Shown in pieces: positions 1 through 64,000 of a DNA stretch of 64,000 bases. The notes beneath the pieces were generated by a model, which was not told the DNA's origin, did no database searches, and saw only the letters and a program-made list of their open reading frames with translations. A program made the position numbers and the translations under genes. This DNA comes from Pleodorina starrii (taxonomy: Eukaryota > Chlorophyta > Chlorophyceae > Chlamydomonadales > Volvocaceae): the NCBI GenBank assembly GCA_030267565.1, contig BRXU01000002.1, positions 7,073,501 to 7,137,500 on the forward strand, given 5' to 3'. How positions within the stretch are numbered: the first letter of the stretch is position 1; each line of letters opens with the position of its first letter.

Positions 1-2993
1 CGCCGCTCTTCGCGCGACTGCTGACGCGACAACGCCCGCGACGGGTGCGACGACTGACGCGTGTACTGCCGCTGGTACGACGGCTGCCGTTCAAACGGCT
101 CCGGAACCGCGGCCGTGCTGACGCTGCCTTCGCTGCTGGCGCTCCCGCGCACTAACGCGCCATCCTGCTCACGCACCTGCTGCTGCTGCTGCTGGAAGAA
201 GCGCGACTTGCCCGACAGCGGCGGCCCCTGCTGATGCTGCTGTGGCGGCGGAGGCCCCTGCTGCCCTCCGCAGCAGGGGCGCTGTACAGCCCGGGACCCT
301 GAGGGCTCGTTGCCAGCCCTGGCGGTGCCGCTGTTGCCGCTCCCCGTCCGCGTCGTCCGTGGGCCGTCCTCCGCTGCTGCTGCAGCGGCCGCAGCGGCCG
401 CCGCAGCGGCCTCCTGCAGCCCTATCCAGGCTTCCGGCGGTACCCGCGCCCACAGCGGCTTGCCCGCCTCCTGGTCGGCTGCCTGCGGCCCCGTTGGCCC
501 GCTGGTGGCGGACCGCTGCTGCTGCCGGGGCGGCTGCTGAGACTGCTGTTGCTCCTGGTGGGGGTGAGGCTGAGACTGGGCATTGATGAGCTGCTGGTGG
601 TGCTGGTGGTGCTGGTGTGGCTGCGGCGCCCCGTGCTCCGCGGAGGCCCGCGGCGAGCAGCTGTCCTGGACGTCACCGTGCTGCCAACCAGCACCTTGCT
701 GCCGCTGCCACTGCGCCCGCTGCCGTGGCTGCTGTGGCTGACACTGCTGCTGCGGGTGTGGCTCTGACCCGGGCACGTTCATCGCGGTCCCGGCCTGCGC
801 GGCGGCAGCTCCACCGGCGGTCACGGCGGCGGCCGCAACAGCCGCTGGAGCGGCCGCCGCGCAGGCTCCACCGGCGCCTGCGGCAGGGGGCGGCGGCGGC
901 ACTGCGGCGGCCGCCGCCGAGCCATCCTGGCGCGGGCTGGCGCGGGGCTGCAGCTGTTGCGAGGCTGTGGCGGCGGTGTAGACGTGGCAGCGGAGGGAGG
1001 GGCGGCTGCTGGGCACCCCCTGCTCCCCGCCGGCCATGATGGACGCAACGGCGGCGGCTGCGCGTCGGCTCAGCACCCGCTGCAGCCGCCGCTCGGGGGA
1101 GCAGCTAGAGCTGGGTGGGGGAACCGCGGCGGCGCCGCCGAGCCCCCCGAAATACTCCTGAGCGCACCCGTCAGCCTGCTCCGGGAATCGCGGCGACGGC
1201 GCCGCGGGGAGCTCGGCTCCGGCCGCGGCGGCAGCGGCTGCATCGGCGAGGTTGGGGGTGGTGGGTCCGGACCAGGCCCAGATGTCGGATCGGACGTATC
1301 GACTGGAGGAGATGTCCGAGGGAGTGACGGGAACGTAGCCCTCGGGCCGCTGTACGGCGAACTTGGGGCTGATGGCGGAGAGAAGCGCCCGCAGCACGGC
1401 CGACCTGAAGAGGGTTTGGAGGGACGGGGGGTAGAGGGAGGGGGTAGAGAGTATCAGTCCAAAGCGATCAGCTGTGGGGGAGCGAAGCGGGTGAAGGGGG
1501 ATGGGGGGGCGAGAATTGTCCGCTATGCAGGCTGGGGTGAAAAGGGGGGAAGAGTGAAGGCGGGAACAATGAAATGGGAGCCGGGATCGTTGCGGTCATC
1601 AGTTGCGGTGAAGGAAGGGGCAGTCGCAGGGCAGCTAATGCAGAGATCATGGGCGAGGGAAGAGGCAGGCGCGTTTGAGAGCGTTTACAAAGAGACATTG
1701 CGGTAATAGGCAGGGAACGCCAGCCGGAGCCGCGGCCCCCAGGTCAGGTCAGGTCAGGTCAGATCAGGCCAGTTCAGGTCAGATCAGGACCCATTTCACA
1801 TTGCTCCCGTCTAAGCTTTCGCCTCGGCTCCGCCGCACCGAAACCAAAAACACCTGGGGGGGCACTTGCCCTGATCAGCATTCGCGATCGCCTCTCACTA
1901 CCCCCACCTCATCCCGGAATCCTCCCCACCGACGCCAACACCCTCCTACTGCTCCCTTCCGGTCCTCTTTCCCCACCCCCGCCCCCCTTGATTGGCTCCT
2001 CTGCCACGGCAGTACCCCAGCCCAGCCCGAACTCGCTCTCACGGCAGTACCCCTCAGGACTCACCCATACGGCGATTCTGGCGGCTCCTGCTCCTTGAAC
2101 AACCACTCCCAATACTCCTCCCCCTCGCACCCTTCCGCTGCCACCTCCGGCGCACGGCCTCCCCGGTTGTTGTTGCCGTTGTTGTCGTACCGCCCACCAG
2201 GCTGCACTAGGTCGACGGACCGGCCCTGCACGTACGGCAAATCTGCGTCCTGCTGGTCCTGCTGCTGCTGATGATGATGCTGGTGCGGGTAGATGGCTGG
2301 CTGCCACAGGTCCTGCTGCGATGGCTGCTGGGCCAGGACGCCCGCCGAAGCGGCGGAAGCCGCCGCCGAATGCTGCGCCGAGGGATGTGGTGGCGGCCTA
2401 CGCGGCAGCATTGCGGCCCCTCCTTGGCCGTCTAGCAGGCCGCGTAGGCGCTGGTGGTAGGGCAGCGGCGCGGGCAGGAAGCGGGGGCCGGGATGCTGCG
2501 GTGCGGGGCCAGCGCTGAAGGGCCTCCGTGCCGGCCGCGGGGGCGCTGCACCTGACCTGACGCGGGCTGCCGCATCAGCGGCTCCTCGTTCCGGGTTCGC
2601 CCGCGGCGGGCGGCCAGGACCGGGCGACGGCGGCGCGCCATCGTGAGTGACGGCGCGGGTGCGAATGGGCGCCAGCGGCGGCCGCAGCGCGGCGGGTGGA
2701 CAGGCAGCCGCGGCGGCTGTAGGGGCACCATGCGGCTTGGCGGAGGATGGAGCGCGGCGCCCGGCGGGGTTATGCGGCACCCGGCAGCGGTTGTCCCCCG
2801 CGGAATGCTGTGCTGATGGGGGGGCCGGCGACGAGGCGCGGTCGCCGTCTTCCGACGGCCTGCACGCTTTGCCCTTGATGGCAAGCGGGCTGTGACCGGA
2901 GGCTTGGGAGGCTGCAGGTGTGTGCCCCGCAGCAGCAGCACCTGCGGAGCTGGGGCGACGCGCAGGAGCTGACAGGCACCGTTCTCGCGCCAT
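1..2993 (-). CDS. Gln/Ala-rich protein of unknown function, 5' part (runs off left edge)
   Basis: Not a family I recognise. The start is the only in-frame ATG, at 2993-2991. Exon 1 is 2993-2065 and ends in a GGTGAGT donor. Exon 2 begins at 1404 after CTTCAG and stays open to base 1, so about 777 codons are visible and the C-terminus is outside the window. Most of the protein is low complexity: Pro/Ala/Arg-rich at first, then runs of Gln and His (QHHQHHQQ) and a 13-Ala run near 360-400. Two stretches look conserved: an aromatic acidic segment ending exon 1 (EEYWEWLFKEQE) continuing into LRALLSAISPKFAVQRPEGY, and the following SRYVRSDIWAWSG. This composition is typical of algal transcriptional or RNA-binding regulators, but that is inference. 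The reading frame was checked codon by codon. A donor at 177/176 (CAG|GTGCGT) is possible, but the frame beyond it still looks coding. Confidence 0.6.
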
Positions 2994-5405
2994 AACGGGG
3001 TAGCAGATGCTGCGGCCTATAATCACAACTTCATTATCTGCATCACCAGGAGGCAATAAACCTGCTCCAAGGGACGAGAAAAGCAGATGCGTCAGGTCAG
3101 CCTTTGAATGGCGACAGATATCCCCCTTTTACGTTGCAGCTTGTAGCTTGTAATTAACAATGCGTAATATTTGATATGGATCTCTGAAACCCGTCCCAAA
3201 AGACCTCGTCGGCCCTACCTTCAGCTGTGTTCGTAAATGGTAGCGGCTCTCAATCTCATACAGTTCAGCTTAAATATACACATCAGAACACAAATAGGCG
3301 CTAGGACAAGGCTGCGCCTCGAGCGCCGCGGCTGTGCCTCGAACGCAGCCAGCAGAAAGTAGGTTGCTGGCAAACTGTCATTTATGGAGCGGTTTCAACC
3401 GTCCTGTAGGACTAGGACACTGTTTGAGTATCCTCTTCACCAAGCGTGGACAAGGTGTGAACGCAAGACCCTGTGACGTGCGTGTCCGTATTTTCCGTGG
3501 GGGCACTTTTAACTCAATAACAGCACCAGAGGACTGATGACAGATGCACAAACCTTTCCAATGCATATGCTTGGCCTTCTGGGTTCGAACGATTACACCG
3601 TACTTTGCCTCGATTGCTGCTAACCAACCCGGGAGCTTCATCCCGAGAAGGTCCAACCCGGGCCACATTGCAAGGCTGCATCGCTCTTGCCAAGCCGTTT
3701 TGTGAAATAAATTTGGGTAAACCTGTAGTTCAAGCCTGTAAACGTATGACTGCGGATGCAAATTTGCATGAAGAGCCCTGAAGAGCTATCTTCGCGGCCC
3801 GCCGCGCTCGCCGCTGAGTTATTTACGGGATTACGGCAGTGAGGGCACCTACTCCAAGCTCTTCTCCATAATCAATTAAAGCGTTGAACAAAGGAAGAGG
3901 TGAAAGCCCTGGAAGCAAGGGGTTGAAAACTGTCTCACTCCGCCTCCGCGGGCCCCTTAACTTTGGAAAGTCCGTACGCGGGGAGCAGGGAAGAACTCGA
4001 AGCCTCACAGCGCGGACACGGTGCGGGCAATGCGCATGCGTTTGTGTCCAACTGACATGGTAATAGCGGCAGCACTTAAGGATTTGATGCCCCCTACCCC
4101 AGGGCTTTCTTCGGTTCCCTTGGTGCCTGGTGACTGTGTCACGCCGCATTACCGTACTCGCTGTGTTCCACACACTCCGAGAACCAGAACTCCCAGGCAG
4201 GTAAGTGCGGATCGGACGGAATCAGATACTAGGGAATGGGCAGGTTCGGTTTCCTCCAGGTTGTTACTGGCTGCGCTGGCAAGGCTGGCACTAGATGTGG
4301 CCTCAGTCAGCCAGTCGGGACACCAACCTGTTCACGTATTAGTAACTTAACAGCATGGAAGATAACTCTCTTGCACATGCCCAGGAGCGCGCACCACGGA
4401 CGCGCTCGCTCGCCATAATCACCGATCATCAAGCATATCAACCTCCCTGGAGAGAAATATCTAGTCGGATACCGCATTGGAAACGTCTCCACAAATACCG
4501 AGCTAATGCCGACAAAATAACTTATCCAACAGAAAGGAGATGAACCACGACGAGGACCATATCAGCCAAGCTGCCAAGGGCCCAACTGACTCATGGTCGG
4601 AGACCGTCAGCCAACTAACCGCCACGATAGTACGCAAATCAGACTGTACTGCAAACCAGCATGACAACTTCAACCAGTGCGAATTTGGCATTGCATATAC
4701 CGTATACACCCCCCCCCAACAGCTCCGGCCTATACGTGGATAACCCCCCCAACAGCCCAGTGAAGGGTACGAAGAAGACGAGCCAACAAAATCAATCAAA
4801 ATCGTACCAATCTTACGCGTAAGACGCGAAACCACTTGTAACGTTAGTGTCAAAAGCGGAGGCGTTTGGCCTTGCGGCTTCCCCGGCTGTCGCTGTCGCA
4901 ATGGCGGGCTTCCGCTGGCGCTGGCACTGGCCGTTGCGTTGCGTTGCGCATACCCACACACGCGGGCCCAGTCAGGCTGCGAGGCGAGGGGCAGCCGGTG
5001 TGGACAGTGTGAGCAGCGCAGCGCAGCGCAAGGCGCGCTTCCGCGCAGGGGGGGCCGGCCGCGACGTGCACGCAACAAGGCGGCGAAGCGCCTAACCCCG
5101 CGGCTTGACGGGCAGGGGGTTCTGTCCTCAACATCTCGCGTCTGCGGTGACCCCGCGAATACGCCACCCCACCAGCTGAATCTCGCGCCCCCGTTCGCCC
5201 CCTGCCCCTCCGGCCGTCACCCGCCGCCTGACGACGACCATTGAGCATTAGTGCTTTGCGGCTTGTCACGCCGCCCCAACCCCATACACCCCCCTCCCCC
5301 GATCGAGGGAACGGTCCGGCTTAGGCTTGATCAGGCGCCTGCTAGGGGCACCGTCGGTGCCCCGGTCGCTGTTGCTGCCGCCACCAACAGCCCTGCCGCC
5401 GACAG
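2994..5405. other. Intergenic: promoter side of the Gln-rich gene and 3' flank of the oxygenase gene
   Basis: No ORF here looks like a gene. The segment is visibly lower in GC than its neighbours between about 3050 and 4850. It should contain the promoter and 5' UTR of the gene starting at 2993 and the 3' UTR of the gene ending at 5406. A fragment of repeat family A (CTCCGGCCTATACGTGG) sits at 4722-4746, one of only two copies seen outside introns. Short open frames at 3378-3761 and 4503-5078 have no recognisable motif. Confidence 0.5.
4722..4746 (+). repeat. Family A fragment (intergenic)
   Basis: Carries the second half of the family A core, CTCCGGCCTATACGTGG followed by ATAACC, then a C run. 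The upstream TTACCGTTCACGGG half is missing. Confidence 0.7.
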
Positions 5406-5981
5406 CTACGGCCCCGCCTCCACTGCAGATGCACCTCCGCCATGCACCGCCACCACGGGCGCCGCCGCCGCCGCCGCCGCTGCCGCATCTGGCGCCGCCG
5501 CCGCAGCAGCAGCAACAACCGAGTCGGCGACCATCACATCCGCCGACGCTGCATCCATCCCAGCCGCCGCCGCCGCCGCCACCACCGCTGCCACCGCCGC
5601 TCCTCCCACTGCCGCCGCCGCCCTCTTCCTCCTGCGTCGGTCCGCGGAGGTCCTCCGGCGGCGGTTGGCCTTGTTAGATGCCGCTGCCGCGTCGCCATCC
5701 GCCGCGGCTGCCGACGGCGCGCCGCCATTGGCCGGCGGCGCCGCGTCCCCCGCGCCCATTTCCAAATCCGACACCGCGCCGTCGCCCCCACCGCCAGCAT
5801 CCCCGACAGAACCGCCGCTGGCCACATCGCCAGCGACCCCTCGCCCAGTCCCCTGCTCGACTGGCAGCGCACCGGCGGCAGCTGCCAAGGCCCCCTCGTC
5901 CTTGTTCAACCCTCCCTGGAGCTCCGCATTCGGGGCCCCCTGGAGCGCCTCTCCAACCGGCCCCTGCTGGAGAGACCCTCC

Positions 5982-6012
<31 letters not shown>

Positions 6013-9000
6013 CGCTTCTGCTTGCTGCGCCGCTTCCGTGCGCTGCGGCTCAGGCCCTGCACCTGCCCCTGCCCCCCCGCTTCCGTGCCCGCTCCTGCAG
6101 CCGCCGGCCGCCCCATCACGCCCTCCATCGGCTCCTTGCCTCCGGCGCCCTCCGCGTGGGCGCACTCCATCGCCACCGCCGCTGCGACCGCTGCTCCCTC
6201 GTCGCCCGCGCAGCCCTCGCCGCCGTCAGCCGCCGCACCGACATCCCCATCGTCGTGCATCCCCCCCTCCTCCGCAGCTGCCCCGCCAGCGCCGGACACC
6301 GCCCGCACAGCAGCATCCCCGGCAGCAGCCACCGGCCCCTTCCTTTTCTTTTTCTTATTCTTCCGATCCTGGTGGGTCAACCGCCGCTTCTTCTTCTTCT
6401 GCTTATTAGATCCGGCCGCCTCCGTCGCCGCAGCCGCCGCCATAGTTACCTCCGCTGCAGCTGTGTCGCTACCGCCGCCAGGCTGGGGTCCTGCGCTGGG
6501 CGCCGCTGCCTCCCTGCCATTGCCGCTGCCTCCGGCGGCCGCCGCCGGAGCCTGCGCCTGGCTCGTGAGTCCCGCCGCCGCCGCCAGAGACCTGGAAACC
6601 AAGGAACCAACGCAGGTCCAAAGTCCAGCGAGGGAAGGTGTCAAGAGTGTTCCGCAGCGGAGGAAGGCAGCAGCAAAATGGAACGACGCAACCGCAAGGG
6701 TCCGGTAAAGGGACGAGGAATGGAGCCTGTGAGGAAAGGACCTTCGCTTGGCTGCCTGGCTGGGTGGGTGGGTGGCTGGGTGGGTGGGTGGATGGGTGGA
6801 TGGGTGGATGGGTGGGTGGCTGGGTGGGCGGGTGGGTGGGATTCATCGGCCGGCCACTGCAGCGAGAACCTCCCTACTCCTACTCCTACTCCTACTCCTA
6901 CTCCTGGTGAGGAGCCCTCTGCGCCGCCGACGGCCGACCTTCCCCCCATGAAACCCGATGCAACCCGATGCAACCCGACCACTGAGCGCTGCAGGGCAAA
7001 GGGGCAAAGGGGCAGGTCGCCCTCATGGCGCACTCACACACACACACACATATTCACACGTTGTGCAGCACTGGGTCGCGTTTGGCGGGCGGAAAGGCGA
7101 CACAGCCGCCTGACAGACAGCTTGCCTACCTGGCGACATGGCCCGCGCACTGCCTGGGCATGTGTCTTGCGGGTCGAGGGCAATCTATCCCCTTCGCACC
7201 GCCCTGCCCTGCCCCGCCCTTTCCCTGCCCTGCCCTATCCTGCCCTGGTTACCCAGACGCAAGAGTACCCCAACCCCACAACAACGCCCACCCACCCACC
7301 CATCCCCACCAGCCCCACCCACCCCTGCCCTCCCGCGGCCTCCTTCGGCACCGCCTTTCTGGCCGCCGCCAGCCCCGAAACCACCCGCTCCAGCGCCGCC
7401 GCCGAGCCGAAGGGCGCAGGCCTGCCCCATGCCTTGCGCGCCAGTGTGACCTTCTGTCCCGGTCTCCTGGGCAGCAGCACCAGCTTCCACACCAGCGAGT
7501 ACCGGGGCCGGCCCAGCGCGGCCCGGGAGGGGGGAGACAGGCGGTGGAGCACGTCCTGATCCAACAACACGGCGCGGTAGGGCTGCGGACGAGGACCAGG
7601 GCGGAGGCGGAGGCGGGGAAGAGAAGGGAAGGGAAGGGATGTTGGGGAGTGGGGAACGGGGGAGAGGGCAGGCGTGGGGGAGACAGTTATTAGAGGGGGA
7701 AGTGGGGGAGAAACGGGATGGAAATGTTCGGCAAGCTGACGAAGAAAGAAACAACGGTTTCCGGTTTGGCCTCTTCCCATGGCCGCCCAACCCCCTCCCC
7801 TCCTCCTCCCCCTCCCCCTCCCCTCTGCCGCACCTTTGGTCTCACCACCACTCCGCAGTCGCTGGGTGTGTCCAGGAACAGAGTCTCTCCGTCCCACTCG
7901 CGCTCCCAGCGGCTGTTGAGGTACAGCAGCAGGCTCACGAACAGAGGCCGACCGGCCTCCTGAGGGGGCCAGGGCGGGGCGGGGCGGGGCGGGGCTGGGC
8001 GGGCAGATCGGTCGGGAGAGGGGAAGAGGGACTGAGTGACCCAGAGAGGGGTCGGCGGGAAGTAAACAAGAGCCCGCAGTGGTACGGAGGCGACGGAGGT
8101 GAGGCAAGCAAAGCCAGACCGTGTGGGGATGATGTGGGAGAGCAGGGCGGAGGTCGCTGCTACCGGGACAGCGGGATCGGAGGGGGGTATAAAGAACATT
8201 TCGCAGCGGAGAAGGAGGAGGAGACGGCGTTAGCGAACGGATCGGGGGCTGCAGCACCGGGGGGGACCAGCGCGGGGACAGAGGCGGGGCTAGTCTGGCC
8301 AGGGCGATTTGGGTCGGGCGGGTGGGGCGGGCTGGGGTGGGGTCGGATTGGGGCTGGGTTGGGTGCAGGCGCGGGCGCGGGGCGGGGCGCGGCGGGGCGG
8401 GGCGGGCAGCCGGTAGGGGGAGGTGGGCGCGTTGTTGCACCTGTGTGTGTGTATGCAGTCGTACGGGGTGCAAGCCGGGCGTGAGTAAAATGCGGCTCGC
8501 GCAGAAAGCGAGGGGCGGCGAGGGCTGGGAGATGTTGGCGGGCGCCGGGTCCCAGACAGCCGCCTGGGCGTATGTGCCGGGATGGCAGCCCATGACATTG
8601 CGGCTGCCGGACGGGCCCCGACCGGTGCGGCCCCACGGCGCAACCGGACAGGCAGGCAGGCAGGTGGGCTGGTGGGCTGGTGGGCTGGTGGGCTGGTGGG
8701 CTGGACGCGGGCGGCCGCTGGGCGACCCCCCACTTCCTCGCCCGGGCCCAGAAAGCTTCCGTACCCGGTTGACGTACTGGCCGTACGCGAGGGTCCACGG
8801 CGACGCGTACGGCAGGGTCGACGGGTCCGCATCGACGTGCCACGAGTACGAATCGCCGTACATGGCGGCGTTCGCCACGAACCTGCGCCGGAGCGGGGCG
8901 GAGCGGGGCGGACGCGCGTGCAGCGACGCGCGGACGAGGGGGGGCGGTATTTTGAGAGGAGTGCAAGGGGGCGGGGATGACCGCAATGACAGCACAGTCC

Positions 9001-10683
9001 CACACTGTGTTGCCCCGCACACTGTTGCTGTACGGCAAGGTCTAGCACGACTCGAGCAGGGCGAGGAGGGGCGCCTGGCCGTGCGGGTAAAGGTTCCGCT
9101 GGAGGCCTGTGGTTTGAGATTGCCTGAGCATGTACGGCATGTACGGCATCTGCGGGACAGCGCAGAAAACGACGCCGCGAGACCGTCGGACGGGGGCGCG
9201 GGGGCCCGCCGTGTCACGTACGACACACGACACACGCACGGCAGTAACGCGACACGCCAGGGGGGCCCGCGGCCGCAAGGCAGGGCAGAGCAGAGCAGAG
9301 CAGAGCAGAGCAGGTGGCATCCGCGGATGAGGATGAGTATGAGGATGAGTATGAGTGGACACACACAGTGCTGAAACAAACACACACACACACACTCACA
9401 CACACACTCACTGGTTGCAGTCGACCATTGCCGCAGCCTGCTCCTGCGCCTCCTCCCCATCCTCCTCCTCCGCCTGCTCCTTCCCCCCTTCTCCTCCCGC
9501 CGCCTCTGCCTCCGCCTCCATCCCCTCCACCCCACCCGCTGCCGCCGCGACCTGCGCCCCCCCTCCAGCCCCCCTCCCTCGGGCCAGATCTCGAAAGTGG
9601 CCCCCCTGTCCCTGCTCCCGGAGTTGGTCCCGGATCTGGTCCGGATCCTGGATCTGGATCTCATCCGATGGCATGTGCGCGATGAGGTAGTCCGGGTACA
9701 GCGCCTGCAGTCGGCTCTGTACTTCCAGTCGGGCGGTCAGGGGGGCGGAGGCCAGGCGGCGCAGCCACTCGTCGCGGAGGCCCCAGCTCGGGGCGGCGTC
9801 GGTGCGGTCGCGAGTGGTGCGCTGCCACTTGTCGCCGGGGGGAGGCAGCTGCGCGTCCCAGTCTGAGGGGGTACCGGTAGGTGTGGGGATTGGGGGTTAG
9901 GGGTTGAAGGGGGGTTGCGAGTGAAACGAAGGGGCGGAAGAGGAGGGGTGGTGGGGGCAGGGCAAGGCAACGCGCGGGCGGGCGGGCGTGGTATGGTCTG
10001 TGTGTGTGTGAGAGAGAGCGAGGTGGTCACAGAGGGGATGATCGGGGCCCTTGAGGAGCTGGGATTGCCGTGAGGGGCTCTTCCACCCGGCTGCGTCAAA
10101 GGAGTCTCTTCCTCCTCCTCCTCCTCACCCTCACCGTTCGCCACCGCCGCCACCGTTCCATCGCTGTTGATTACCTCATCCCCAACCCTTTTTCGGGTAT
10201 GAGAGATATAAGCGAGGGCGAGGCCAGCCCCTGGGAGAGCCACACACACACACACCTCCCTCGCCTTCTTCCCCCCCCCCGCCCCTCACCCGGCTGTGTG
10301 ACGAATGCCAGCAGCTCCTGCCGCTCCGGCTCCCCGAAGAAGTCATCCAGCACCACCAGCTGGGCAACATCCACACGTGCAGCCCCGGCCGCGTCGGGCA
10401 CGATGCAGCCGTCAAGCGCTAGATTGAGAGCCAGCCGGGCGGAGGAGGGGCGCCAGGAGGTGGGGTGCGTGGCGATGGGTTTCAGGTTCAGCGGGTTCAG
10501 GGCGGAGGCGGAGGGGGCGGGGGAGGGGGCGGGGGAGGGGGCGGGCTGCTGGGCTGGGCCTGCGGCCGCTTGAGTGCTTAGGGTGGCGAGGTTGGTGACA
10601 CCGATACCGGCTGTTGCTGCTGCTGCTGTTGGTGGTGGTGAAGGTAGTGCCGGAATCGGTGTTGTATGGTTGACAGCCGCCAT
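5406..10683 (-). CDS. 2-oxoglutarate/Fe(II)-dependent oxygenase with long basic Ala-rich tail
   Basis: Seven exons: 10683-10290, 9862-9412, 9123-9049, 8882-8765, 7959-7834, 7582-7323 and 6591-5406. They total 2610 nt (869 aa), with phases consistent at every junction. Residues about 100-475 form a double-stranded beta-helix oxygenase domain. The iron ligands are visible as H322 and D324 in SWHVDAD and H401 in DVLHRLS; R415 in RPRYSLVWK is the likely 2-oxoglutarate contact. The segment [16 protein letters not shown] is typical of prolyl-hydroxylase-like and related oxygenases. Such enzymes couple succinate and CO2 formation to hydroxylation of protein, RNA or small molecules; the substrate here cannot be read. 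The last exon alone encodes about 395 residues of Ala/Gly-rich sequence with basic clusters (KQKKKKRR and KNKKKKRK at 538-560, [10 protein letters not shown] near 660, then nine Gln). These suggest nuclear or nucleolar location. The promoter region is shared with the divergent FAD synthetase gene. Confidence 0.85.
6759..6905. repeat. GGGTGGGTGGCT/GGAT minisatellite and CTCCTA array in oxygenase intron 6
   Basis: Imperfect GGTGGGTGG units with CT or AT variants run from about 6759 to 6841. A short CTCCTA array lies at about 6876-6905. Both are in the intron between exons 6 and 7 of the oxygenase. Confidence 0.9.
8190..8242 (-). repeat. Family B copy, oxygenase intron 4
   Basis: Reads CGCAGCGGAGAAGG, then GAGACGGCGTTAGCGAACGG. 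This is the reverse complement of the family B core. On the gene's own strand its T-rich end points to exon 5 (acceptor side). Confidence 0.75.
8658..8703. repeat. GCTGGTGG tandem repeat, oxygenase intron 4
   Basis: About five head-to-tail copies of GGGCTGGT follow GGCAGGCAGGCAGG in the intron upstream of exon 5. Confidence 0.85.
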
Positions 10684-11813
10684 TTTGTTATGCAGTTAGA
10701 AGTGATGGTGGTGAGATGTCGGAGCTACGGACCGTCAGGGCTGGAGGCTGCTATGCGAGGTGGCCAGCGCGCGCCCCCTACCAAACCATTTGTGAAACCT
10801 CTTTTGGGACCGAGAGGAGGAGGGAGCGCAAATAGTTGTGTTGTATGGGGGTTTGTGCCGCGGAAACGCGGAAGTTGGAAGGTAGTGTGCGCATCAGTAG
10901 TTGGTGCATACAAATGCAACTGCCATATTGCGCATGAACTTCTAAAGCCGCGAGTGCATTCAGGAGGCCGGCGATCTTGCATTCCCATTGACGATCACCT
11001 GGGATTTGCACGGAAATACCGGTGTCGTATGGCCCAAACAGTTAGAAGCAGGGCTGGTTAGTAGTGTTGCCTCGTCTTGCGAATTCTCAACGCATACGGA
11101 TCAAGAAGCCCTCGAAAACACCTTGTTTTAGTCCTAAAGACGTGTGCGGTATAAGGGTCTCCACGACTTGCTCTGAGACTGCCCTCAAATATTTATGATA
11201 ACTAAGAGGATAGTTCTTTTGGACGACAGCGTTACCAGACGAATAAGCACTACCTGCGCCCGGGCGGTCTACGCTGCAGTTCCGTGCCTGCAGCCCCTTG
11301 TGACTGCCAAGACTGTCGGCAGTGGGCGGTGTGATGTTGGATCTTGACATCATATTCCTCAGGCTTGACCGCAGTATGTCTCATAGGCCGGGAACTTCAC
11401 AGCACCCTCTGTTGCTAGGCTTTCGACGAAAGTGCCGTCATCGTTTGCAACCTCAAGGAGCTGCAGGCCCGGCGCTTGGGCGTAAACAGTGTTTCTCGGC
11501 GGATATCGATCTTACCCAAAAGAATTATCCTTTTCGAACCGCTATTCAACTGAAGGGCAGTTTATCAAGCCTCGGAGGCTCCTAGCCTGTGCCGCAAAGG
11601 CCTTGTGAGGATTAGATAATGGCGTCTCGGTGTATTGTTATAAGGATTGGCAACAAGGTGATGCAGTGCACGTCCGCTCTCTCGGCAGCAAGGCGGAAGG
11701 AGTGCCGAACAGACCGGATTTTCTGAAGTTTTCAGGATCGCTCTTCTTGAAGGCGTCAGCCTGTACCTGCCGCAATTGTGTTGTCAAGCCAAACTTTCTA
11801 TAACGCTGAAGCC
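10684..11813. promoter_or_regulatory. Divergent intergenic region (oxygenase leftward, FAD synthetase rightward)
   Basis: About 1.1 kb separates the two start codons, so it must hold both 5' UTRs and both promoters. Base composition drops from the GC-rich coding flanks to near-average. No TATA box or shared operator is convincing by eye, and no ORF here resembles a gene. Confidence 0.5.
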
Positions 11814-14800
11814 ATGGATATTCTGCAATACATCGATGGCATACCCGACCCTGTTGTCGTCGAGAAGGCTAGAAAGGCGATTTCCGTTTTGCGCAGGACA
11901 TGCGCCCTTTATCCGTAAGTCGTGTCACTTCCCAGACTTTTGACGATGGGGTAGCCAAACACGCGCAAAACGGCTTTCCATCGGGCTAACTGCAACTTAC
12001 CCAACTCATATCGCACAATGCCTTATGCAGGCTTAACAAAATTGCCTTCAGCTTTAACGGAGGCAAGGACTCGACGGTCCTCTTGCACTTGTTGCGGGCG
12101 GCTGTCGCGCAACAAAATGGCCCGGCTGATGGCTCCGAGCCACAAGGTGCGGTTCTGCCGGTGCTGAGGCGCTTGTGACCTCAGTTGCATGAGCTCCACG
12201 GGACCACCCGGTCCCTTCGGTAATGTGCTATGCCCCTAATGCCCAAACGGACGTCCGCATTTCCTTCCCCAGGGCTGGGTGGCATCAAGAGCTTTTACTT
12301 CCGCAACAAGGACGATTTTTCAGAGGTCATGGAGTTCGTGGAGAGCAGCGATGCGCAGTGCGTGCAGGGCGTAGTACAGAGGAGGGGAGCGAATGAGGGT
12401 TTCTGAGGAAACTGCGGTTATCTGAAAAGACGCGCATTCTCGTGGCACGTCCTGTTTGCCCTGACAAGTCGTGCGCGCGCCATGCGGACAACACAACACA
12501 CTGCGTTGACAAATGCTATTAACATGGCATCTGCCGACCCACGGGTCCGTTAAATGGACCCTAGCAGAAGGCTCGCTTTACCCGGGCCCCATTTATCGCG
12601 TTATCGGGTGTGGTATGTGGCACTCCTGCATTTCACCTACTCCCACACTTTCACATACTTCCAGACCACCTAACAGGCTCGGGGACTTGATCATGCCCCG
12701 TGGCCAGCGCATGTCAGCCGCCTCCGGTTCCTTTCCCTCAAGGTCACCGTGGAGCACGGTTGAAGCAGCCTCGCCCCTCCCCACCCCCGCTCCTCCCCCA
12801 CCCCCGCCTTCGATCAAGCCTCCCTCCCCTTGTCGCCCTTGCAGGTACGGCCTGGCTGTGGAGTATTTGACTGAGCCGGACTTCAAGCGGGGGCTGTGTG
12901 ACTACCTGGCACGGACCGGCGTGATGGCCATTGTGCTGGGGACGCGCAGGTGGGGGGCCGAGGAGGGTTGGGGTGGAGAGGGCGGACAAGGTGAGAAGGA
13001 TTGGATACACTGGGCCCATTGGATCGACGGGCGGGCGGCAGCTGCTGTGTGCTTTGGGTCCTGCCTCCTGTTCAGGATCCTGAGGCCCTGCTTGGGCGGG
13101 CCGGTGGGTGGCCGTGTGGATCTGGAAAGCGGAGGGAAAGGAGGCGACCACCAGACCGGTTTGCCTGCTGCTGCTGCTGCTGAAGTTGTCCACGGGGGTC
13201 AGAGGCCGGAGATGCGGGGAAGGCACGCACGCACGCTGGCTGCGTACCTTGTACGTGCTTGAGGCGCTCGCTGCGGAAGGAGCCGGCTGGGGGGTGAAAA
13301 GGAGATACCGCAGCGGAGACGGAGACGGCGTTAGCGAACGGACCCGGAAGCCAGCAATACTTTCCTGGGGGTGGGGGGTGGTTGGCTGCGTCACTCAAAA
13401 CAACCACCATGTCCCCCTCCCTGTCCCTGATTCTGCCGCCGCGCCTGCCGTGTCCTTCCACTTGCCCCTCCTGGTTACCGTGTGTGTGTGTGTGCGTTCG
13501 GCTGGATGCCTTCCCCCCCTCCTCCCCCCTCCCCGCCGAGCCCTGGGTCCGCAGGGGTGACCCCAACGGCGGCACTCAGGACTGCTTCTGCCCCAGCAGC
13601 GACGGCTGGCCGCCCTTCATGCGGGTCAACCCCATCATAGACTGGACCTACCACGACGTGTGGGTGTTCCTGCGCGCCACGCAAGTGCCGTACTGCAGCC
13701 TGTACGACCACGGCTACACGTCACTGGGCGGCACCGGAAACACGCTGCCCAACAGGTGCGGCAGACGCGCACCCTCGTGACCTCATGACCCGTGGGTCAC
13801 CGTCTCTCTCCAAGCGCGTCAGTTCTTGGGTGCCACTGCCGGGAGGAAAGTAGTCGTGACGAGTAGTAGCGAACAGACGTTTGTGTGCGGCGGTCCATGG
13901 GTGCCCTCGACGCCCCCGGCCGCCCGTCCCATCGCTGCGGCACCCCATCACTCCGCCCCTTCCCTCCCCTTCCCTCCCCCCGCACGCCGCGGCCTCCCTG
14001 AGCGGCCCATTACCCGCGCTTGCATCCGCCCACTGCCAGTCCACTCCAGTCCAGTCCAGTCCGGCCGCGGCTGCGGCTGCCAGCCCCATCAGCTGCAAAT
14101 GCCCTGCGCTCGCTAAACCCCAAACCCTCCCCCCACCACCACGCACACAAAATACTCTTCCCCCGCGGCCGCAGCTGCCTCGGTTGTACTCATCTCGCTG
14201 TTCTTTCCATTACCTTTGTCATTATTTACCGTTCACGGGCTCCGGCCTACCCGTGGATAACCTCCGCCCCCCCCCCCGGCTGCGTCCCCCTCTCCCCCAA
14301 TCCGCCCCCGCAGCGCCCTCCGGCGTGCGGATGGCAGCTACGAGCCCGCCTTCAAACTGGCGGACGGGCGGCTGGAGAGGCTGGGCCGCATGAACCCGCC
14401 AGCAAAACCGCACCCCCACACCCACCCCCACCCGCATCCCCACCCGCATCCCCACCCGCATCCCCACCCGCACTCGCACGCACACGCGCACGGCCAAGCC
14501 GGCGGCCAGGGCGCCGATCAGCAGCCGCACCCGCAGCACCCGCAGCAGCAGCAGCAGGCGGACGGGATGGCCGAGGACGGGAAAGACGGCGCGGCGGCGG
14601 CGACGGGGCCGAGATCTCCGCGTGGCGTCAACGGAGGCGGCGTGCGGGGGGGCAGCGGTGGGGGCGCAGCGGCCGGTCACGGCCAGGGTCAGGGTCACGG
14701 TCAGGGTCACGGCCTCCTGACGCACAGCGCCGCCATTGTGATCATCGGAGATGAGCTGCTGTCGGGCAAGGTGGGGACTTGGGGGGGGGGGTTGGGGGGC

Positions 14801-17800
14801 GGTGTGACATGGCGGTGTGGCATGCTGTGACTTTATGTTGCAGTTGGTGTGGGGTGTGTTGGGCGCTGGCGGGGCGTGGGTGCCGGTGTTGGTCCAGTGG
14901 CGACGGTTGCGGAAGGGGAGGGGGGGTGTCCACGTATAGGCCGGAGCCCGTGAACGGTAAAGGAACAGGAGGGAGGCTGTCACGTCTGCAAAAGAACAGC
15001 GAGGGGGGTCAGCACAGAGTGGGTCGACGGCGTTGCAGGTCCCTTGCGGCGCTTTGCGGCCCCTGGGTGTGGCGCTGGAACGCGTTGGCTCAGCCCTCAG
15101 GGGAGGCAAAGGGGAGGATGGTGCGAGTCCAGGGGGGGAGGACCCTTGCCTGCGGGCGGTCATTCGTCCTTTCTAAGCCTAATGCCCAATCAATGGGCAC
15201 CCTAGGGGAAACCCGCGCGCCCGCATTGCCCCCCACCCCCATGAACCTGAACCCCCTGCCTGGCCGCCGTCTCCGTCCCTTCGCTGCGGTATCTTCTTTT
15301 TACCCCGGCCCCCCCTTCAGGTTGAGGACCTGAACGCTCGCTTCTTGTGTCGGGAGCTGCGCGCCTTGGGCTGGCAGGTGACGCGCGTGGTGTTCGTGCC
15401 GGACGACGTGGACGAGATCGCGTCTGCCGTACGCGCTCTGGCGGCTGTCGTACAGGTGGTCATCACGGCGGGCGGCATCGGGCCCACGCTGGATGACGTC
15501 ACCATGCAGGCGAGAGAGCTGGGGGAGCTCAAAGGGGGGGGCTCCGCAATACGGTACCCAGGAAGGTCAGCCCAACCGCCTACGGCCTACCCCACCCCAC
15601 CCACCCATGTGCCGTGACCCTGACCCCGACCCCGACCCCGACCCCGGGCCGCACCTCCCCCGAAATCCCACCGCACTGCCTCCCTTCCCCCGTCGTCGTC
15701 CAGCTGCTCACTCACTCCTGACCCCGTGTCCCTACCGCCCCAGGGCATCTCCCGGGCTGTGGGGCAGCCGCTGGTCAGGTGCGTCCTCCCTGGAGTGGGG
15801 GTGGGGTGGGGAGGAGGGAGGAGGGAGGAGGGAGGAGGGAGGGGAGGGGACGTGGGGTGGGGTGCGGTGGGGGAGATGGGCGGGTCGCGGGTAGGGCCCT
15901 AGCCGCGAAGGGACGTAGTACCCTCGTAGGCCCCCCTCCCTGGTCGGCTGCTGCGATGCGGCCGCTGCAGAGGCTCCGGTCGCCAGTGCGCCAGTGCGGG
16001 CCACAATCGCCCCCCCCCGGGGCTGTTGACAACCATCAATTCGCAAAGCCCCCTGTGCTGCAGTCCTCCTCTCTTCCCCACCCCCACCCCCCACCCCCAC
16101 CACCCCAGTGTCTCATGTTTTGTAATGGAGGATATCACACCATAACCCCACCCCACCCCCGGGCCCCCGCCCCTGCCCCCCGCCCCAGGCTCCCCGGCAT
16201 GGTTGAGCGCCTTGCCAGTTACTTTGGCGGCGAGGGCGCTCTGAGCCCCGCCCACCTAAAGATGGCTGAGGGCCCCCAGCAGACCGAGCTGATCGACTAC
16301 GAGCTGCCGGACAGCGGCGGACAGACCTCCAAGTTCCCGCTCATGAGGGTCAACAACATTTACGTGCTGCCGGGTACGTGAGGGGGGGAGGTGGGGCGGG
16401 AGGGGGGGGAGGGTGCGGCCTGCACAAGGGGGGGGCACGATGGGTACGGTAGAACACACAGTCGAGGTGGGGCCTCAGGGGATCGCTGACGGGTGGGGGG
16501 TGGGGGTGGGGGTGGGGACGGGGGTGGGGTGGGGGTGGGGGTGGGGTGGGGGTGGGGGGGATGTGAGTCGTGATGGTGGGTAGGGTGGGGGCGGGGTGGG
16601 GGCATGGAGCCCCCTTCCCCACCCACCCCTTCCCCAGCCCCCCACTTCCCAACCCTCCGGCTGCTGCTTTGCTCCACTGCAGCAGCGTCGAGGGCTGGTT
16701 GCTGCAACGGTTGCAGTACCGGTTGACGCAGTTCACCTCCCCGCCCCGGCGCCGCTCCTTCAGACCCGAGCTCACTCTCCCCCGCCCCCCCCCTCTCTCC
16801 TTGTTTCATTCTTGCAAATTCACTCTTCAAACACCCCCCCGCCCCGGGCCGTTCTTATTACCCCCCGCCCCCCTCTCCCTCAGGTGTCCCCACTCTGCTT
16901 GTTCAGAAGTGGTCGGCCCTGAAGCCCCGGCTGCAGGAGGCGGCGCTGGCGCCCTTCAGGAACGCAACACTGCGACTGTCGCTCAAGGTGCGGCTGGGGC
17001 GGGGGGGCTGGGGGGTTGGGCTGGGGGGTGCGTGTGGGTGGGTGGATGGATGGAGGGGTAAAAGGACGATACCGCAGCGAAGGGACGTGGGGTTTGTGGG
17101 GGAGGGGGTGCGGCAGGGGGTTTGGGGGATAAAAAGTAAAACCGCAGCGGAGAAGGAGACGGCGGTGCGGTGCGGTGCGGTGCGGTGAGGCAGCATAAGC
17201 TGGGGAAGGCGGGGACCAACAACGGCGGTGATGGCAGCGGTGCGGTGCCGCGACGTTTGCTTTGCATCCGGAGGGGGAGGGGGGCCTCGAATATATTGCA
17301 GCGCAACATAACGCGGTGCAACATAACGCGGGGCAACGCACTGCGGGGTGGGGCCGGCGGCATCCAGGAAGGGGGATGGATGGGTGTGCCACACGGACCA
17401 GCGCCAAGCAACGGTACTGCAGTACGGCAAACACGCTGCCCTGCGGCCTCTGGGCCTGAAGGTCCCTTCTCCCTTCTGATGAGTCCATGCACGATGCCGT
17501 ACACATCGTTCTTCCCCCTTTCCCCCCCCCCATCCCGGCCCGGGGCCCCCTGGCACACTGCCCGCATCTGCTACCGGTACTCGTAACTGAACGTGTGCCT
17601 TGCCTTTCGTGTTGTACGACCACGAACTTGTGTACGACAGGACGAGACAACGATCGCCCCTGCGCTGGTCCGTGTGGCCTCCACCCACGGTCTGGATGTG
17701 ACGGTGGGGTCGTACCCGGTGGAGCAGGGGATCATCATCACGCTAGGTGTGTGTGTGTGTGTGGCGGGGGGTGGGTGGGGGTTATCCACGTATAGGCACG

Positions 17801-18515
17801 AGGGGGTCGCTTGGGGGGGGGGGGAGGAGAAAGAGGGGGTAGTAAAGGAGCGGGAAAGCGCGGCAAACGAGATCTGGCAGGGGAGCGGGGCGTAAGGCGC
17901 ATGTGTTGTTGGAGGTGGAGACTCTCCGAAAGGAAGAGGGGATAGAGCCGTGGAACAGGGGCCTGGGGCCCGAGGCGAACGAACAGCAGCCTGGGGGTTT
18001 ATTACCCTCCCTCCCCCCGGCCTTCTTCTGTTACTTTACCGTTCACGGGCTCCGGCCTATACCCCCGTGGATACCCCCCCCCCCCACTCACTCACGGGCC
18101 TCCTCGGCTCGGCGGCCCGGCGGTCTCCCCTGCCCCCCCTCCCCTCCCCTCCCCGGCTGTCTCCACCGGCCCCGTGGCTATTCCCCTTCACCCCCTCCCG
18201 CCTCTCCTTCCCCCCTCCGTGCTCCGTCCCTTCGCTGCAGCATCTCTTTTATTCCCCCCACCGCCACCCCCTTCTGGCTCCCCTCCCCTCCCCGTCCGCA
18301 GTGACTCATTTTAGTATATAAAGGAGCATAACACCCCCTCCCCTCCCCCCTCCCCTCCCCAATCCCCTCCCCCCTCCCCTCCCCAATCCCCTCCCCTCCC
18401 CGCTTCAGACAGCAAGAACTCTGAGAAGCTGGAGGCGGCCATTGCCGAGATCACCCAGCTGCTGCCCGATGAGGCGGTGGTGGCGCTGGAGAGGGACGTG
18501 GACTCGCTGGCGTGA
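11814..18515 (+). CDS. FAD synthetase (FMN adenylyltransferase) fused to MoCF/molybdopterin-binding domain
   Basis: Makes FAD from FMN and ATP. Twelve exons: 11814-11914, 12031-12146, 12273-12357, 12845-12949, 13555-13755, 14314-14770, 15321-15509, 15744-15778, 16189-16373, 16884-16987, 17641-17746 and 18409-18515. They total 1791 nt (596 aa). The N-terminal PAPS-reductase-like domain has the pyrophosphatase loop SFNGGKDS at 41-48, GTRRGDP near 133-139, then PFMRVNPIIDWTYHDVW and YTSLGG, all close to the catalytic motifs of eukaryotic FAD synthetases. Residues about 215-340 are a low-complexity linker with a His-Pro repeat, Gln and Gly runs. The C-terminal MoCF domain begins at AAIVIIGDELLSGK (to 355) and contains TAGGIGPTLDDVT at 404-416. 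This order (synthetase first, MoCF second) is that of plant proteins such as Arabidopsis At5g03430 and the reverse of animal FLAD1. Intron 7 is GC-AG (CAG|GCGAGA). Confidence 0.93.
13291..13342 (-). repeat. Family B copy, FAD synthetase intron 4
   Basis: Reads GATACCGCAGCGGAGACGGA, then GACGGCGTTAGCGAACGG: a nearly complete reverse-orientation copy of the B core. Its T-rich end points to exon 4, although exon 5 is somewhat nearer. Confidence 0.85.
14195..14262 (+). repeat. Family A copy, FAD synthetase intron 5 (acceptor side)
   Basis: Contains CTCGCTGTTCTTT, then TTACCGTTCACGGGCTCCGG and CCGTGGATAACC. It ends about 50 bases before the acceptor of exon 6, in the sense orientation. Confidence 0.9.
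14928..15000 (-). repeat. Family A copy, FAD synthetase intron 6 (donor side)
   Basis: Reverse-orientation copy including the full 5' extension. On the minus strand it reads GCTGTTCTTTTGCAGACG, continues through TTTACCGTTCACGGGCTCC and ends TATACGTGGACACC. The GTGGA end points to the donor at 14770. Confidence 0.9.
15264..15306 (+). repeat. Family B copy, FAD synthetase intron 6 (acceptor side)
   Basis: Reads GCCGTCTCCGTCCCTTCGCT, then GCGGTATCTTCTTTTTACC. Its T-rich end lies about 15 bases from the exon 7 acceptor and may serve as part of the polypyrimidine tract. Confidence 0.85.
16805..16832 (+). repeat. Family E copy, FAD synthetase intron 9
   Basis: A 28-base segment (begins TTCATTCTTGCAAATTC, ends CTCTTCAAAC). 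It is identical to the reverse complement of 54997-55024 in an unrelated gene. It lies about 50 bases before the exon 10 acceptor. Confidence 0.85.
16842..16868 (+). repeat. Family D copy, FAD synthetase intron 9
   Basis: Reads CCCCGGGCCGTTCTTATTAC then a C run, ending about 15 bases before the exon 10 acceptor. Confidence 0.8.
17066..17165 (-). repeat. Two family B copies, FAD synthetase intron 10 (donor side)
   Basis: GATACCGCAGCGAAGGGACG at 17068 and AAAACCGCAGCGGAGAAGGA from about 17138. Both are reverse-oriented, with T-rich ends toward the donor at 16987. A run of GTGCG units follows. Confidence 0.8.
17781..17802 (-). repeat. Family A fragment, FAD synthetase intron 11 (donor side)
   Basis: GTTATCCACGTATAGGCACG lies 35 bases downstream of the donor at 17746. 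It is inverted relative to the copy at 18019-18075 in the same intron. Confidence 0.85.
18019..18075 (+). repeat. Family A copy, FAD synthetase intron 11
   Basis: GGCCTTCTTCTGTTACTTTA, then CCGTTCACGGGCTCCGGCCT and CCGTGGATA. Sense orientation; it pairs in inverted arrangement with 17781-17802. Confidence 0.9.
18218..18330 (+). repeat. Family B and family C copies before exon 12 acceptor of FAD synthetase
   Basis: B core CTCCGTCCCTTCGCTGCAG and TCTTTTATTCC at 18221-18255. Family C (GTGACTCATTTTAG, then TATATAAAGGAGCATAAC) follows at about 18301-18332. Both are in the sense orientation on the acceptor side. Confidence 0.8.
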
Positions 18516-20096
18516 ACCGCTGGGGGGGGAGGGGAGGGAAGGGAAGGGGCAGCTGGGGATGGGGGAAGACGGGGAGGCACGAGGGGGGGGAGGGGGAGAC
18601 GGGGAGGGGGGAGGCGAGTGGTATGGGGAGGGGGGAGACGGGGAGGCACGAGGGGGGGGAGGTGCTGGTCGAGGTCGAGGTCCGAGCGAGAGGAGCGAGC
18701 AGGGGCGGTGGCGAGGCAGCAGAGCGGTGGCGTGGCCGTTGGCAAACCGTACGGCGCCATCACCACTCGGAGTCACGTGGTGCGGTCTGCCGGGCCGCTT
18801 TGAACACGTGGGTGTGTGAGTGGCCACGTGGCGCTTGTCTTCGGAGTGGTGACGGTGTCAGGGGCGGTGTGCGCGGGGGGTCCTGTGGGTGGGTCCACCG
18901 CAAAACGACCGCTTCCTTTCTCCATTGGGTGGGAGGGGGTAAAGGGAAGGGCGGTGCCGGTGATGCACGGTTGCCAAGGGTCATGGGGGCTGGCCGGGGC
19001 GAGGCCGGCCTGCACACGTCGGAAGCCAGCTTGGGCTTTGGTTTGTGGAAGCAAGGCCCAGCCGGTAAGCGACCCCCCCCCCGGGGTGTGGTCCGTGCTG
19101 TGGAGCCAACGGAGTCCGGCCGTGAGGGCCCTCTTCGTGCCGTGGCTGCGATAGGGCGCTGTGAGAGCCGCTTGCTCCAGTTAAGAGACGGCTTGTGCGG
19201 ATGTGCGGATGTGCGCGAGGAACATTTGGACTGCGGGACTGAGGGACGTTTGGACTGCGTCGGTCGGCGGGTGAGGGTGATGACAGAGGCAGCGTGGCCG
19301 CCGGAGGGGGCACATCGTGTCATGTCGTGTCGTGTCATGAGTCATGCCTCCTTGTGCACGTCCGTCCGTCCGTCCGTTCATCCGTCCGGAAAGCCCACGT
19401 GCCTTGTTGTTGTGCCTCCCAATGTGCCATCCGGGTCTGTGCCCTTCACGGTACTGCCCGGGGGTCATGTGGTCCCGGCGACCCAGCAGGCTTACGCGGC
19501 CACAACCGCAGGGTTGTGGCCCTGTGCGACGGCGGCGGCGACGGGGGCGGCGGGGGGGAAGGACGGCAGGTGGTACAAAGCAGGACAGACAGGGTGCGGG
19601 CCGCGCGACACCCGGCAGGCAATCCGGTGGCTGACCGCCGCTGCGTGCACACTGGACCCTACACGTGGTGCTGCGCCGCGGTGAGTGCTGCTGAGCTCCG
19701 TCGGCTGGGTGCTGTTGGCTGCACTCGGCGGCTGAAGCTGCAGCACCCACACAGCCACATGTATGCATGCATGCATGAACTACAAAGTACAACTACAAAC
19801 AAAACGGGTCGAGCCAGACGAGGCGAGGAGGATACCCACGGCGGTTCGGAGTCGTCCCGAGGTCACATCAGGAAGGTTTACGGGAGGGAGGGAGGGAGGC
19901 AGGGAACGAAGGCAACGAACTGTACGGACCTCGGCTGTCAGCCCAACCAACTGCCAGGACGGCGGGTCCGGAAAGGCCTCGAAAGAAATGTCGCGACGCA
20001 TGTGTGTAATTAAAGATCCGCAGAGCCGCCATAACGCATAAGGTTGGTCCTTGCGTTGTTCAGTTCCAGAAAGCATCTCCGTACTTTGACTCTGCG
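18516..20096. other. 3' flank of FAD synthetase and 5' flank of the secreted-protein gene
   Basis: G-rich minisatellite-like DNA follows the stop codon. The rest is mixed sequence without a convincing ORF. A TGTAA box at 20005-20009, the green-algal polyadenylation signal, could end the FAD synthetase transcript. If so its 3' UTR is about 1.5 kb and it stops less than 100 bases before the next start codon. Confidence 0.45.
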
Positions 20097-21599
20097 ATGA
20101 CGGCAACGGCGCCAGTTCCCGGCAGCGGTGGTCGCGGCGCTCCCTCGCACCGCCTGGCGGCCTTGGCGGCGCTTCCGAGGCTGCTGCTGCTGGTGGTTCT
20201 ACTGCTGTCGCTACGAGCCGCCTCGGCCTGTTCGACCGAGGGATGCGCCCCCTTCGGCAGGTGCGTCTGTGCGGCTGCTACGCAGCCCAGGCATCTCCAT
20301 CCCTGGGTGTGGTGCAGTTCCGGCCGCGTAGGGCGGTGCAACCTGCTGCACACACGCCAGAAGACATGGCGCCCCGGCGAAACGGCTCCGTGCGACCAAG
20401 AGCGCCGCCTAAAGTTGCGGCGTCGTCCAGTCGCCTCCTCGTCCTTGTCCGGGCAGTGTGCGGGTGATGGGTGCAGCACGGCTTGCCCCGGCCCCTGTGT
20501 TGCCGGCGCGGTTGGCTGGACCCTGGCCCGCTGTCTTTTGCACGCCCCTCGTCCGTGGCTCTTGCCCTAGTGCCTCGTTACGCCCGCCGCCCCCACGCAA
20601 CACCCCGCCCGCCCGCCCACCCGCCCGCCCGCCTCAGGCCACCTGCGCCGGAGCAGGAGCAGCAGCAGCCCCCGTTGTCCTGCGTGCCCTGGACGAGTGA
20701 CGTGGCCGCTGCGGTGGCGAACACCGCCTGCGGCCGGGCCAACGGCGACTGCCCCCGACCCACCCTCGGGGGTCAGTCTGCAGAGCTGCCCAGCCCGCCG
20801 CCCGCCCCGCAGTGCTACACGGGAGCCACCAAGGAGCAGTGCATCAATGATGCACGGGCGAGCGCGCCGGCAAGTGCCGTACCGTAGCTTGCCGTACTTG
20901 CCGCCGCACTGCTGACCTACTGGACGCAGCAGCCTCAGCAGCAGCAGCAGCAGCAGCGTCGGATTATTGGGAGGGGCACAGAGCGGTTCACTTCACGGCG
21001 TTGCGCTGTGTTAAAGTTGGGTTGACGTTGCGTTCGGGTTGCGTGCGCGCGCTGCTGTCTGGCCCATAGCCAGCGGTGTGCGGGCTGCTCCCCGGCAATA
21101 TGCCTGAGGCCTTTTCACTGTTCCTTCCACCGCAGCTGGCTCCGGAGCCCAGCACAGCACACCACCTCAGCTCACCTCGCTCGCTTCACTCAAGCCTGCC
21201 GGCTGCGTGGGGCGGCTGCGTGTCCCCCCCCCCGCCCCGCTTACCTCGCTGTTCTTTTGCAGACGAGACGGCCTTCTTCTGTTACTTTACCGTTCACGGG
21301 CTCAGGCCTATACGTGGATAACCCCAGCCCCGGGTCCGCTCAGGGTCCGCTCGCGAACGCCGTCTCCGTTCCTTCGCTGCGATATCGTTTTTCTCTACCC
21401 CCGCCCGCCCCTCCCTGGTCCCTGCCTCGCCCCCATGTGCGTTCCTTCGCTCCCTTTGCAGGCGGGCAAGGGCTACTGCAGGTACTACAACACGGGTGCG
21501 GGTCCGTGCAGCACCGACGTCTTCCGCCAGAAGTTCGAGACCTACCTGGACCAGCTGTGCGACCAGGTGGCCAGCGGCGCACTGGTGGAGCTGCTGTGA
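20097..21599 (+). CDS. Small secreted cysteine-rich protein, unknown family
   Basis: Three exons: 20097-20260, 20638-20869 and 21462-21599, totalling 534 nt (177 aa). Residues about 20-45 are a strongly hydrophobic Leu-rich stretch (LPRLLLLVVLLLSLRAASA) followed by CSTEGC, a typical signal peptide with cleavage after Ala-Ser-Ala. The mature part is short, Pro/Gln-rich in the middle, and carries about ten Cys (CVPW, TACGR, DCPR, QCYTG, QCIND, YCRYY, PCST, LCDQ) spaced as for disulfides. It is probably an extracellular-matrix, vacuolar or secreted peptide; I do not recognise the family. Intron 2 has a GC donor with strong consensus (CCG|GCAAGT). Reading through that donor would stop a few codons later, so the third exon depends on it. 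The final helix-like segment (FRQKFETYLDQLCDQVASG) favours the spliced form. Confidence 0.7.
21246..21398 (+). repeat. Longest A+B repeat unit, secreted-protein gene intron 2
   Basis: A complete family A copy with 5' extension (CGCTGTTCTTTTGCAGACGA, then GACGGCC and GGATAACC at about 21246-21323). A complete family B copy follows after about 30 bases (AACGCCGTCTCCGTTCCTTC, then GATATCGTTTTTCTC, to 21396). It sits just upstream of the exon 3 acceptor. The TTTTGCAG inside it is itself a good acceptor sequence. Confidence 0.92.
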
Positions 21600-23336
21600 A
21601 GGACCGAGCACCCATCTTGAGCACCCTAAGCAACATCGTTAGCAGCCCATGCAACATCGTTAGCAGCCCATGCAACATCGTTAGCAGCCCATGCAATACC
21701 TGGAGCACGTGAGCGCCGTAGCGCCGCCGCCGGTGTCGGTTTCTGGCACAATGAGACTGGCGAGAGTTGTAGCTGACGAGTAGGGAGGGTACTTTGCCGG
21801 TGTCGCCGGCCCCCGCCGGCCCCTCGAGTACTGCTGCTGGGACGTGCATGCTTTGAATGAGCTGACGGCATATCGTTGTGGCATTGCAAAGTGTGGAGAC
21901 TACTGCTGCCGCTGAAATGGTGGCACACCTGACGGGGGGTGTGGGGCTTTGATGAAGGGTTGGTGAGCTGTCCGAACAAAGCTGAGCTGCGGAGCCGCTT
22001 CACGGAACGAACGGCCTTGCCTGTGCCTGCCTGTGCGGTCGACTGAACTCCTGGTGGAAGCTGGGTGGAAGCTGGATTAGTACCGATCCCCCACCGATTT
22101 GCGATGCGTGTAATGCGATGCGGCATAATTGTTGGAAACCACGCAGCATTTCCTTCGAGCTGCCTTCTTGAACAGCATGAGTACCGTGACATGCGGGGCC
22201 CCTTCGACCAACTGTCACACGCCGCCACCCCAGCATGTGTCATCCACGCACCCGCGTCGCACCGCAGTTCTGATCAAGTAATGACCGCAGCTCACTCAGC
22301 TACCAGTAGCACCCACACTGGTTGCTTGGTGTTTCCCTTTCGCCGGTGGCTGGTCGCATCGCATCCCCGCAGCTGACCAGCGAGTGACACAACGCGGCAC
22401 ACATTGCACTGCACTGCACTGCACTGCACTGCACTGCGCGTTGCTGCCGGATTGAAACCTCATCGACGGGACGACGACGGTCCGTCATCGTTTCGACAAT
22501 ACATGCATGAGCGAGCATTATGGTGGCATGTCCCGTGTCCGGCAATCGCGTACTGCACTGGCGGCAGCAGCCGCGTCGGCCGCAGTGGGCGGGGTGTGCT
22601 AGAGGCCACACCTTGCCACACGTGGAACGACGCATTGCGCGCTGCCTTGAAAGAGCATGCGAGATAAGAAAGTCTGGTTGGAGAGACAGGTAAGTCCAGT
22701 GCACGCATTCTGCTGTTGAGGCGCCGTCCTCGCCGTCTTACGTCGAGCGTTGCCGAAAGAGGCGCCCATACGTAAACCACGCATAATCTTGCACGCATGC
22801 AATCGCCTTAATGGCTTAATTCAGTTGGGGTCGCCTGGCCAAGGAAGCGCACGAATCGCGAAACCCTAACTTCCGAGCAGCAGGGTTAGTGCCCGCTGTG
22901 CCCACGCCCCCGCAGGCCACCTCACACACAAGGAGCCTTACCTGATCTTACAAGAATTATGTTTATGTATGCAAGTGAAGCCTGTTCATTCGCCGTTGTC
23001 GAAGGAATCAGAGAATGGAATTGCAACACACGGATGCGGATTGAGGGGTTGTTCCTCACGCGACCTTGAGCGCTGTAATTCGTTGTAAGGCTCCATAATT
23101 TATCAAGCAAAGCCCCTGTCGCTATCTCTCCTTCCTTTTGTGTAAAGCCTGCCTCTTCGAGGGGAGCACTTCTCCCGCAATATGCTCCTTTGCTCGTGCG
23201 GAGCCATCGGCCCTTGCGATTCCTTCCAGATAGCGTAAACGCTAGACATTAATCGTGCTGAGAATTCGGGAGGAGCGCTTGTACTTGAAGAAGTTCTTAA
23301 AGTTTCAGTTTTTTGCGGCTACGAGGACTTGCGCAG
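21600..23336. other. Intergenic between secreted-protein gene and MAF1, with a 21-base triplication
   Basis: The 3' flank begins with three exact copies of a 21-base unit (CAACATCGTTAGCAGCCCATG) from 21631 to 21693. A TGTAA box lies at 22109-22113. A CACTG array is at about 22403-22436. From 22,800 to 23,330 the sequence is lower in GC and should hold the MAF1 promoter and 5' UTR. No gene-like ORF was found. Confidence 0.55.
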
Positions 23337-26197
23337 ATGAAATTCCTGGACTTGCCCCCGCTTCAACGGTAGATATAAATGCTTTGAATGAGGGATTTGG
23401 CGATGGGCACCTTCAGCTTCCGGACCCACCCCTCCATGCCGCAGCCTAAACGCTTTCCTCAAGAACGTGGACGTCGGCGACCACGTCTTGCAGGGCGATT
23501 TGGAAGCATATTCATGTGAGGATGGATTGGGTGAACGCTTGCGAAACGGGGCACGCTCTTACACGTGCTAGGACGCCTGCCTTGTCGACGCTCGCTTGCA
23601 GGCAAGCTCGCGGGCCTGGACAAAAAGCTCTCCAAGAGCCTTGACCAAGAGGTCCAGACAGGAAGCTCGCCGCTGGAGCTGTCGGCATCGCCCGTTGGGC
23701 CACTTGCCGAGTCGTCAAGGTTAGCGTCACGCAAGCGTAACGCCGCCGCCGTACGGCCACGCTTGCCCTAGCCCGTAAGGCGGGACGGCGGAGGGCATTC
23801 CTCCTTCACGCCGCCGCCACGACATAACTACCTGTGCCGGCGTTAACGTTCTTCACAACCGTCACCGCGGTTGCAACCAACCACGCCAAGACCCAACCTT
23901 CGGCGGCAAAGCCGCGTCTCAGCGCGCACCCGACCTGAGCCCGCCATCCCTTTCCCCCATGACCAAACCACTCCTCCCGCCTTGCCCGACTGGCTGTCCC
24001 CTGTCCGTCATCGCAGTCGCAAGACGCTGATCTACCTCATCCTGACGTTGAACCATATATACCCTGACTACGACTTCAGCCTGCTGCGCGCACACCACTT
24101 CCAGAAGGAGCAGGGCATCAGCCAGGCCGAGGAGGCCATAGATAGCTACCTGCTGGAAGTATCCAAGGCAAGTATCCAAAAGGCTCGCCGGGGTCGCCAC
24201 TCTCTCGGTTGGCGGCGCTGGGGCCCGTGCCACGCTGCGCCAGACACAGGTCGCCTGCGGGGACCGGTGGCTCTAGCCAGGAGCGGAAGGCTGCTGGAGG
24301 GAGGGAAGGAAGGCAGGAAGGACGGGCGGCGAGGCACCAGTGGCGGAGGCCAGCCCTGAGCTCCGCGACCAGTGGCCCCCCGGTGGCCCCCCGGTGGCTC
24401 TCGCCTACGCGGTGCACGGCTTGCTGGCCCCGGTAGTGAGCGGTGCAGCGCTGCATGCTTTGATGGCGCAACGCTCCCATTGACTGGAGCCTTCGGGGCT
24501 GACCGCTGACTGACCGCCTGGCGAACCCCGACTGCGCCAGATCACCGAACGTTCGCCAACTTTCTTCCCGCCGGACCCCCACCCGGCCGCAGGTGTGGGC
24601 TAAGACGCCGGGGCTGGGTGAGAGCCCCTTCCTGGAGTGCCTCTGGAGCTCAATTGACGAGGTGCGTGCGCGAGTGCGAGTGCGGCGGCCTGGGTTGGGT
24701 TGGTTTGGTGCGGGCGCGGAAGAACTGCGGCCGGTTCGGTTCTGGTGCGTTGCTGGGGTGCGCGGCGTGGAGGGGGTTGTGTAAGCATGCATGACAGAAC
24801 CCTGGGACCGTGCAGCTGGCCGCCAACAGCAAACAAGTGGCAGGCGAGACCGCTTCGTGGGCTGGTTTCATGGGGTGGTTCCGCTTGCAGGAGTACGGGC
24901 GGGCTTCAGCGGTCTACCCGACACGGGCCGTCTTGGGGCCGTGGCGACGGGGGGGGGCGCAGTGCGGGGCAACCTCGCGACCCGTCACCGCCACTGGGCG
25001 GCTTTGCCCTGCCTGGCCGTTGGCGGTTATGGGGGGATGACGCTGTCTCGCCCGGATGTGGCAGTCTGTTCCTAGACATGATGGCGGGATGGCGCCTTCA
25101 GCGCTGCACCTCATCTTGCTGATTTCCACTCGATCGACCCATTCATCGTCACAGGCTATCGACCTCAAGGAATGCGATGTGTACTGCTACAAGTCGGACC
25201 TGGAGACAGATCCCTTCGGTGGGTGGCTGGATGGGCGGGGGGATGGCTAACGATGGCAGCTGATGAGCCAGCAGGCATTCGTAGAAGTGGAGGCCATCGG
25301 GGCAAGCGTGGCAGCGAAAGGGAGCGACGTGAGCCTTTGGCTCCGCGCTTTCCCGTCGCGCGCTTCACTGGTATGTCGAGTCGATGGCCCCAAAAACCAC
25401 TGCTTTGGTTCTCTGCGTACGTCAGACTGCACTCGCCTTGTTGTCTTCGTGCTGTGACACCGCCCCGCCCCGCTGCGGGTTTAATCCGATCGTATGTTCG
25501 ACTGCCTGTTGATGCTCTCCTCGGTGGGATTGCAGGGGAGCAGGCCAGCGTCTGGTCCTTTAACTACTTTTTCTACAATAAGAAGATGAAGCGCATTCTG
25601 TACTTCAGCTGCCGTGCGATCAGCAAGCAGGCGGCGGACGAGGTGGGGCGGAGGGGGGCACGGGAGGCGGGGCAGGGAGCGGGTCTGGGGCAGGAGCTAG
25701 GCAGCCCTAAAGGCCGGGGGGAGGGGCCGGTTTGCAGCGCTTCCGAGGCCACGAAAGGCACCGGATGGGGTGGGGTCTTGGTATGGCAGCGGGCCAAAGA
25801 AGCAGTCGGCTACAGACGACGTGGGGCGGAGTGGTGGAGCACGGGTAGGGTTGTAGGAGGTGACTTTTGGAGGGCCCGTGCCGGCCGTGTGCAGTGAGGG
25901 GTGTTTCCTGAACGCGATACCGACGTACCACACCGTGTCGGTGGGAGGGGCGGGGCGCACAGGATGTGTATGTTAGCGGCCTGGTATGTGGACGCGTCCA
26001 TGCATGCATGCGGCCACGGTGCTACCGTATGTCGGACTTGCCTCCCTGCCTGGCGCCTCATGCGGGCATTGTCGCGGTGGCGTCCGATGATCCCCCAGGC
26101 CACGGAGTCCTCGTCCAAGTACGACAAATACAACACCGACACTGATGACGATGACGACACGGACCGGTACGGCATGGCCAACGAGATGGACGTGTGA
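23337..26197 (+). CDS. MAF1: MAF1, repressor of RNA polymerase III transcription
   Basis: MAF1 is a conserved nuclear/cytoplasmic phosphoprotein that binds RNA polymerase III and shuts down tRNA and 5S rRNA synthesis when nutrients or TOR signalling fall. Eight exons: 23337-23368, 23445-23530, 23602-23719, 24017-24167, 24593-24661, 25155-25218, 25536-25642 and 26099-26197. They total 726 nt (241 aa). The start [16 protein letters not shown] matches the plant MAF1 N-terminus. GDLEAYSCE completes the first conserved box, [20 protein letters not shown] the second, and [17 protein letters not shown] with [20 protein letters not shown] the third. The C-terminus is acidic (DTDDDDDTD), as in many MAF1 proteins. 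The variable linker (about 40-80) is Ser/Lys-rich and is where regulatory phosphorylation would be expected. Intron 4 is GC-AG (AAG|GCAAGT). Confidence 0.95.
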
Positions 26198-28670
26198 ACG
26201 AGTGCGCCCGCCTCAGCCACAGTCACAGCCACGGCCGCCGCCCGCCACCTCGCCGCTCCGCTCCGCTGCGGTACCTCGTTTGTTACCTGCGGTGTACTCC
26301 GGTGGCTTCGGGCGGAGCCAGTGCCCAGCGGCAGAAGGCCGTGACCCTGGCGCCGCAACAGCCGGCAGCCGACGTCGTCGACGATTGCCAAGTGGCGGCA
26401 GCAGCGGAGTGGCCTGGAGTGAACTTGGGCCGCTGGCACCAGCAGCGGCCGCGGCCGCGGAGCAGGCGCACGTCAGCGGCTGCCATTCCCTCTTCTGTAC
26501 TGCCGGGGATGTCTGCCCGCCTAGCGGGCCGGCTGGCCGTCGAGGCGCAGCCACGGCTTTGCGCGGGGGGCCCGTGCTCCCTCCGGCCCTTCGCGACCCG
26601 GCACGATGCCAGCCACTGGGGTTACTAGCGTGCTGGAGGTGCTTGGCATTGGATGGCGTGCTGTATTGGGCAGCGGTTGGGGAGATCTGGCATTGGTCGC
26701 CGCGTTTTCGCTACCGCGGCGAGTTCATTCGTTCGTTCGTTGGTTTGTTCGCTTGTTCGTTCGTTCATAACCGACTCGGGGGGGGGGCGATCCGGCGGCT
26801 GGAACGAGGCAGTGGGCTCTCGCTCGGCCGTGTCTGAAGGAGTCATCCGTTTGAACGTACCCTAATAATCGACCTAACCCTAGTAGCATCATACCATACG
26901 TGTCCACAGCTCCTGTCCAATCTAACGCGGCGGAATGCAAAAGCTGGCAGCATGCGGACACGCCACCACAGGACAGGCAAAGCAGGCAGCAGGCATGCAC
27001 GCGCTTTTTGCTTTCACTGCATGCAGGGGCGCAACAATTGACTGACCTGGGCTGCTGCGGTGCGGTGTCGGGGAATGGGGGTAGGGTTGGGGACAAGGGC
27101 CGCTGGTGTGGCGAAAAAAATGCCGCACAGGCGGTTTTGACGACGCACCGCTTGCCGCTTGCCAGGGAGGGCCGCACCATCTTGGGCCTATTGCGATGAA
27201 CCGTATGCGAGAAGCGGCAGCTGCGGTGTTTCCCCCCGGTCGCGTGTTGCGGCGAGTGCATCGCGGCGAATGTGTGTATATGTGTGTGTGTGTGTGTTTG
27301 GGTGTGTCGGGGGCTGGATCTTTTGGGGAAAGTGTGTGTGTGTATAAACGTTGGGAGTTCAATGGGGGCACATGAGGTGAGGTGGTAGCGCCTCTGCGTG
27401 AGGAGCGGTTTCTTGGCTGCCTCGGCTTTCATGATGATCTACGCTGCAGCCGCTGAGGCCATCGGGGGAGTGTTTCCTGATGTGTGCCTGCGCCCGCGTA
27501 GCCGGCCGGCCGGGGTTGCGGTGCCGGAGAGTGGGCGTGGCAAACTGGAGGATTGGCTTGCGCGCTGTGCTGGCGCCGGCGCCGGGTTTGGCTCTGGTGC
27601 GAAGAAGGGCACGTGCCGGACGGTGGCCGGCGGCTGGTGCATTGTGTGCTGCCGCAGGCGCGGATTCCTCGTGGTCGTGGGCTTCTGTGGTGGATGCTTA
27701 GCGCCCACCTTGTGCTTTGTGGCGTAACAGGTAGCTCCCGACAGGACTGGCCATGTGGCCGCCAGTTGCTGGCGATGTGGGCCGCCACGTAAGCGCGGGG
27801 TCTCCTACAACATTTGTCAACCTTCCATTTGCCTTTGCTTGGCTGCTTGGCTGGGTTACAATCACGGTTCCGGATCCTCGGCCGCCGCCGCAATTGCCCG
27901 GGCCCGACGCCACTAGTCCTCATGGTTGTATCGGAGATCCTTCGAGTACAAGGTTGCCGCGGCTGTGTCGCGGCCGTGCAGCAATGAGGCAACATGCGTC
28001 CTTTGGCTTGCGACAGTGGCTGTTTCCGTTTTCGGAGAGTGATACCGCGCCTGGAATCGTGGATTGCCCAATACCGCGGCCTGGTCGCTGGTGTAATGCG
28101 CACGCTGCCTCAGATGGGTTGGATCGCAGTGCCGGCCCTGTTGCGCGTCTTTCCTCGAACATTTTTGGAGCCCGTATATGCCGGACTCCCGCCAATTCGT
28201 TTCCATAGCCAGATGGCGGGCGTCTTGGGAATGGGGACGTTGGCAGTTGGTCCACCGTCCGCGGCTTCTCGCGGGCCTCGCACCCTTTCGCGAGTCATGC
28301 AGCATGTGAATGTAAATTTACACTTGCCTCGATGCCTCGAAATTATGTGGGCCTCGGTGCAGTAGAAGGAGGCATCCCTGAGGCATCCCGTGCAAGGATA
28401 CGACGCAAAACCTTGATGGGGGCAGCAGCATGCTGATCGACTTTGCATTACCGGCCATCTTTCTTCTGTGATTATGATACTTGCCTCAGGAATATGCTAT
28501 CTACAAGGCGCTTGCGACATCGAGCCGGTCACAGCCGTGTTTTGACCAAAAGTTTGACGATGCGCACCACAATAGCTACGCCATAACCAGGAATTATTTA
28601 GACTATTGTTTAGTCCAATCGCCTGCACAGTAGTACTAGTTTGCCTCGGCCCCAGGCCGCGGGGCCCCGT
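26198..28670. other. Intergenic between MAF1 and the VWA-protein gene
   Basis: About 2.5 kb without a convincing gene. The first part is GC-rich 3' UTR-like DNA. A GTTCGTTC array occurs near 26725-26765, and GT-rich tracts at about 27270-27345. TGTAA boxes at about 28092 and 28309 are candidate polyadenylation signals for MAF1, implying a long 3' UTR. The open frame at 27994-28365 has no recognisable motif. The AT-richer last 300 bases are the likely promoter of the next gene. Confidence 0.45.
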
Positions 28671-31600
28671 ATGTACTCACCTGTGAACACGCAAGCTCCC
28701 GTTGGGCTTCCGGGACAAGCTTTACCAAGCCCCGGGCAGCCTGCAACTGGATACCCAATGTTTCCTCCCGGAGCACAGGCGAGCTTTCGTGGCGCACCAA
28801 AGTAAGTGAAGATGTATTATCATGCTGGAAATTGCGTTATATGCTTCTTATTCTTATTGCAAAGATGGCGCAATAGACGGGCTTGGTTCGTAAGCAACAC
28901 TGAGGATAGTGCCTAGTTGGCTCGATGTTGTCGCCGGCCAAACCTATGCAGTCTGCTGGATTTTGATATCTTTAAGCCTTACATGCTGTGATTCATGATG
29001 AATGTCCGCACTTGAGCGGGAGGGCTTACAATTTCTATATTTGAGCCCACCAGCTGTCCGGGAATAACTACTCCGCCCCAAAAACGACACGCGTCCGGCA
29101 GCATCAAAGCCCCAGCCACGCACAACGGAGCACTGTCTCGTCCCGTAAGGGCCTGTGTAGGCCTTCACTCTCTAATGCCTTATGCGGTACATTCGCCCCG
29201 CGCGTCAGTAAACCACCGCCCCTCACTCCGTGTGCACCCCACCCCACCGCCCCTCACTCTCTCCCTCCCAAACAAATCCCTCGACCTCCCCATAATCCTT
29301 CTCCACCCACACAACACCTCCCTTACCTTGCTTCACCGTCCTTCGCCTCGCTTGCTTCCTTTAACCCCCACCCCCCCACCCCGTCCCCCAAATCCTCTCC
29401 CATATCCCCCCATAATCCCCCCTATTCCTCCCCCCTCCCCCCCTCCCCGGGCCGTTTTCTTTTACCCCCCATACACCTCCCAGGCGTCCCAAGGTGTCCA
29501 ACCTGACCGTGAGCTGCCCCATGCTGGTGGGCGCCATGGGTCCCGGACTGGGCTTCGTGCCCATGCCGCTCACCCGCCTGGCGGTACAGGCGCAGTGCCA
29601 CATCAGCGTGGCCTTCGTGGAGACCACCCTGGAGTGCTACTTCCCGCAGGCAGGGCCAGGACCCGGGCCAGGGAGGGAGGGGGCAGGGAAGGGAGGGGGA
29701 GGGGGGGAAGAGGAGGAGGGAGAGGGAGGGAAGGGATGGGAAGGGGCCGGGAAGGGGCGGGAGGGGGATGGACGGGTTGGGTGGAGGCGGGGCCGTGCAG
29801 CTGGAGTGTGGGGCGGCGGAGGGCCCGGAGGGGGAGGAAGGAAGGGGTGGGCATCTGAGGAAGGGACAGGTGGGGGATTGCGGCGGCTGCCGGACCGGGA
29901 GGGCAGGGTAGGGGAGGGGAGGTGGAGAGGGGGAGCTGAATGAAGGTAGAGCTGCGGGGGAGGGAGGGAGGGAAGGGGGGCCAGCCGGGTGGAGTCGGGT
30001 GCAGCAGGGGGAGCTGGACTGGCCAGGGCGGGGCGGGGCGGGGGCGGGGCGGGACCGGACAGAGGATGGTTGCAGGCGGCGCCTGGAGGGGAGGGGAGGG
30101 GTTTACGGCTCTCGGGGCCTTATGGGAAGATCGGCGGCCTCCCAGGCGGGGTGGGGCCGCCCCTGCTGGCTGGGAGGAAAAGGGGGGAGCTCCAGCTAGA
30201 GAGGCGAGGGGGAGGGGGAGGCTCGCCCGGCGGACACGGGGCCCGGGCGTTGCTTGCCGGGGCTTGGGGTGGGGCTGGGGTGGGCGGGAAGGGCCCCCCG
30301 AGGACGACGGGTGCAGGGCAGGGGTGGAGGCATGGCGCATGGGGGAGGTGGGACCGTGGACACCCGAGTCCCGGAATCCCCCCGCACCGCCCACCGCCCT
30401 CGCGCTCGCACGTGGAAAGTCGAAAGCCTGCGACAGGGATGGGGGCTGCGGGTGTGGAAAGGTGGAAGGCTAGGGGTTGTTAGCGCTATGCACGATGCAC
30501 ACTCGACCGCCTTTCAAACCCACATAGCCCTCTCATCTCACCCACCGCATCGGCCCCCAGCCCCCCGTGGAAAACTCCCGCCCGGCCGCCCGCCCGGCTG
30601 TCTTACTCCCTGTCCTACTCTGTCCCCCGCCCGGCTGTTTGACCTCCCCTTCCAGACCTGGCGGGCGGCCCCCCTGCAGCTGTACGTCCCCAAATCCACA
30701 TCCACCGTGGTTTCGGAGGTGGTGGTGGAGAACCTGGACCGGGACCAGGTGCGTGTGTGTGTCTGTGTGTGTCGGGGGGGGGGGAGGAGTAAGGGGGGGC
30801 TGCAATGGAGGTTGAAGCCACGTTATCCCGGCCGAGTCAAAGAGGGGGGTGGGCGGGAAGCGCGAGCCTGGCAGTGGCAACGGCGTTCCCCCACTGAACA
30901 TTTGGCGGGGGGAGGGGCGGGGAAGGGAGCGCAGGGCCGGCAGTCCCGGTGGTCGGGAAGCCGCTGTCGGCCTCCTCTCACTGCGGCGGCAGCGGCTCAG
31001 CGGACGTTGGGTGATGGGAGTCTCGGGGAGGCGCTGCGCTGCGCGCGTCCCGGGGATAGCGAGGGGATAGCGGGGGGTGGGGTGGGGTGCCTCGCCAAGG
31101 TACCTTACGAGGGGCTGCGCGGGTTCCCGGGTGGGCGGGGAGGCCGCGCGGAGTGGGGTGGGGGGTGGGGTGGGGGGTGAGGTGGGGGGTGGGGCTGTCC
31201 CGTCTGTCAGCGTAGCGGCACTGTCCGCCTCCGCCTCCGCTCGGGAGGTGCTTAGCTGGGGAGTGGTTTGGGGGGGGGGGTGGAGGGGGGGGGAGATGAT
31301 GAGGGGGAAAGAAATTATTAGGGGGGAAGAACGGGTGCGGGTGCCGTTGCGCGGGCGCCCCTCCTCTCTCTCTCTCCCTATGGTCAGCTGACCGGCCCGG
31401 TTTCTATCGTGTTACCGTACTGCATGTACTGCAGATGTACGTTACGGCAATCGTACCGGCGGATGATGCGGTCAAGGGCGGCTACAAGGCCAGCGCCGCG
31501 TACGGTGGGTGGATGGGGTGGGTGGAGGTGGAGGTTCGGGGGAGGGATGGGTACCGGATTTACGCGGCCGGGGCAGCGGCAGCGGCACTAGCAGTGGGCC

Positions 31601-34600
31601 CAGGTGCGGCGGCCGCGAAGCTGCTCCGTCACCGTCACCGCCGATCCAATCCCATCAGCGGGTGTGCAGTGTGCGGTATGCGGTAGTCTGTAGCCCATGT
31701 TGGGTACCGTATGTGGGCGACCTCGGGTTGTAGCTCAGGGGGGGCGACGTGAGGTCCTTGCTCCCACGCAGCCCCGCTGCGGTGCGCCCGCGGCCCCAGT
31801 TGCTCGGATCTCTCTCCCCTCCCCTTCCTCCCCTCCCCTTCCCCCCCTCCCCTCCCCTTTTGCTCCCCTCCCTCCTATCCCGGTATCGAACCCTACTCAT
31901 CGTTCGCTCACCCTCTCACCCACTCACCCCGCCTTGAACCCATTGCCTGACTACTCCTGCTTGCTATGCCCGAACACCCCCCCTGTCGATGCCCTCCAAT
32001 CCCTTCAACCCGCCATTACCCCCCCCCTCCTGTCAGTCGGCCTTCTTCTCTTACTTTACCGCTCACGGGCTCCGGCCTATACGTGGATAACCCCCCCCCT
32101 GTCAGGCCCCACGGGTCAGCCCCAGTCCGACGCCTCCTCCTCCTCCGACCCCGAGCTCTTCACCCTGCCCCTGCCGGGTGCCGGTCAGCCCTCCGAGCGG
32201 CTGAGGGTGCGCATCACCACCTTTGAGCCGCTGGCCTTCGAGGAGGGCAGCTACGTCATTCGGCTGCCAACAGAGATACCCCTTGCCATGATTCCGGAGG
32301 TGGGGGGGGAAGGCGGGAGGGCGGGAGGGGGGAAGGCGGAGAAGGGGGGCGTGGGAAAGGTGCGGTGCTGTGTGGGGAAGGGCTCGGTGAGGTGAGACGC
32401 GGAGAGGTGGAAATGTGCGGGGGATGCGAAGACTGCTGCGAAGCCTTACGATTCCCCCCCTCCCGTTCACCTTTTCGTTTCCCACACCTCTTCCCGCCCC
32501 TAAGCCTCGAGCCTTAAAACCCTAACCCCCTCCCTCCCCCTAAAACCCTAAAACCCTCCCCCCCTCCCACCCCCCACCCCACCCCCTCAGGGCTACACCG
32601 TGTCGCAGCTGCTGGATGTGATCGTGACCATCAACACGGGTGCGTGGGTGGAGGGGGGGAGGTGGGTGGGTGGCTGCGTGGGTGGGTGGGGGAGGGAAAG
32701 AAGATACCGGTACCGCAGCGGAGACGGAGATGGTGGTAGCGACCCCCCCCCCCCCGGGGGAGGGCTGGGGGAGGGGTGTGCGGGCAGGGTGGAGCCTGGG
32801 AGCCAGGGCCGAGCAGACCAGACCGTTGGGCAGTGGAGGGGAAGGGGGAGGGGGACGGGTGGGGGCTACTGTGTTTGGATTCCTGCCGGGGGTCTGGGGA
32901 GACGGGGGGAGGGGGGGCAAGCGAGCCGCCGTACTCTAAGAGACGAGAAGGCTGGAGAGAGGAGAGACGCAGCCGGAAGCTGTCCGTGTGTGCGGTAACT
33001 CTCCCCTTCCCTTCCCTTCCCGTCCCCTTCCCTTCGCGAGTCGGTCTTTCGGTCGTCGCGCTCTCAACCGCTGCATGTTTACTGCAGGCTCTCCCACCAA
33101 GGTCAAGTACGATGTACGGTCGGGTCACCGTGCCGTACCCGGCGTCCAGTCCCTGGGAACAGCCACGCTATCGTTCGATAAGGGCCCCGAGGTGAGGCTG
33201 GGTGTGTGTGGGGGGGGGGGAATCGCGAAGGCGCTTCAGAAGAGTCCGGGGGTGGGGGGCGGCGGGGGGTGTCGCGCGAGGGGGCCGGTCTCACCCCTCC
33301 CCTCCATCATACACACCATCATGCGCACGGGGTGAGACATTCCATCACCGTCACCGTCACTGACATCGTCACTGTCGCCGTCGCCGTCACGGGTGCTTCA
33401 TTCCGGGTCCTCCTCGTGTTGCTGTTGCGCTGTTGTTGTTGTTGTTGTTATTGTTGTCGCGCGGCTCAGTCGGTCGAGGTGGGTGGGTCCGGGAGGCGGC
33501 CACTCGCGCTGGTGACAGACGCGCGCTTGGCATAGCAGCGTAGCCATCGGGTCCTCCCTCCCCCGGGTTGGGTCCGGCTGCCTCCCGCCGTGGATACGGT
33601 ACCACCTGTTCTCCCCCGTCTCCTCCCCTTCCTCCCCCCTCCCCCTTCGCCCCTCCCCCTTCCCCGTCCGCCGTTCCACCGCCGCGATCTCCCTCTTATG
33701 CCCCTGCCCCCTCCCCCCTTCGCTGTTCTTTTGCAGTTGAGACGGCCTTCCTCTGTTACTTTACCGTTCACGGGCTCCGGCATATGCGTGGATAACCTCT
33801 CCCCCCCTCCCCTTTCCCTCCCCTCCCCTCCCCTCCCCTCCCCCCTCCCGCCCCCCCTTCAGATCCCCAACACCGATGTGGAGGTTGGCTACCTGGTGTG
33901 GGGCTCCGACATGTTCCTGGCACTCAACGTCACCCCGCCCCGACCCCCCCACCCCGCCGACCCCGACCCCCGGGGGGCCTTCGTGCTCACCCTGGCCCCC
34001 CCCGCCCCCGAGTACACCTCCCCCTTCCCCCGCTCCATCATATTCGTACTGGACAGATCGGGCAGCATGGCGGGGGAGCCCATGGAGTTCGCAAAGTGAG
34101 GGGGGGGAGGGGAGGGGGAGGGCGGGGGGCGGGGGAGAGGGGGGTTTATCCATGTATAGGCCAGAGCCCGGGGGGGAAGGGGGGCAGGGTCAGGGGGGAG
34201 GGTTGTGAAGATGAATGAATGAGACCGCAGCGATGGAGCGGAGGCGGCATTGGCGCCGTTGGGGGCGGGTGGGTTGGGAGGGGGAGGGGAAGAGGGGGAG
34301 GTGGAGGGGGGTAAGCAGTGGTATTCGTTGTTACAGCCCACGGGCCAAAAGGTGCCCCTGCAGCCCACCGAGGATGTGGGGCGTATACGGGAAGTTCCGG
34401 GGGGGGGCGGGGGGGGGAGCAGGGGCGGGGGGCTCGGGGGTCGTTTGCCGCACGCATACAGCAGTTCATGTATGGTTTGGCACTTTTGGTCATGTGGGTC
34501 ACGTGCTGGGTGTACGGAAAAGGTAGGGGGGTTTTTGGTCCTGTGTTCGCCGGTGGCCCCACGTTGGGATCGGGATCCGGATCGGGCCGCAGCGGCATCT

Positions 34601-37600
34601 GCCGGGGAGGGGGAGGGGGAGGGGGAGGGGGTACCTGACGGCACCCAACCCATGACGGCACCCAATCGGGCGACCCCCCTGCAACGCCGCAAGCAAGCAG
34701 CCAACCGCGGCCCCTTCCCTGCCACCCCCCTATCCTACCCACAATCTGCCCCCCCTCCCCCCCCCCGCTGACGTTCTGCTTGAGATGAGACGAAATTCTT
34801 CTGTTACGTTACCATTCACGGGCTCCGGCCTATACGTGGATATCCCCTTCCCCCTCTCCCCCGCCCCCCCCCCCAAAGGTCCGCTCTGAGCTTCGGTTTG
34901 CGGTCCCTGACCCCCCTGGACCACTTCACTGTGGTGGCATTCGACCACGAGCAGCTGTGGTTCACTCCAGGGGGGAGCCTCGTGCAGGCCACACAGGAGA
35001 ACGTGGCGGCGTGCGAGGTGGGGGGGGAGGGGAGGGGAGGGGAGGGGAGGGGAGGGGAGGGGAGGGGAGGGGAGGGGAGGGGAGGGGAGGGGAGGGGAGG
35101 GGAAGCACGAGCAGAGGGCAAAAGTAGTCCAGAGCAGGGGAGCGGGTGGTCGGGTGGTGACTCGGACCGTTCTGTTCCTTTCCTTATCCTGCTTTCGTAC
35201 GGCGTGTCACACCCTAAAACCCCTTCGCCGGGCCTCTCCTTCGCAACCCCAATCCTGACCGACCGACCGACTGACGGACTGACGGACGCATGGGTTCCCC
35301 CGGCCCCCCAAATCCCCCTCCCCCCACATACACGCACATCCCCCAGGCCTGGGTTCGCGGCTCTATCTCTGCTCGCGGCCTGACCGACATCCGGGGTCCG
35401 CTGCAGACCGCCATGGGGGTGCTCTCACAACGGGGGGGACACCACTACCCCCAGCAGCAGCAGCAGCAGCAGCAGGAGTCACTGGCGGCGCCGCAGACCG
35501 CCTCGTTGCCCTTCATATTCCTGGTCACGGACGGATGCGTGCAGGTGGGGTGAGGGGGGGAGGGCGCCTGCACACACACCCCTGGTGGTTGCGTGTGTGT
35601 TTGGAGCCGGGTTGGGTCTCTCCCGGGTTGTTGAATGCGGTCGGGGCTGGGCAAGGTGTCATTGGCTGCGGGGAGCCGGGGAGGCGGTCGGGGTGGGGGT
35701 GGGGTGGGGGAGGCGGTCGGGGTGGGGGTGGGGTGGGGGAGGCGGTCGGGGTGGGGTGGGGTGGGGTGGGGGAGGCGGTCGGGGTGGGGGTGGGGTGGGG
35801 TGGGGGAGGCGGTCGGTGCGGAAGCGGGCTTCCGGAGGTCATGAGGCCGGGCGGGGCAGCGGTGCGCCCGTCCGTCTACGGCGGGTGCAGGGTTTGTCCT
35901 GGGCCGACTGGCAGGCTGGCAGGCTGACTAACTGGCAGCAGCGTAGCTCGGAGGGGTGCGGTGCGGTGCGCCCCACCCCACTCACTCCAATACCGCCCTC
36001 CTCTCGTCTCCAAGCCCCCTGCTTGCAAGCTGCGCCCGTGGGCTGTTGCCACCCAGTCACTTACTCACTTTGTGGAGTACGGCACCCTTCGCCCCCAGCT
36101 GCCAAACCTTGATCCCCCTCCCTCCCCTCCCCTCCCCTCCCCTCCCGGTCCGCAGGACGAGAAGGACATTTGTCGGCTGGTCGAGCAGCAAGTGGGGGCA
36201 CTAGTGCAGCAGAAGGCGCAGGCGGTGGGGGTCACAGCATGGGGCGAGGGCGGGGCAGGGGGGGCGCCCCCGCCCCCCGGCATTCCGCGCATCTTCACCT
36301 TTGGCATAGGGCCCTACTGCAACCACTATTTCCTGAAGCAGCTGGCGACGTACGGCAGGGGCGCATTCGACGTCGCGTTCCGACCGCACGCCATCCAGGT
36401 GCGGAGGGGGCGGGGCGGGGGGAGCGGAGAGAGAGTGGGAGGAATGGGGCGGGGTTGATGCGTAAGGGCTCAGGGGGTTAGGGATTAGCGGTGGCGTGCG
36501 GTATGTAGGTAGGTATGTAGGTAGGCAGGTAGGTAGGTAGGTAGGTAGGTAGGTAGGTAGGTAGGTAGGTAGGTAGGTAGGTAGGTAGGTAGGTAGGTAA
36601 TAATGAGCGGCTGTGTCGTAAGGTGACGAGGGGGGAATTGGGCTCTCCGGGCTCCCGGGAGGGGAGGGGCCGTTACCCCCACCTCGTCCAGGCCTGGAGG
36701 TTCGATATCCCCCGAGGGCAGCGGTGGACAACCAGCTGCCCCCTCCCCCTTACCCCCTTACCCCTCCCCCGGTCCACCGTCCTCTTTCGTGCAGCCAGCC
36801 AGCCAGCCAGCCCCGCGCTCCCCCCCGCCCTGCTGCACGTGGCGCTTTCCCCGGGGAGGGGGGGGCGGAGGGAGGAAAGTGAGCCGCCTGCTGCTCCTCG
36901 ACCCCCCTCCCCTTCCTCCCAGCATCCCTCAACCGCAGGCTCCCTCAGCCCCCACCCCCCACCCACCCTTCCCCTTGCCCTCCACTCTTCCCTCTCCTCA
37001 CACCCCTGACCTCCTTACCCTCCACCCCTCCACCCTCCAGAACCCGCAACCACCCTCAACCATCCAACCCCCAACCACCCCCAACCATCCAACCCCCAAC
37101 CACCCCCAACCATCCACCCCCCAACCCCCCCCAACCATCCAACCCCCAACCCGTCCCCAACCATCCAACCCCCAACCCGTCCCCAACTTCCCCCCCCCCC
37201 AGGCCCAGATGCAGCACATGTTGACCGCCGCCCAGCGCCCCGTGCTGTCCGACCTCACCCTCACCCTGCCCGGGGTGACCTCGGCTGAGATGTACCCCTA
37301 CCCACTGCCCGACCTGTTCTGTGGGATGCCGCTGGTGGTGGCGGGCAAGTACGGGGGAGCCAGCTGGCCGGCGGAGGGAATCACACTCAACGGAATGCTG
37401 CCAAACGGAGCGGGTGAGCGGGGGTGGGGCGGAGGGGGGGCGGGGCGGTGGGTGGGCGGGGGGGGGACAGGGGAAGGAGGGGGGGCAGGAGAGAGGGGAG
37501 GGGTAAGGGGGTGGTGACGGGGCAGCGGGGTGAGGGGTGGGGTGAGGTGTTGCGCGATGGCGGTGGGGTGGGGGGCAGGCACCTGACGGGTGGGATGGGT

Positions 37601-39909
37601 GGGGTGGGGGAGGGCAGCGGGAGCGGCGGCGGCCTTGGGGGCTTGGAGGGGTGGGGGATGAGGGCGGTGGTTGTTGTAGTTGTGGTTGATAGGGCTGCGG
37701 AGGGTGGAGGGCCGCAGGCTGATGCTGAGATGCGGGTAGCGGCTAGCGGGTGCCGGCGAAGGGGATGGGGGTGGGGGTGGGGACCAACTCCCCATCGGTC
37801 TCTCCCCAACCTGCCTGCTCGTCCTCCTCCGCGCTCACCCCTTCCCACCCTCCTCTGCCCTTGACCTTTACCCACACCTTGCCCTCCGCCCTCCTGCCTT
37901 CGCTCTCCGCGCCATCCATCCTGCGCGCGCCCTTCCCCCTCCCTTGTCACTCCCTGACCCCTCCCATCCCCCCAGTCCCCTCTCCACTCGCCCGTCTCTG
38001 GCTGCTTTGACTGCTTTCCCTGCCCCCGGGGCCTTCCCTCTCGCCCCATCCCCAACCCTTAAACCAACTCCCACCCGCTCCAACCCACCGCTTGCGTCGC
38101 CTCTGTCCCAGCGCTTCGGCTTCTTCCTTATACCCGGGCCCCCCCTTTCCCTTCCCCCCCTCTTCCACCCCCTCTTCCCAGCCTGGAGCTCCAACCCGGT
38201 GCTCCCCGGTAAGGACAGCGACCTGCCCCTGGACAAGGTGTTCATCAAGAACCGACTGGACACAATGACGGCGCAGGCCTGGCTGGCGGGGAACCCCCCC
38301 GGCCTGGTGGGCAACATTGTGGACTTGTCCATTGCCACGGGTGAGGGAGGGAGGGAGGGGGGGTGGAGGGGGGGGTGGAGGGGGAAGCAAGCAAGCCAGG
38401 GAGGGGCGGTTGAGGTGGCGGGGGTGGGATTGAGGGTGGAGGGGTGGGGGTTTGGAAGTCGAGGCGGCACGAGGTGGGGTGAGGCGGAGCCGGAGGGGGG
38501 GGGGAATGGAGTGGAGGCGGGGTAGCCGGGTAGGGGTGGAATGGAGGAGCCGTGAGGGTAGGCGGTGGGGACGAGGTGCGGCTGTGCGGGACACAGGCCT
38601 GTGCCGCCCTCTCTGGCCGGGGCCCTCCCCTCTCCCCCCAGTCAGCCTCACCACACCGGCTGGGGGATGAAGGCTTTCCTACACAACCCCCAACCCCATC
38701 CCACCACCCCCATCCCCAACCCCAACACGCCCCACACATTCATTCGAAACAGAGAACAGAGAACTCCCCAAAGCAGCCGCCCGCAGCGGCCGAGCTCATC
38801 ACACCCCCACCCCCACCCCCACCCCCCTCCCTCCCCGCCAGGTGTCCCCTGCGCCCACACCCGCACCGTGGGTTTCGAGACCAGCCGGAAGGACTACACC
38901 GCGATGCAGCAGGCGGCCGCCAGTGGGGGCAGGCGGAAACTGAATGTGGCCAAGTACGCCATCGGAGGGGCGGCGGGGCTGGTGGTGCTGGCGGGGCTGG
39001 GGGTGGGGGCGGCGTTCGCGTTCGGGGACGTGGGCGCAACGGCGGCCAATGTCGGTGAGTGGGTGGGCGCGGGCGGGTGCGTGCCCTTGCTTGCTGGCTC
39101 GAGGGACGGACTGGGGTGTGGCGGGGAGGGGGGCTTGGGAGGTTTGGGAGGGGGGTGGATGTTGAGCGGGTGGAGAGCCGAGGTTGAGGCGTATTGCGCG
39201 GATCGTGGTCCTGATGGGGTGGGGTGGGGTGGGGTTGGGGATGTGTGAGTGGATTGTGGGGTTGGGCTTTGTTTTGTCTTTCGTGAGGTCCCCGACTGCT
39301 GCTGGTCAGTGTGAGTATGAGTGTGAGTGTGAGCCAATCCATGTACTGCTCTCCTATCCAACCAGCGCTGATCTGATCTGATCTGACCTGATCTGACCTG
39401 ATCTGACCTGACCTGATCTGACCTGATCTGATCTGACCTGATCTGACCTGATCTGATCTGATCTGACCTGATCTGATCTGATCTGACCTGATCTGATCTG
39501 ATCTGGTCTGATCTGACCTGATCTGACCTGATCTGACCTGATCTGATCTGATGATGCTGGGGGCCCGTTGGGGAAGTGGGAGTCGTTGGGATGCCGGAGC
39601 CGTCAGCCGACACTGCAGCGCTGACCTCCCCTCCCTCCCCCCTTCCCTCCCTCGTCCCTCCCTCCCTCTCCTGTTGACGCATGCTTGGTGTACGGAATCA
39701 TTCCTCACCTTGCTCCTCCTCCAGGGGTGGGCGATGCGCTCGGTGGCGATCTCGGAGCTGCGGATATGGCGGGGGGCGACTGCTGCGGCGGCTGCGGAGA
39801 CTGCGGAGACTGCGGGGATTGCGGCGAGTGTGGCAACTGCGGCGACTGCGACGGCTGCGGCGACGCGTTGTGTGACGGCCTGGCCGGGGGAGACTGTACA
39901 ATCTCGTAG
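28671..39909 (+). CDS. VWA-domain protein (VIT/inter-alpha-trypsin-inhibitor heavy-chain-like) with TM segment and Cys-Gly tail
   Basis: Fifteen exons: 28671-28801, 29484-29649, 30656-30748, 31435-31504, 32106-32299, 32591-32639, 33088-33191, 33863-34095, 34879-35017, 35347-35544, 36156-36398, 37203-37413, 38182-38340, 38842-39054 and 39725-39909. They total 2388 nt (795 aa), all in phase. Residues about 45-270 are a beta-rich region in the place of a VIT domain; VIT similarity is an inference. From 328 (IIFVLDRSGSM) to about 480 is a von Willebrand A domain with a complete metal site: DxSxS at 333-337, Thr in GLTDIRGPL, and Asp in FLVTDG. Residues 702-724 (from YAIGGAAGLVVLAG) are a glycine-rich membrane span. 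The end is a Cys-rich tail of CGDCGDCGECGNCGDC type. The arrangement recalls plant inter-alpha-trypsin-inhibitor heavy-chain-like proteins such as At1g19110. A ligand or adhesion role is likely but unproven. Intron 2 appears GC-AG (CAG|GCAGGG). Confidence 0.87.
29444..29470 (+). repeat. Family D copy, VWA gene intron 1
   Basis: CCCCGGGCCGTTTTCTTTTA then CCCCCC, ending about 13 bases before the exon 2 acceptor, sense orientation. Confidence 0.75.
32036..32091 (+). repeat. Family A copy, VWA gene intron 4 (acceptor side)
   Basis: GGCCTTCTTCTCTTACTTTA, then CCGCTCACGGGCTCCGGCCT and ATACGTGGATAACC. Only about 14 bases of C-rich sequence separate it from the CAG of exon 5. Confidence 0.92.
32537..32557 (+). 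repeat. Telomere-type CCCTAAAA short array, VWA gene intron 5
   Basis: Two complete CCCTAAAA units followed by CCCT. This is the C-strand of the TTTTAGGG telomere repeat used by Chlamydomonas-type algae. Single related units occur nearby (TTAAAACCCTAACCCC at about 32512) and at 35211. Confidence 0.7.
32702..32741 (-). repeat. Family B copy, VWA gene intron 6 (donor side)
   Basis: GATACCGGTACCGCAGCGGA, then GACGGAGATGGTGGTAGCGA. Reverse-oriented, about 62 bases after the donor at 32639. Confidence 0.8.
33719..33797 (+). repeat. Family A copy with TTTTGCAG extension, VWA gene intron 7
   Basis: CGCTGTTCTTTTGCAGTTGA, then GACGGCC and TTACTTTACCGTTCACGGGC, ending GCGTGGATAACC. Acceptor side of exon 8. 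The internal TTTTGCAG could compete with the true acceptor. Confidence 0.92.
34146..34255 (-). repeat. Family A and B fragments, VWA gene intron 8 (donor side)
   Basis: TTTATCCATGTATAGGCCAG at 34146-34171 is family A, inverted relative to 34771-34846 in the same intron. GAGACCGCAGCGATGGAGCG at about 34220 is a degenerate B copy, also reverse-oriented. Confidence 0.8.
34771..34846 (+). repeat. Family A copy, VWA gene intron 8 (acceptor side)
   Basis: GAGATGAGACGAAATTCTTC, then TGTTACGTTACCATTCACGG and TATACGTGGATATCC. Sense orientation, about 32 bases before exon 9. Confidence 0.92.
35022..35103. repeat. GGGGA tandem array, VWA gene intron 9
   Basis: About fifteen perfect GGGGA units begin immediately after the exon 9 donor (GAG|GTGGGG). 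The transcript could form G-quadruplexes beside the splice site. Confidence 0.95.
35660..35822. repeat. GGAGGCGGTCGGGGTGGGG minisatellite, VWA gene intron 10
   Basis: Five imperfect copies of a 25 to 40-base unit beginning GGGGAGGCGGTCGGGGTGG, downstream of the exon 10 donor. Confidence 0.9.
36507..36600. repeat. GTAG microsatellite, VWA gene intron 11
   Basis: About 23 GTAG units, with small interruptions in the first 30 bases. It is likely to vary in length between strains. Confidence 0.95.
39364..39554. repeat. CTGAT/CTGAC pentamer satellite, VWA gene intron 14
   Basis: About 38 pentamers alternating between CTGAT and CTGAC, plus one CTGGT, in the intron before the last exon. A short array of the reverse-complement class (AGGTC/AGATC) also occurs at 1741-1790. 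Confidence 0.95.
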
Positions 39910-42900
39910 CAGTACCGCAACTACGTGGTCCTTGGTAGGCGGCACCAGGTCGCACTCAACGACGTTACCTCCACTCCCCCGGAGTGGGCGATGTGTCGAC
40001 GAGTGTGTCCCTCCCCTTCCCTTCCCTGATCTGAGCTGAGCTATGCTCCCAGGGGAGGAAGATGGTTGGTTTACCGGCGGTCGGCTCGCGCACTGCTCCG
40101 GGGGGGGGCGGGGGAGCGGCACGCTGGGGGGTGGGAGGGTGGGGGTGGGGGGCCCTGCAATAAGAGTGTTGCGCTGGGTTACGTGGCTTGCGCGCTCCCG
40201 TACCGCATTGTACGGAAGGGTGATGACGAGGTGGCGGCTGAGAGGCGGTTGGCGGCGCCCGCCCCCCGGTTCGTTTCGGTTCGGTTCGGTTGGGTGTGCC
40301 GCAGTGAGGCGGTGAAGGTGATGTCACGGGGCTCTGCTGCTCATGTGATGTGATGTGATGTGGTTTGACCGTCGCGCCACCATCGCAGCCGCCCGGGGAT
40401 GCATCACGGTCAGAGGGTTGGTGTGTAGCGTTGCGGGCTTGCGGCCCACACTCCTCCCTCGCCGCCCATGTGTACTGTGCGCGCTTTGCACTTTGCCCCC
40501 CGCGGGACCAACAGCGCTTACAACGGACATGGCTTTAACTGAACTGAACTGAACTGGGGAAACAGTTGCTCTGTCTCTCTCTATACATAGATATATATCC
40601 GCATCATATCTGTTACCAGAGGCCTAAACTGTTCGTTGCGCTGTTGCTGGTGCTGCTGCTGCCGCTTGCGTTTGCGGTTGACGGTTGCGGTTTTATCCGT
40701 TTGTCGTTGTGGCCAACATGATGATTCCATTCCAAGCTTCCAACGCCAACCAACCAGTCGCGCCGGCCGGTCGATTACCGTATGCGGTCGGTCAGCTGTG
40801 CCGCCGTCACATGCATCGACACGTTTCGACCAACCTAACAACCTACTTCTGTACCTCGACTCCTTCCTGTTTGTTTGGGCCGGGGCCGTTGTGAGCGCTG
40901 CTCCGGCATCACACCGTGAGAGTCTCACAACGTACATTGCGCATGGTGCCTTGCTCAACGTTGCCGCCCCCTCCCCGTTCACGGGCTCCGGCCTATACGT
41001 GGATAACCCCCCCGATGGCCCCGCGCGTGATTATTCTGATTCTGAGGTTGTGGCGACATCCACCGGTGTGTTGGCCGCCCGTGTTACATCGGGTGTTGAG
41101 AGGGACGGAGACAGAGGGACGGCTGAGGCCGCTGCCGTCCCCTGCTGCTGATGCTGCTGCTGCTGCGGCTGCTGGCGTGCAAAGGGGCTGAGGGCGGGGT
41201 TAGAGCAGCCAGGTAGGGCCCTGGGCGAGTGAAGTTGCTCTTCCAGTTGGGCAGGCGGCACTGCTGAGGGGGTGGGCTGGAAGGGGACACGCTCCAGGGG
41301 GGGGCTCCAGGACGTGTGTCGTGACTCGGTGCAGACGCCGGACGTGACGTGACGGGACTCACCGCGGAGGAGGAGGACGGTCTGGGGGGTGTATCGGGGA
41401 AGGTGTATTGGTAGCTGTACGGTATGCGGTATGCGCGTGTGCTGTTGGTTGCTGTGACGCTCCTGCTTTGGTGGGTGGGTGGTAGAAATGTTGCGCACAG
41501 CGGGTGAACTTGAGGTGCGCCCGGAGGCAGCGGCGGTGACTGCCGCGGCGGCGCTCATGCGAGCCACCCAATCCAGTCTAGCCACTAGCTCTGCTCTGCG
41601 CTGCGGTGTATCCGAGTCCTCGCCCTTACCAGCCTGACGTGCCAGGAATGACTGCTTGACGGGTGGAATGACGGTCTGGTGGGCGGGTGCTGTCTGTGGG
41701 CGGCGTGTGGGGAGTCTTGCAGTGCAGTGCAGGCGGCGGGTGCTGGAGTGGTGTGTGTCCGGACAGACGTTGCGGACAGCGCCCCGTGGACGCATGTCTT
41801 GTACCGTACAGTACAGTACCGCCTGTCCAGTGCAGTGCAGTGCAGGCCCCACTGACGGATCGACAGAAACGGGGAAGGGAGGAAGGATGGAAGGAAGCTG
41901 CAGATGCTGGGAGTGGCCCCACGCGACACCGGGGCAGCGGTCCCCTTTTGCGGGGCGCCGGGTGCGGGTGCGGGTGCGGGGGGGCAGCAATGGCTCACGC
42001 ACTCGTGTCGTGTCTCGATCCGCTTCACCCAACACCACTCAAACAGCCCCGATCTAGCCCCGGTGATGCCAAAAGCAAACAGCGATGAGCAAGTGGGCTC
42101 TCTGTCCAGGCATCCTCACGTGCTCACGTCGCTTTGCAGCTTCACCTTTGCCAGACCCGGTTCCACATCCAAGCAGCGCTGCAGCTTCAGCACACCAATG
42201 GATGAAATTCACGCATCTATCCCCTAGGCGCTTCTACCCCCACACGCTCGCCAAACCATTCACTAAAGCGTATGCGACACTCGACAGACGCCTCGTGAGC
42301 AGCAGCAGGTTACAAGCAAGGGACAACACCCGACGGAAATAACGGCCGGAGCAAGGCACATCGACACCGCTGTCTCACCCCCCCCCCATTGCCCAGCCCA
42401 TTGCTTGACACCCTCACACCGGACTGTGGGGCTACCCCCGAACGCTCCGCTGTTGCCGCAAACCGCAGGTGTACCGTACTTGCATGCGTGCTACGTGCAT
42501 GACAACAGCCCACCTCCACTCCCACTTCCATTCCGTTCCCGACCAAGAGAGCCCTGGGGCCTTGGGCCGCACACAATCTGGCCACCCTGCCCCGCCCCGA
42601 CAACGCTCCAAATCAGGCAACAAAACGGCGCATCACCAACCCGGGCGCTGGACCCTTATGCGCAATTGCCACCCTCGTCCATCTGCCATAATGCAGCCGT
42701 ACAGCAAGCGATTCCTGTTCTTGCACACAGACTCGGTTTCCCGACTCGTTCTTGGTAGCATGGTGGTGTCACCATCCGGCTGACAAACGGATTGCAGCGC
42801 AACAAAAGTTCAGGAGGTAGGACCACAGCACTGGCAGTAGCAGTGGCAGAGTCAGCGAGGCAGGGGATTCAACATACGCAATACTGTGCGCTACTGCCGC

Positions 42901-44345
42901 TGCTCCTACCGTATACTCCGGTCCTTCACGCCAAACAAAATGTTGCCGTCATGCGGCGCAACCCTAAAGCCCCAAACCCAAAGCCACCAGGGCGGAAGCC
43001 AGGAGGCCCCACGCAGTCGCTTGCCGCGGAAGCGAGGAAGTGAGGAAGCCAGCGAGGCGAATCGCCTCGTGCAGTCGCTTGCCGCGGGCTGGTGGGTGGA
43101 AGCTGGGGTCCTGGGGTGCTACAGACCCCCCCGTACAGTTTTGTGCTGCAAAGGCACCTGCCCTCACTTGCCATCGCCACACACACAATCAAAATACGGG
43201 TGTACCGGTATAATGTCACAAACCGGCACATCACAAACCGTCAGGTGTCCGCAACACATTCGGGTGACTGCATCCTCCTGCGCCAACAAAGCAGCCGACC
43301 CGGGCAGTCACTCCCATACGGTACTGCATGCATGGCACAATCAATCGACCATGTACGGTACACGACCGTGCAGCAAGGGAAGCAAAAGGCCAGGCGGTAA
43401 GAGGGTGCCGACGTACGCTCGCTCACGCTCACGCACATTTCTGCCAGTTCCACGCCCTGCCAGGCAAAAAAGAGCTGGTCGAGTCCTCGTTGTCGAGTCC
43501 TCACCCAACCCAACCCTTCCAGGTGTCCATCGCGCCTCGCCCCACACCCACACCCCCACACGCATTTCAACGAAAAAGCAAACAAGGGAGCAACCAAATC
43601 CAAATCCAGCAGTTAATAACTCCTATAAAGCCAAGCCTCGCGCGGCGTTGAAGGACTCGAGTCCTGTCGCCCCAATGGAAAGGGGCGCCGCCCCTCTCTC
43701 CCCGGCAGATGGCGCAACAAATCTCACACCCATCCCCACCCCCAATGGAGGGCCCCCGCCCGCCCGCGGACCGCGGAGCGAAGCCCTGGCCGGACTCCCA
43801 GGGGCGCAACGCAACGCACCGCAACGCCACGGGAGCCACGCGGCCGCCCAATGGCCCCGCTCAGTGGCCCCCAATGCGGTGGGGAGCGCCCAGTCAGCGC
43901 AGGTCAGCGGCGCAGTACGCGTACGTGCAGTATGCGGTATGCAGCGCCGGGCTGACCGACCGACTGACTGACTGGGGCCCGACTGGCAACGCTCACATGG
44001 CAACAGTGTGCCATCCACGCCGGTGGGTGGGAGCCGCGAGTGGGTGGGCGGCAGTGGGGTCAATGCCGCCGGCGGTAACGGGTCTTCACTTCTCGCGGCG
44101 GCCCCTGACGGTCCAAACTCGTCCTTGAGAGGGGCCCAGCGGAGCCCAGCCCAGCCTCCCGAGTCTCATCTCAGCACGCTTTCGCACGTGTGTCTAGCAC
44201 AGATACAGCCACCGGCGCAGACACAGTCACCGGCACATGCGGCTCATCCACAGTTTCTGTTACGAGGTGAGGTAAGGTGAGGTGAGGTGAAGGGAGGTGA
44301 AGTGAGGCGGTCATGTCCGGGATGTCTGCGCTGGTCCGGCTGGTC
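39910..44345. other. Convergent 3' region between VWA gene and PB1-like/zinc-finger gene
   Basis: About 4.4 kb flanked by two converging stop codons. No ORF here has a recognisable motif; the open frame at 42886-43971 is low-complexity Pro/Ser/Arg translation and probably chance. A family A copy lies at 40976-41008. A 17-base unit (GCAGTCGCTTGCCGCGG) occurs twice, at about 43013 and 43071. The interval must hold both 3' UTRs. I could not place either cleavage site with confidence, and a non-coding or lineage-specific gene cannot be excluded. Confidence 0.45.
40976..41008 (+). repeat. Family A copy outside recognised introns
   Basis: CCCCGTTCACGGGCTCCGGC, then CTATACGTGGATAACC. It lies in the convergent region between two genes. 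This may mean an unrecognised intron here, or that the family also inserts between genes. Confidence 0.85.
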
Positions 44346-47300
44346 TCAGCCCGCCAAGGGGGCGCCCATGTCGGTGGTCACGACGGGCGGCGAGCGGATG
44401 TTGGGGGGCGAGCCGGCTGCTGCTGATGGAGCGGGGTGCAGGGGAGAAGATGGGCGGGCGGGCGGGCGGGATGGGAGGGGCCAGGGAGTTATATGCTCCT
44501 TTATATACGGTAAGAATGAGTCACTGCGGACGTTGTGGATGGGAGGGGAGGGGGGAGGTGGAAGAGCGTTCGAAGCGGCGGGAGCGTTTGGCGCCATGAG
44601 CGGGCCTGGCAGACAGACGCAAGCAGTCTTGTACGGCGGGGCTCCGGTCCGGAGAGGCAGAGCAATCTTCTCGCAGAGGGAGTGAGAGAAAAGGATCGCG
44701 GAGGGGAAAGAATGCGGCCGATCGTCTAGAAGGGCGAGTACGACAGGCGGCCAGTAAGGCAGACCGGGCTGCCGCTCGGCAGGGCGCACACCCTCTCCAG
44801 CTGCTGCAGTCGTTCACCCCTCTGCTCTCCACCCCGCCCCGCCCCCTCCCCTGCCCCGCCCCCCTGTTCCTCTGTACCTCCAAACCCCCGCCGCCGCCCC
44901 TCATTCGCCGCATTCGGCACACGGCTCTCCACCACCCCACCGCTCCAAGACCCACCCACATTGCCCGAACCCGGCTCGCGATGGATCCCACCCACTCGCG
45001 TTCCCTCGCCCCGGGCCGTTCTAATTACCACCCACTCCCCACCCCACTCTCCATCCCACCCACTCCCCACCCCACCCACTCCCCACTTTCCGCTCCAGCC
45101 CCACCCCGGCCGCACTCCCCGCCCCTCACTCCCCCCACCCGCTCACCGGGCTCCTGGCTGGCGGCCGCGCTGCCGCTCCGGGTCAGCCCCAGCCCCAGCT
45201 CCAGGGGGCCCACCTCGTGCAGCAGCGCCTCACCACCGCCACCGCCACCGCCCTGCAACCACATCCAAATCACACACATATGCACACACACACCGGCATT
45301 GCGTCGGGACGTTGAGAGACGAGCAAGACCATTAAGCGGCAGCAGCAGCAGCAGGAGGCTCGCTTGGTACATAGATTGCTCCCAGTGCGCCCATTGCTCT
45401 GAGCGAGAGTGCCGCCGAGCTGGCTGGCTAGTACGGTTGTGTTGTGTTGTGTTGGGTTGTGTTGTGTTGTGTTGTGTTGGGTTGTGTCGGGTTGGGTTCT
45501 GTTGTGTTGTGTTGTGTTGTGTTGGGTTGACTTGGGTTGGGTTGACTTGGGTTGTGTTGGGTTGGGTTGGGTTGACTTGGGTTGGGTTGACTTGGGTTGG
45601 GTTGTGTTGGGTTGTGTTGTGTTGGGTTGTGTTGTGTTGTGTTGTGTTGGGTTGGGTTGTGTTGGGTTGTGTTGGGTTGGGTGCGCACCTGCGCCTTGAC
45701 GGCCACTGGCGGCGGCAACTGCACCGGCGGGGGCGGGGGGACCGGCGGCGGCGGCGGCGGGGGCAGCGGCATCTCGGTGGTGACTGTGCCACTTGCCATG
45801 CGGGCTACGGGCGCCAGAGACATCGCCACCGGGGGGGCACTGCCGCTGGGGGGCCCGGCCAGTGCACCGCTCAGCTGGAGGGCGGGAGGGTGGGGGGGGA
45901 GGAGGGGCGGGGAGGGGTTCAGGGAGGGATATGCTCCTTTACATAACGGGAGGGTGGGGGAGAGAGAGAGTGAGGACAGAGGAGGGGCAGGCAAACAAGG
46001 AGGGGGAGCAGGGTTGCGAGGAAAGGGCGGGCGGGAGTGAAGGTCAGTTACCGGGCTGCAGATTGCCACAATTGGGCAGTTGGGGGTCGGCAGAGGCAGC
46101 CGAGCCACCACGTCCAACGAGTTAGTCGCGTGCCGACAAAGGCAGAGCCCAGCGCTCACCGTGTCATCGGCCAATCATCCAACATTTACACAAGCCATGC
46201 AGTCGGTCGGTCGGTGCTTCCATGCAGTTGCTACTACTGTGCAAACATTAACAAAAGCAGAGCAACCCCACACCCACACCCTGATAGGCATCATCGCAAG
46301 AGAGAGGCCGCGGCCGCAGTGGTGTGTGTGTGGTGGTGGTGGTGGTGGTGGGCTTTAGAGGGCTGCCGGTGCGCACAGGCGCCGCCCCGCACCAGCTGCC
46401 AGCTGCCAGGCCCCGCCATGTCCTGCCCTGCCAACCAGACAAACACCGACCGACCCCGAGTTTCATGTCGCTCAACGTCACCAGCAGCAGCAGCGGCAGC
46501 GGCGGCAGCAGCAGCCGCCAGGGGGCTCGCAACGTTTACAGGCCATGCGGTTACAAAACACGGCGGGTCAACGTGCACATGTACACATGCACGTGCATCG
46601 ACCGGCAGCCACTGCCCCCCTCCCTAATGTGCGTCTACACCTCTCCTCCCCCTCCCGTTCCCATCCCCATTGTGTGCCTTTGTGTGCCATTGTCTGCCGC
46701 CAACCCAAGGGACACGGGGGGGGGGGTCCAGAGGCATCAGGCAGCACCCGACCGGTGGGCCCCGACCCAGCAGTACTGGGAGCACCCCAGCTAGTCGACA
46801 GGAGGGCGGGGGGGGGGGCGGCTGGAAGGAAGGAAGAGGAAGGGGGGATTGATTCCGGGCTTCGGGTGAGGTGGCTGCACACAGGTGGGAGCCCACGTGT
46901 GGGTACTCCGCAGGGGTGGCAACCAGGAATGAATGAATGAACGCGCCCACAGCAGTGTCAGTCAGTCAGGGGTGTTCTCTCGACGACTGTCAATCGATCG
47001 ATGAAGGGCTATGATCTTGTGAAGTAAAAGCACACATTCCAGTCGTGTCCGCAACAACCACACGCGCGGCGCACCGGGGCGGGGGTGGGGGGTGGGGGTT
47101 GGGGGGTGCCCGCCGCTGCCTCTCCCCTCCCCCCTCCTGACTGACTGATTGATTGCCTATCATCAGCTGTGCGCGGAAGCCGCACCGCACCGCACCGTAC
47201 CGCGCACTCGGCGGCCTCCTTGCTGCCAGACGCAAGGCCCCCCCCGGCCCCCCCCTCAGAACCACGCAATCCAACCGCACTTCATTGTGGACACACACCC

Positions 47301-50300
47301 AGCCGCGCGACGACTTCGCCCGTACATCCGTACATCCGTATGTTTTCGTAAAAAAAGAACAATGCGGCTCCGCAAGTGGCGGACAGCAGCAGTACAACCA
47401 AGTACCTCATGCAAGGGGAGGGGGGTTGGAGCAAAACCACCGTGTGGTTTCGGAGCCCTACTGTCGAGGGCCGCTAGCAGCAATGCCTCCCATTGCCACA
47501 CTGTGTGTTGCGGTGTTGCGGTGTACCTACAACGCCCCGAACGGGCAAAGATATACGTACGGGTCCTCCTCCTCCTCCTCCTCGTCGTCGTCGTTGCAAT
47601 ACAACCGGTCGCCGTTTGAGCGGTGTCAAGACCAAAGCTGCGACACCCGTCCAGTCCCGTCCCGTCCCGCCCAGTCCCGTCCCCAATTAGTGAACGGCGC
47701 ATGAGAAGTGCTGTGTGTGCGGCTGTACCGGAGCCACCCCTCCCTCTCTTAGCCCGCACCGCGCGCTGCCACATTGCTGGCACATTGTTGATGCGACGCA
47801 TTCGGAAAAAGAACGTTCTATGTACGATTCAGGGAGCGACGCCGCGGGACGGGCGGGCGGGCGGGCAAGGGGGGGACGGCGACACAGCCCCCCCCCCCTC
47901 CGCGTATGGGATGTGCCGAGGGAGAGGGAGAGGGAGCGGGAGACAGCAGCAACGGGGCCACAAAAGCCACACAGCCCAGCCCACGGCCCCGCAGTTGCGT
48001 GCAGGACGACTCGGCCGCGCTCACCCCCACCCCCACCACCCTCCCACTATTCCGTGGAGAAGAGCCCGAGGGCGCAGCGCAGCGTATGCCAGCGTCCTTC
48101 GGAGGGGGCCCCGCGGAGACAGGGAGGAGGGAGGGAGGGAGGCCTGCCGGCTGCCCGCCCAAGAGCGCCGGCAAGCCCCCCCCCCTCCCGCAAACCTCCC
48201 GCCCAGCCGGCCCTCCAGCCTACGCGCCCGCGCTCCATTTCCTTGTCCAGCCTGGCTGACCGACACGCAGTCGGTCAGACCTGAGGGGGTGTGGTGTGGT
48301 GTGGTTGAAGCGGGCTGCGAGGTTTCGGCCGGCCTGCCGCGACTGCATCCGCTCGCTCGACAACCCCCCTTTCCCTTTCCCACCTCCTTTCCCCCCCCCC
48401 CCTCCCAACAGCCCAACCTCTCATGACGCAGCCACCACAACTCCGCACCCCTCCGAATCCCGTTCCACACCAACCGGACGCCAACTGCCGCCACTCCACT
48501 CCACTCCACTCCGCACCTCAGCGCCCCTCCACGGCCCACCGCCACCAGCCCACCGCCACCGGCGGTATCCCATGTCCCGTTGCGCCTCCCCCTCTCTCCC
48601 TGCTGGCCCCACTGCCGCCCTCCTCACTCTCCCTCACCCACCCACCCACCCACCCACCCACCTGGCTAGTGAGGCTCCCGCTCGTCCCCGGCGCCCCTCC
48701 TCCTCCTCCTCCTCCTCCGCTGCCGCTGCTGGCCGAGGCGGCGGTGACGAGGCCGGACAGTGTGGCCCCGGCCGCCTGCATCTGGAGGTGCTCGTCGTGG
48801 GACATGGCCTGAGCCTGACAGGGGGAGAGGGAGGGGAAGGGGAGGGGGCGCCAGGGAGTTATCCACGTATAGGCCGGAGCCCGTGAACGGTAAAGTAACG
48901 GAAGAAGGAGGGTCAGGGAGCGATATGCTCCTCGGGGAAGGGGAAGGGGCGGGGAGGTAATAAAGATGAAACCGCACGGAGTGTGTGCGGTGTGTGGGGG
49001 GGAGAGGAGGGAGTATTCACGTAAAGGCCGGAGCCCGTAAGCGGTAACGTATGAGAAGAATCCTTCCCGTCTGCAAAAGGACAGAGAGAGGCGGGTACAG
49101 AGTACACAGAGGGTCCAAACAGGCAATAGGCTGAAAGTGACAGTGACAGTGACAAGGGGGGGGGGACAGAATAGGGCCCACCCAGCAGGGAGAGACCTAG
49201 CGGGGAGTGAGTGAGTGAGTGATCCGGATCCAGATGGAACGGAAGCAGGGAACCAAGCAGCAGGGGTAGGGCGGGGCAGGGCAGGTGTGACATTGGGGAC
49301 GAGGGGTGAAAGGTGGGGGGCAAAGCCCTGTTCACGCAGGAAAGCATAAGGGGGTAAGAAAGAAGATACAGCAGAAGGGGGTCCTCGCATACCCTAAGCC
49401 TAGCAGCATCAAGGGGGTGTGGGCCACAGCCCCGCGCGGCCCACCCGCGGCGCCGTGTCAAAGGGAACGGGACTGCCCCCCGAGCCCTGAGGCCCCGGAG
49501 GAGGGCATCCCGACCAGATGAAACAAAGCACCCTGGCTGTTGCGGTCATCAAGGCACCGTCATGCGTCATCCAATCCAATCACTCCACCGCCAATGGCCC
49601 CCTCCGATGTTTCTTTATACCCCTCCGAAACCACCCAACTGGCGGCCACTCCACCAAACGGCTGGTGGGTATGTGGGTAGGTGGGTGGGTGGGTGGATAA
49701 GGGTTGGGGTTCGCTGTTGGTGTATCGTCTGCTCGCCCTGCCCAGTCCCAGAGGCGGCGCGGTGCGCAGACGGGCCATCCCCCCACCCCTCCACCCCCCG
49801 GGCTCCGGCCTATGCGTTGATAACCCCCGCCCGCCCGCCCTCCCTACCTGCAGCAGCAGCGATGAGACTGTCGGCATCTGCATGTTCATGTTCATGTTCA
49901 TGTTCATGTTCCCTGGGGGAGCACTGCCCCCCGCCACTGCGAGGTTGACGGCCTGCTGAGCCAACAGAGACTGCAGGTCCAGAGAGAGAAGCTGAGCCGC
50001 CTGGGGGGTTGGGGGGATGGGGGGATGGGGTGTGTGTGGGGGTTGGGGGTTTGGGGGGTGGGGGCGGGTTGGGGGGGGGTTGGGGGTTGGGGCGAGAGAG
50101 GCGGCGGGAGCCAAGCCGGGGGCGACACCAGGTCTGTGTTGCGGAAAGTACCCACCGTGTTGTGCTGCGGCGGGTCCGTCCGTGAGCGAGGGCGCGAGGG
50201 CGATGCGGCCCCAGCCCCAGCTCGCTCAGCAATACAGCGCACAAAGGGCGGAACTGCGCAGTCAGTCGCGCGGACACGTGCCGCCACAGCAGCCGCTGTC

Positions 50301-53300
50301 CCACCTCCCACCTCCCACCTCCCACACACCACTAAGAGGCTCATATCGGCAGGTAACCGGCCGCAGCCGCAGCCGCAGCCGCAGGCTGGGGAACCACCCG
50401 CCTCACCACATCCCGGGTCGGGCTGGGTCGGGACTTGAGAGGCACAAACCCGTCCCCCCCCCCTCCCCCTCCCCCTCCCCCCGCCGCCGCATACAATACA
50501 ATCCTTTCCACTCCGTTCACTCCGTTCCAATCCACTGATGCCACATCACTCATCGAGACATTCGGCTCGCACAGCCGCACGGGGGTGAGGGGGGGTCACG
50601 GGGTGGGGGCGAGGGGAGGGGGTGTTGCTACCTGTACCGAGACCCGCCCCCCGACCCGACCCGCCGGGCCACACCTACGACCTACCCGCTGCGCCCCCTC
50701 GCCCTCGCCGCCTGCGCCTCCGCCTCCGCCTGCGCCGTTGGCCTGCAGCGCGTTCAGGAGCGCCGGCAGCGACAGCTGCGGCAGACCGCAGCCCTGCGGA
50801 CCCGCCGCCGCCGCCGCCTGCAGCAGACTGCTCACCGTCACCGCCTGCATCTGCATCTGATGCATCGGCATCTGCTGCGGCCCCGGGCCCCCCGCGATGG
50901 GCTCTTGCTGCTGCTGTTGCCGCTTGAGCCTGAAGCAGAGTCCGGGCGGTTTCGGAGCAGAGCAGCGCAGCGCAACGCGGCGCCGTCAGGTGGTGGTGGT
51001 GGCGGCGGCAGCGGGCGGACGGGGCAGCGGCGTCAGCAGCAGCAGCAGTGGAGCGGTTCAGGGGTACAGCAGGAGGCAGGCAGGCAGTCAGGCAGGTAGG
51101 TGGGTAGGCGGGAGCGGCACCCGATGCAAAGGCGTGTGGAGTTCAGCCGCAGCGGATCGAGGGTCGGAGGAGGAGGAGGTGCGACTCGTATGTATGCCTC
51201 ATGTTATGCTTTGTGTGTTCCGTGGCGTAGATGTGGACGTCGAGGTGACGGAAGCGGCCGCCGTCGCCCCCCCCCACTCACAGGGGGGTACTCACCCACC
51301 CGGCAACAAAGAGACCGTTTCCTAGGGGCACCGCACGATGGGGGCGGTGAGCAGTGGCGAGTAGTGGGGAGGGCAGCAGCTGCGCAAGTGGCCGGCTAGC
51401 GGCTACGGTCGCTCCCGGACACCCAACGGACACGCAACTCCGGTACCCCAGCCGCCCGCCGCAAGAGCTAGAGCTACCGGCAAGAAATACCGCCACCGCT
51501 ACCGAACAACCCGCCCGCCTCCGTCGACACCCCACCCCACCCCCCACTTCTCCCTCCCTAAAACCCGCCCGCCCCCCCCACCGCCCGCTCTACCTCCGCC
51601 CGTCCCCTCCATCCCCCGCTCTCCCTCTGCGCCCCGCCTGCCCACCCACCCCCCGCCCCCGCCCCGCCCCGCCCCCGCCCCGCTCTCCTCACTTTTGCGA
51701 GATCTCGTACTCCTTCCGCCAGCGGCCCACGTCCACTCCCCGCTCCCGCAGCGTGACCTCGTGGTGGCGCAGAAAGTGTTTCCTCACGCAGTCCGTGTGG
51801 TAGGCCGAGTAGGCGGTGCAGGCGTGGTTGCACAGCAGACACATGATCCTCTTGTGGTCGGAAACCTGGGGGGGGGGGCGGGGCGGGGAGAGACAGCGCC
51901 CGGGGCGGGTAACACGGGGGGTAATTAAAACGGCCCGGGGCGGGGGGGGGAGCGGGTGACACGGGGCGCAGAGCAGCGGCGGCGAGCAGCGGTGGGTTGG
52001 ATGGGTGGGGTTTTGGACGGGTGGGGTTTGGGGTCAGGGGCGCGGTGCCTGGCGGCCCGCTGATCGGGGAGAAGAGGATGGCTGAGGCGGGGGGGGGGGG
52101 GAGAAAGGGAGGGAAGCGGGGAAAGGAAGGAAAGGGGGTAACGCCCTCCGACTCCCAGGCAAGCGCCTCAGCTGCGCGCGCAGCTACCAGCGCCACACAC
52201 ACAAACACACACACGCACACACACATACACACCCACAAAGGAACAAGCGAATTCTTTCCCGACGCCGCGTCGACTTATGTCAGACCACCCACCCAGCCAC
52301 CCACCCAGCCACCCACCCAGACCACCCACCCCCCCAGCCGCACCCCTCCAGCCACCCGTCCACCCAGTCGCACCCCTCCAGCCCACCCGCCCGGGCCCCC
52401 CACCCACCTCCACCATGTGCACAATCTGTCCGTCGAACAGCTCCGCGATCTTGCGGCTCATGTCCGCCATCTTCTTACAGTGCTGGGCCTCGTTCTTGAA
52501 CCTGGGGGGCGGGGAGGCAGGAGCCGGAGGGCCAGGGCGGGGGCGGGTCGAGGCCTGCGTGCACTTCGTTCTCGGTGGCGGCCCCGTGGCATGCGTGTGT
52601 CCCGGGGAGCCCTCACAAGATCACAGGGAGGGGAGGGGCGCGGAACGGAAAGCGAAGGCCGTACACGGCCCCCCGAGCGAGACCGGAGCTCCGGGTGTCC
52701 CGCCCCCTCCCTGTCATTCGCGGGACACATTCGTTCGTTGCTCGGTGGAAATGGACTGCTGGCGAGGAGGGGCAGGAGTCGCTGCTGCTGCTGGCTGAGA
52801 CGCGTTCACTGAAACCCCGCCCCGACCGCGTAATCCGGCTCGGGCGACGGTGACGGTGACGCGAGATGGTGAAAATCCCCTGAGTGAAAGGTGGACCAGG
52901 CGGTGGGATCCGTCATTGGGGGCATAGGGCCTCCTTGGGGGGGCCACTTTGGGGGTTATCTACGTATAGGCCGGAGCCCGTGGGCCACTTTCGGGGGGGG
53001 GGGGGCAGATCCAAGATGCGGTACCGCGGGGGGGGGGGGGGAAGGGGGCGGTCTACGCCGCCAGCGCGCACCCACCGCCCGTCCGCGTGCCGCGTCTTGC
53101 TCTCCTTCTTGGCTTGGCCCCCGCCGGCGCCGCCGCCGCCCATGGCGCCCTCGCTGCCGCTCTGTCGCTGCATCCCCAGCAGCGAACTCATCTGCGAGAG
53201 GGGGGGAGGGGGAGGGGAGGGGAGGGGAAGGAGGGGAGGGAGGGGAGGCGGGTGGAGGGCCTACCTGGATTCAGGAGCACACAGACATCAGAGAAGCTCT

Positions 53301-56300
53301 GCGGTTCAATCAGTAAGGCAATTAAAAGAAAGTGTGTTGGAGTTGCGCCGCACCGCCTGTGCAGCCTGCCATGCAAACCTACCAGGCAGCAGCAGCAGCA
53401 GCAGCAGCCCGGTCCAGTGTCCAGGGTGGTGGTGGTGGGTGGGAGAGGGATGGCCGCGTTCCAGACCAGCCCTGCAGAATATGCGCACGCCTATGCTGCC
53501 CTCCCCGCGCGCCGCCTCCGTCCCTTCGTTCGCTGCGGCATCTTTTTGTTTACTCCCCCCCCTCCCTCCCGGGGGCACCCAGCAGTCCGCTACTGCGTCC
53601 TTACGCGCACCAACACGTGTATGCGCACTTCGTGCTGAATGGGATTGGATCCCCTTCTGTACGCGAGGCTACTGGATACTGGATTGGCGCCGCCGTGGCG
53701 GGGGCCTGCTGCCGTGCTGCGTCCCCTTCCCCCCGACGACAGCCTCGACGACCCCGACACGTGTCCAACAGACCCCACCCATCGACACCGCATTGATACA
53801 TCGGTACCCCCCCCCCCACACACACACACACTGAGAAAGTCAACCTCGCCAACTGAAGAAAGAAACATGCGGCAAAACCCTCAAACCCCTAAACCCCCAC
53901 CCCGAGGCACCCACCGGCCCGCCCTCCCCCGGCGTGTCGCCGTCCTCGCCGTCGTCGCCGTCCAGGTCGCCCGCCATGCCGTACATGCCGCCCTCCTGCT
54001 GCGCCGCCTCGCTGTGCTGCGACGCCAGCGGCAGGCCGTAGGGCGGGAAGCCCGCAGCCGCCAGAGCCGCCGCCGCCGCCGCCGCGGCTGCGTGTTGTGG
54101 CTGCGGGTGCAGATGAGTCCCCAGCAGCGCCGCGGCAGCCGCGCCGTCGACGCCCGGTATCAGCAGGGCGGGCGGCGGCAGGGGTGAGGGGTTGGCGGGG
54201 GGGGCGGTCGCGGTCGCAGGCACCGCGGACTCGCGCCCCGCCGAGTGCGCCGCGGCGGCGTCCAGAATACCTGAGGCAGGAAAGGAAGGGAAAGGAAGGG
54301 AAGGGAAGGGGAAGGGGCGCACGGGGCGGTCCACGTTGGCGCAAAGGTGCGGCGAGCACGTCCATCCATCGCCACCCGGTCAGCGCAGGAACCCGGGCGG
54401 GCACATGCAAAGGCGGGGTTGGAGTGCACTCCGGTCGCAGAGCGGCAGCACAGCGCTCCTCCAGCCCGCACGAATCGGCTTGGCTCGCGACCGCCACAGG
54501 TTGCCCCTGGAGACACACGTTCCCAATGGGGACATGGACGGACGGACAACACCCGGCCGATGCAGATGCCGCAGATGCCGCGGACAGGCTGCTGCTGCTG
54601 CCCCAACCCCCAACCCCCTGGGGGCTGCCGCTGGCGCTGGCGCTCGGGAGCACCACCCAGCGCCTTCCCACGCAACGAACAACACACCGCCGCCCGGCTT
54701 GCAGTGGTTGCTGCAGTGGGCTCCAGACAAGGAGCTGCCCTCGTGAGGGGGAGGGTGGAGCCAGCCGGCGGTAGGGGCCCCCCTTCCCCTTCCCTTCCTC
54801 CCCCCCTCCCCCCCCCTCTCCCCGCCCTGCCTCCTGGCTGGACCTCTCACCGGTGATCCGCGCGCGGATGAGGTCCCGGGGGGCCATCTCCTCGCTGGTG
54901 GTGTTGAGGTACAGGCGGCACTGCTCCACGTCCGTCGACTGAGCGGCCTGGGCCCTGCAGCGGGAGAGAAAGAGAGAGAGGGGGTGAGGTACTGAGGTTT
55001 GAAGAGTGAATTTGCAAGAATGAAGCAAGAAGCCCTGCGGACGTTGTAGTCTGAAGGTCGGGGGGTGGGGTTCAGGGAGTGATATGCTCCTTTATAAAAT
55101 AGGGGGGTGGGGTGGGGTGGGGTGGGGAAGGGTGGGGGGCCGCAGGCCGGAGCAGACAGTCCATGGATGGGCTGGGCAAGTGGGGGCCAGGAAACTCGTG
55201 GGTGCAGCCGAGCGGCACAGACGGACCCCGCCAGGCGGCGGCGCGCGCGTGCGAGGAAAGGCACGGCGGCGTGCACGCACCGGTTCACAGGTTGGGACGC
55301 GTGGCAAACAGGCAAGATGTGGGAGGCGTCCAAGGCGGGAAGGTGCCCCTGAATCGCAATCGACGGCCGGCGGCAGCCTTGCCTCGGGACCGGAGCCTCG
55401 ACCTTGGCTTGGCCTGACTTGGCCGGCCAAGCCAAGGCGGGCTGCCGCTGTGAATGTAAGCGTGCGGGCTGCCAACGGCCGGCCAAGCCAGGCCAAGCCA
55501 AGCCAAAGCGGCGGCTCCGCTCCCGAGGCAAGGCTGCCGCCGGCCGAGGCCCAGGCCGAGGCCGTGCATCGGTGCGCGCCGATGGCGACCTGTGTGTAAG
55601 CCTGGCTCCTGAGCATCCGCGGGATAAGCCTTTGCTGCTTACACTGTGCTGATGTGGGCGGTGAGGTGAGGTGGGGTGGGGTGAGGTGAGGTGGGGTGAG
55701 GTGGGGTGGGGTTAGGTGAGGTGAGGTGAGGTCTGAGGTGAGGTGCCGCAAGTACCTGAAGTAGTCGAAGGCCCCCGCCAGCGCCGAGTCGCTGACGATG
55801 GGCACCAGCTCGTTCTGGTAGCGGTACTTGAACAGCCACGTGACACTGTGCTCGATCTGGAGGACAGAAGGAGTTGTGTGGATGGGTGGGTAGAGGGCGA
55901 GCAACACCACAGCCACAACCACACGCGTGCGCCCAGTGCAGGTAGGTTGGGTGCATGTAGCGGCGCCCCGAGGGAACGGGAGACAGCGGCGAGGCAGAGG
56001 CCCCCACGGGGGGGGGGGGGCAGCGAGCGGAGACAGACGCGCTGTCGGGGCGCGGCCCAGGCCCAGGGAGGGGCAGGCAAGCAACGACACCCCGCGATAG
56101 GCAAGTTGTGTGGATGGGTAGGTGGGTGGGTGGGTGGGTGGTTAGGTGGGGGTGTTACAGCGGCGCCCGCCTGACGCTCGTCCGGAGACCCGTTCGACTT
56201 CGACTTCGACTGCACAGCGCAACGCGCTTCTCCTCGTCTCGTCTCGTCTAAAGGGTGCCCTCGTAGTGCAGAGCGGGTCCCTCGCCTGAGCTCATGTTCT

Positions 56301-56966
56301 TGTTCATGCTCATGCGGAGGGAGCCGCACTCACGAGTGTCCCGCCCCCCCACCCTTAACCCCCCTTCCCTCCCTCCCGGCGGCGGTGGCCCCGTCAGACC
56401 CCCCCTCATCAAACTCCTCGCGGCAGCAACGCCCTCGAACACGCCCCAACGCCCGCCGCCTCCTCGCGTCCTCAGTCCTCACCCCCCCTTTAGTCTCTAC
56501 CCTCGGCGCCCCCCGGGACAGAACCCACCTGCAGAAACGTGCGCAGCGCGGCCGTGAGCTCCCCCAGTGTGCGCGGCTGCGACTCGGGCGGCGGCAACGT
56601 CCACGGCCCCAGGTTGTCCTCCGCCTGCACCCAGCATCAGCATCAGCAGCAGCATCAGCAGCAGCATCAGGAGCAGCATCAGCAGCAGAGTCGCAGTCAA
56701 CACAAAGCCCCCATGGCGCCGGTGGCCGGCGTTGGAAAATGAAACAGAGTGGGCCGAGCCGGGTCTTCGGCCGGGGGGCCTCCACCAGTCCCCGACCCCC
56801 CGGGTATTGCGGCCGGCACGGCTCCGCTTCCTGCCATTACTGCCATTACCACGTGCAGCAGCCAGGCGGACCGGGCCGCATTCTCATGAGTGAGTGAGTG
56901 AATTGCTCTCCCCTGCCGCCCACACGTCAGGCAGCACGCCGGTATCACTCTATCTATCTATCACTC

Positions 56967-57006
<40 letters not shown>

Positions 57007-59034
57007 GGGTGGTTGGGTCGTCGGTGCGAATGACCCGGACTGCGTATCGTTCCCCGGCCGAGGCCGAGGCTGAGGCCGCTTGTTCCCCCCTCCCCGCTCC
57101 CCCGGCCCGGCCCGCAGCTGCTGCCTGCCCTGCCCGTCCCTTCCCATCCCAAGGGGCTCACCTGCACCACCCTCCGCTTGCCCCCGGGCTGGTCCGGCTC
57201 GCCGTACACCTCATTGGTACGGATGAGCAGGACGCGTGTGAGGCGCGGACACCCTGCCGGACCTAGGGAGGCGAGGGAGGGAGGCATGAAGGGGGGGTTG
57301 GGGCCAATGAGCAGTCGGCGGCGGCGGCCTCATGTGCGGCAGCACGCGGCGGCCTCAGGCGGCACGACACGGCGCAGCGCAGCGCCCCGTCGTGGAACGG
57401 AACGGAACGGGACGCGGGGACCCCACATGTGTGCACCCCATATGCGCGCCTCCGCTCGCGGGTGCGTACTCACATTGCCGAACCCCCCCCCCCCCAAGTT
57501 AAGGGAAGGCGGACCACCCGCCAGCGTGTGTGCGCCGGCTGCTGCTGCTGCTGCTCCGCACACCGAATCAGGTGTCATTCCCACTCCCCCCGAGCGACCC
57601 GGGTAGGGGCCAAGCTGCTTTACCCCTCCCCCCCCTTCCCGCCCCCCGCCCATCCCCCCACCGCCGGACCGCCGCACCCGCTCCCGGCCCAAGCAAGGAA
57701 TCAAGTAACGGTAACCTAGGCAACCCCGACGAACGGTGCCAGAAGCATTTGCCGGGGAACCGGGGGCTGGGGTCGATGCAGGGCGGCGATGCAGGGCGGC
57801 GCAGCCAGAAACCGGAGCGAAGGGGATCAGATGGCCGACCCAGATGGCGGACAGCCGAGGGCGGCCACCTCTCCCCTCCCCTCCCCTTCACTCCCCTTCA
57901 CTCTCCTCCCCTCCCCTTCACTCCCCACCCCTCCCCTCCCCTTCCCTCCCCTCCCCTCACCTGGAGGGGACGGCAGCGGGTCGCCGGTGACACGAGCGTG
58001 TGTGTTTGCCGTGAAGGTGCTGAACGTGAAGCCCTCGGCGTCTGTTGGGTAGACCACTCCGTCCAGAGCCACATTGGCCAGTTTGAAGTAGTCGCGGATG
58101 GTGGGCATGTGCAGCTTGCCCTGCAGGGAGGGAGGGAGGGAGGAGAGGGGAGGGGGAGGGCAGGGGAGGGAAGGCGGGAAGGGAGGTGAGGAGGGAAGGC
58201 GGGAAGGGAGGTGAGGAGGGAAGGCGGGAAGGGGGGTGAGGAGGGAAGGGCGGAGGGATGGGGGGAGAAATGGAGGCAGGGGCCAGGTCAAGGCGTTCGA
58301 GTGTGGCGAGCCCTCCCCTCCCATCCCTCGCTCCCGTGGGAGGGTCGGACGGGGTCTACATCGTTGCGTGGGGCAGGGGTCGCAAAAACGGGGAGTTATC
58401 CACGTATTGGTGGGGAGGGGGCGGAGGCGTTGGACAGATGCAGCTGGAAGGAAATCGCGCCTCGATAGCGGCAGAGCTTATCGTGCGTCTCTTCGGTCGG
58501 ACCGAGGGTCTCTTGACACGCGGATGGATGGTTGGGTCGAATAATCTCATGGGCCATGTTACGAGGGCCCTGTTGCTCTTTGAGTGGCAACGGAGCGGGT
58601 AGGGCCTGGCAGCAGTGCAGTAGGCGTGCATCCAGGTGCTCGATATGAAGAGGATGCCTGGCTCGGAGATAGCCGGGTATTTCGCGGACGCCACCTCCGG
58701 CATCGCTTCGCGGTGGGGAAAAAGGGTGAACCCAGGCCGACACCCCCTTCCCCACGCCGGTACGCTCAAACCCCTCACACCGTGGAAATAGAAGTATCGT
58801 TTAACGTTCGGGTTCGCAACAGCCACATAAGTGAGCGCTGTCTGACCTGACCGGCCAGAGCAAAGCACAGCCGAACTGGAACTTAGCGCTGCTGCCGCTA
58901 CACCAACATGATAATGGAGGTAGCCCGCCCAGACATCGACGCTCACGCCACACCTCTATAAGCTGGAAGTAAGCTCTTGGAGGCGGCGTGCCGTCTGGTC
59001 CCGGCTCTCCATATTGAATGAGCACCGTCGCCAT
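44346..59034 (-). CDS. PB1-like and zinc-finger-like regulator, novel architecture (766 aa)
   Basis: Sixteen exons: 59034-58954, 58120-57961, 57262-57162, 56624-56529, 55856-55756, 54954-54851, 54270-53915, 53191-53076, 52501-52408, 51865-51693, 50929-50686, 50000-49848, 48814-48662, 45874-45689, 45252-45147 and 44422-44346. All are GT-AG and in phase. The family is not recognised. Residues 1-80 (MATVLIQYGEPGPDG...) are globular and unknown. Residues about 88-195 resemble a PB1 domain: a first strand LTRVLLIRT, an Arg-rich turn, TLGELTAALRTFL, then LFKYRYQNELVPIVSDSAL. Residues 404-460 contain CLLC at 412-415 followed by HFLRHH at 433-438 and extra Cys/His, a C2H2-like zinc site, with a basic RWRKEYEIS after it. 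The rest is disordered Ala/Gln/Gly/Pro-rich, with Leu-rich SSLLQ motifs, a five-fold Asn-Met repeat and a seven-Pro run. A transcriptional or scaffold role is inference only. Confidence 0.75.
44492..44530 (-). repeat. Family C copy, intron 15 of PB1-like gene (acceptor side)
   Basis: GTTATATGCTCCTTTATATA with a following GAGTCACTGCGGACGTTGTG. It mirrors the order at 18301-18332 (GTGACTCATTTTAG, TATATAAAGGAGCATAAC), confirming the unit is longer than the core. Confidence 0.85.
45008..45034 (+). repeat. Family D copy, intron 15 of PB1-like gene (donor side)
   Basis: CCCCGGGCCGTTCTAATTAC then CACCC. Its C-rich end points to exon 15, antisense to the transcript, as for donor-side copies of family A. 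Confidence 0.8.
45433..45682. repeat. GTTGT/GTTGG pentamer satellite, intron 14 of PB1-like gene
   Basis: About 50 pentamers of GTTGT and GTTGG with occasional GACTT, ending within 10 bases of the exon 14 donor (45689). On the transcript strand it is an ACAAC/CCAAC repeat. Confidence 0.95.
45924..45950 (-). repeat. Family C copy, intron 13 of PB1-like gene (acceptor side)
   Basis: GGGATATGCTCCTTTACATA then ACGGG, about 50 bases before the exon 14 acceptor on the minus strand. Confidence 0.8.
48858..49090 (-). repeat. Two family A copies and a family C remnant, intron 12 of PB1-like gene
   Basis: Copy one (48858-48911): GTTATCCACGTATAGGCCGG, then AGCCCGTGAACGGTAAAGTA. Family C remnant GCGATATGCTCCTCGGGG at about 48921. 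Copy two (49013-49090): ATTCACGTAAAGGCCGGAGC, then CCGTAAGCGGTAACG, with the CTGCAAAAGGACAG extension. All are sense to the transcript on the acceptor side of exon 13. Confidence 0.9.
49798..49825 (+). repeat. Family A fragment, intron 12 of PB1-like gene (donor side)
   Basis: CCGGGCTCCGGCCTATGCGT then TGATAACC. It lies about 25 bases from the exon 12 donor and is inverted relative to the two copies at the acceptor side of the same intron. Confidence 0.85.
51917..51942 (-). repeat. Family D copy, intron 9 of PB1-like gene (acceptor side)
   Basis: GGGGGGTAATTAAAACGGCC then CGGGG, about 50 bases before the exon 10 acceptor on the minus strand. Confidence 0.8.
52954..52982 (-). repeat. Family A copy, intron 8 of PB1-like gene
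   Basis: GTTATCTACGTATAGGCCGG then AGCCCGTG. This is the one intronic A copy whose GGATAACC-type end does not face the nearer exon. Confidence 0.85.
53511..53555 (+). repeat. Family B copy, intron 7 of PB1-like gene
   Basis: GCCGCCTCCGTCCCTTCGTT, then CGCTGCGGCATCTTTTTGTT. The four extra bases TCGT interrupt the core. Confidence 0.8.
54997..55100 (-). repeat. Family E and family C copies, intron 5 of PB1-like gene (acceptor side)
   Basis: Family E at 54997-55024 matches 16805-16832 exactly over 28 bases in reverse complement. CCCTGCGGACGTTGTAG follows at about 55032. Family C (GTGATATGCTCCTTTATAAA) is at 55077-55098. On the minus strand the order is C, then E, then the exon 6 acceptor. Confidence 0.85.
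55660..55744. repeat. GGTGAGGTGAGGTGGGGT array beside an exon donor
   Basis: GTGAG and GTGGG pentamers on the plus strand. On the minus strand they are CTCACC and CCCCACC, immediately after the exon 5 donor at 55756. Confidence 0.9.
56947..57006. repeat. CTAT microsatellite, intron 3 of PB1-like gene
   Basis: About 13 CTAT units with one interruption (CACTCAT). Confidence 0.95.
58394..58413 (-). repeat. Family A fragment, intron 1 of PB1-like gene
   Basis: GAGTTATCCACGTATTGGTG; only the terminal part of the core is kept. Confidence 0.65.
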
Positions 59035-60670
59035 CGGAAAGGCAGCGCCCAGTCAGCCCCTCGAGGGGGCTTCCTAGGATGCAACAAGGCAGGCCGTCCC
59101 TGCATTCCGCCCGGGGTCGGGACGAATAAGTTCGCCGCTTCTCATAATGACGACGCAATGCTGTGACGCTCTGAGCAGTCATCGCGTGCGGAAAAGAACC
59201 TAGCTGCATTCTTAAGGAGCAACTAGTAACAAGGAACGGCAGGGCCAGACATAGCACGCCCACCAAGCTTTGGAACACGGAACCAGAACTTGGAACCGTC
59301 TCCGGCGCGTTCCACTGCCGTGCGCCAGACGTGTCGCTTTGAAGCGCTTCTTGATGACTTCCTAAGCCGCTTTGATAAGATGGTGAGAGGATCTAAACGA
59401 GATAGGTAGCGATGTCTGTGCCCTGGGAAGAAAATGATTTTTGATGCATGCGATGGGCTAGTTACAAAGCAAACAACATCAGTGGAGTTGAATGGATGGT
59501 ATGTCAAGGTGTGAGTGGTTGCCAAGATACTGTAGTGCGCATCGGGAAGCGGGTGCGGGACAACGGAGAAGCCCATCAGTGAGTTTTTTCCGTGCACCCC
59601 ATGCGCGGGGATTGCAGGACCAACGGGGCCTCAGTGCAAAATATCCAGCACACGCTAAATTTGGAGTGTTACCACAGCTGTGCTGCGGGGCATTGGGTTC
59701 CATCCTCGGAACCTGATTCCTTCATGTGGCTTCTTTGAGAAAAGAGCACGCAATTTTCAGCATTGCAGCCTTGCATACACACAAAGAATGATACCATGCA
59801 CTACTTTACCCTCGAATCCAAACATTTGTGCACTGTGCGCGCGACTCCAGCAACTAGCCTGTGATGCCTACAGCACTAGCACGAAACCCAAGCGCAGCAA
59901 AATTGCATAGCTAACGCGTATACATTGCGTTGACACGTGTTGCATATCATGGCATACAAGGACAGCCCGCAAGCCGAGGAGGATGACTTACGACCTGCTT
60001 ACGACGCAGACTGGCAGGTATCGATGAAACCGACCTTGCTTATGCGGCTGCGCTCAGCGACCTGGCAGTGATGACGCTGAACAAGGCAAGTTCTCCGCCT
60101 ACCCTCAGTTATCTCAGGCCAAATGCCGTACTTTCCAACCTTCCATGGCGACTTCGAAATGCCGTCTTTCGCAAGGTCGTGCCAAGCCATGCACCGCGCT
60201 TCCGCACTGACGCCAGAATGGCACGGCTGAACCCGCATCGGCATGGCCTATACGCGTACACTGGGACGTTGGACGTGCCGGATGGCATAGCCAGCGCCGA
60301 TGACCAGCCCATTTCCACCGAGGTATAACGCGCAACCACACACTGTTCATGCCCCTGGGGGCGTCTGAAGACGTAAAATGCGTAACAAACTGCGCAATGC
60401 GCTGATGCACCCAAACACAAACACTTCCCCGCTCCCTAGACCTACCCGCGAGGTAGCAACGTAATCCGTCTGGTATTAAGCGCGCCAATTTCCCCATGGC
60501 TAACCCGTGCGTTTCGGTAAGCACAACAATGTCATAACGCAAGCTTGAGCAACTGCCTAACTTTCAGGATGCGACCCAAAATGTACGGCATCGCGGCCTG
60601 CGCCAGTGCGTACGTGTACGGCTTGCACAACTTTGTCCTCTGGCGGCTTTGTCTTACTGCATAGACCAAT
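59035..60670. other. Intergenic, start of lower-GC right-hand island, with a possible split ORF
   Basis: The first part should carry the promoter and 5' UTR of the minus-strand gene starting at 59034. From about 59,100 on, base composition is clearly less GC-rich than the genes to the left. A possible gene starts at ATG 59949 (MAYKDSPQAEEDD). It could join, across introns I cannot fix, to the open frame 60068-60328 (contains LSNLPWRLRNAVFRKVVPS and RLNPHRHGLYAYTGTLDV, followed by GAG|GTATAA). A short exon at 60567-60662 may follow. Reading frames conflict between candidate splice choices, so no product is proposed. Confidence 0.3.
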
Positions 60671-60883
60671 ATGAAGGAGTTTGACAGGTTGAAAGCCTAT
60701 TGCGAAAGTCTCGGCCGTGTCGTAGTTGATATCAGTGCCGAGGGTCACGCAAATTACGGTCGCCACGACGACCGCTCTGAGACATTTACGGACAGTTCCG
60801 AGAAAGCAAGATTTATTGCCCCGGTGTACTATAGCCGAGCAAAGAAGTTAGCGGCTTACTTAAAGGAAAAGCATGGCGACTAA
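60671..60883 (+). CDS. Short ORF overlapping the HicB-like ORF (70 aa), unknown
   Basis: Starts MKEFDRLKAYCESLGR and ends YLKEKHGD. It is lysine/arginine-rich, with a helix-like start and end around an NYGRHDDRSETF centre. It overlaps the next ORF by 11 bases (ATGGCGACTAA), the arrangement of a bacterial two-gene operon. A HicA-type partner would be expected in this position, but I do not see the HicA glycine-serine-histidine signature, so the role is open. It could also be an exon of a larger gene. Confidence 0.4.
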   Translation: MKEFDRLKAYCESLGRVVVDISAEGHANYGRHDDRSETFTDSSEKARFIAPVYYSRAKKLAAYLKEKHGD

Positions 60884-61466
60884 AGTCCTCGCTTTCTCCT
60901 CTTCTGGGCCCTCGTCGAGGACCTCTTCTCCAGCGGAGACTATGTTTTCCATGCCCGCGTCTTCTGAGTCATTGGGGCGAAAGAACTACTGGGGCTGCCT
61001 GCAATTCTACAGTGAGGGCTTTTATGGCATCCTCGTCCCGGACGTGGTGGATGCCGCCGGAGCTGGGGAGACCAAGCAGGAGGCTTTGCTTGAGACCATG
61101 AAGAAGTTGAGCTCCCAGCTTAAGCGACTGCCGCCAGAGCAGATTCCGTGCCCTAGCAACAAGGCCACAGCCATCGAGAAAGTACGCGCCATTGTTGACG
61201 ACGACGGCGGAGAGTTCATCCATGTGGAGTCCTGGGAGATGGTTCAGGTGCCCGTAGACTTCAGCTTGGTGGAGGAGCTACCGGCAGCTGAGCTCAACTA
61301 TCTCAGGAACAAGTACACGTCGCACGGTGAGAACTCGTTCCAAACTATTGCTCAAATCTGGGAAAACTTGGGGCCACGCTCACGTAGCGTTGTGTGGGTG
61401 CAGGATGATTGGAGCTCCTCTTCAAACTTTCTAGGAACTCCGCGCCTCTTGACATTCGGGTCGTAG
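60873..61466 (+). CDS. HicB-like-fold protein (197 aa), uninterrupted ORF
   Basis: After a Ser-rich start, residues about 38-85 read NYWGCLQFYSEGFYGILVPD, then AGETKQEALLETMKKLSSQL. That is the pattern of the HicB antitoxin/HicB-like fold (strand, G-Y/F, strand ending in PD, then G-D/E-T-x-x-E-A-L helix). The remaining 110 residues (EFIHVESWEMVQVPVDFSLVE and after) have no family I recognise. HicB-like domains in bacteria neutralise the HicA mRNA interferase and bind DNA. In a eukaryote such a gene would suggest acquisition from bacteria or a virus, or a chance resemblance. No introns interrupt it, unlike every gene to the left, and its codon use is less GC-biased. Confidence 0.5.
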   Translation: MATKVLAFSSSGPSSRTSSPAETMFSMPASSESLGRKNYWGCLQFYSEGFYGILVPDVVDAAGAGETKQEALLETMKKLSSQLKRLPPEQIPCPSNKATAIEKVRAIVDDDGGEFIHVESWEMVQVPVDFSLVEELPAAELNYLRNKYTSHGENSFQTIAQIWENLGPRSRSVVWVQDDWSSSSNFLGTPRLLTFGS

Positions 61467-61847
61467 AGGTCTGGCCCGTCAGGAAAGATGCGCATGTGGT
61501 GACTGTTGAGTGGTGCACTTCGGCGGTGTTATGCATAACAGCCCAGGAGCACCCACCTTGGTTGGGTGTGCGTCAGCTCCCGAGGGATGTGCAAAGGGTG
61601 GTTTCCGTGTCACGTTCCTTCCATCAGTCCAGGACATTGCGGTTGGCCCGTTAGGACTGGGTGTTTGGTGCTGGAACCTGACGATTTGGGGCTGGTCGGG
61701 GCTTGCACGGAGAATATGCATTCGGCTTTGTTGGGATGCATGGCATTGCACACACCAGGCAGTGGTTCAAGGTCTTTGTTGAGGGGTGGTAGGGTGTGCT
61801 TGGGGCTTGGTCCCCTCTCGCAGCACGAACATCTGTTATCAACAGGG

Positions 61848-61880
61848 GTTAGACCCCTTGAGAGTCTCAAGGGGTCTAAC
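61848..61880. repeat. Perfect 33-base palindrome (16-base arms, 1-base centre)
   Basis: The left arm GTTAGACCCCTTGAGA and right arm TCTCAAGGGGTCTAAC flank a single G. GTTAGAC recurs at 61884. It may be a hairpin terminator, a recombinase or repressor site, or an inverted-repeat junction of a mobile element. Confidence 0.9.
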
Positions 61881-61920
61881 GCCGTTAGACCGGGTTGCGT
61901 AGGGTTGCGACCGTATTTCA

Positions 61921-61970
61921 GAGGAATACGCCGAGCATAATTACGCCTAAATACGCCATAATACGCCAGC
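61921..61970. repeat. Clustered ATACGCC direct repeats
   Basis: GAATACGCC, TTACGCC, AAATACGCC and TAATACGCC occur within 50 bases, 41 bases downstream of the palindrome. Iterated sites of this size often bind a replication or transposition protein; that is inference. Confidence 0.75.
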
Positions 61971-62432
61971 GAGGTGGATGTAAGGACGTCAGGCTCAATG
62001 GGCCGCTCGTCCATTTGTAATACTCAATTACGACAAGGGCCTTGTGGCGCTTGCAACCAACTCAGTTAAAATACTAACACTTACACCTTCTAGGTATTGG
62101 TGCTTTGCCGGACCGGCCGTACAAACTGGCAGACCTAACGGGCGGACCACTTTTTCCTGGACTTGGTCCGCCAAGACATCCATCAAAATATTTCAGCGAC
62201 AGCACCTAATTTATGCTCCCAGAATACCTGCGTATGAAAGCCATTTCGTAGGGCACGCTTTTTACTTGTGATCAGTACTTCTGCAAGCGGGGCAACACCG
62301 AAAGGCTTAGTATATTGGCTAAGAAAGGGACACCTTTGCTTAATATTTTGACAGCCTATAATAATAGCTAAACGCGTTATGTAGCCGCGTTCGTAGAGTC
62401 AAACATGGCGAATAGAGCCATAGAACGCGAAT

Positions 62433-63749
62433 ATGATGACGCTTTGGAATGGAGAGCGGCCCTGGCAGTGGATGGAGCAGACGCACGGCACGAAGTGGAG
62501 GGCGGGGCTCAAGCGGCGATGGTTTGAGACAATGGAGATCATTCGCGCCCTGCAGGAGACCTCGCGCATCCGCAAGTGCACCATCCCGGAAGCAACGGAC
62601 TTCTGGCAGAAGGTGCAGGACAGAAAGGTGTACAGTCGCGATAAGATGCTGACTTTCATACAGCAGCTTACCAAGACGAAGGGCGCCTTTAAGGACTACG
62701 TCAGCCGTGACAGGCGGCCCGACTTCGTTTCTCCGGAGAAGGTCCCACGGCGGCCGCAGGCCAACAAAAGCGGCGGCGGCGGGGCGGGGGGCGGGTTCGG
62801 CACAGCGAGCGGCGGCGGGGGCGGAGGGCCGCGGAACGCGCTGATCCTCAGCGTGGAACGCGGCGCCCATGCGACGCCGCCGCGCACAGCTGACACGGCG
62901 GCGACGACAGCGGCAGCAGCGAGCAATGGCGGCGGCGGGGCGGGGGGCGGGTTCGGCACAGCGAGCGGCGGCGGGGGCGGAGGGCCGCGCAACGCGCTGA
63001 TCCTCAGCGTGGAACGCGGCGCCCATGCGACGCCGCCGCGCACAGCTGGCACGGCGGCGACGACAGCGGCAGCAGCGAGCATAGGCGGCGGCGGGGCGGG
63101 GGGCGGGTTCGGCACAGCGAGCGGCGGCGGGGGCGGAGGGCCGCGGAACGCGCTGATCCTCAGCGTGGAACGCGGCGCTCATGCAACGCCGCCGCGCACA
63201 GCTGACACGGCGGCGACGACAGCGGCAGCAGCGAGCAATGGCGGCGGCGGGGCGGGGGGCGGGTTCGGCACAGCGAGCGGCGGCGGGGGCGGAGGGCCGC
63301 GGAACGCGCTGATCCTCAGCGTGGAACGCGGCGCTCATGCAACGCCGCCGCGCACAGCTGACACGGCGGCGACGACAGCGGCAGCAGCGAGCAATGGCGG
63401 CGGCGGGGCGGGGGGCGGGTTCGGCACAGCGAGCGGCGGCGGGGGCGGGGGCGGCGGCGGGGGGGGCGGGGGGGGCGGCAAAAAGTCCATCTCTGGCAAA
63501 AAGCACGGTCGCAAGGAGCAGGCAGATGATTCGCGTCCAAAGAAGAAGCAGGCCATGCATGGCTACATGCTCTTCTCAAGGGAGATGTGGGCACTGCGGA
63601 GCATTGGGCAGGCGCCTCCAGCCTTGGCCGCGATGGAGAACCCACAGAAGGGCACATCAATCATCGCAGGCATGTGGCGAGCCCTGTCTGATGTGAAGCA
63701 GGCGGAGTATCACGAGAGGGCCAGGGCAATTAAGGAGAGCATGGGGTGA
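62433..63749 (+). CDS. GCR1_C-like / HMG-box protein with 52-residue tandem repeats
   Basis: A single uninterrupted ORF of 438 aa. Residues 1-80 (TLWNGERPWQWMEQTHGTKW, then RRWFETMEIIRALQE) have the Trp/His spacing of the GCR1_C DNA-binding domain found in yeast Gcr1 and in some eukaryotic mobile elements; this is moderate-confidence pattern matching. Residues about 114-330 are four complete copies, plus a fifth start, of a 52-residue unit (GGGGAGGGFGTASGGGGGG, PRNALILSVERGAHATPPRT, then an Ala/Thr run). A 25-residue basic linker (KKSISGKKHGRK, PKKKQ) follows, likely a nuclear signal. Residues about 372-434 form an HMG box (HGYMLFSREMW, then IIAGMWRALSDVKQAEYHERA). The product is probably a DNA-binding nuclear protein, perhaps encoded by a transposon or virus-derived island. 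The opposite strand is also open for about 1.2 kb, an effect of the GC-rich repeats. A TGTAA box follows at 63965. Confidence 0.75.
   Translation: MMTLWNGERPWQWMEQTHGTKWRAGLKRRWFETMEIIRALQETSRIRKCTIPEATDFWQKVQDRKVYSRDKMLTFIQQLTKTKGAFKDYVSRDRRPDFVSPEKVPRRPQANKSGGGGAGGGFGTASGGGGGGPRNALILSVERGAHATPPRTADTAATTAAAASNGGGGAGGGFGTASGGGGGGPRNALILSVERGAHATPPRTAGTAATTAAAASIGGGGAGGGFGTASGGGGGGPRNALILSVERGAHATPPRTADTAATTAAAASNGGGGAGGGFGTASGGGGGGPRNALILSVERGAHATPPRTADTAATTAAAASNGGGGAGGGFGTASGGGGGGGGGGGGGGGKKSISGKKHGRKEQADDSRPKKKQAMHGYMLFSREMWALRSIGQAPPALAAMENPQKGTSIIAGMWRALSDVKQAEYHERARAIKESMG
62773..63425. repeat. Four 156-base tandem repeats within the HMG-box ORF
   Basis: The anchor GGGGCGGGGGGCGGGTTC recurs at 62781, 62937, 63093, 63249 and 63405, exactly 156 bases apart each time. 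Units differ by only a few bases (for example GGCACG versus GACACG, GCCCATGCG versus GCTCATGCA), so amplification is recent or the units are homogenised. Confidence 0.97.
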
Positions 63750-64000
63750 GATCTGTTCTGCCTCGAGCTATAGACTTGCGGCCATAAACACTAGTGGAGC
63801 GGGAGTTGAACAGACGCAGCGGGGGAGCGCGAGACTGTCACATCTCTGTTGTGTATTGTTGTGGGTTTGCTGGAGGGCATTGCCATGCGCTTTCCTGAAC
63901 ATTCAACCCTTTTACCTAGGAGCATCATGACGTGCGCTCTGATGCGGACGGTATATGAGACAACTGTAACAACACAAGGCCGTAATATCATTCCAACAGG
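63750..64000. other. 3' flank of the HMG-box gene
   Basis: Contains a TGTAA box at 63965-63969, about 215 bases after the stop codon, a plausible green-algal polyadenylation signal. Nothing else is recognisable. Confidence 0.5.

Follow-up and report, generated by a model that had tools for sequence, protein, structure and literature searches.

The DNA analysed here, referred to as the window, is a stretch of 64,000 nucleotides of the Pleodorina starrii genome (contig BRXU01000002.1, positions 7,073,501 to 7,137,500). Its genes were predicted with a transcript-free HMM gene finder of our own, which was seeded with a C. reinhardtii codon table and converged on CAG/GTGNG-like donors and YYNCAG/G acceptors. 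The repeat copies described below were masked and the non-coding model was strand-symmetric, so that intron skew could not steer the calls. The predicted host genes are an FAD-synthase-like gene with PAPS_reduct and MoCF_biosynth matches at 11619-21599 (+), a gene at 29521-39909 (+), of which 345 aa were tested without a Pfam match, and a gene at 44726-58703 (-), of which 264 aa were tested with the same outcome. The initial annotation had spoken of four unrelated genes on both strands; both strands are indeed used, but by three predicted genes and not clearly four, since the one at 44726-58703 may be two merged genes. Of five predicted proteins compared with Pfam, three are supported in part (PAPS_reduct and MoCF_biosynth; Maf1; 2OG-FeII_Oxy_3) and two had no match; the Maf1 piece is 89% identical to its counterpart in Tetrabaena and 84% to that of C. 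reinhardtii. Comparison of 20 single ORFs of the window with Pfam yielded one HMG-box match; the ORF at 62424-63746 (+), which has such a match, also contains internal repeats. No known structured RNA was found in the window at the Rfam gathering score.

Dispersed over these genes is a short repeat, family A, for which 16 places had initially been listed, 14 of them intronic. The shared sequence and its positions are real and far above chance: the 20-mer CGTTCACGGGCTCCGGCCTA has 11 window matches at up to 3 mismatches (0.02 expected), the 13-mer TACGTGGATAACC has 14 at up to 2 mismatches (0.45 expected), and a tail profile recovered 14 of the 16 places in a window scan at an E threshold of 0.01. 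The remaining two, given as 17781 and 58394, miss this threshold and are counted as probable copies only. Predicted introns contain 15 of the 16 places, including all fourteen described as intronic. As regards the two copies placed outside introns, the one at 40975..41008 (+) is in predicted intergenic DNA as described, while the 24-bp copy at 4722..4745 (+), whose flanks share CCCCCCCAACAGC as a target-site duplication, falls inside a long and uncertain predicted intron.

Within the FAD-synthase-like gene, a sense copy near an acceptor occupies 14218..14262 (+); it had been placed at 14195, where the sequence is diverged. The copy reported at 14928 is present and extends to 15002 (14926..15002, -, antisense on the donor side). 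A probable short copy at 17780..17797 (-), antisense and 33 bp from the donor, contains the exact 13-mer, a sense copy at 18018..18074 (+) lies mid-intron, and the longest-matching window copy, with TTCTTTTGCAGACGAGACGG, is found in sense orientation at 21246..21323 (+), its acceptor 138 bp downstream. The second gene carries sense copies at 32035..32092 (+), 13 bp before the acceptor and with flanks that share CCTGTCAG, at 33720..33797 (+), 65 bp before the acceptor, and at 34773..34845 (+), as well as an antisense copy at 34144..34170 (-), 48 bp from the donor. In the minus-strand gene, the copies at 48858..48908 (-), 42 bp before the acceptor, and 49013..49087 (-) are sense, and the one at 49799..49824 (+) is antisense and 22 bp from the donor. 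The copy at 52954..52982 (-), with flanks sharing AAAGTGGCCC, is sense yet closer to the donor, and a probable very short copy (ATACGTGGATAACT) at 58394..58413 (-) matches the 13-mer with 1 mismatch.

Genome-wide (95 contigs with 136,057,477 bases), exact matches of the 20-mer number 365 + 361 on the two strands, and the 21-mer GGCCTATACGTGGATAACCCC has 1,558 + 1,455 = 3,013 matches at up to 2 mismatches, as compared to 0 for the reversed 21-mer. The window is a hotspot: the genome mean predicts 1.4 matches of the 21-mer and 11 are present, a post hoc comparison inasmuch as the finding had been picked for its repeats.

Copies from the window and from loci fetched from the genome (L numbers below) were combined into a non-redundant set of 106. 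A common 3' end, GTGGATAAC followed by C's, characterizes this set: 102 of the 106 copies reach at least position 75 of the 80 profile positions. The 5' ends are variable, with copy lengths from 23 to 2,480 bp. When the 40 scored matches to an 81-base tail query (among 1,180 candidates) were aligned on the common end, their leftward extents differed widely, and a 100-base query from further left retrieved 84 candidates. A 22-mer about 110 bp upstream of the end has 103 genome matches versus 3,013 for the 21-mer at the end, a difference to which lower conservation of the upstream part may contribute; the reversed control of the 22-mer gave 0 matches. In seven of the eight loci taken solely by the order of exact 20-mer matches, the central copy measures 31-55 bp, and lengths in the remaining fetched loci are overestimates because these were selected for good or long matches.

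The longest copies, in loci L069, L081 and L082, comprise 2.2-2.5 kb of element, are collinear with one another over 1.4-2.5 kb at 77-97% identity, and carry a reverse transcriptase (RT) region upstream of the same tail. In a fourth RT-bearing relative of family A (L080, C4:2234880), unrelated DNA of about 600 bp breaks up the alanine-rich part. In L082, L023, L056 and L007 some tail copies immediately precede or follow other tails, and in L082 the element sits just behind an older tail; no pseudo-LTR or pseudo-LTR tandem could be defined among these adjoining copies.

This architecture bears on what kind of element is involved. The initial annotation had suggested an intron-targeted MITE or an introner-type element. 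A mobile element located mostly in introns is borne out, and the 15 of 16 window copies in predicted introns would suit either kind. Neither kind fits otherwise: the left end is not fixed, since a single 3' end is combined with graded 5' ends, the parent element bears an RT, and none of the seven inverted pairs in L082:2050-4620 joins both ends of the element, as a MITE or other DNA transposon would require. The window copies, about 14-80 bp, are far shorter than the introns of 135 to 2,523 bp in which they lie, and intron ends neither coincide with them nor are defined by them, which argues against introners. We consider both proposals almost certainly wrong. Alternatively, family A could be a non-autonomous element of the SINE type that a LINE mobilizes, and the long copies with an RT mere chimeras; this would agree with the tiny size of the majority of copies and with the many other retroelements in the genome. 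The copies form no discrete short length class, however, and the collinearity of the long copies, each with an RT ahead of the common tail, further speaks against chimeras, so that this explanation is highly improbable.

The RT region is an open frame of 537 aa (L082:2089-3699) with DFTRLYTNIPH, GIPMGASPAPFLANLFLGWYEYQFL and RFLDDL. Among the 8,000 best candidates scored, 16 homologs of this protein were found, those with named sources belonging to Tetrabaena, Gonium, Pleodorina and Chlamydomonas reinhardtii. An alignment of the query with 14 of these homologs, 15 sequences in all, contains 32 invariant columns, including GxPMG, ANLxL, RxxDDL and LYDKR. Pfam gave no match for the protein itself and RVT_1 below threshold for two of seven homologs; PF26215 (helix-turn-helix) is listed for nine homologs and was not reproduced by our own Pfam scan. 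A sequence search of the PDB returned two chance-level matches only. An RVT_1 scan of the genome, in which 150 of 1,045 candidates were scored, detected other retroelements, whose ORFs reach 1,584 aa, and none at the RT places of family A.

Relatives of the RT core outside family A are present in the same genome (47-65% identity over 31-68 aa), in open frames of up to 1,181 aa. The relative on C40, 57% identical to the family-A RT over 68 aa, has the order VIYAIFWLPTQ...IYVGQTRGSCWERLRRHL...EMVWAQRLGTLRPASQRGLN, then DCPC (CxC), then the RT region. The first of these blocks is GIY-YIG-like and, by sequence similarity, precedes the RT core by 2.1-2.2 kb in an open frame of the same length at six loci; the corresponding ORFs of 1,063-1,171 aa, apparently intact, are at C40:153401-155600, C19:365533, C1:1616824, C23:2021254, C38:414440 and C2:5381420. 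The block had no Pfam match at E<=10, and none of the five matches in a genome scan with the Pfam GIY-YIG model lies beside an RT place. Penelope-like elements (PLEs) combine a GIY-YIG endonuclease with a telomerase-like RT according to PMC11167929, which also describes a PLE that begins reverse transcription internally on its own RNA. For rotifer Penelope elements, PMC3846280 reports target-site duplications, partial tandems and 5'-truncated copies. Both short duplications and 5' truncation, as expected of a PLE, are present in family A. The subgroup with the endonuclease at the N-terminus reportedly comprises Chlamys of green algae and Naiad of animals and, as Craig et al. are said to have set out in 2021, is distinguished by a GIY-YIG domain before the RT and a CxC linker; such elements are also said to favour microsatellites. 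None of the family-A copies seen reaches an endonuclease of its own, and the domain order is taken from the relatives. On the basis of these relatives and of this definition, family A itself is likely an N-terminal-endonuclease PLE.

Insertion sites were examined on the strand of the element. The 25 bp on each side of the fetched copies contain 55-59% C, and C-runs of at least 5 cover 22-23% of them, G-runs 0-0.7%. When the flanks are extended to 100 bp, C exceeds G in 75 of the 89 on the 5' side and in 72 of the 89 on the 3' side, the reverse holding for 11 and 16, respectively. The initial annotation had pointed to target-site duplications as informative, and an excess was found: 12 of 99 copies reached a score of at least 5, as compared to 0.98 on average and at most 4 when flanks were re-paired at random in 200 permutations. 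At this strict score 87 of the 99 copies are without a duplication, and C-runs can mask duplications. Those detected are 8-14 bp long and located within or beside the C-run; in L082 the left and right flanks share CCCCCCGGGATGAC. Since their flanks share such duplications, some window pieces of merely 24-58 bp arose by insertion.

An occupied and an empty member of one gene family, L071 and L076 (C21), which we take to be paralogous proline-rich, pherophorin-like genes, differ by the element and overlap by 18 bp in the C-run; a search for more element upstream of L071 had met the paralogous gene without the insertion. This pair was dropped as proof of an intron older than the insertion, because gene models break down in the proline-rich repeats of both loci.

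The very short copies at C-runs would also agree with patches of break repair, in which broken poly-G/poly-C tracts are filled, independently of an endonuclease, with reverse-transcribed bits by a PLE enzyme or telomerase; telomerase RNA at breaks provides a published parallel (PMC2246262). Target-site duplications imply staggered cuts, however, and the related ORFs include a GIY-YIG-like domain. Both observations make such patches an unlikely source of the copies.

The most conspicuous feature initially described was a polarity: 13 of 14 intronic copies were said to point with their 3' end to the nearer exon. We count 12 of 14, because in addition to the acknowledged exception at 52954 the mid-intron copy at 18019 (327 versus 334 bp to the exons) is an exception; with the copy at 4722 included, 13 of 15 point to the nearer exon. 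This polarity was compared with the composition of the introns. Across 72 predicted introns of at least 100 bp, the first tenth has 50% G and 19% C, the last tenth 22% G and 44% C; a limited literature search found no pertinent publication on this strand asymmetry. Of 476 bare C-runs of at least 5 on either strand of the same introns, 360 (76%) are directed toward the closer exon, and the 13 of 15 window copies do not differ significantly from this value (P=0.25). In the wider sample, 88 copies of the fetched loci, with overlapping loci counted as they stand, are located in predicted introns (73) or intergenic DNA (15) and 0 in exons, which make up about 22% of the bases of these loci. An earlier, unmatched comparison in the fetched loci had argued against a wholly passive polarity: 63 of 69 copies pointed to the nearer exon when 76% were expected (P 0.0025). 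When local base composition was matched, the window added and masked bases left out of the distances, 69 of 81 copies pointed to the nearer exon versus 65.0 (sd 3.5) under the null (P=0.17; alternative matchings, P 0.07 to 0.19). Thus the orientation toward exons exists, with no clear excess over matched C-runs. As the C-run target and the G-to-C gradient of introns together reproduce the rule, we conclude that most or all of the polarity follows from target choice.

The idea of splice-site targeting or selection is accordingly not upheld as the cause of the polarity: bare C-runs follow the toward-exon rule as well. A splicing-related sequence kept near exons, with its function fixing the orientation, would draw support from the sense orientation of all 45 acceptor-side copies in complete introns of the fetched loci, from the acceptor-like TTCTTTTGCAG in longer tails and the donor-like GGTAAAG on the antisense strand of the tail, and from the overall excess of sense copies described next. 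Graded truncation and target-site duplications are typical of insertions, however, and many copies are too short to contain the acceptor-like string, which renders this reading very unlikely.

Base composition does not account for the sense excess. Sense orientation was found for 59 of 81 intronic copies versus 36-38 expected (P<0.001, 1,000 draws), and all four subsets show the excess (8 of 12 in the window, 6 of 9 in L001-8, 27 of 35 in L009-38 and 17 of 24 in L039-68, with one more sense copy elsewhere). Judging from its resemblance to a donor, GGTAAAG of an antisense copy near a true donor could compete with that donor, which would possibly result in the bias; insertion tied to transcription is a possible cause as well. 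A weaker selection or a transcription effect may thus be behind the leftover bias. A further-reaching conception regards a telomerase-related poly-C/poly-G retroelement as a writer of micro-insertions in intronic pyrimidine tracts, mostly of tens of bases and some 3,000 in the genome. Coupling of its reverse transcription to transcription or to the repair of G-rich ends would place them mostly in sense just upstream of 3' splice sites and slowly remodel splice signals, longer tails containing the acceptor-like TTCTTTTGCAG; we hold this conception to be doubtful.

A second short family, B, consists of GGAGCATATCACTCCCTGA followed by a C-run and has the same C-run and polarity pattern as family A. 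Its sequence GGAGCATATCACTCCCTGACCCC has 1,739 genome matches at up to 2 mismatches and 0 for the control. Window copies are at 44481, 45919, 48913 and 55072 (all -), and the family-A copy at 48858..48908 directly follows a family-B tail; in L049 and L081 the second family directly follows a family-A tail. Of 23 copies examined, 16 are in predicted introns, 6 are intergenic and 1 is without a gene model. The 16 intronic copies, 11 of them sense and 5 antisense, are all directed toward the closer exon; as several share one intron, they are not independent.

Overall, the common 3' end, the graded 5' truncation, the RT frame in the longest copies, the C-runs and the excess of target-site duplications lead us to regard family A as very probably the 3' end of a Penelope-like, i.e. 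telomerase-related, retrotransposon that inserts into C-runs, with the polarity mainly as a by-product. We infer that a protein of the element opens the DNA, whereupon the G-rich strand would offer a 3' end; its G-run would pair with or abut the end of the element RNA (...GGAUAACC) and prime reverse transcription, which presumably halts after tens of bases in most cases. Because the G-rich strand would act as the primer, the strand of the C-run would dictate the orientation of the copy. As introns are rich in G behind the donor and in C ahead of the acceptor, copies on the acceptor side would be sense and those on the donor side antisense. Selection against antisense copies near donors, or a link to transcription, may add the extra sense excess.

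Among known systems, Chlamys and Naiad resemble family A in an RT akin to the volvocine ORFs and, as reported for that clade, in an insertion bias for simple sequences, and the relatives in this genome combine the GIY-YIG-like block, CxC and RT in this order in one ORF. Family A differs from them in copies without an endonuclease of their own, in the C-run target and in copies of mostly tens of bases. Canonical Penelope/Poseidon PLEs (PMC11167929, PMC3846280) are similar as RT elements with 5' truncation, short target-site duplications and insertion beside older copies; they are unlike family A in that the GIY-YIG domain follows the RT and cleavage prefers AT-rich DNA (PMC11167929), and no pseudo-LTR tandem was found in family A. 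The introners of Micromonas are likewise short repeats within algal introns; family-A copies, in contrast, do not form introns. No published description of family A was found in a partial literature search, and the word Penelope is absent from the retrieved section of PMC8226300.

The pattern that seemed aimed at exons is thus explained by two facts, the use of C-runs as target and the shift from G to C along introns, and the same trap is possible for any element with a strand-specific simple-sequence target. The sense bias allows a direct test between transcription-coupled insertion and selection near donors. Furthermore, the copies form a naturally occurring set of very short retro-insertions by a probable Penelope-like element, some of them flanked by clear target-site duplications, and such a set provides material on the priming and early stopping of relatives of telomerase.
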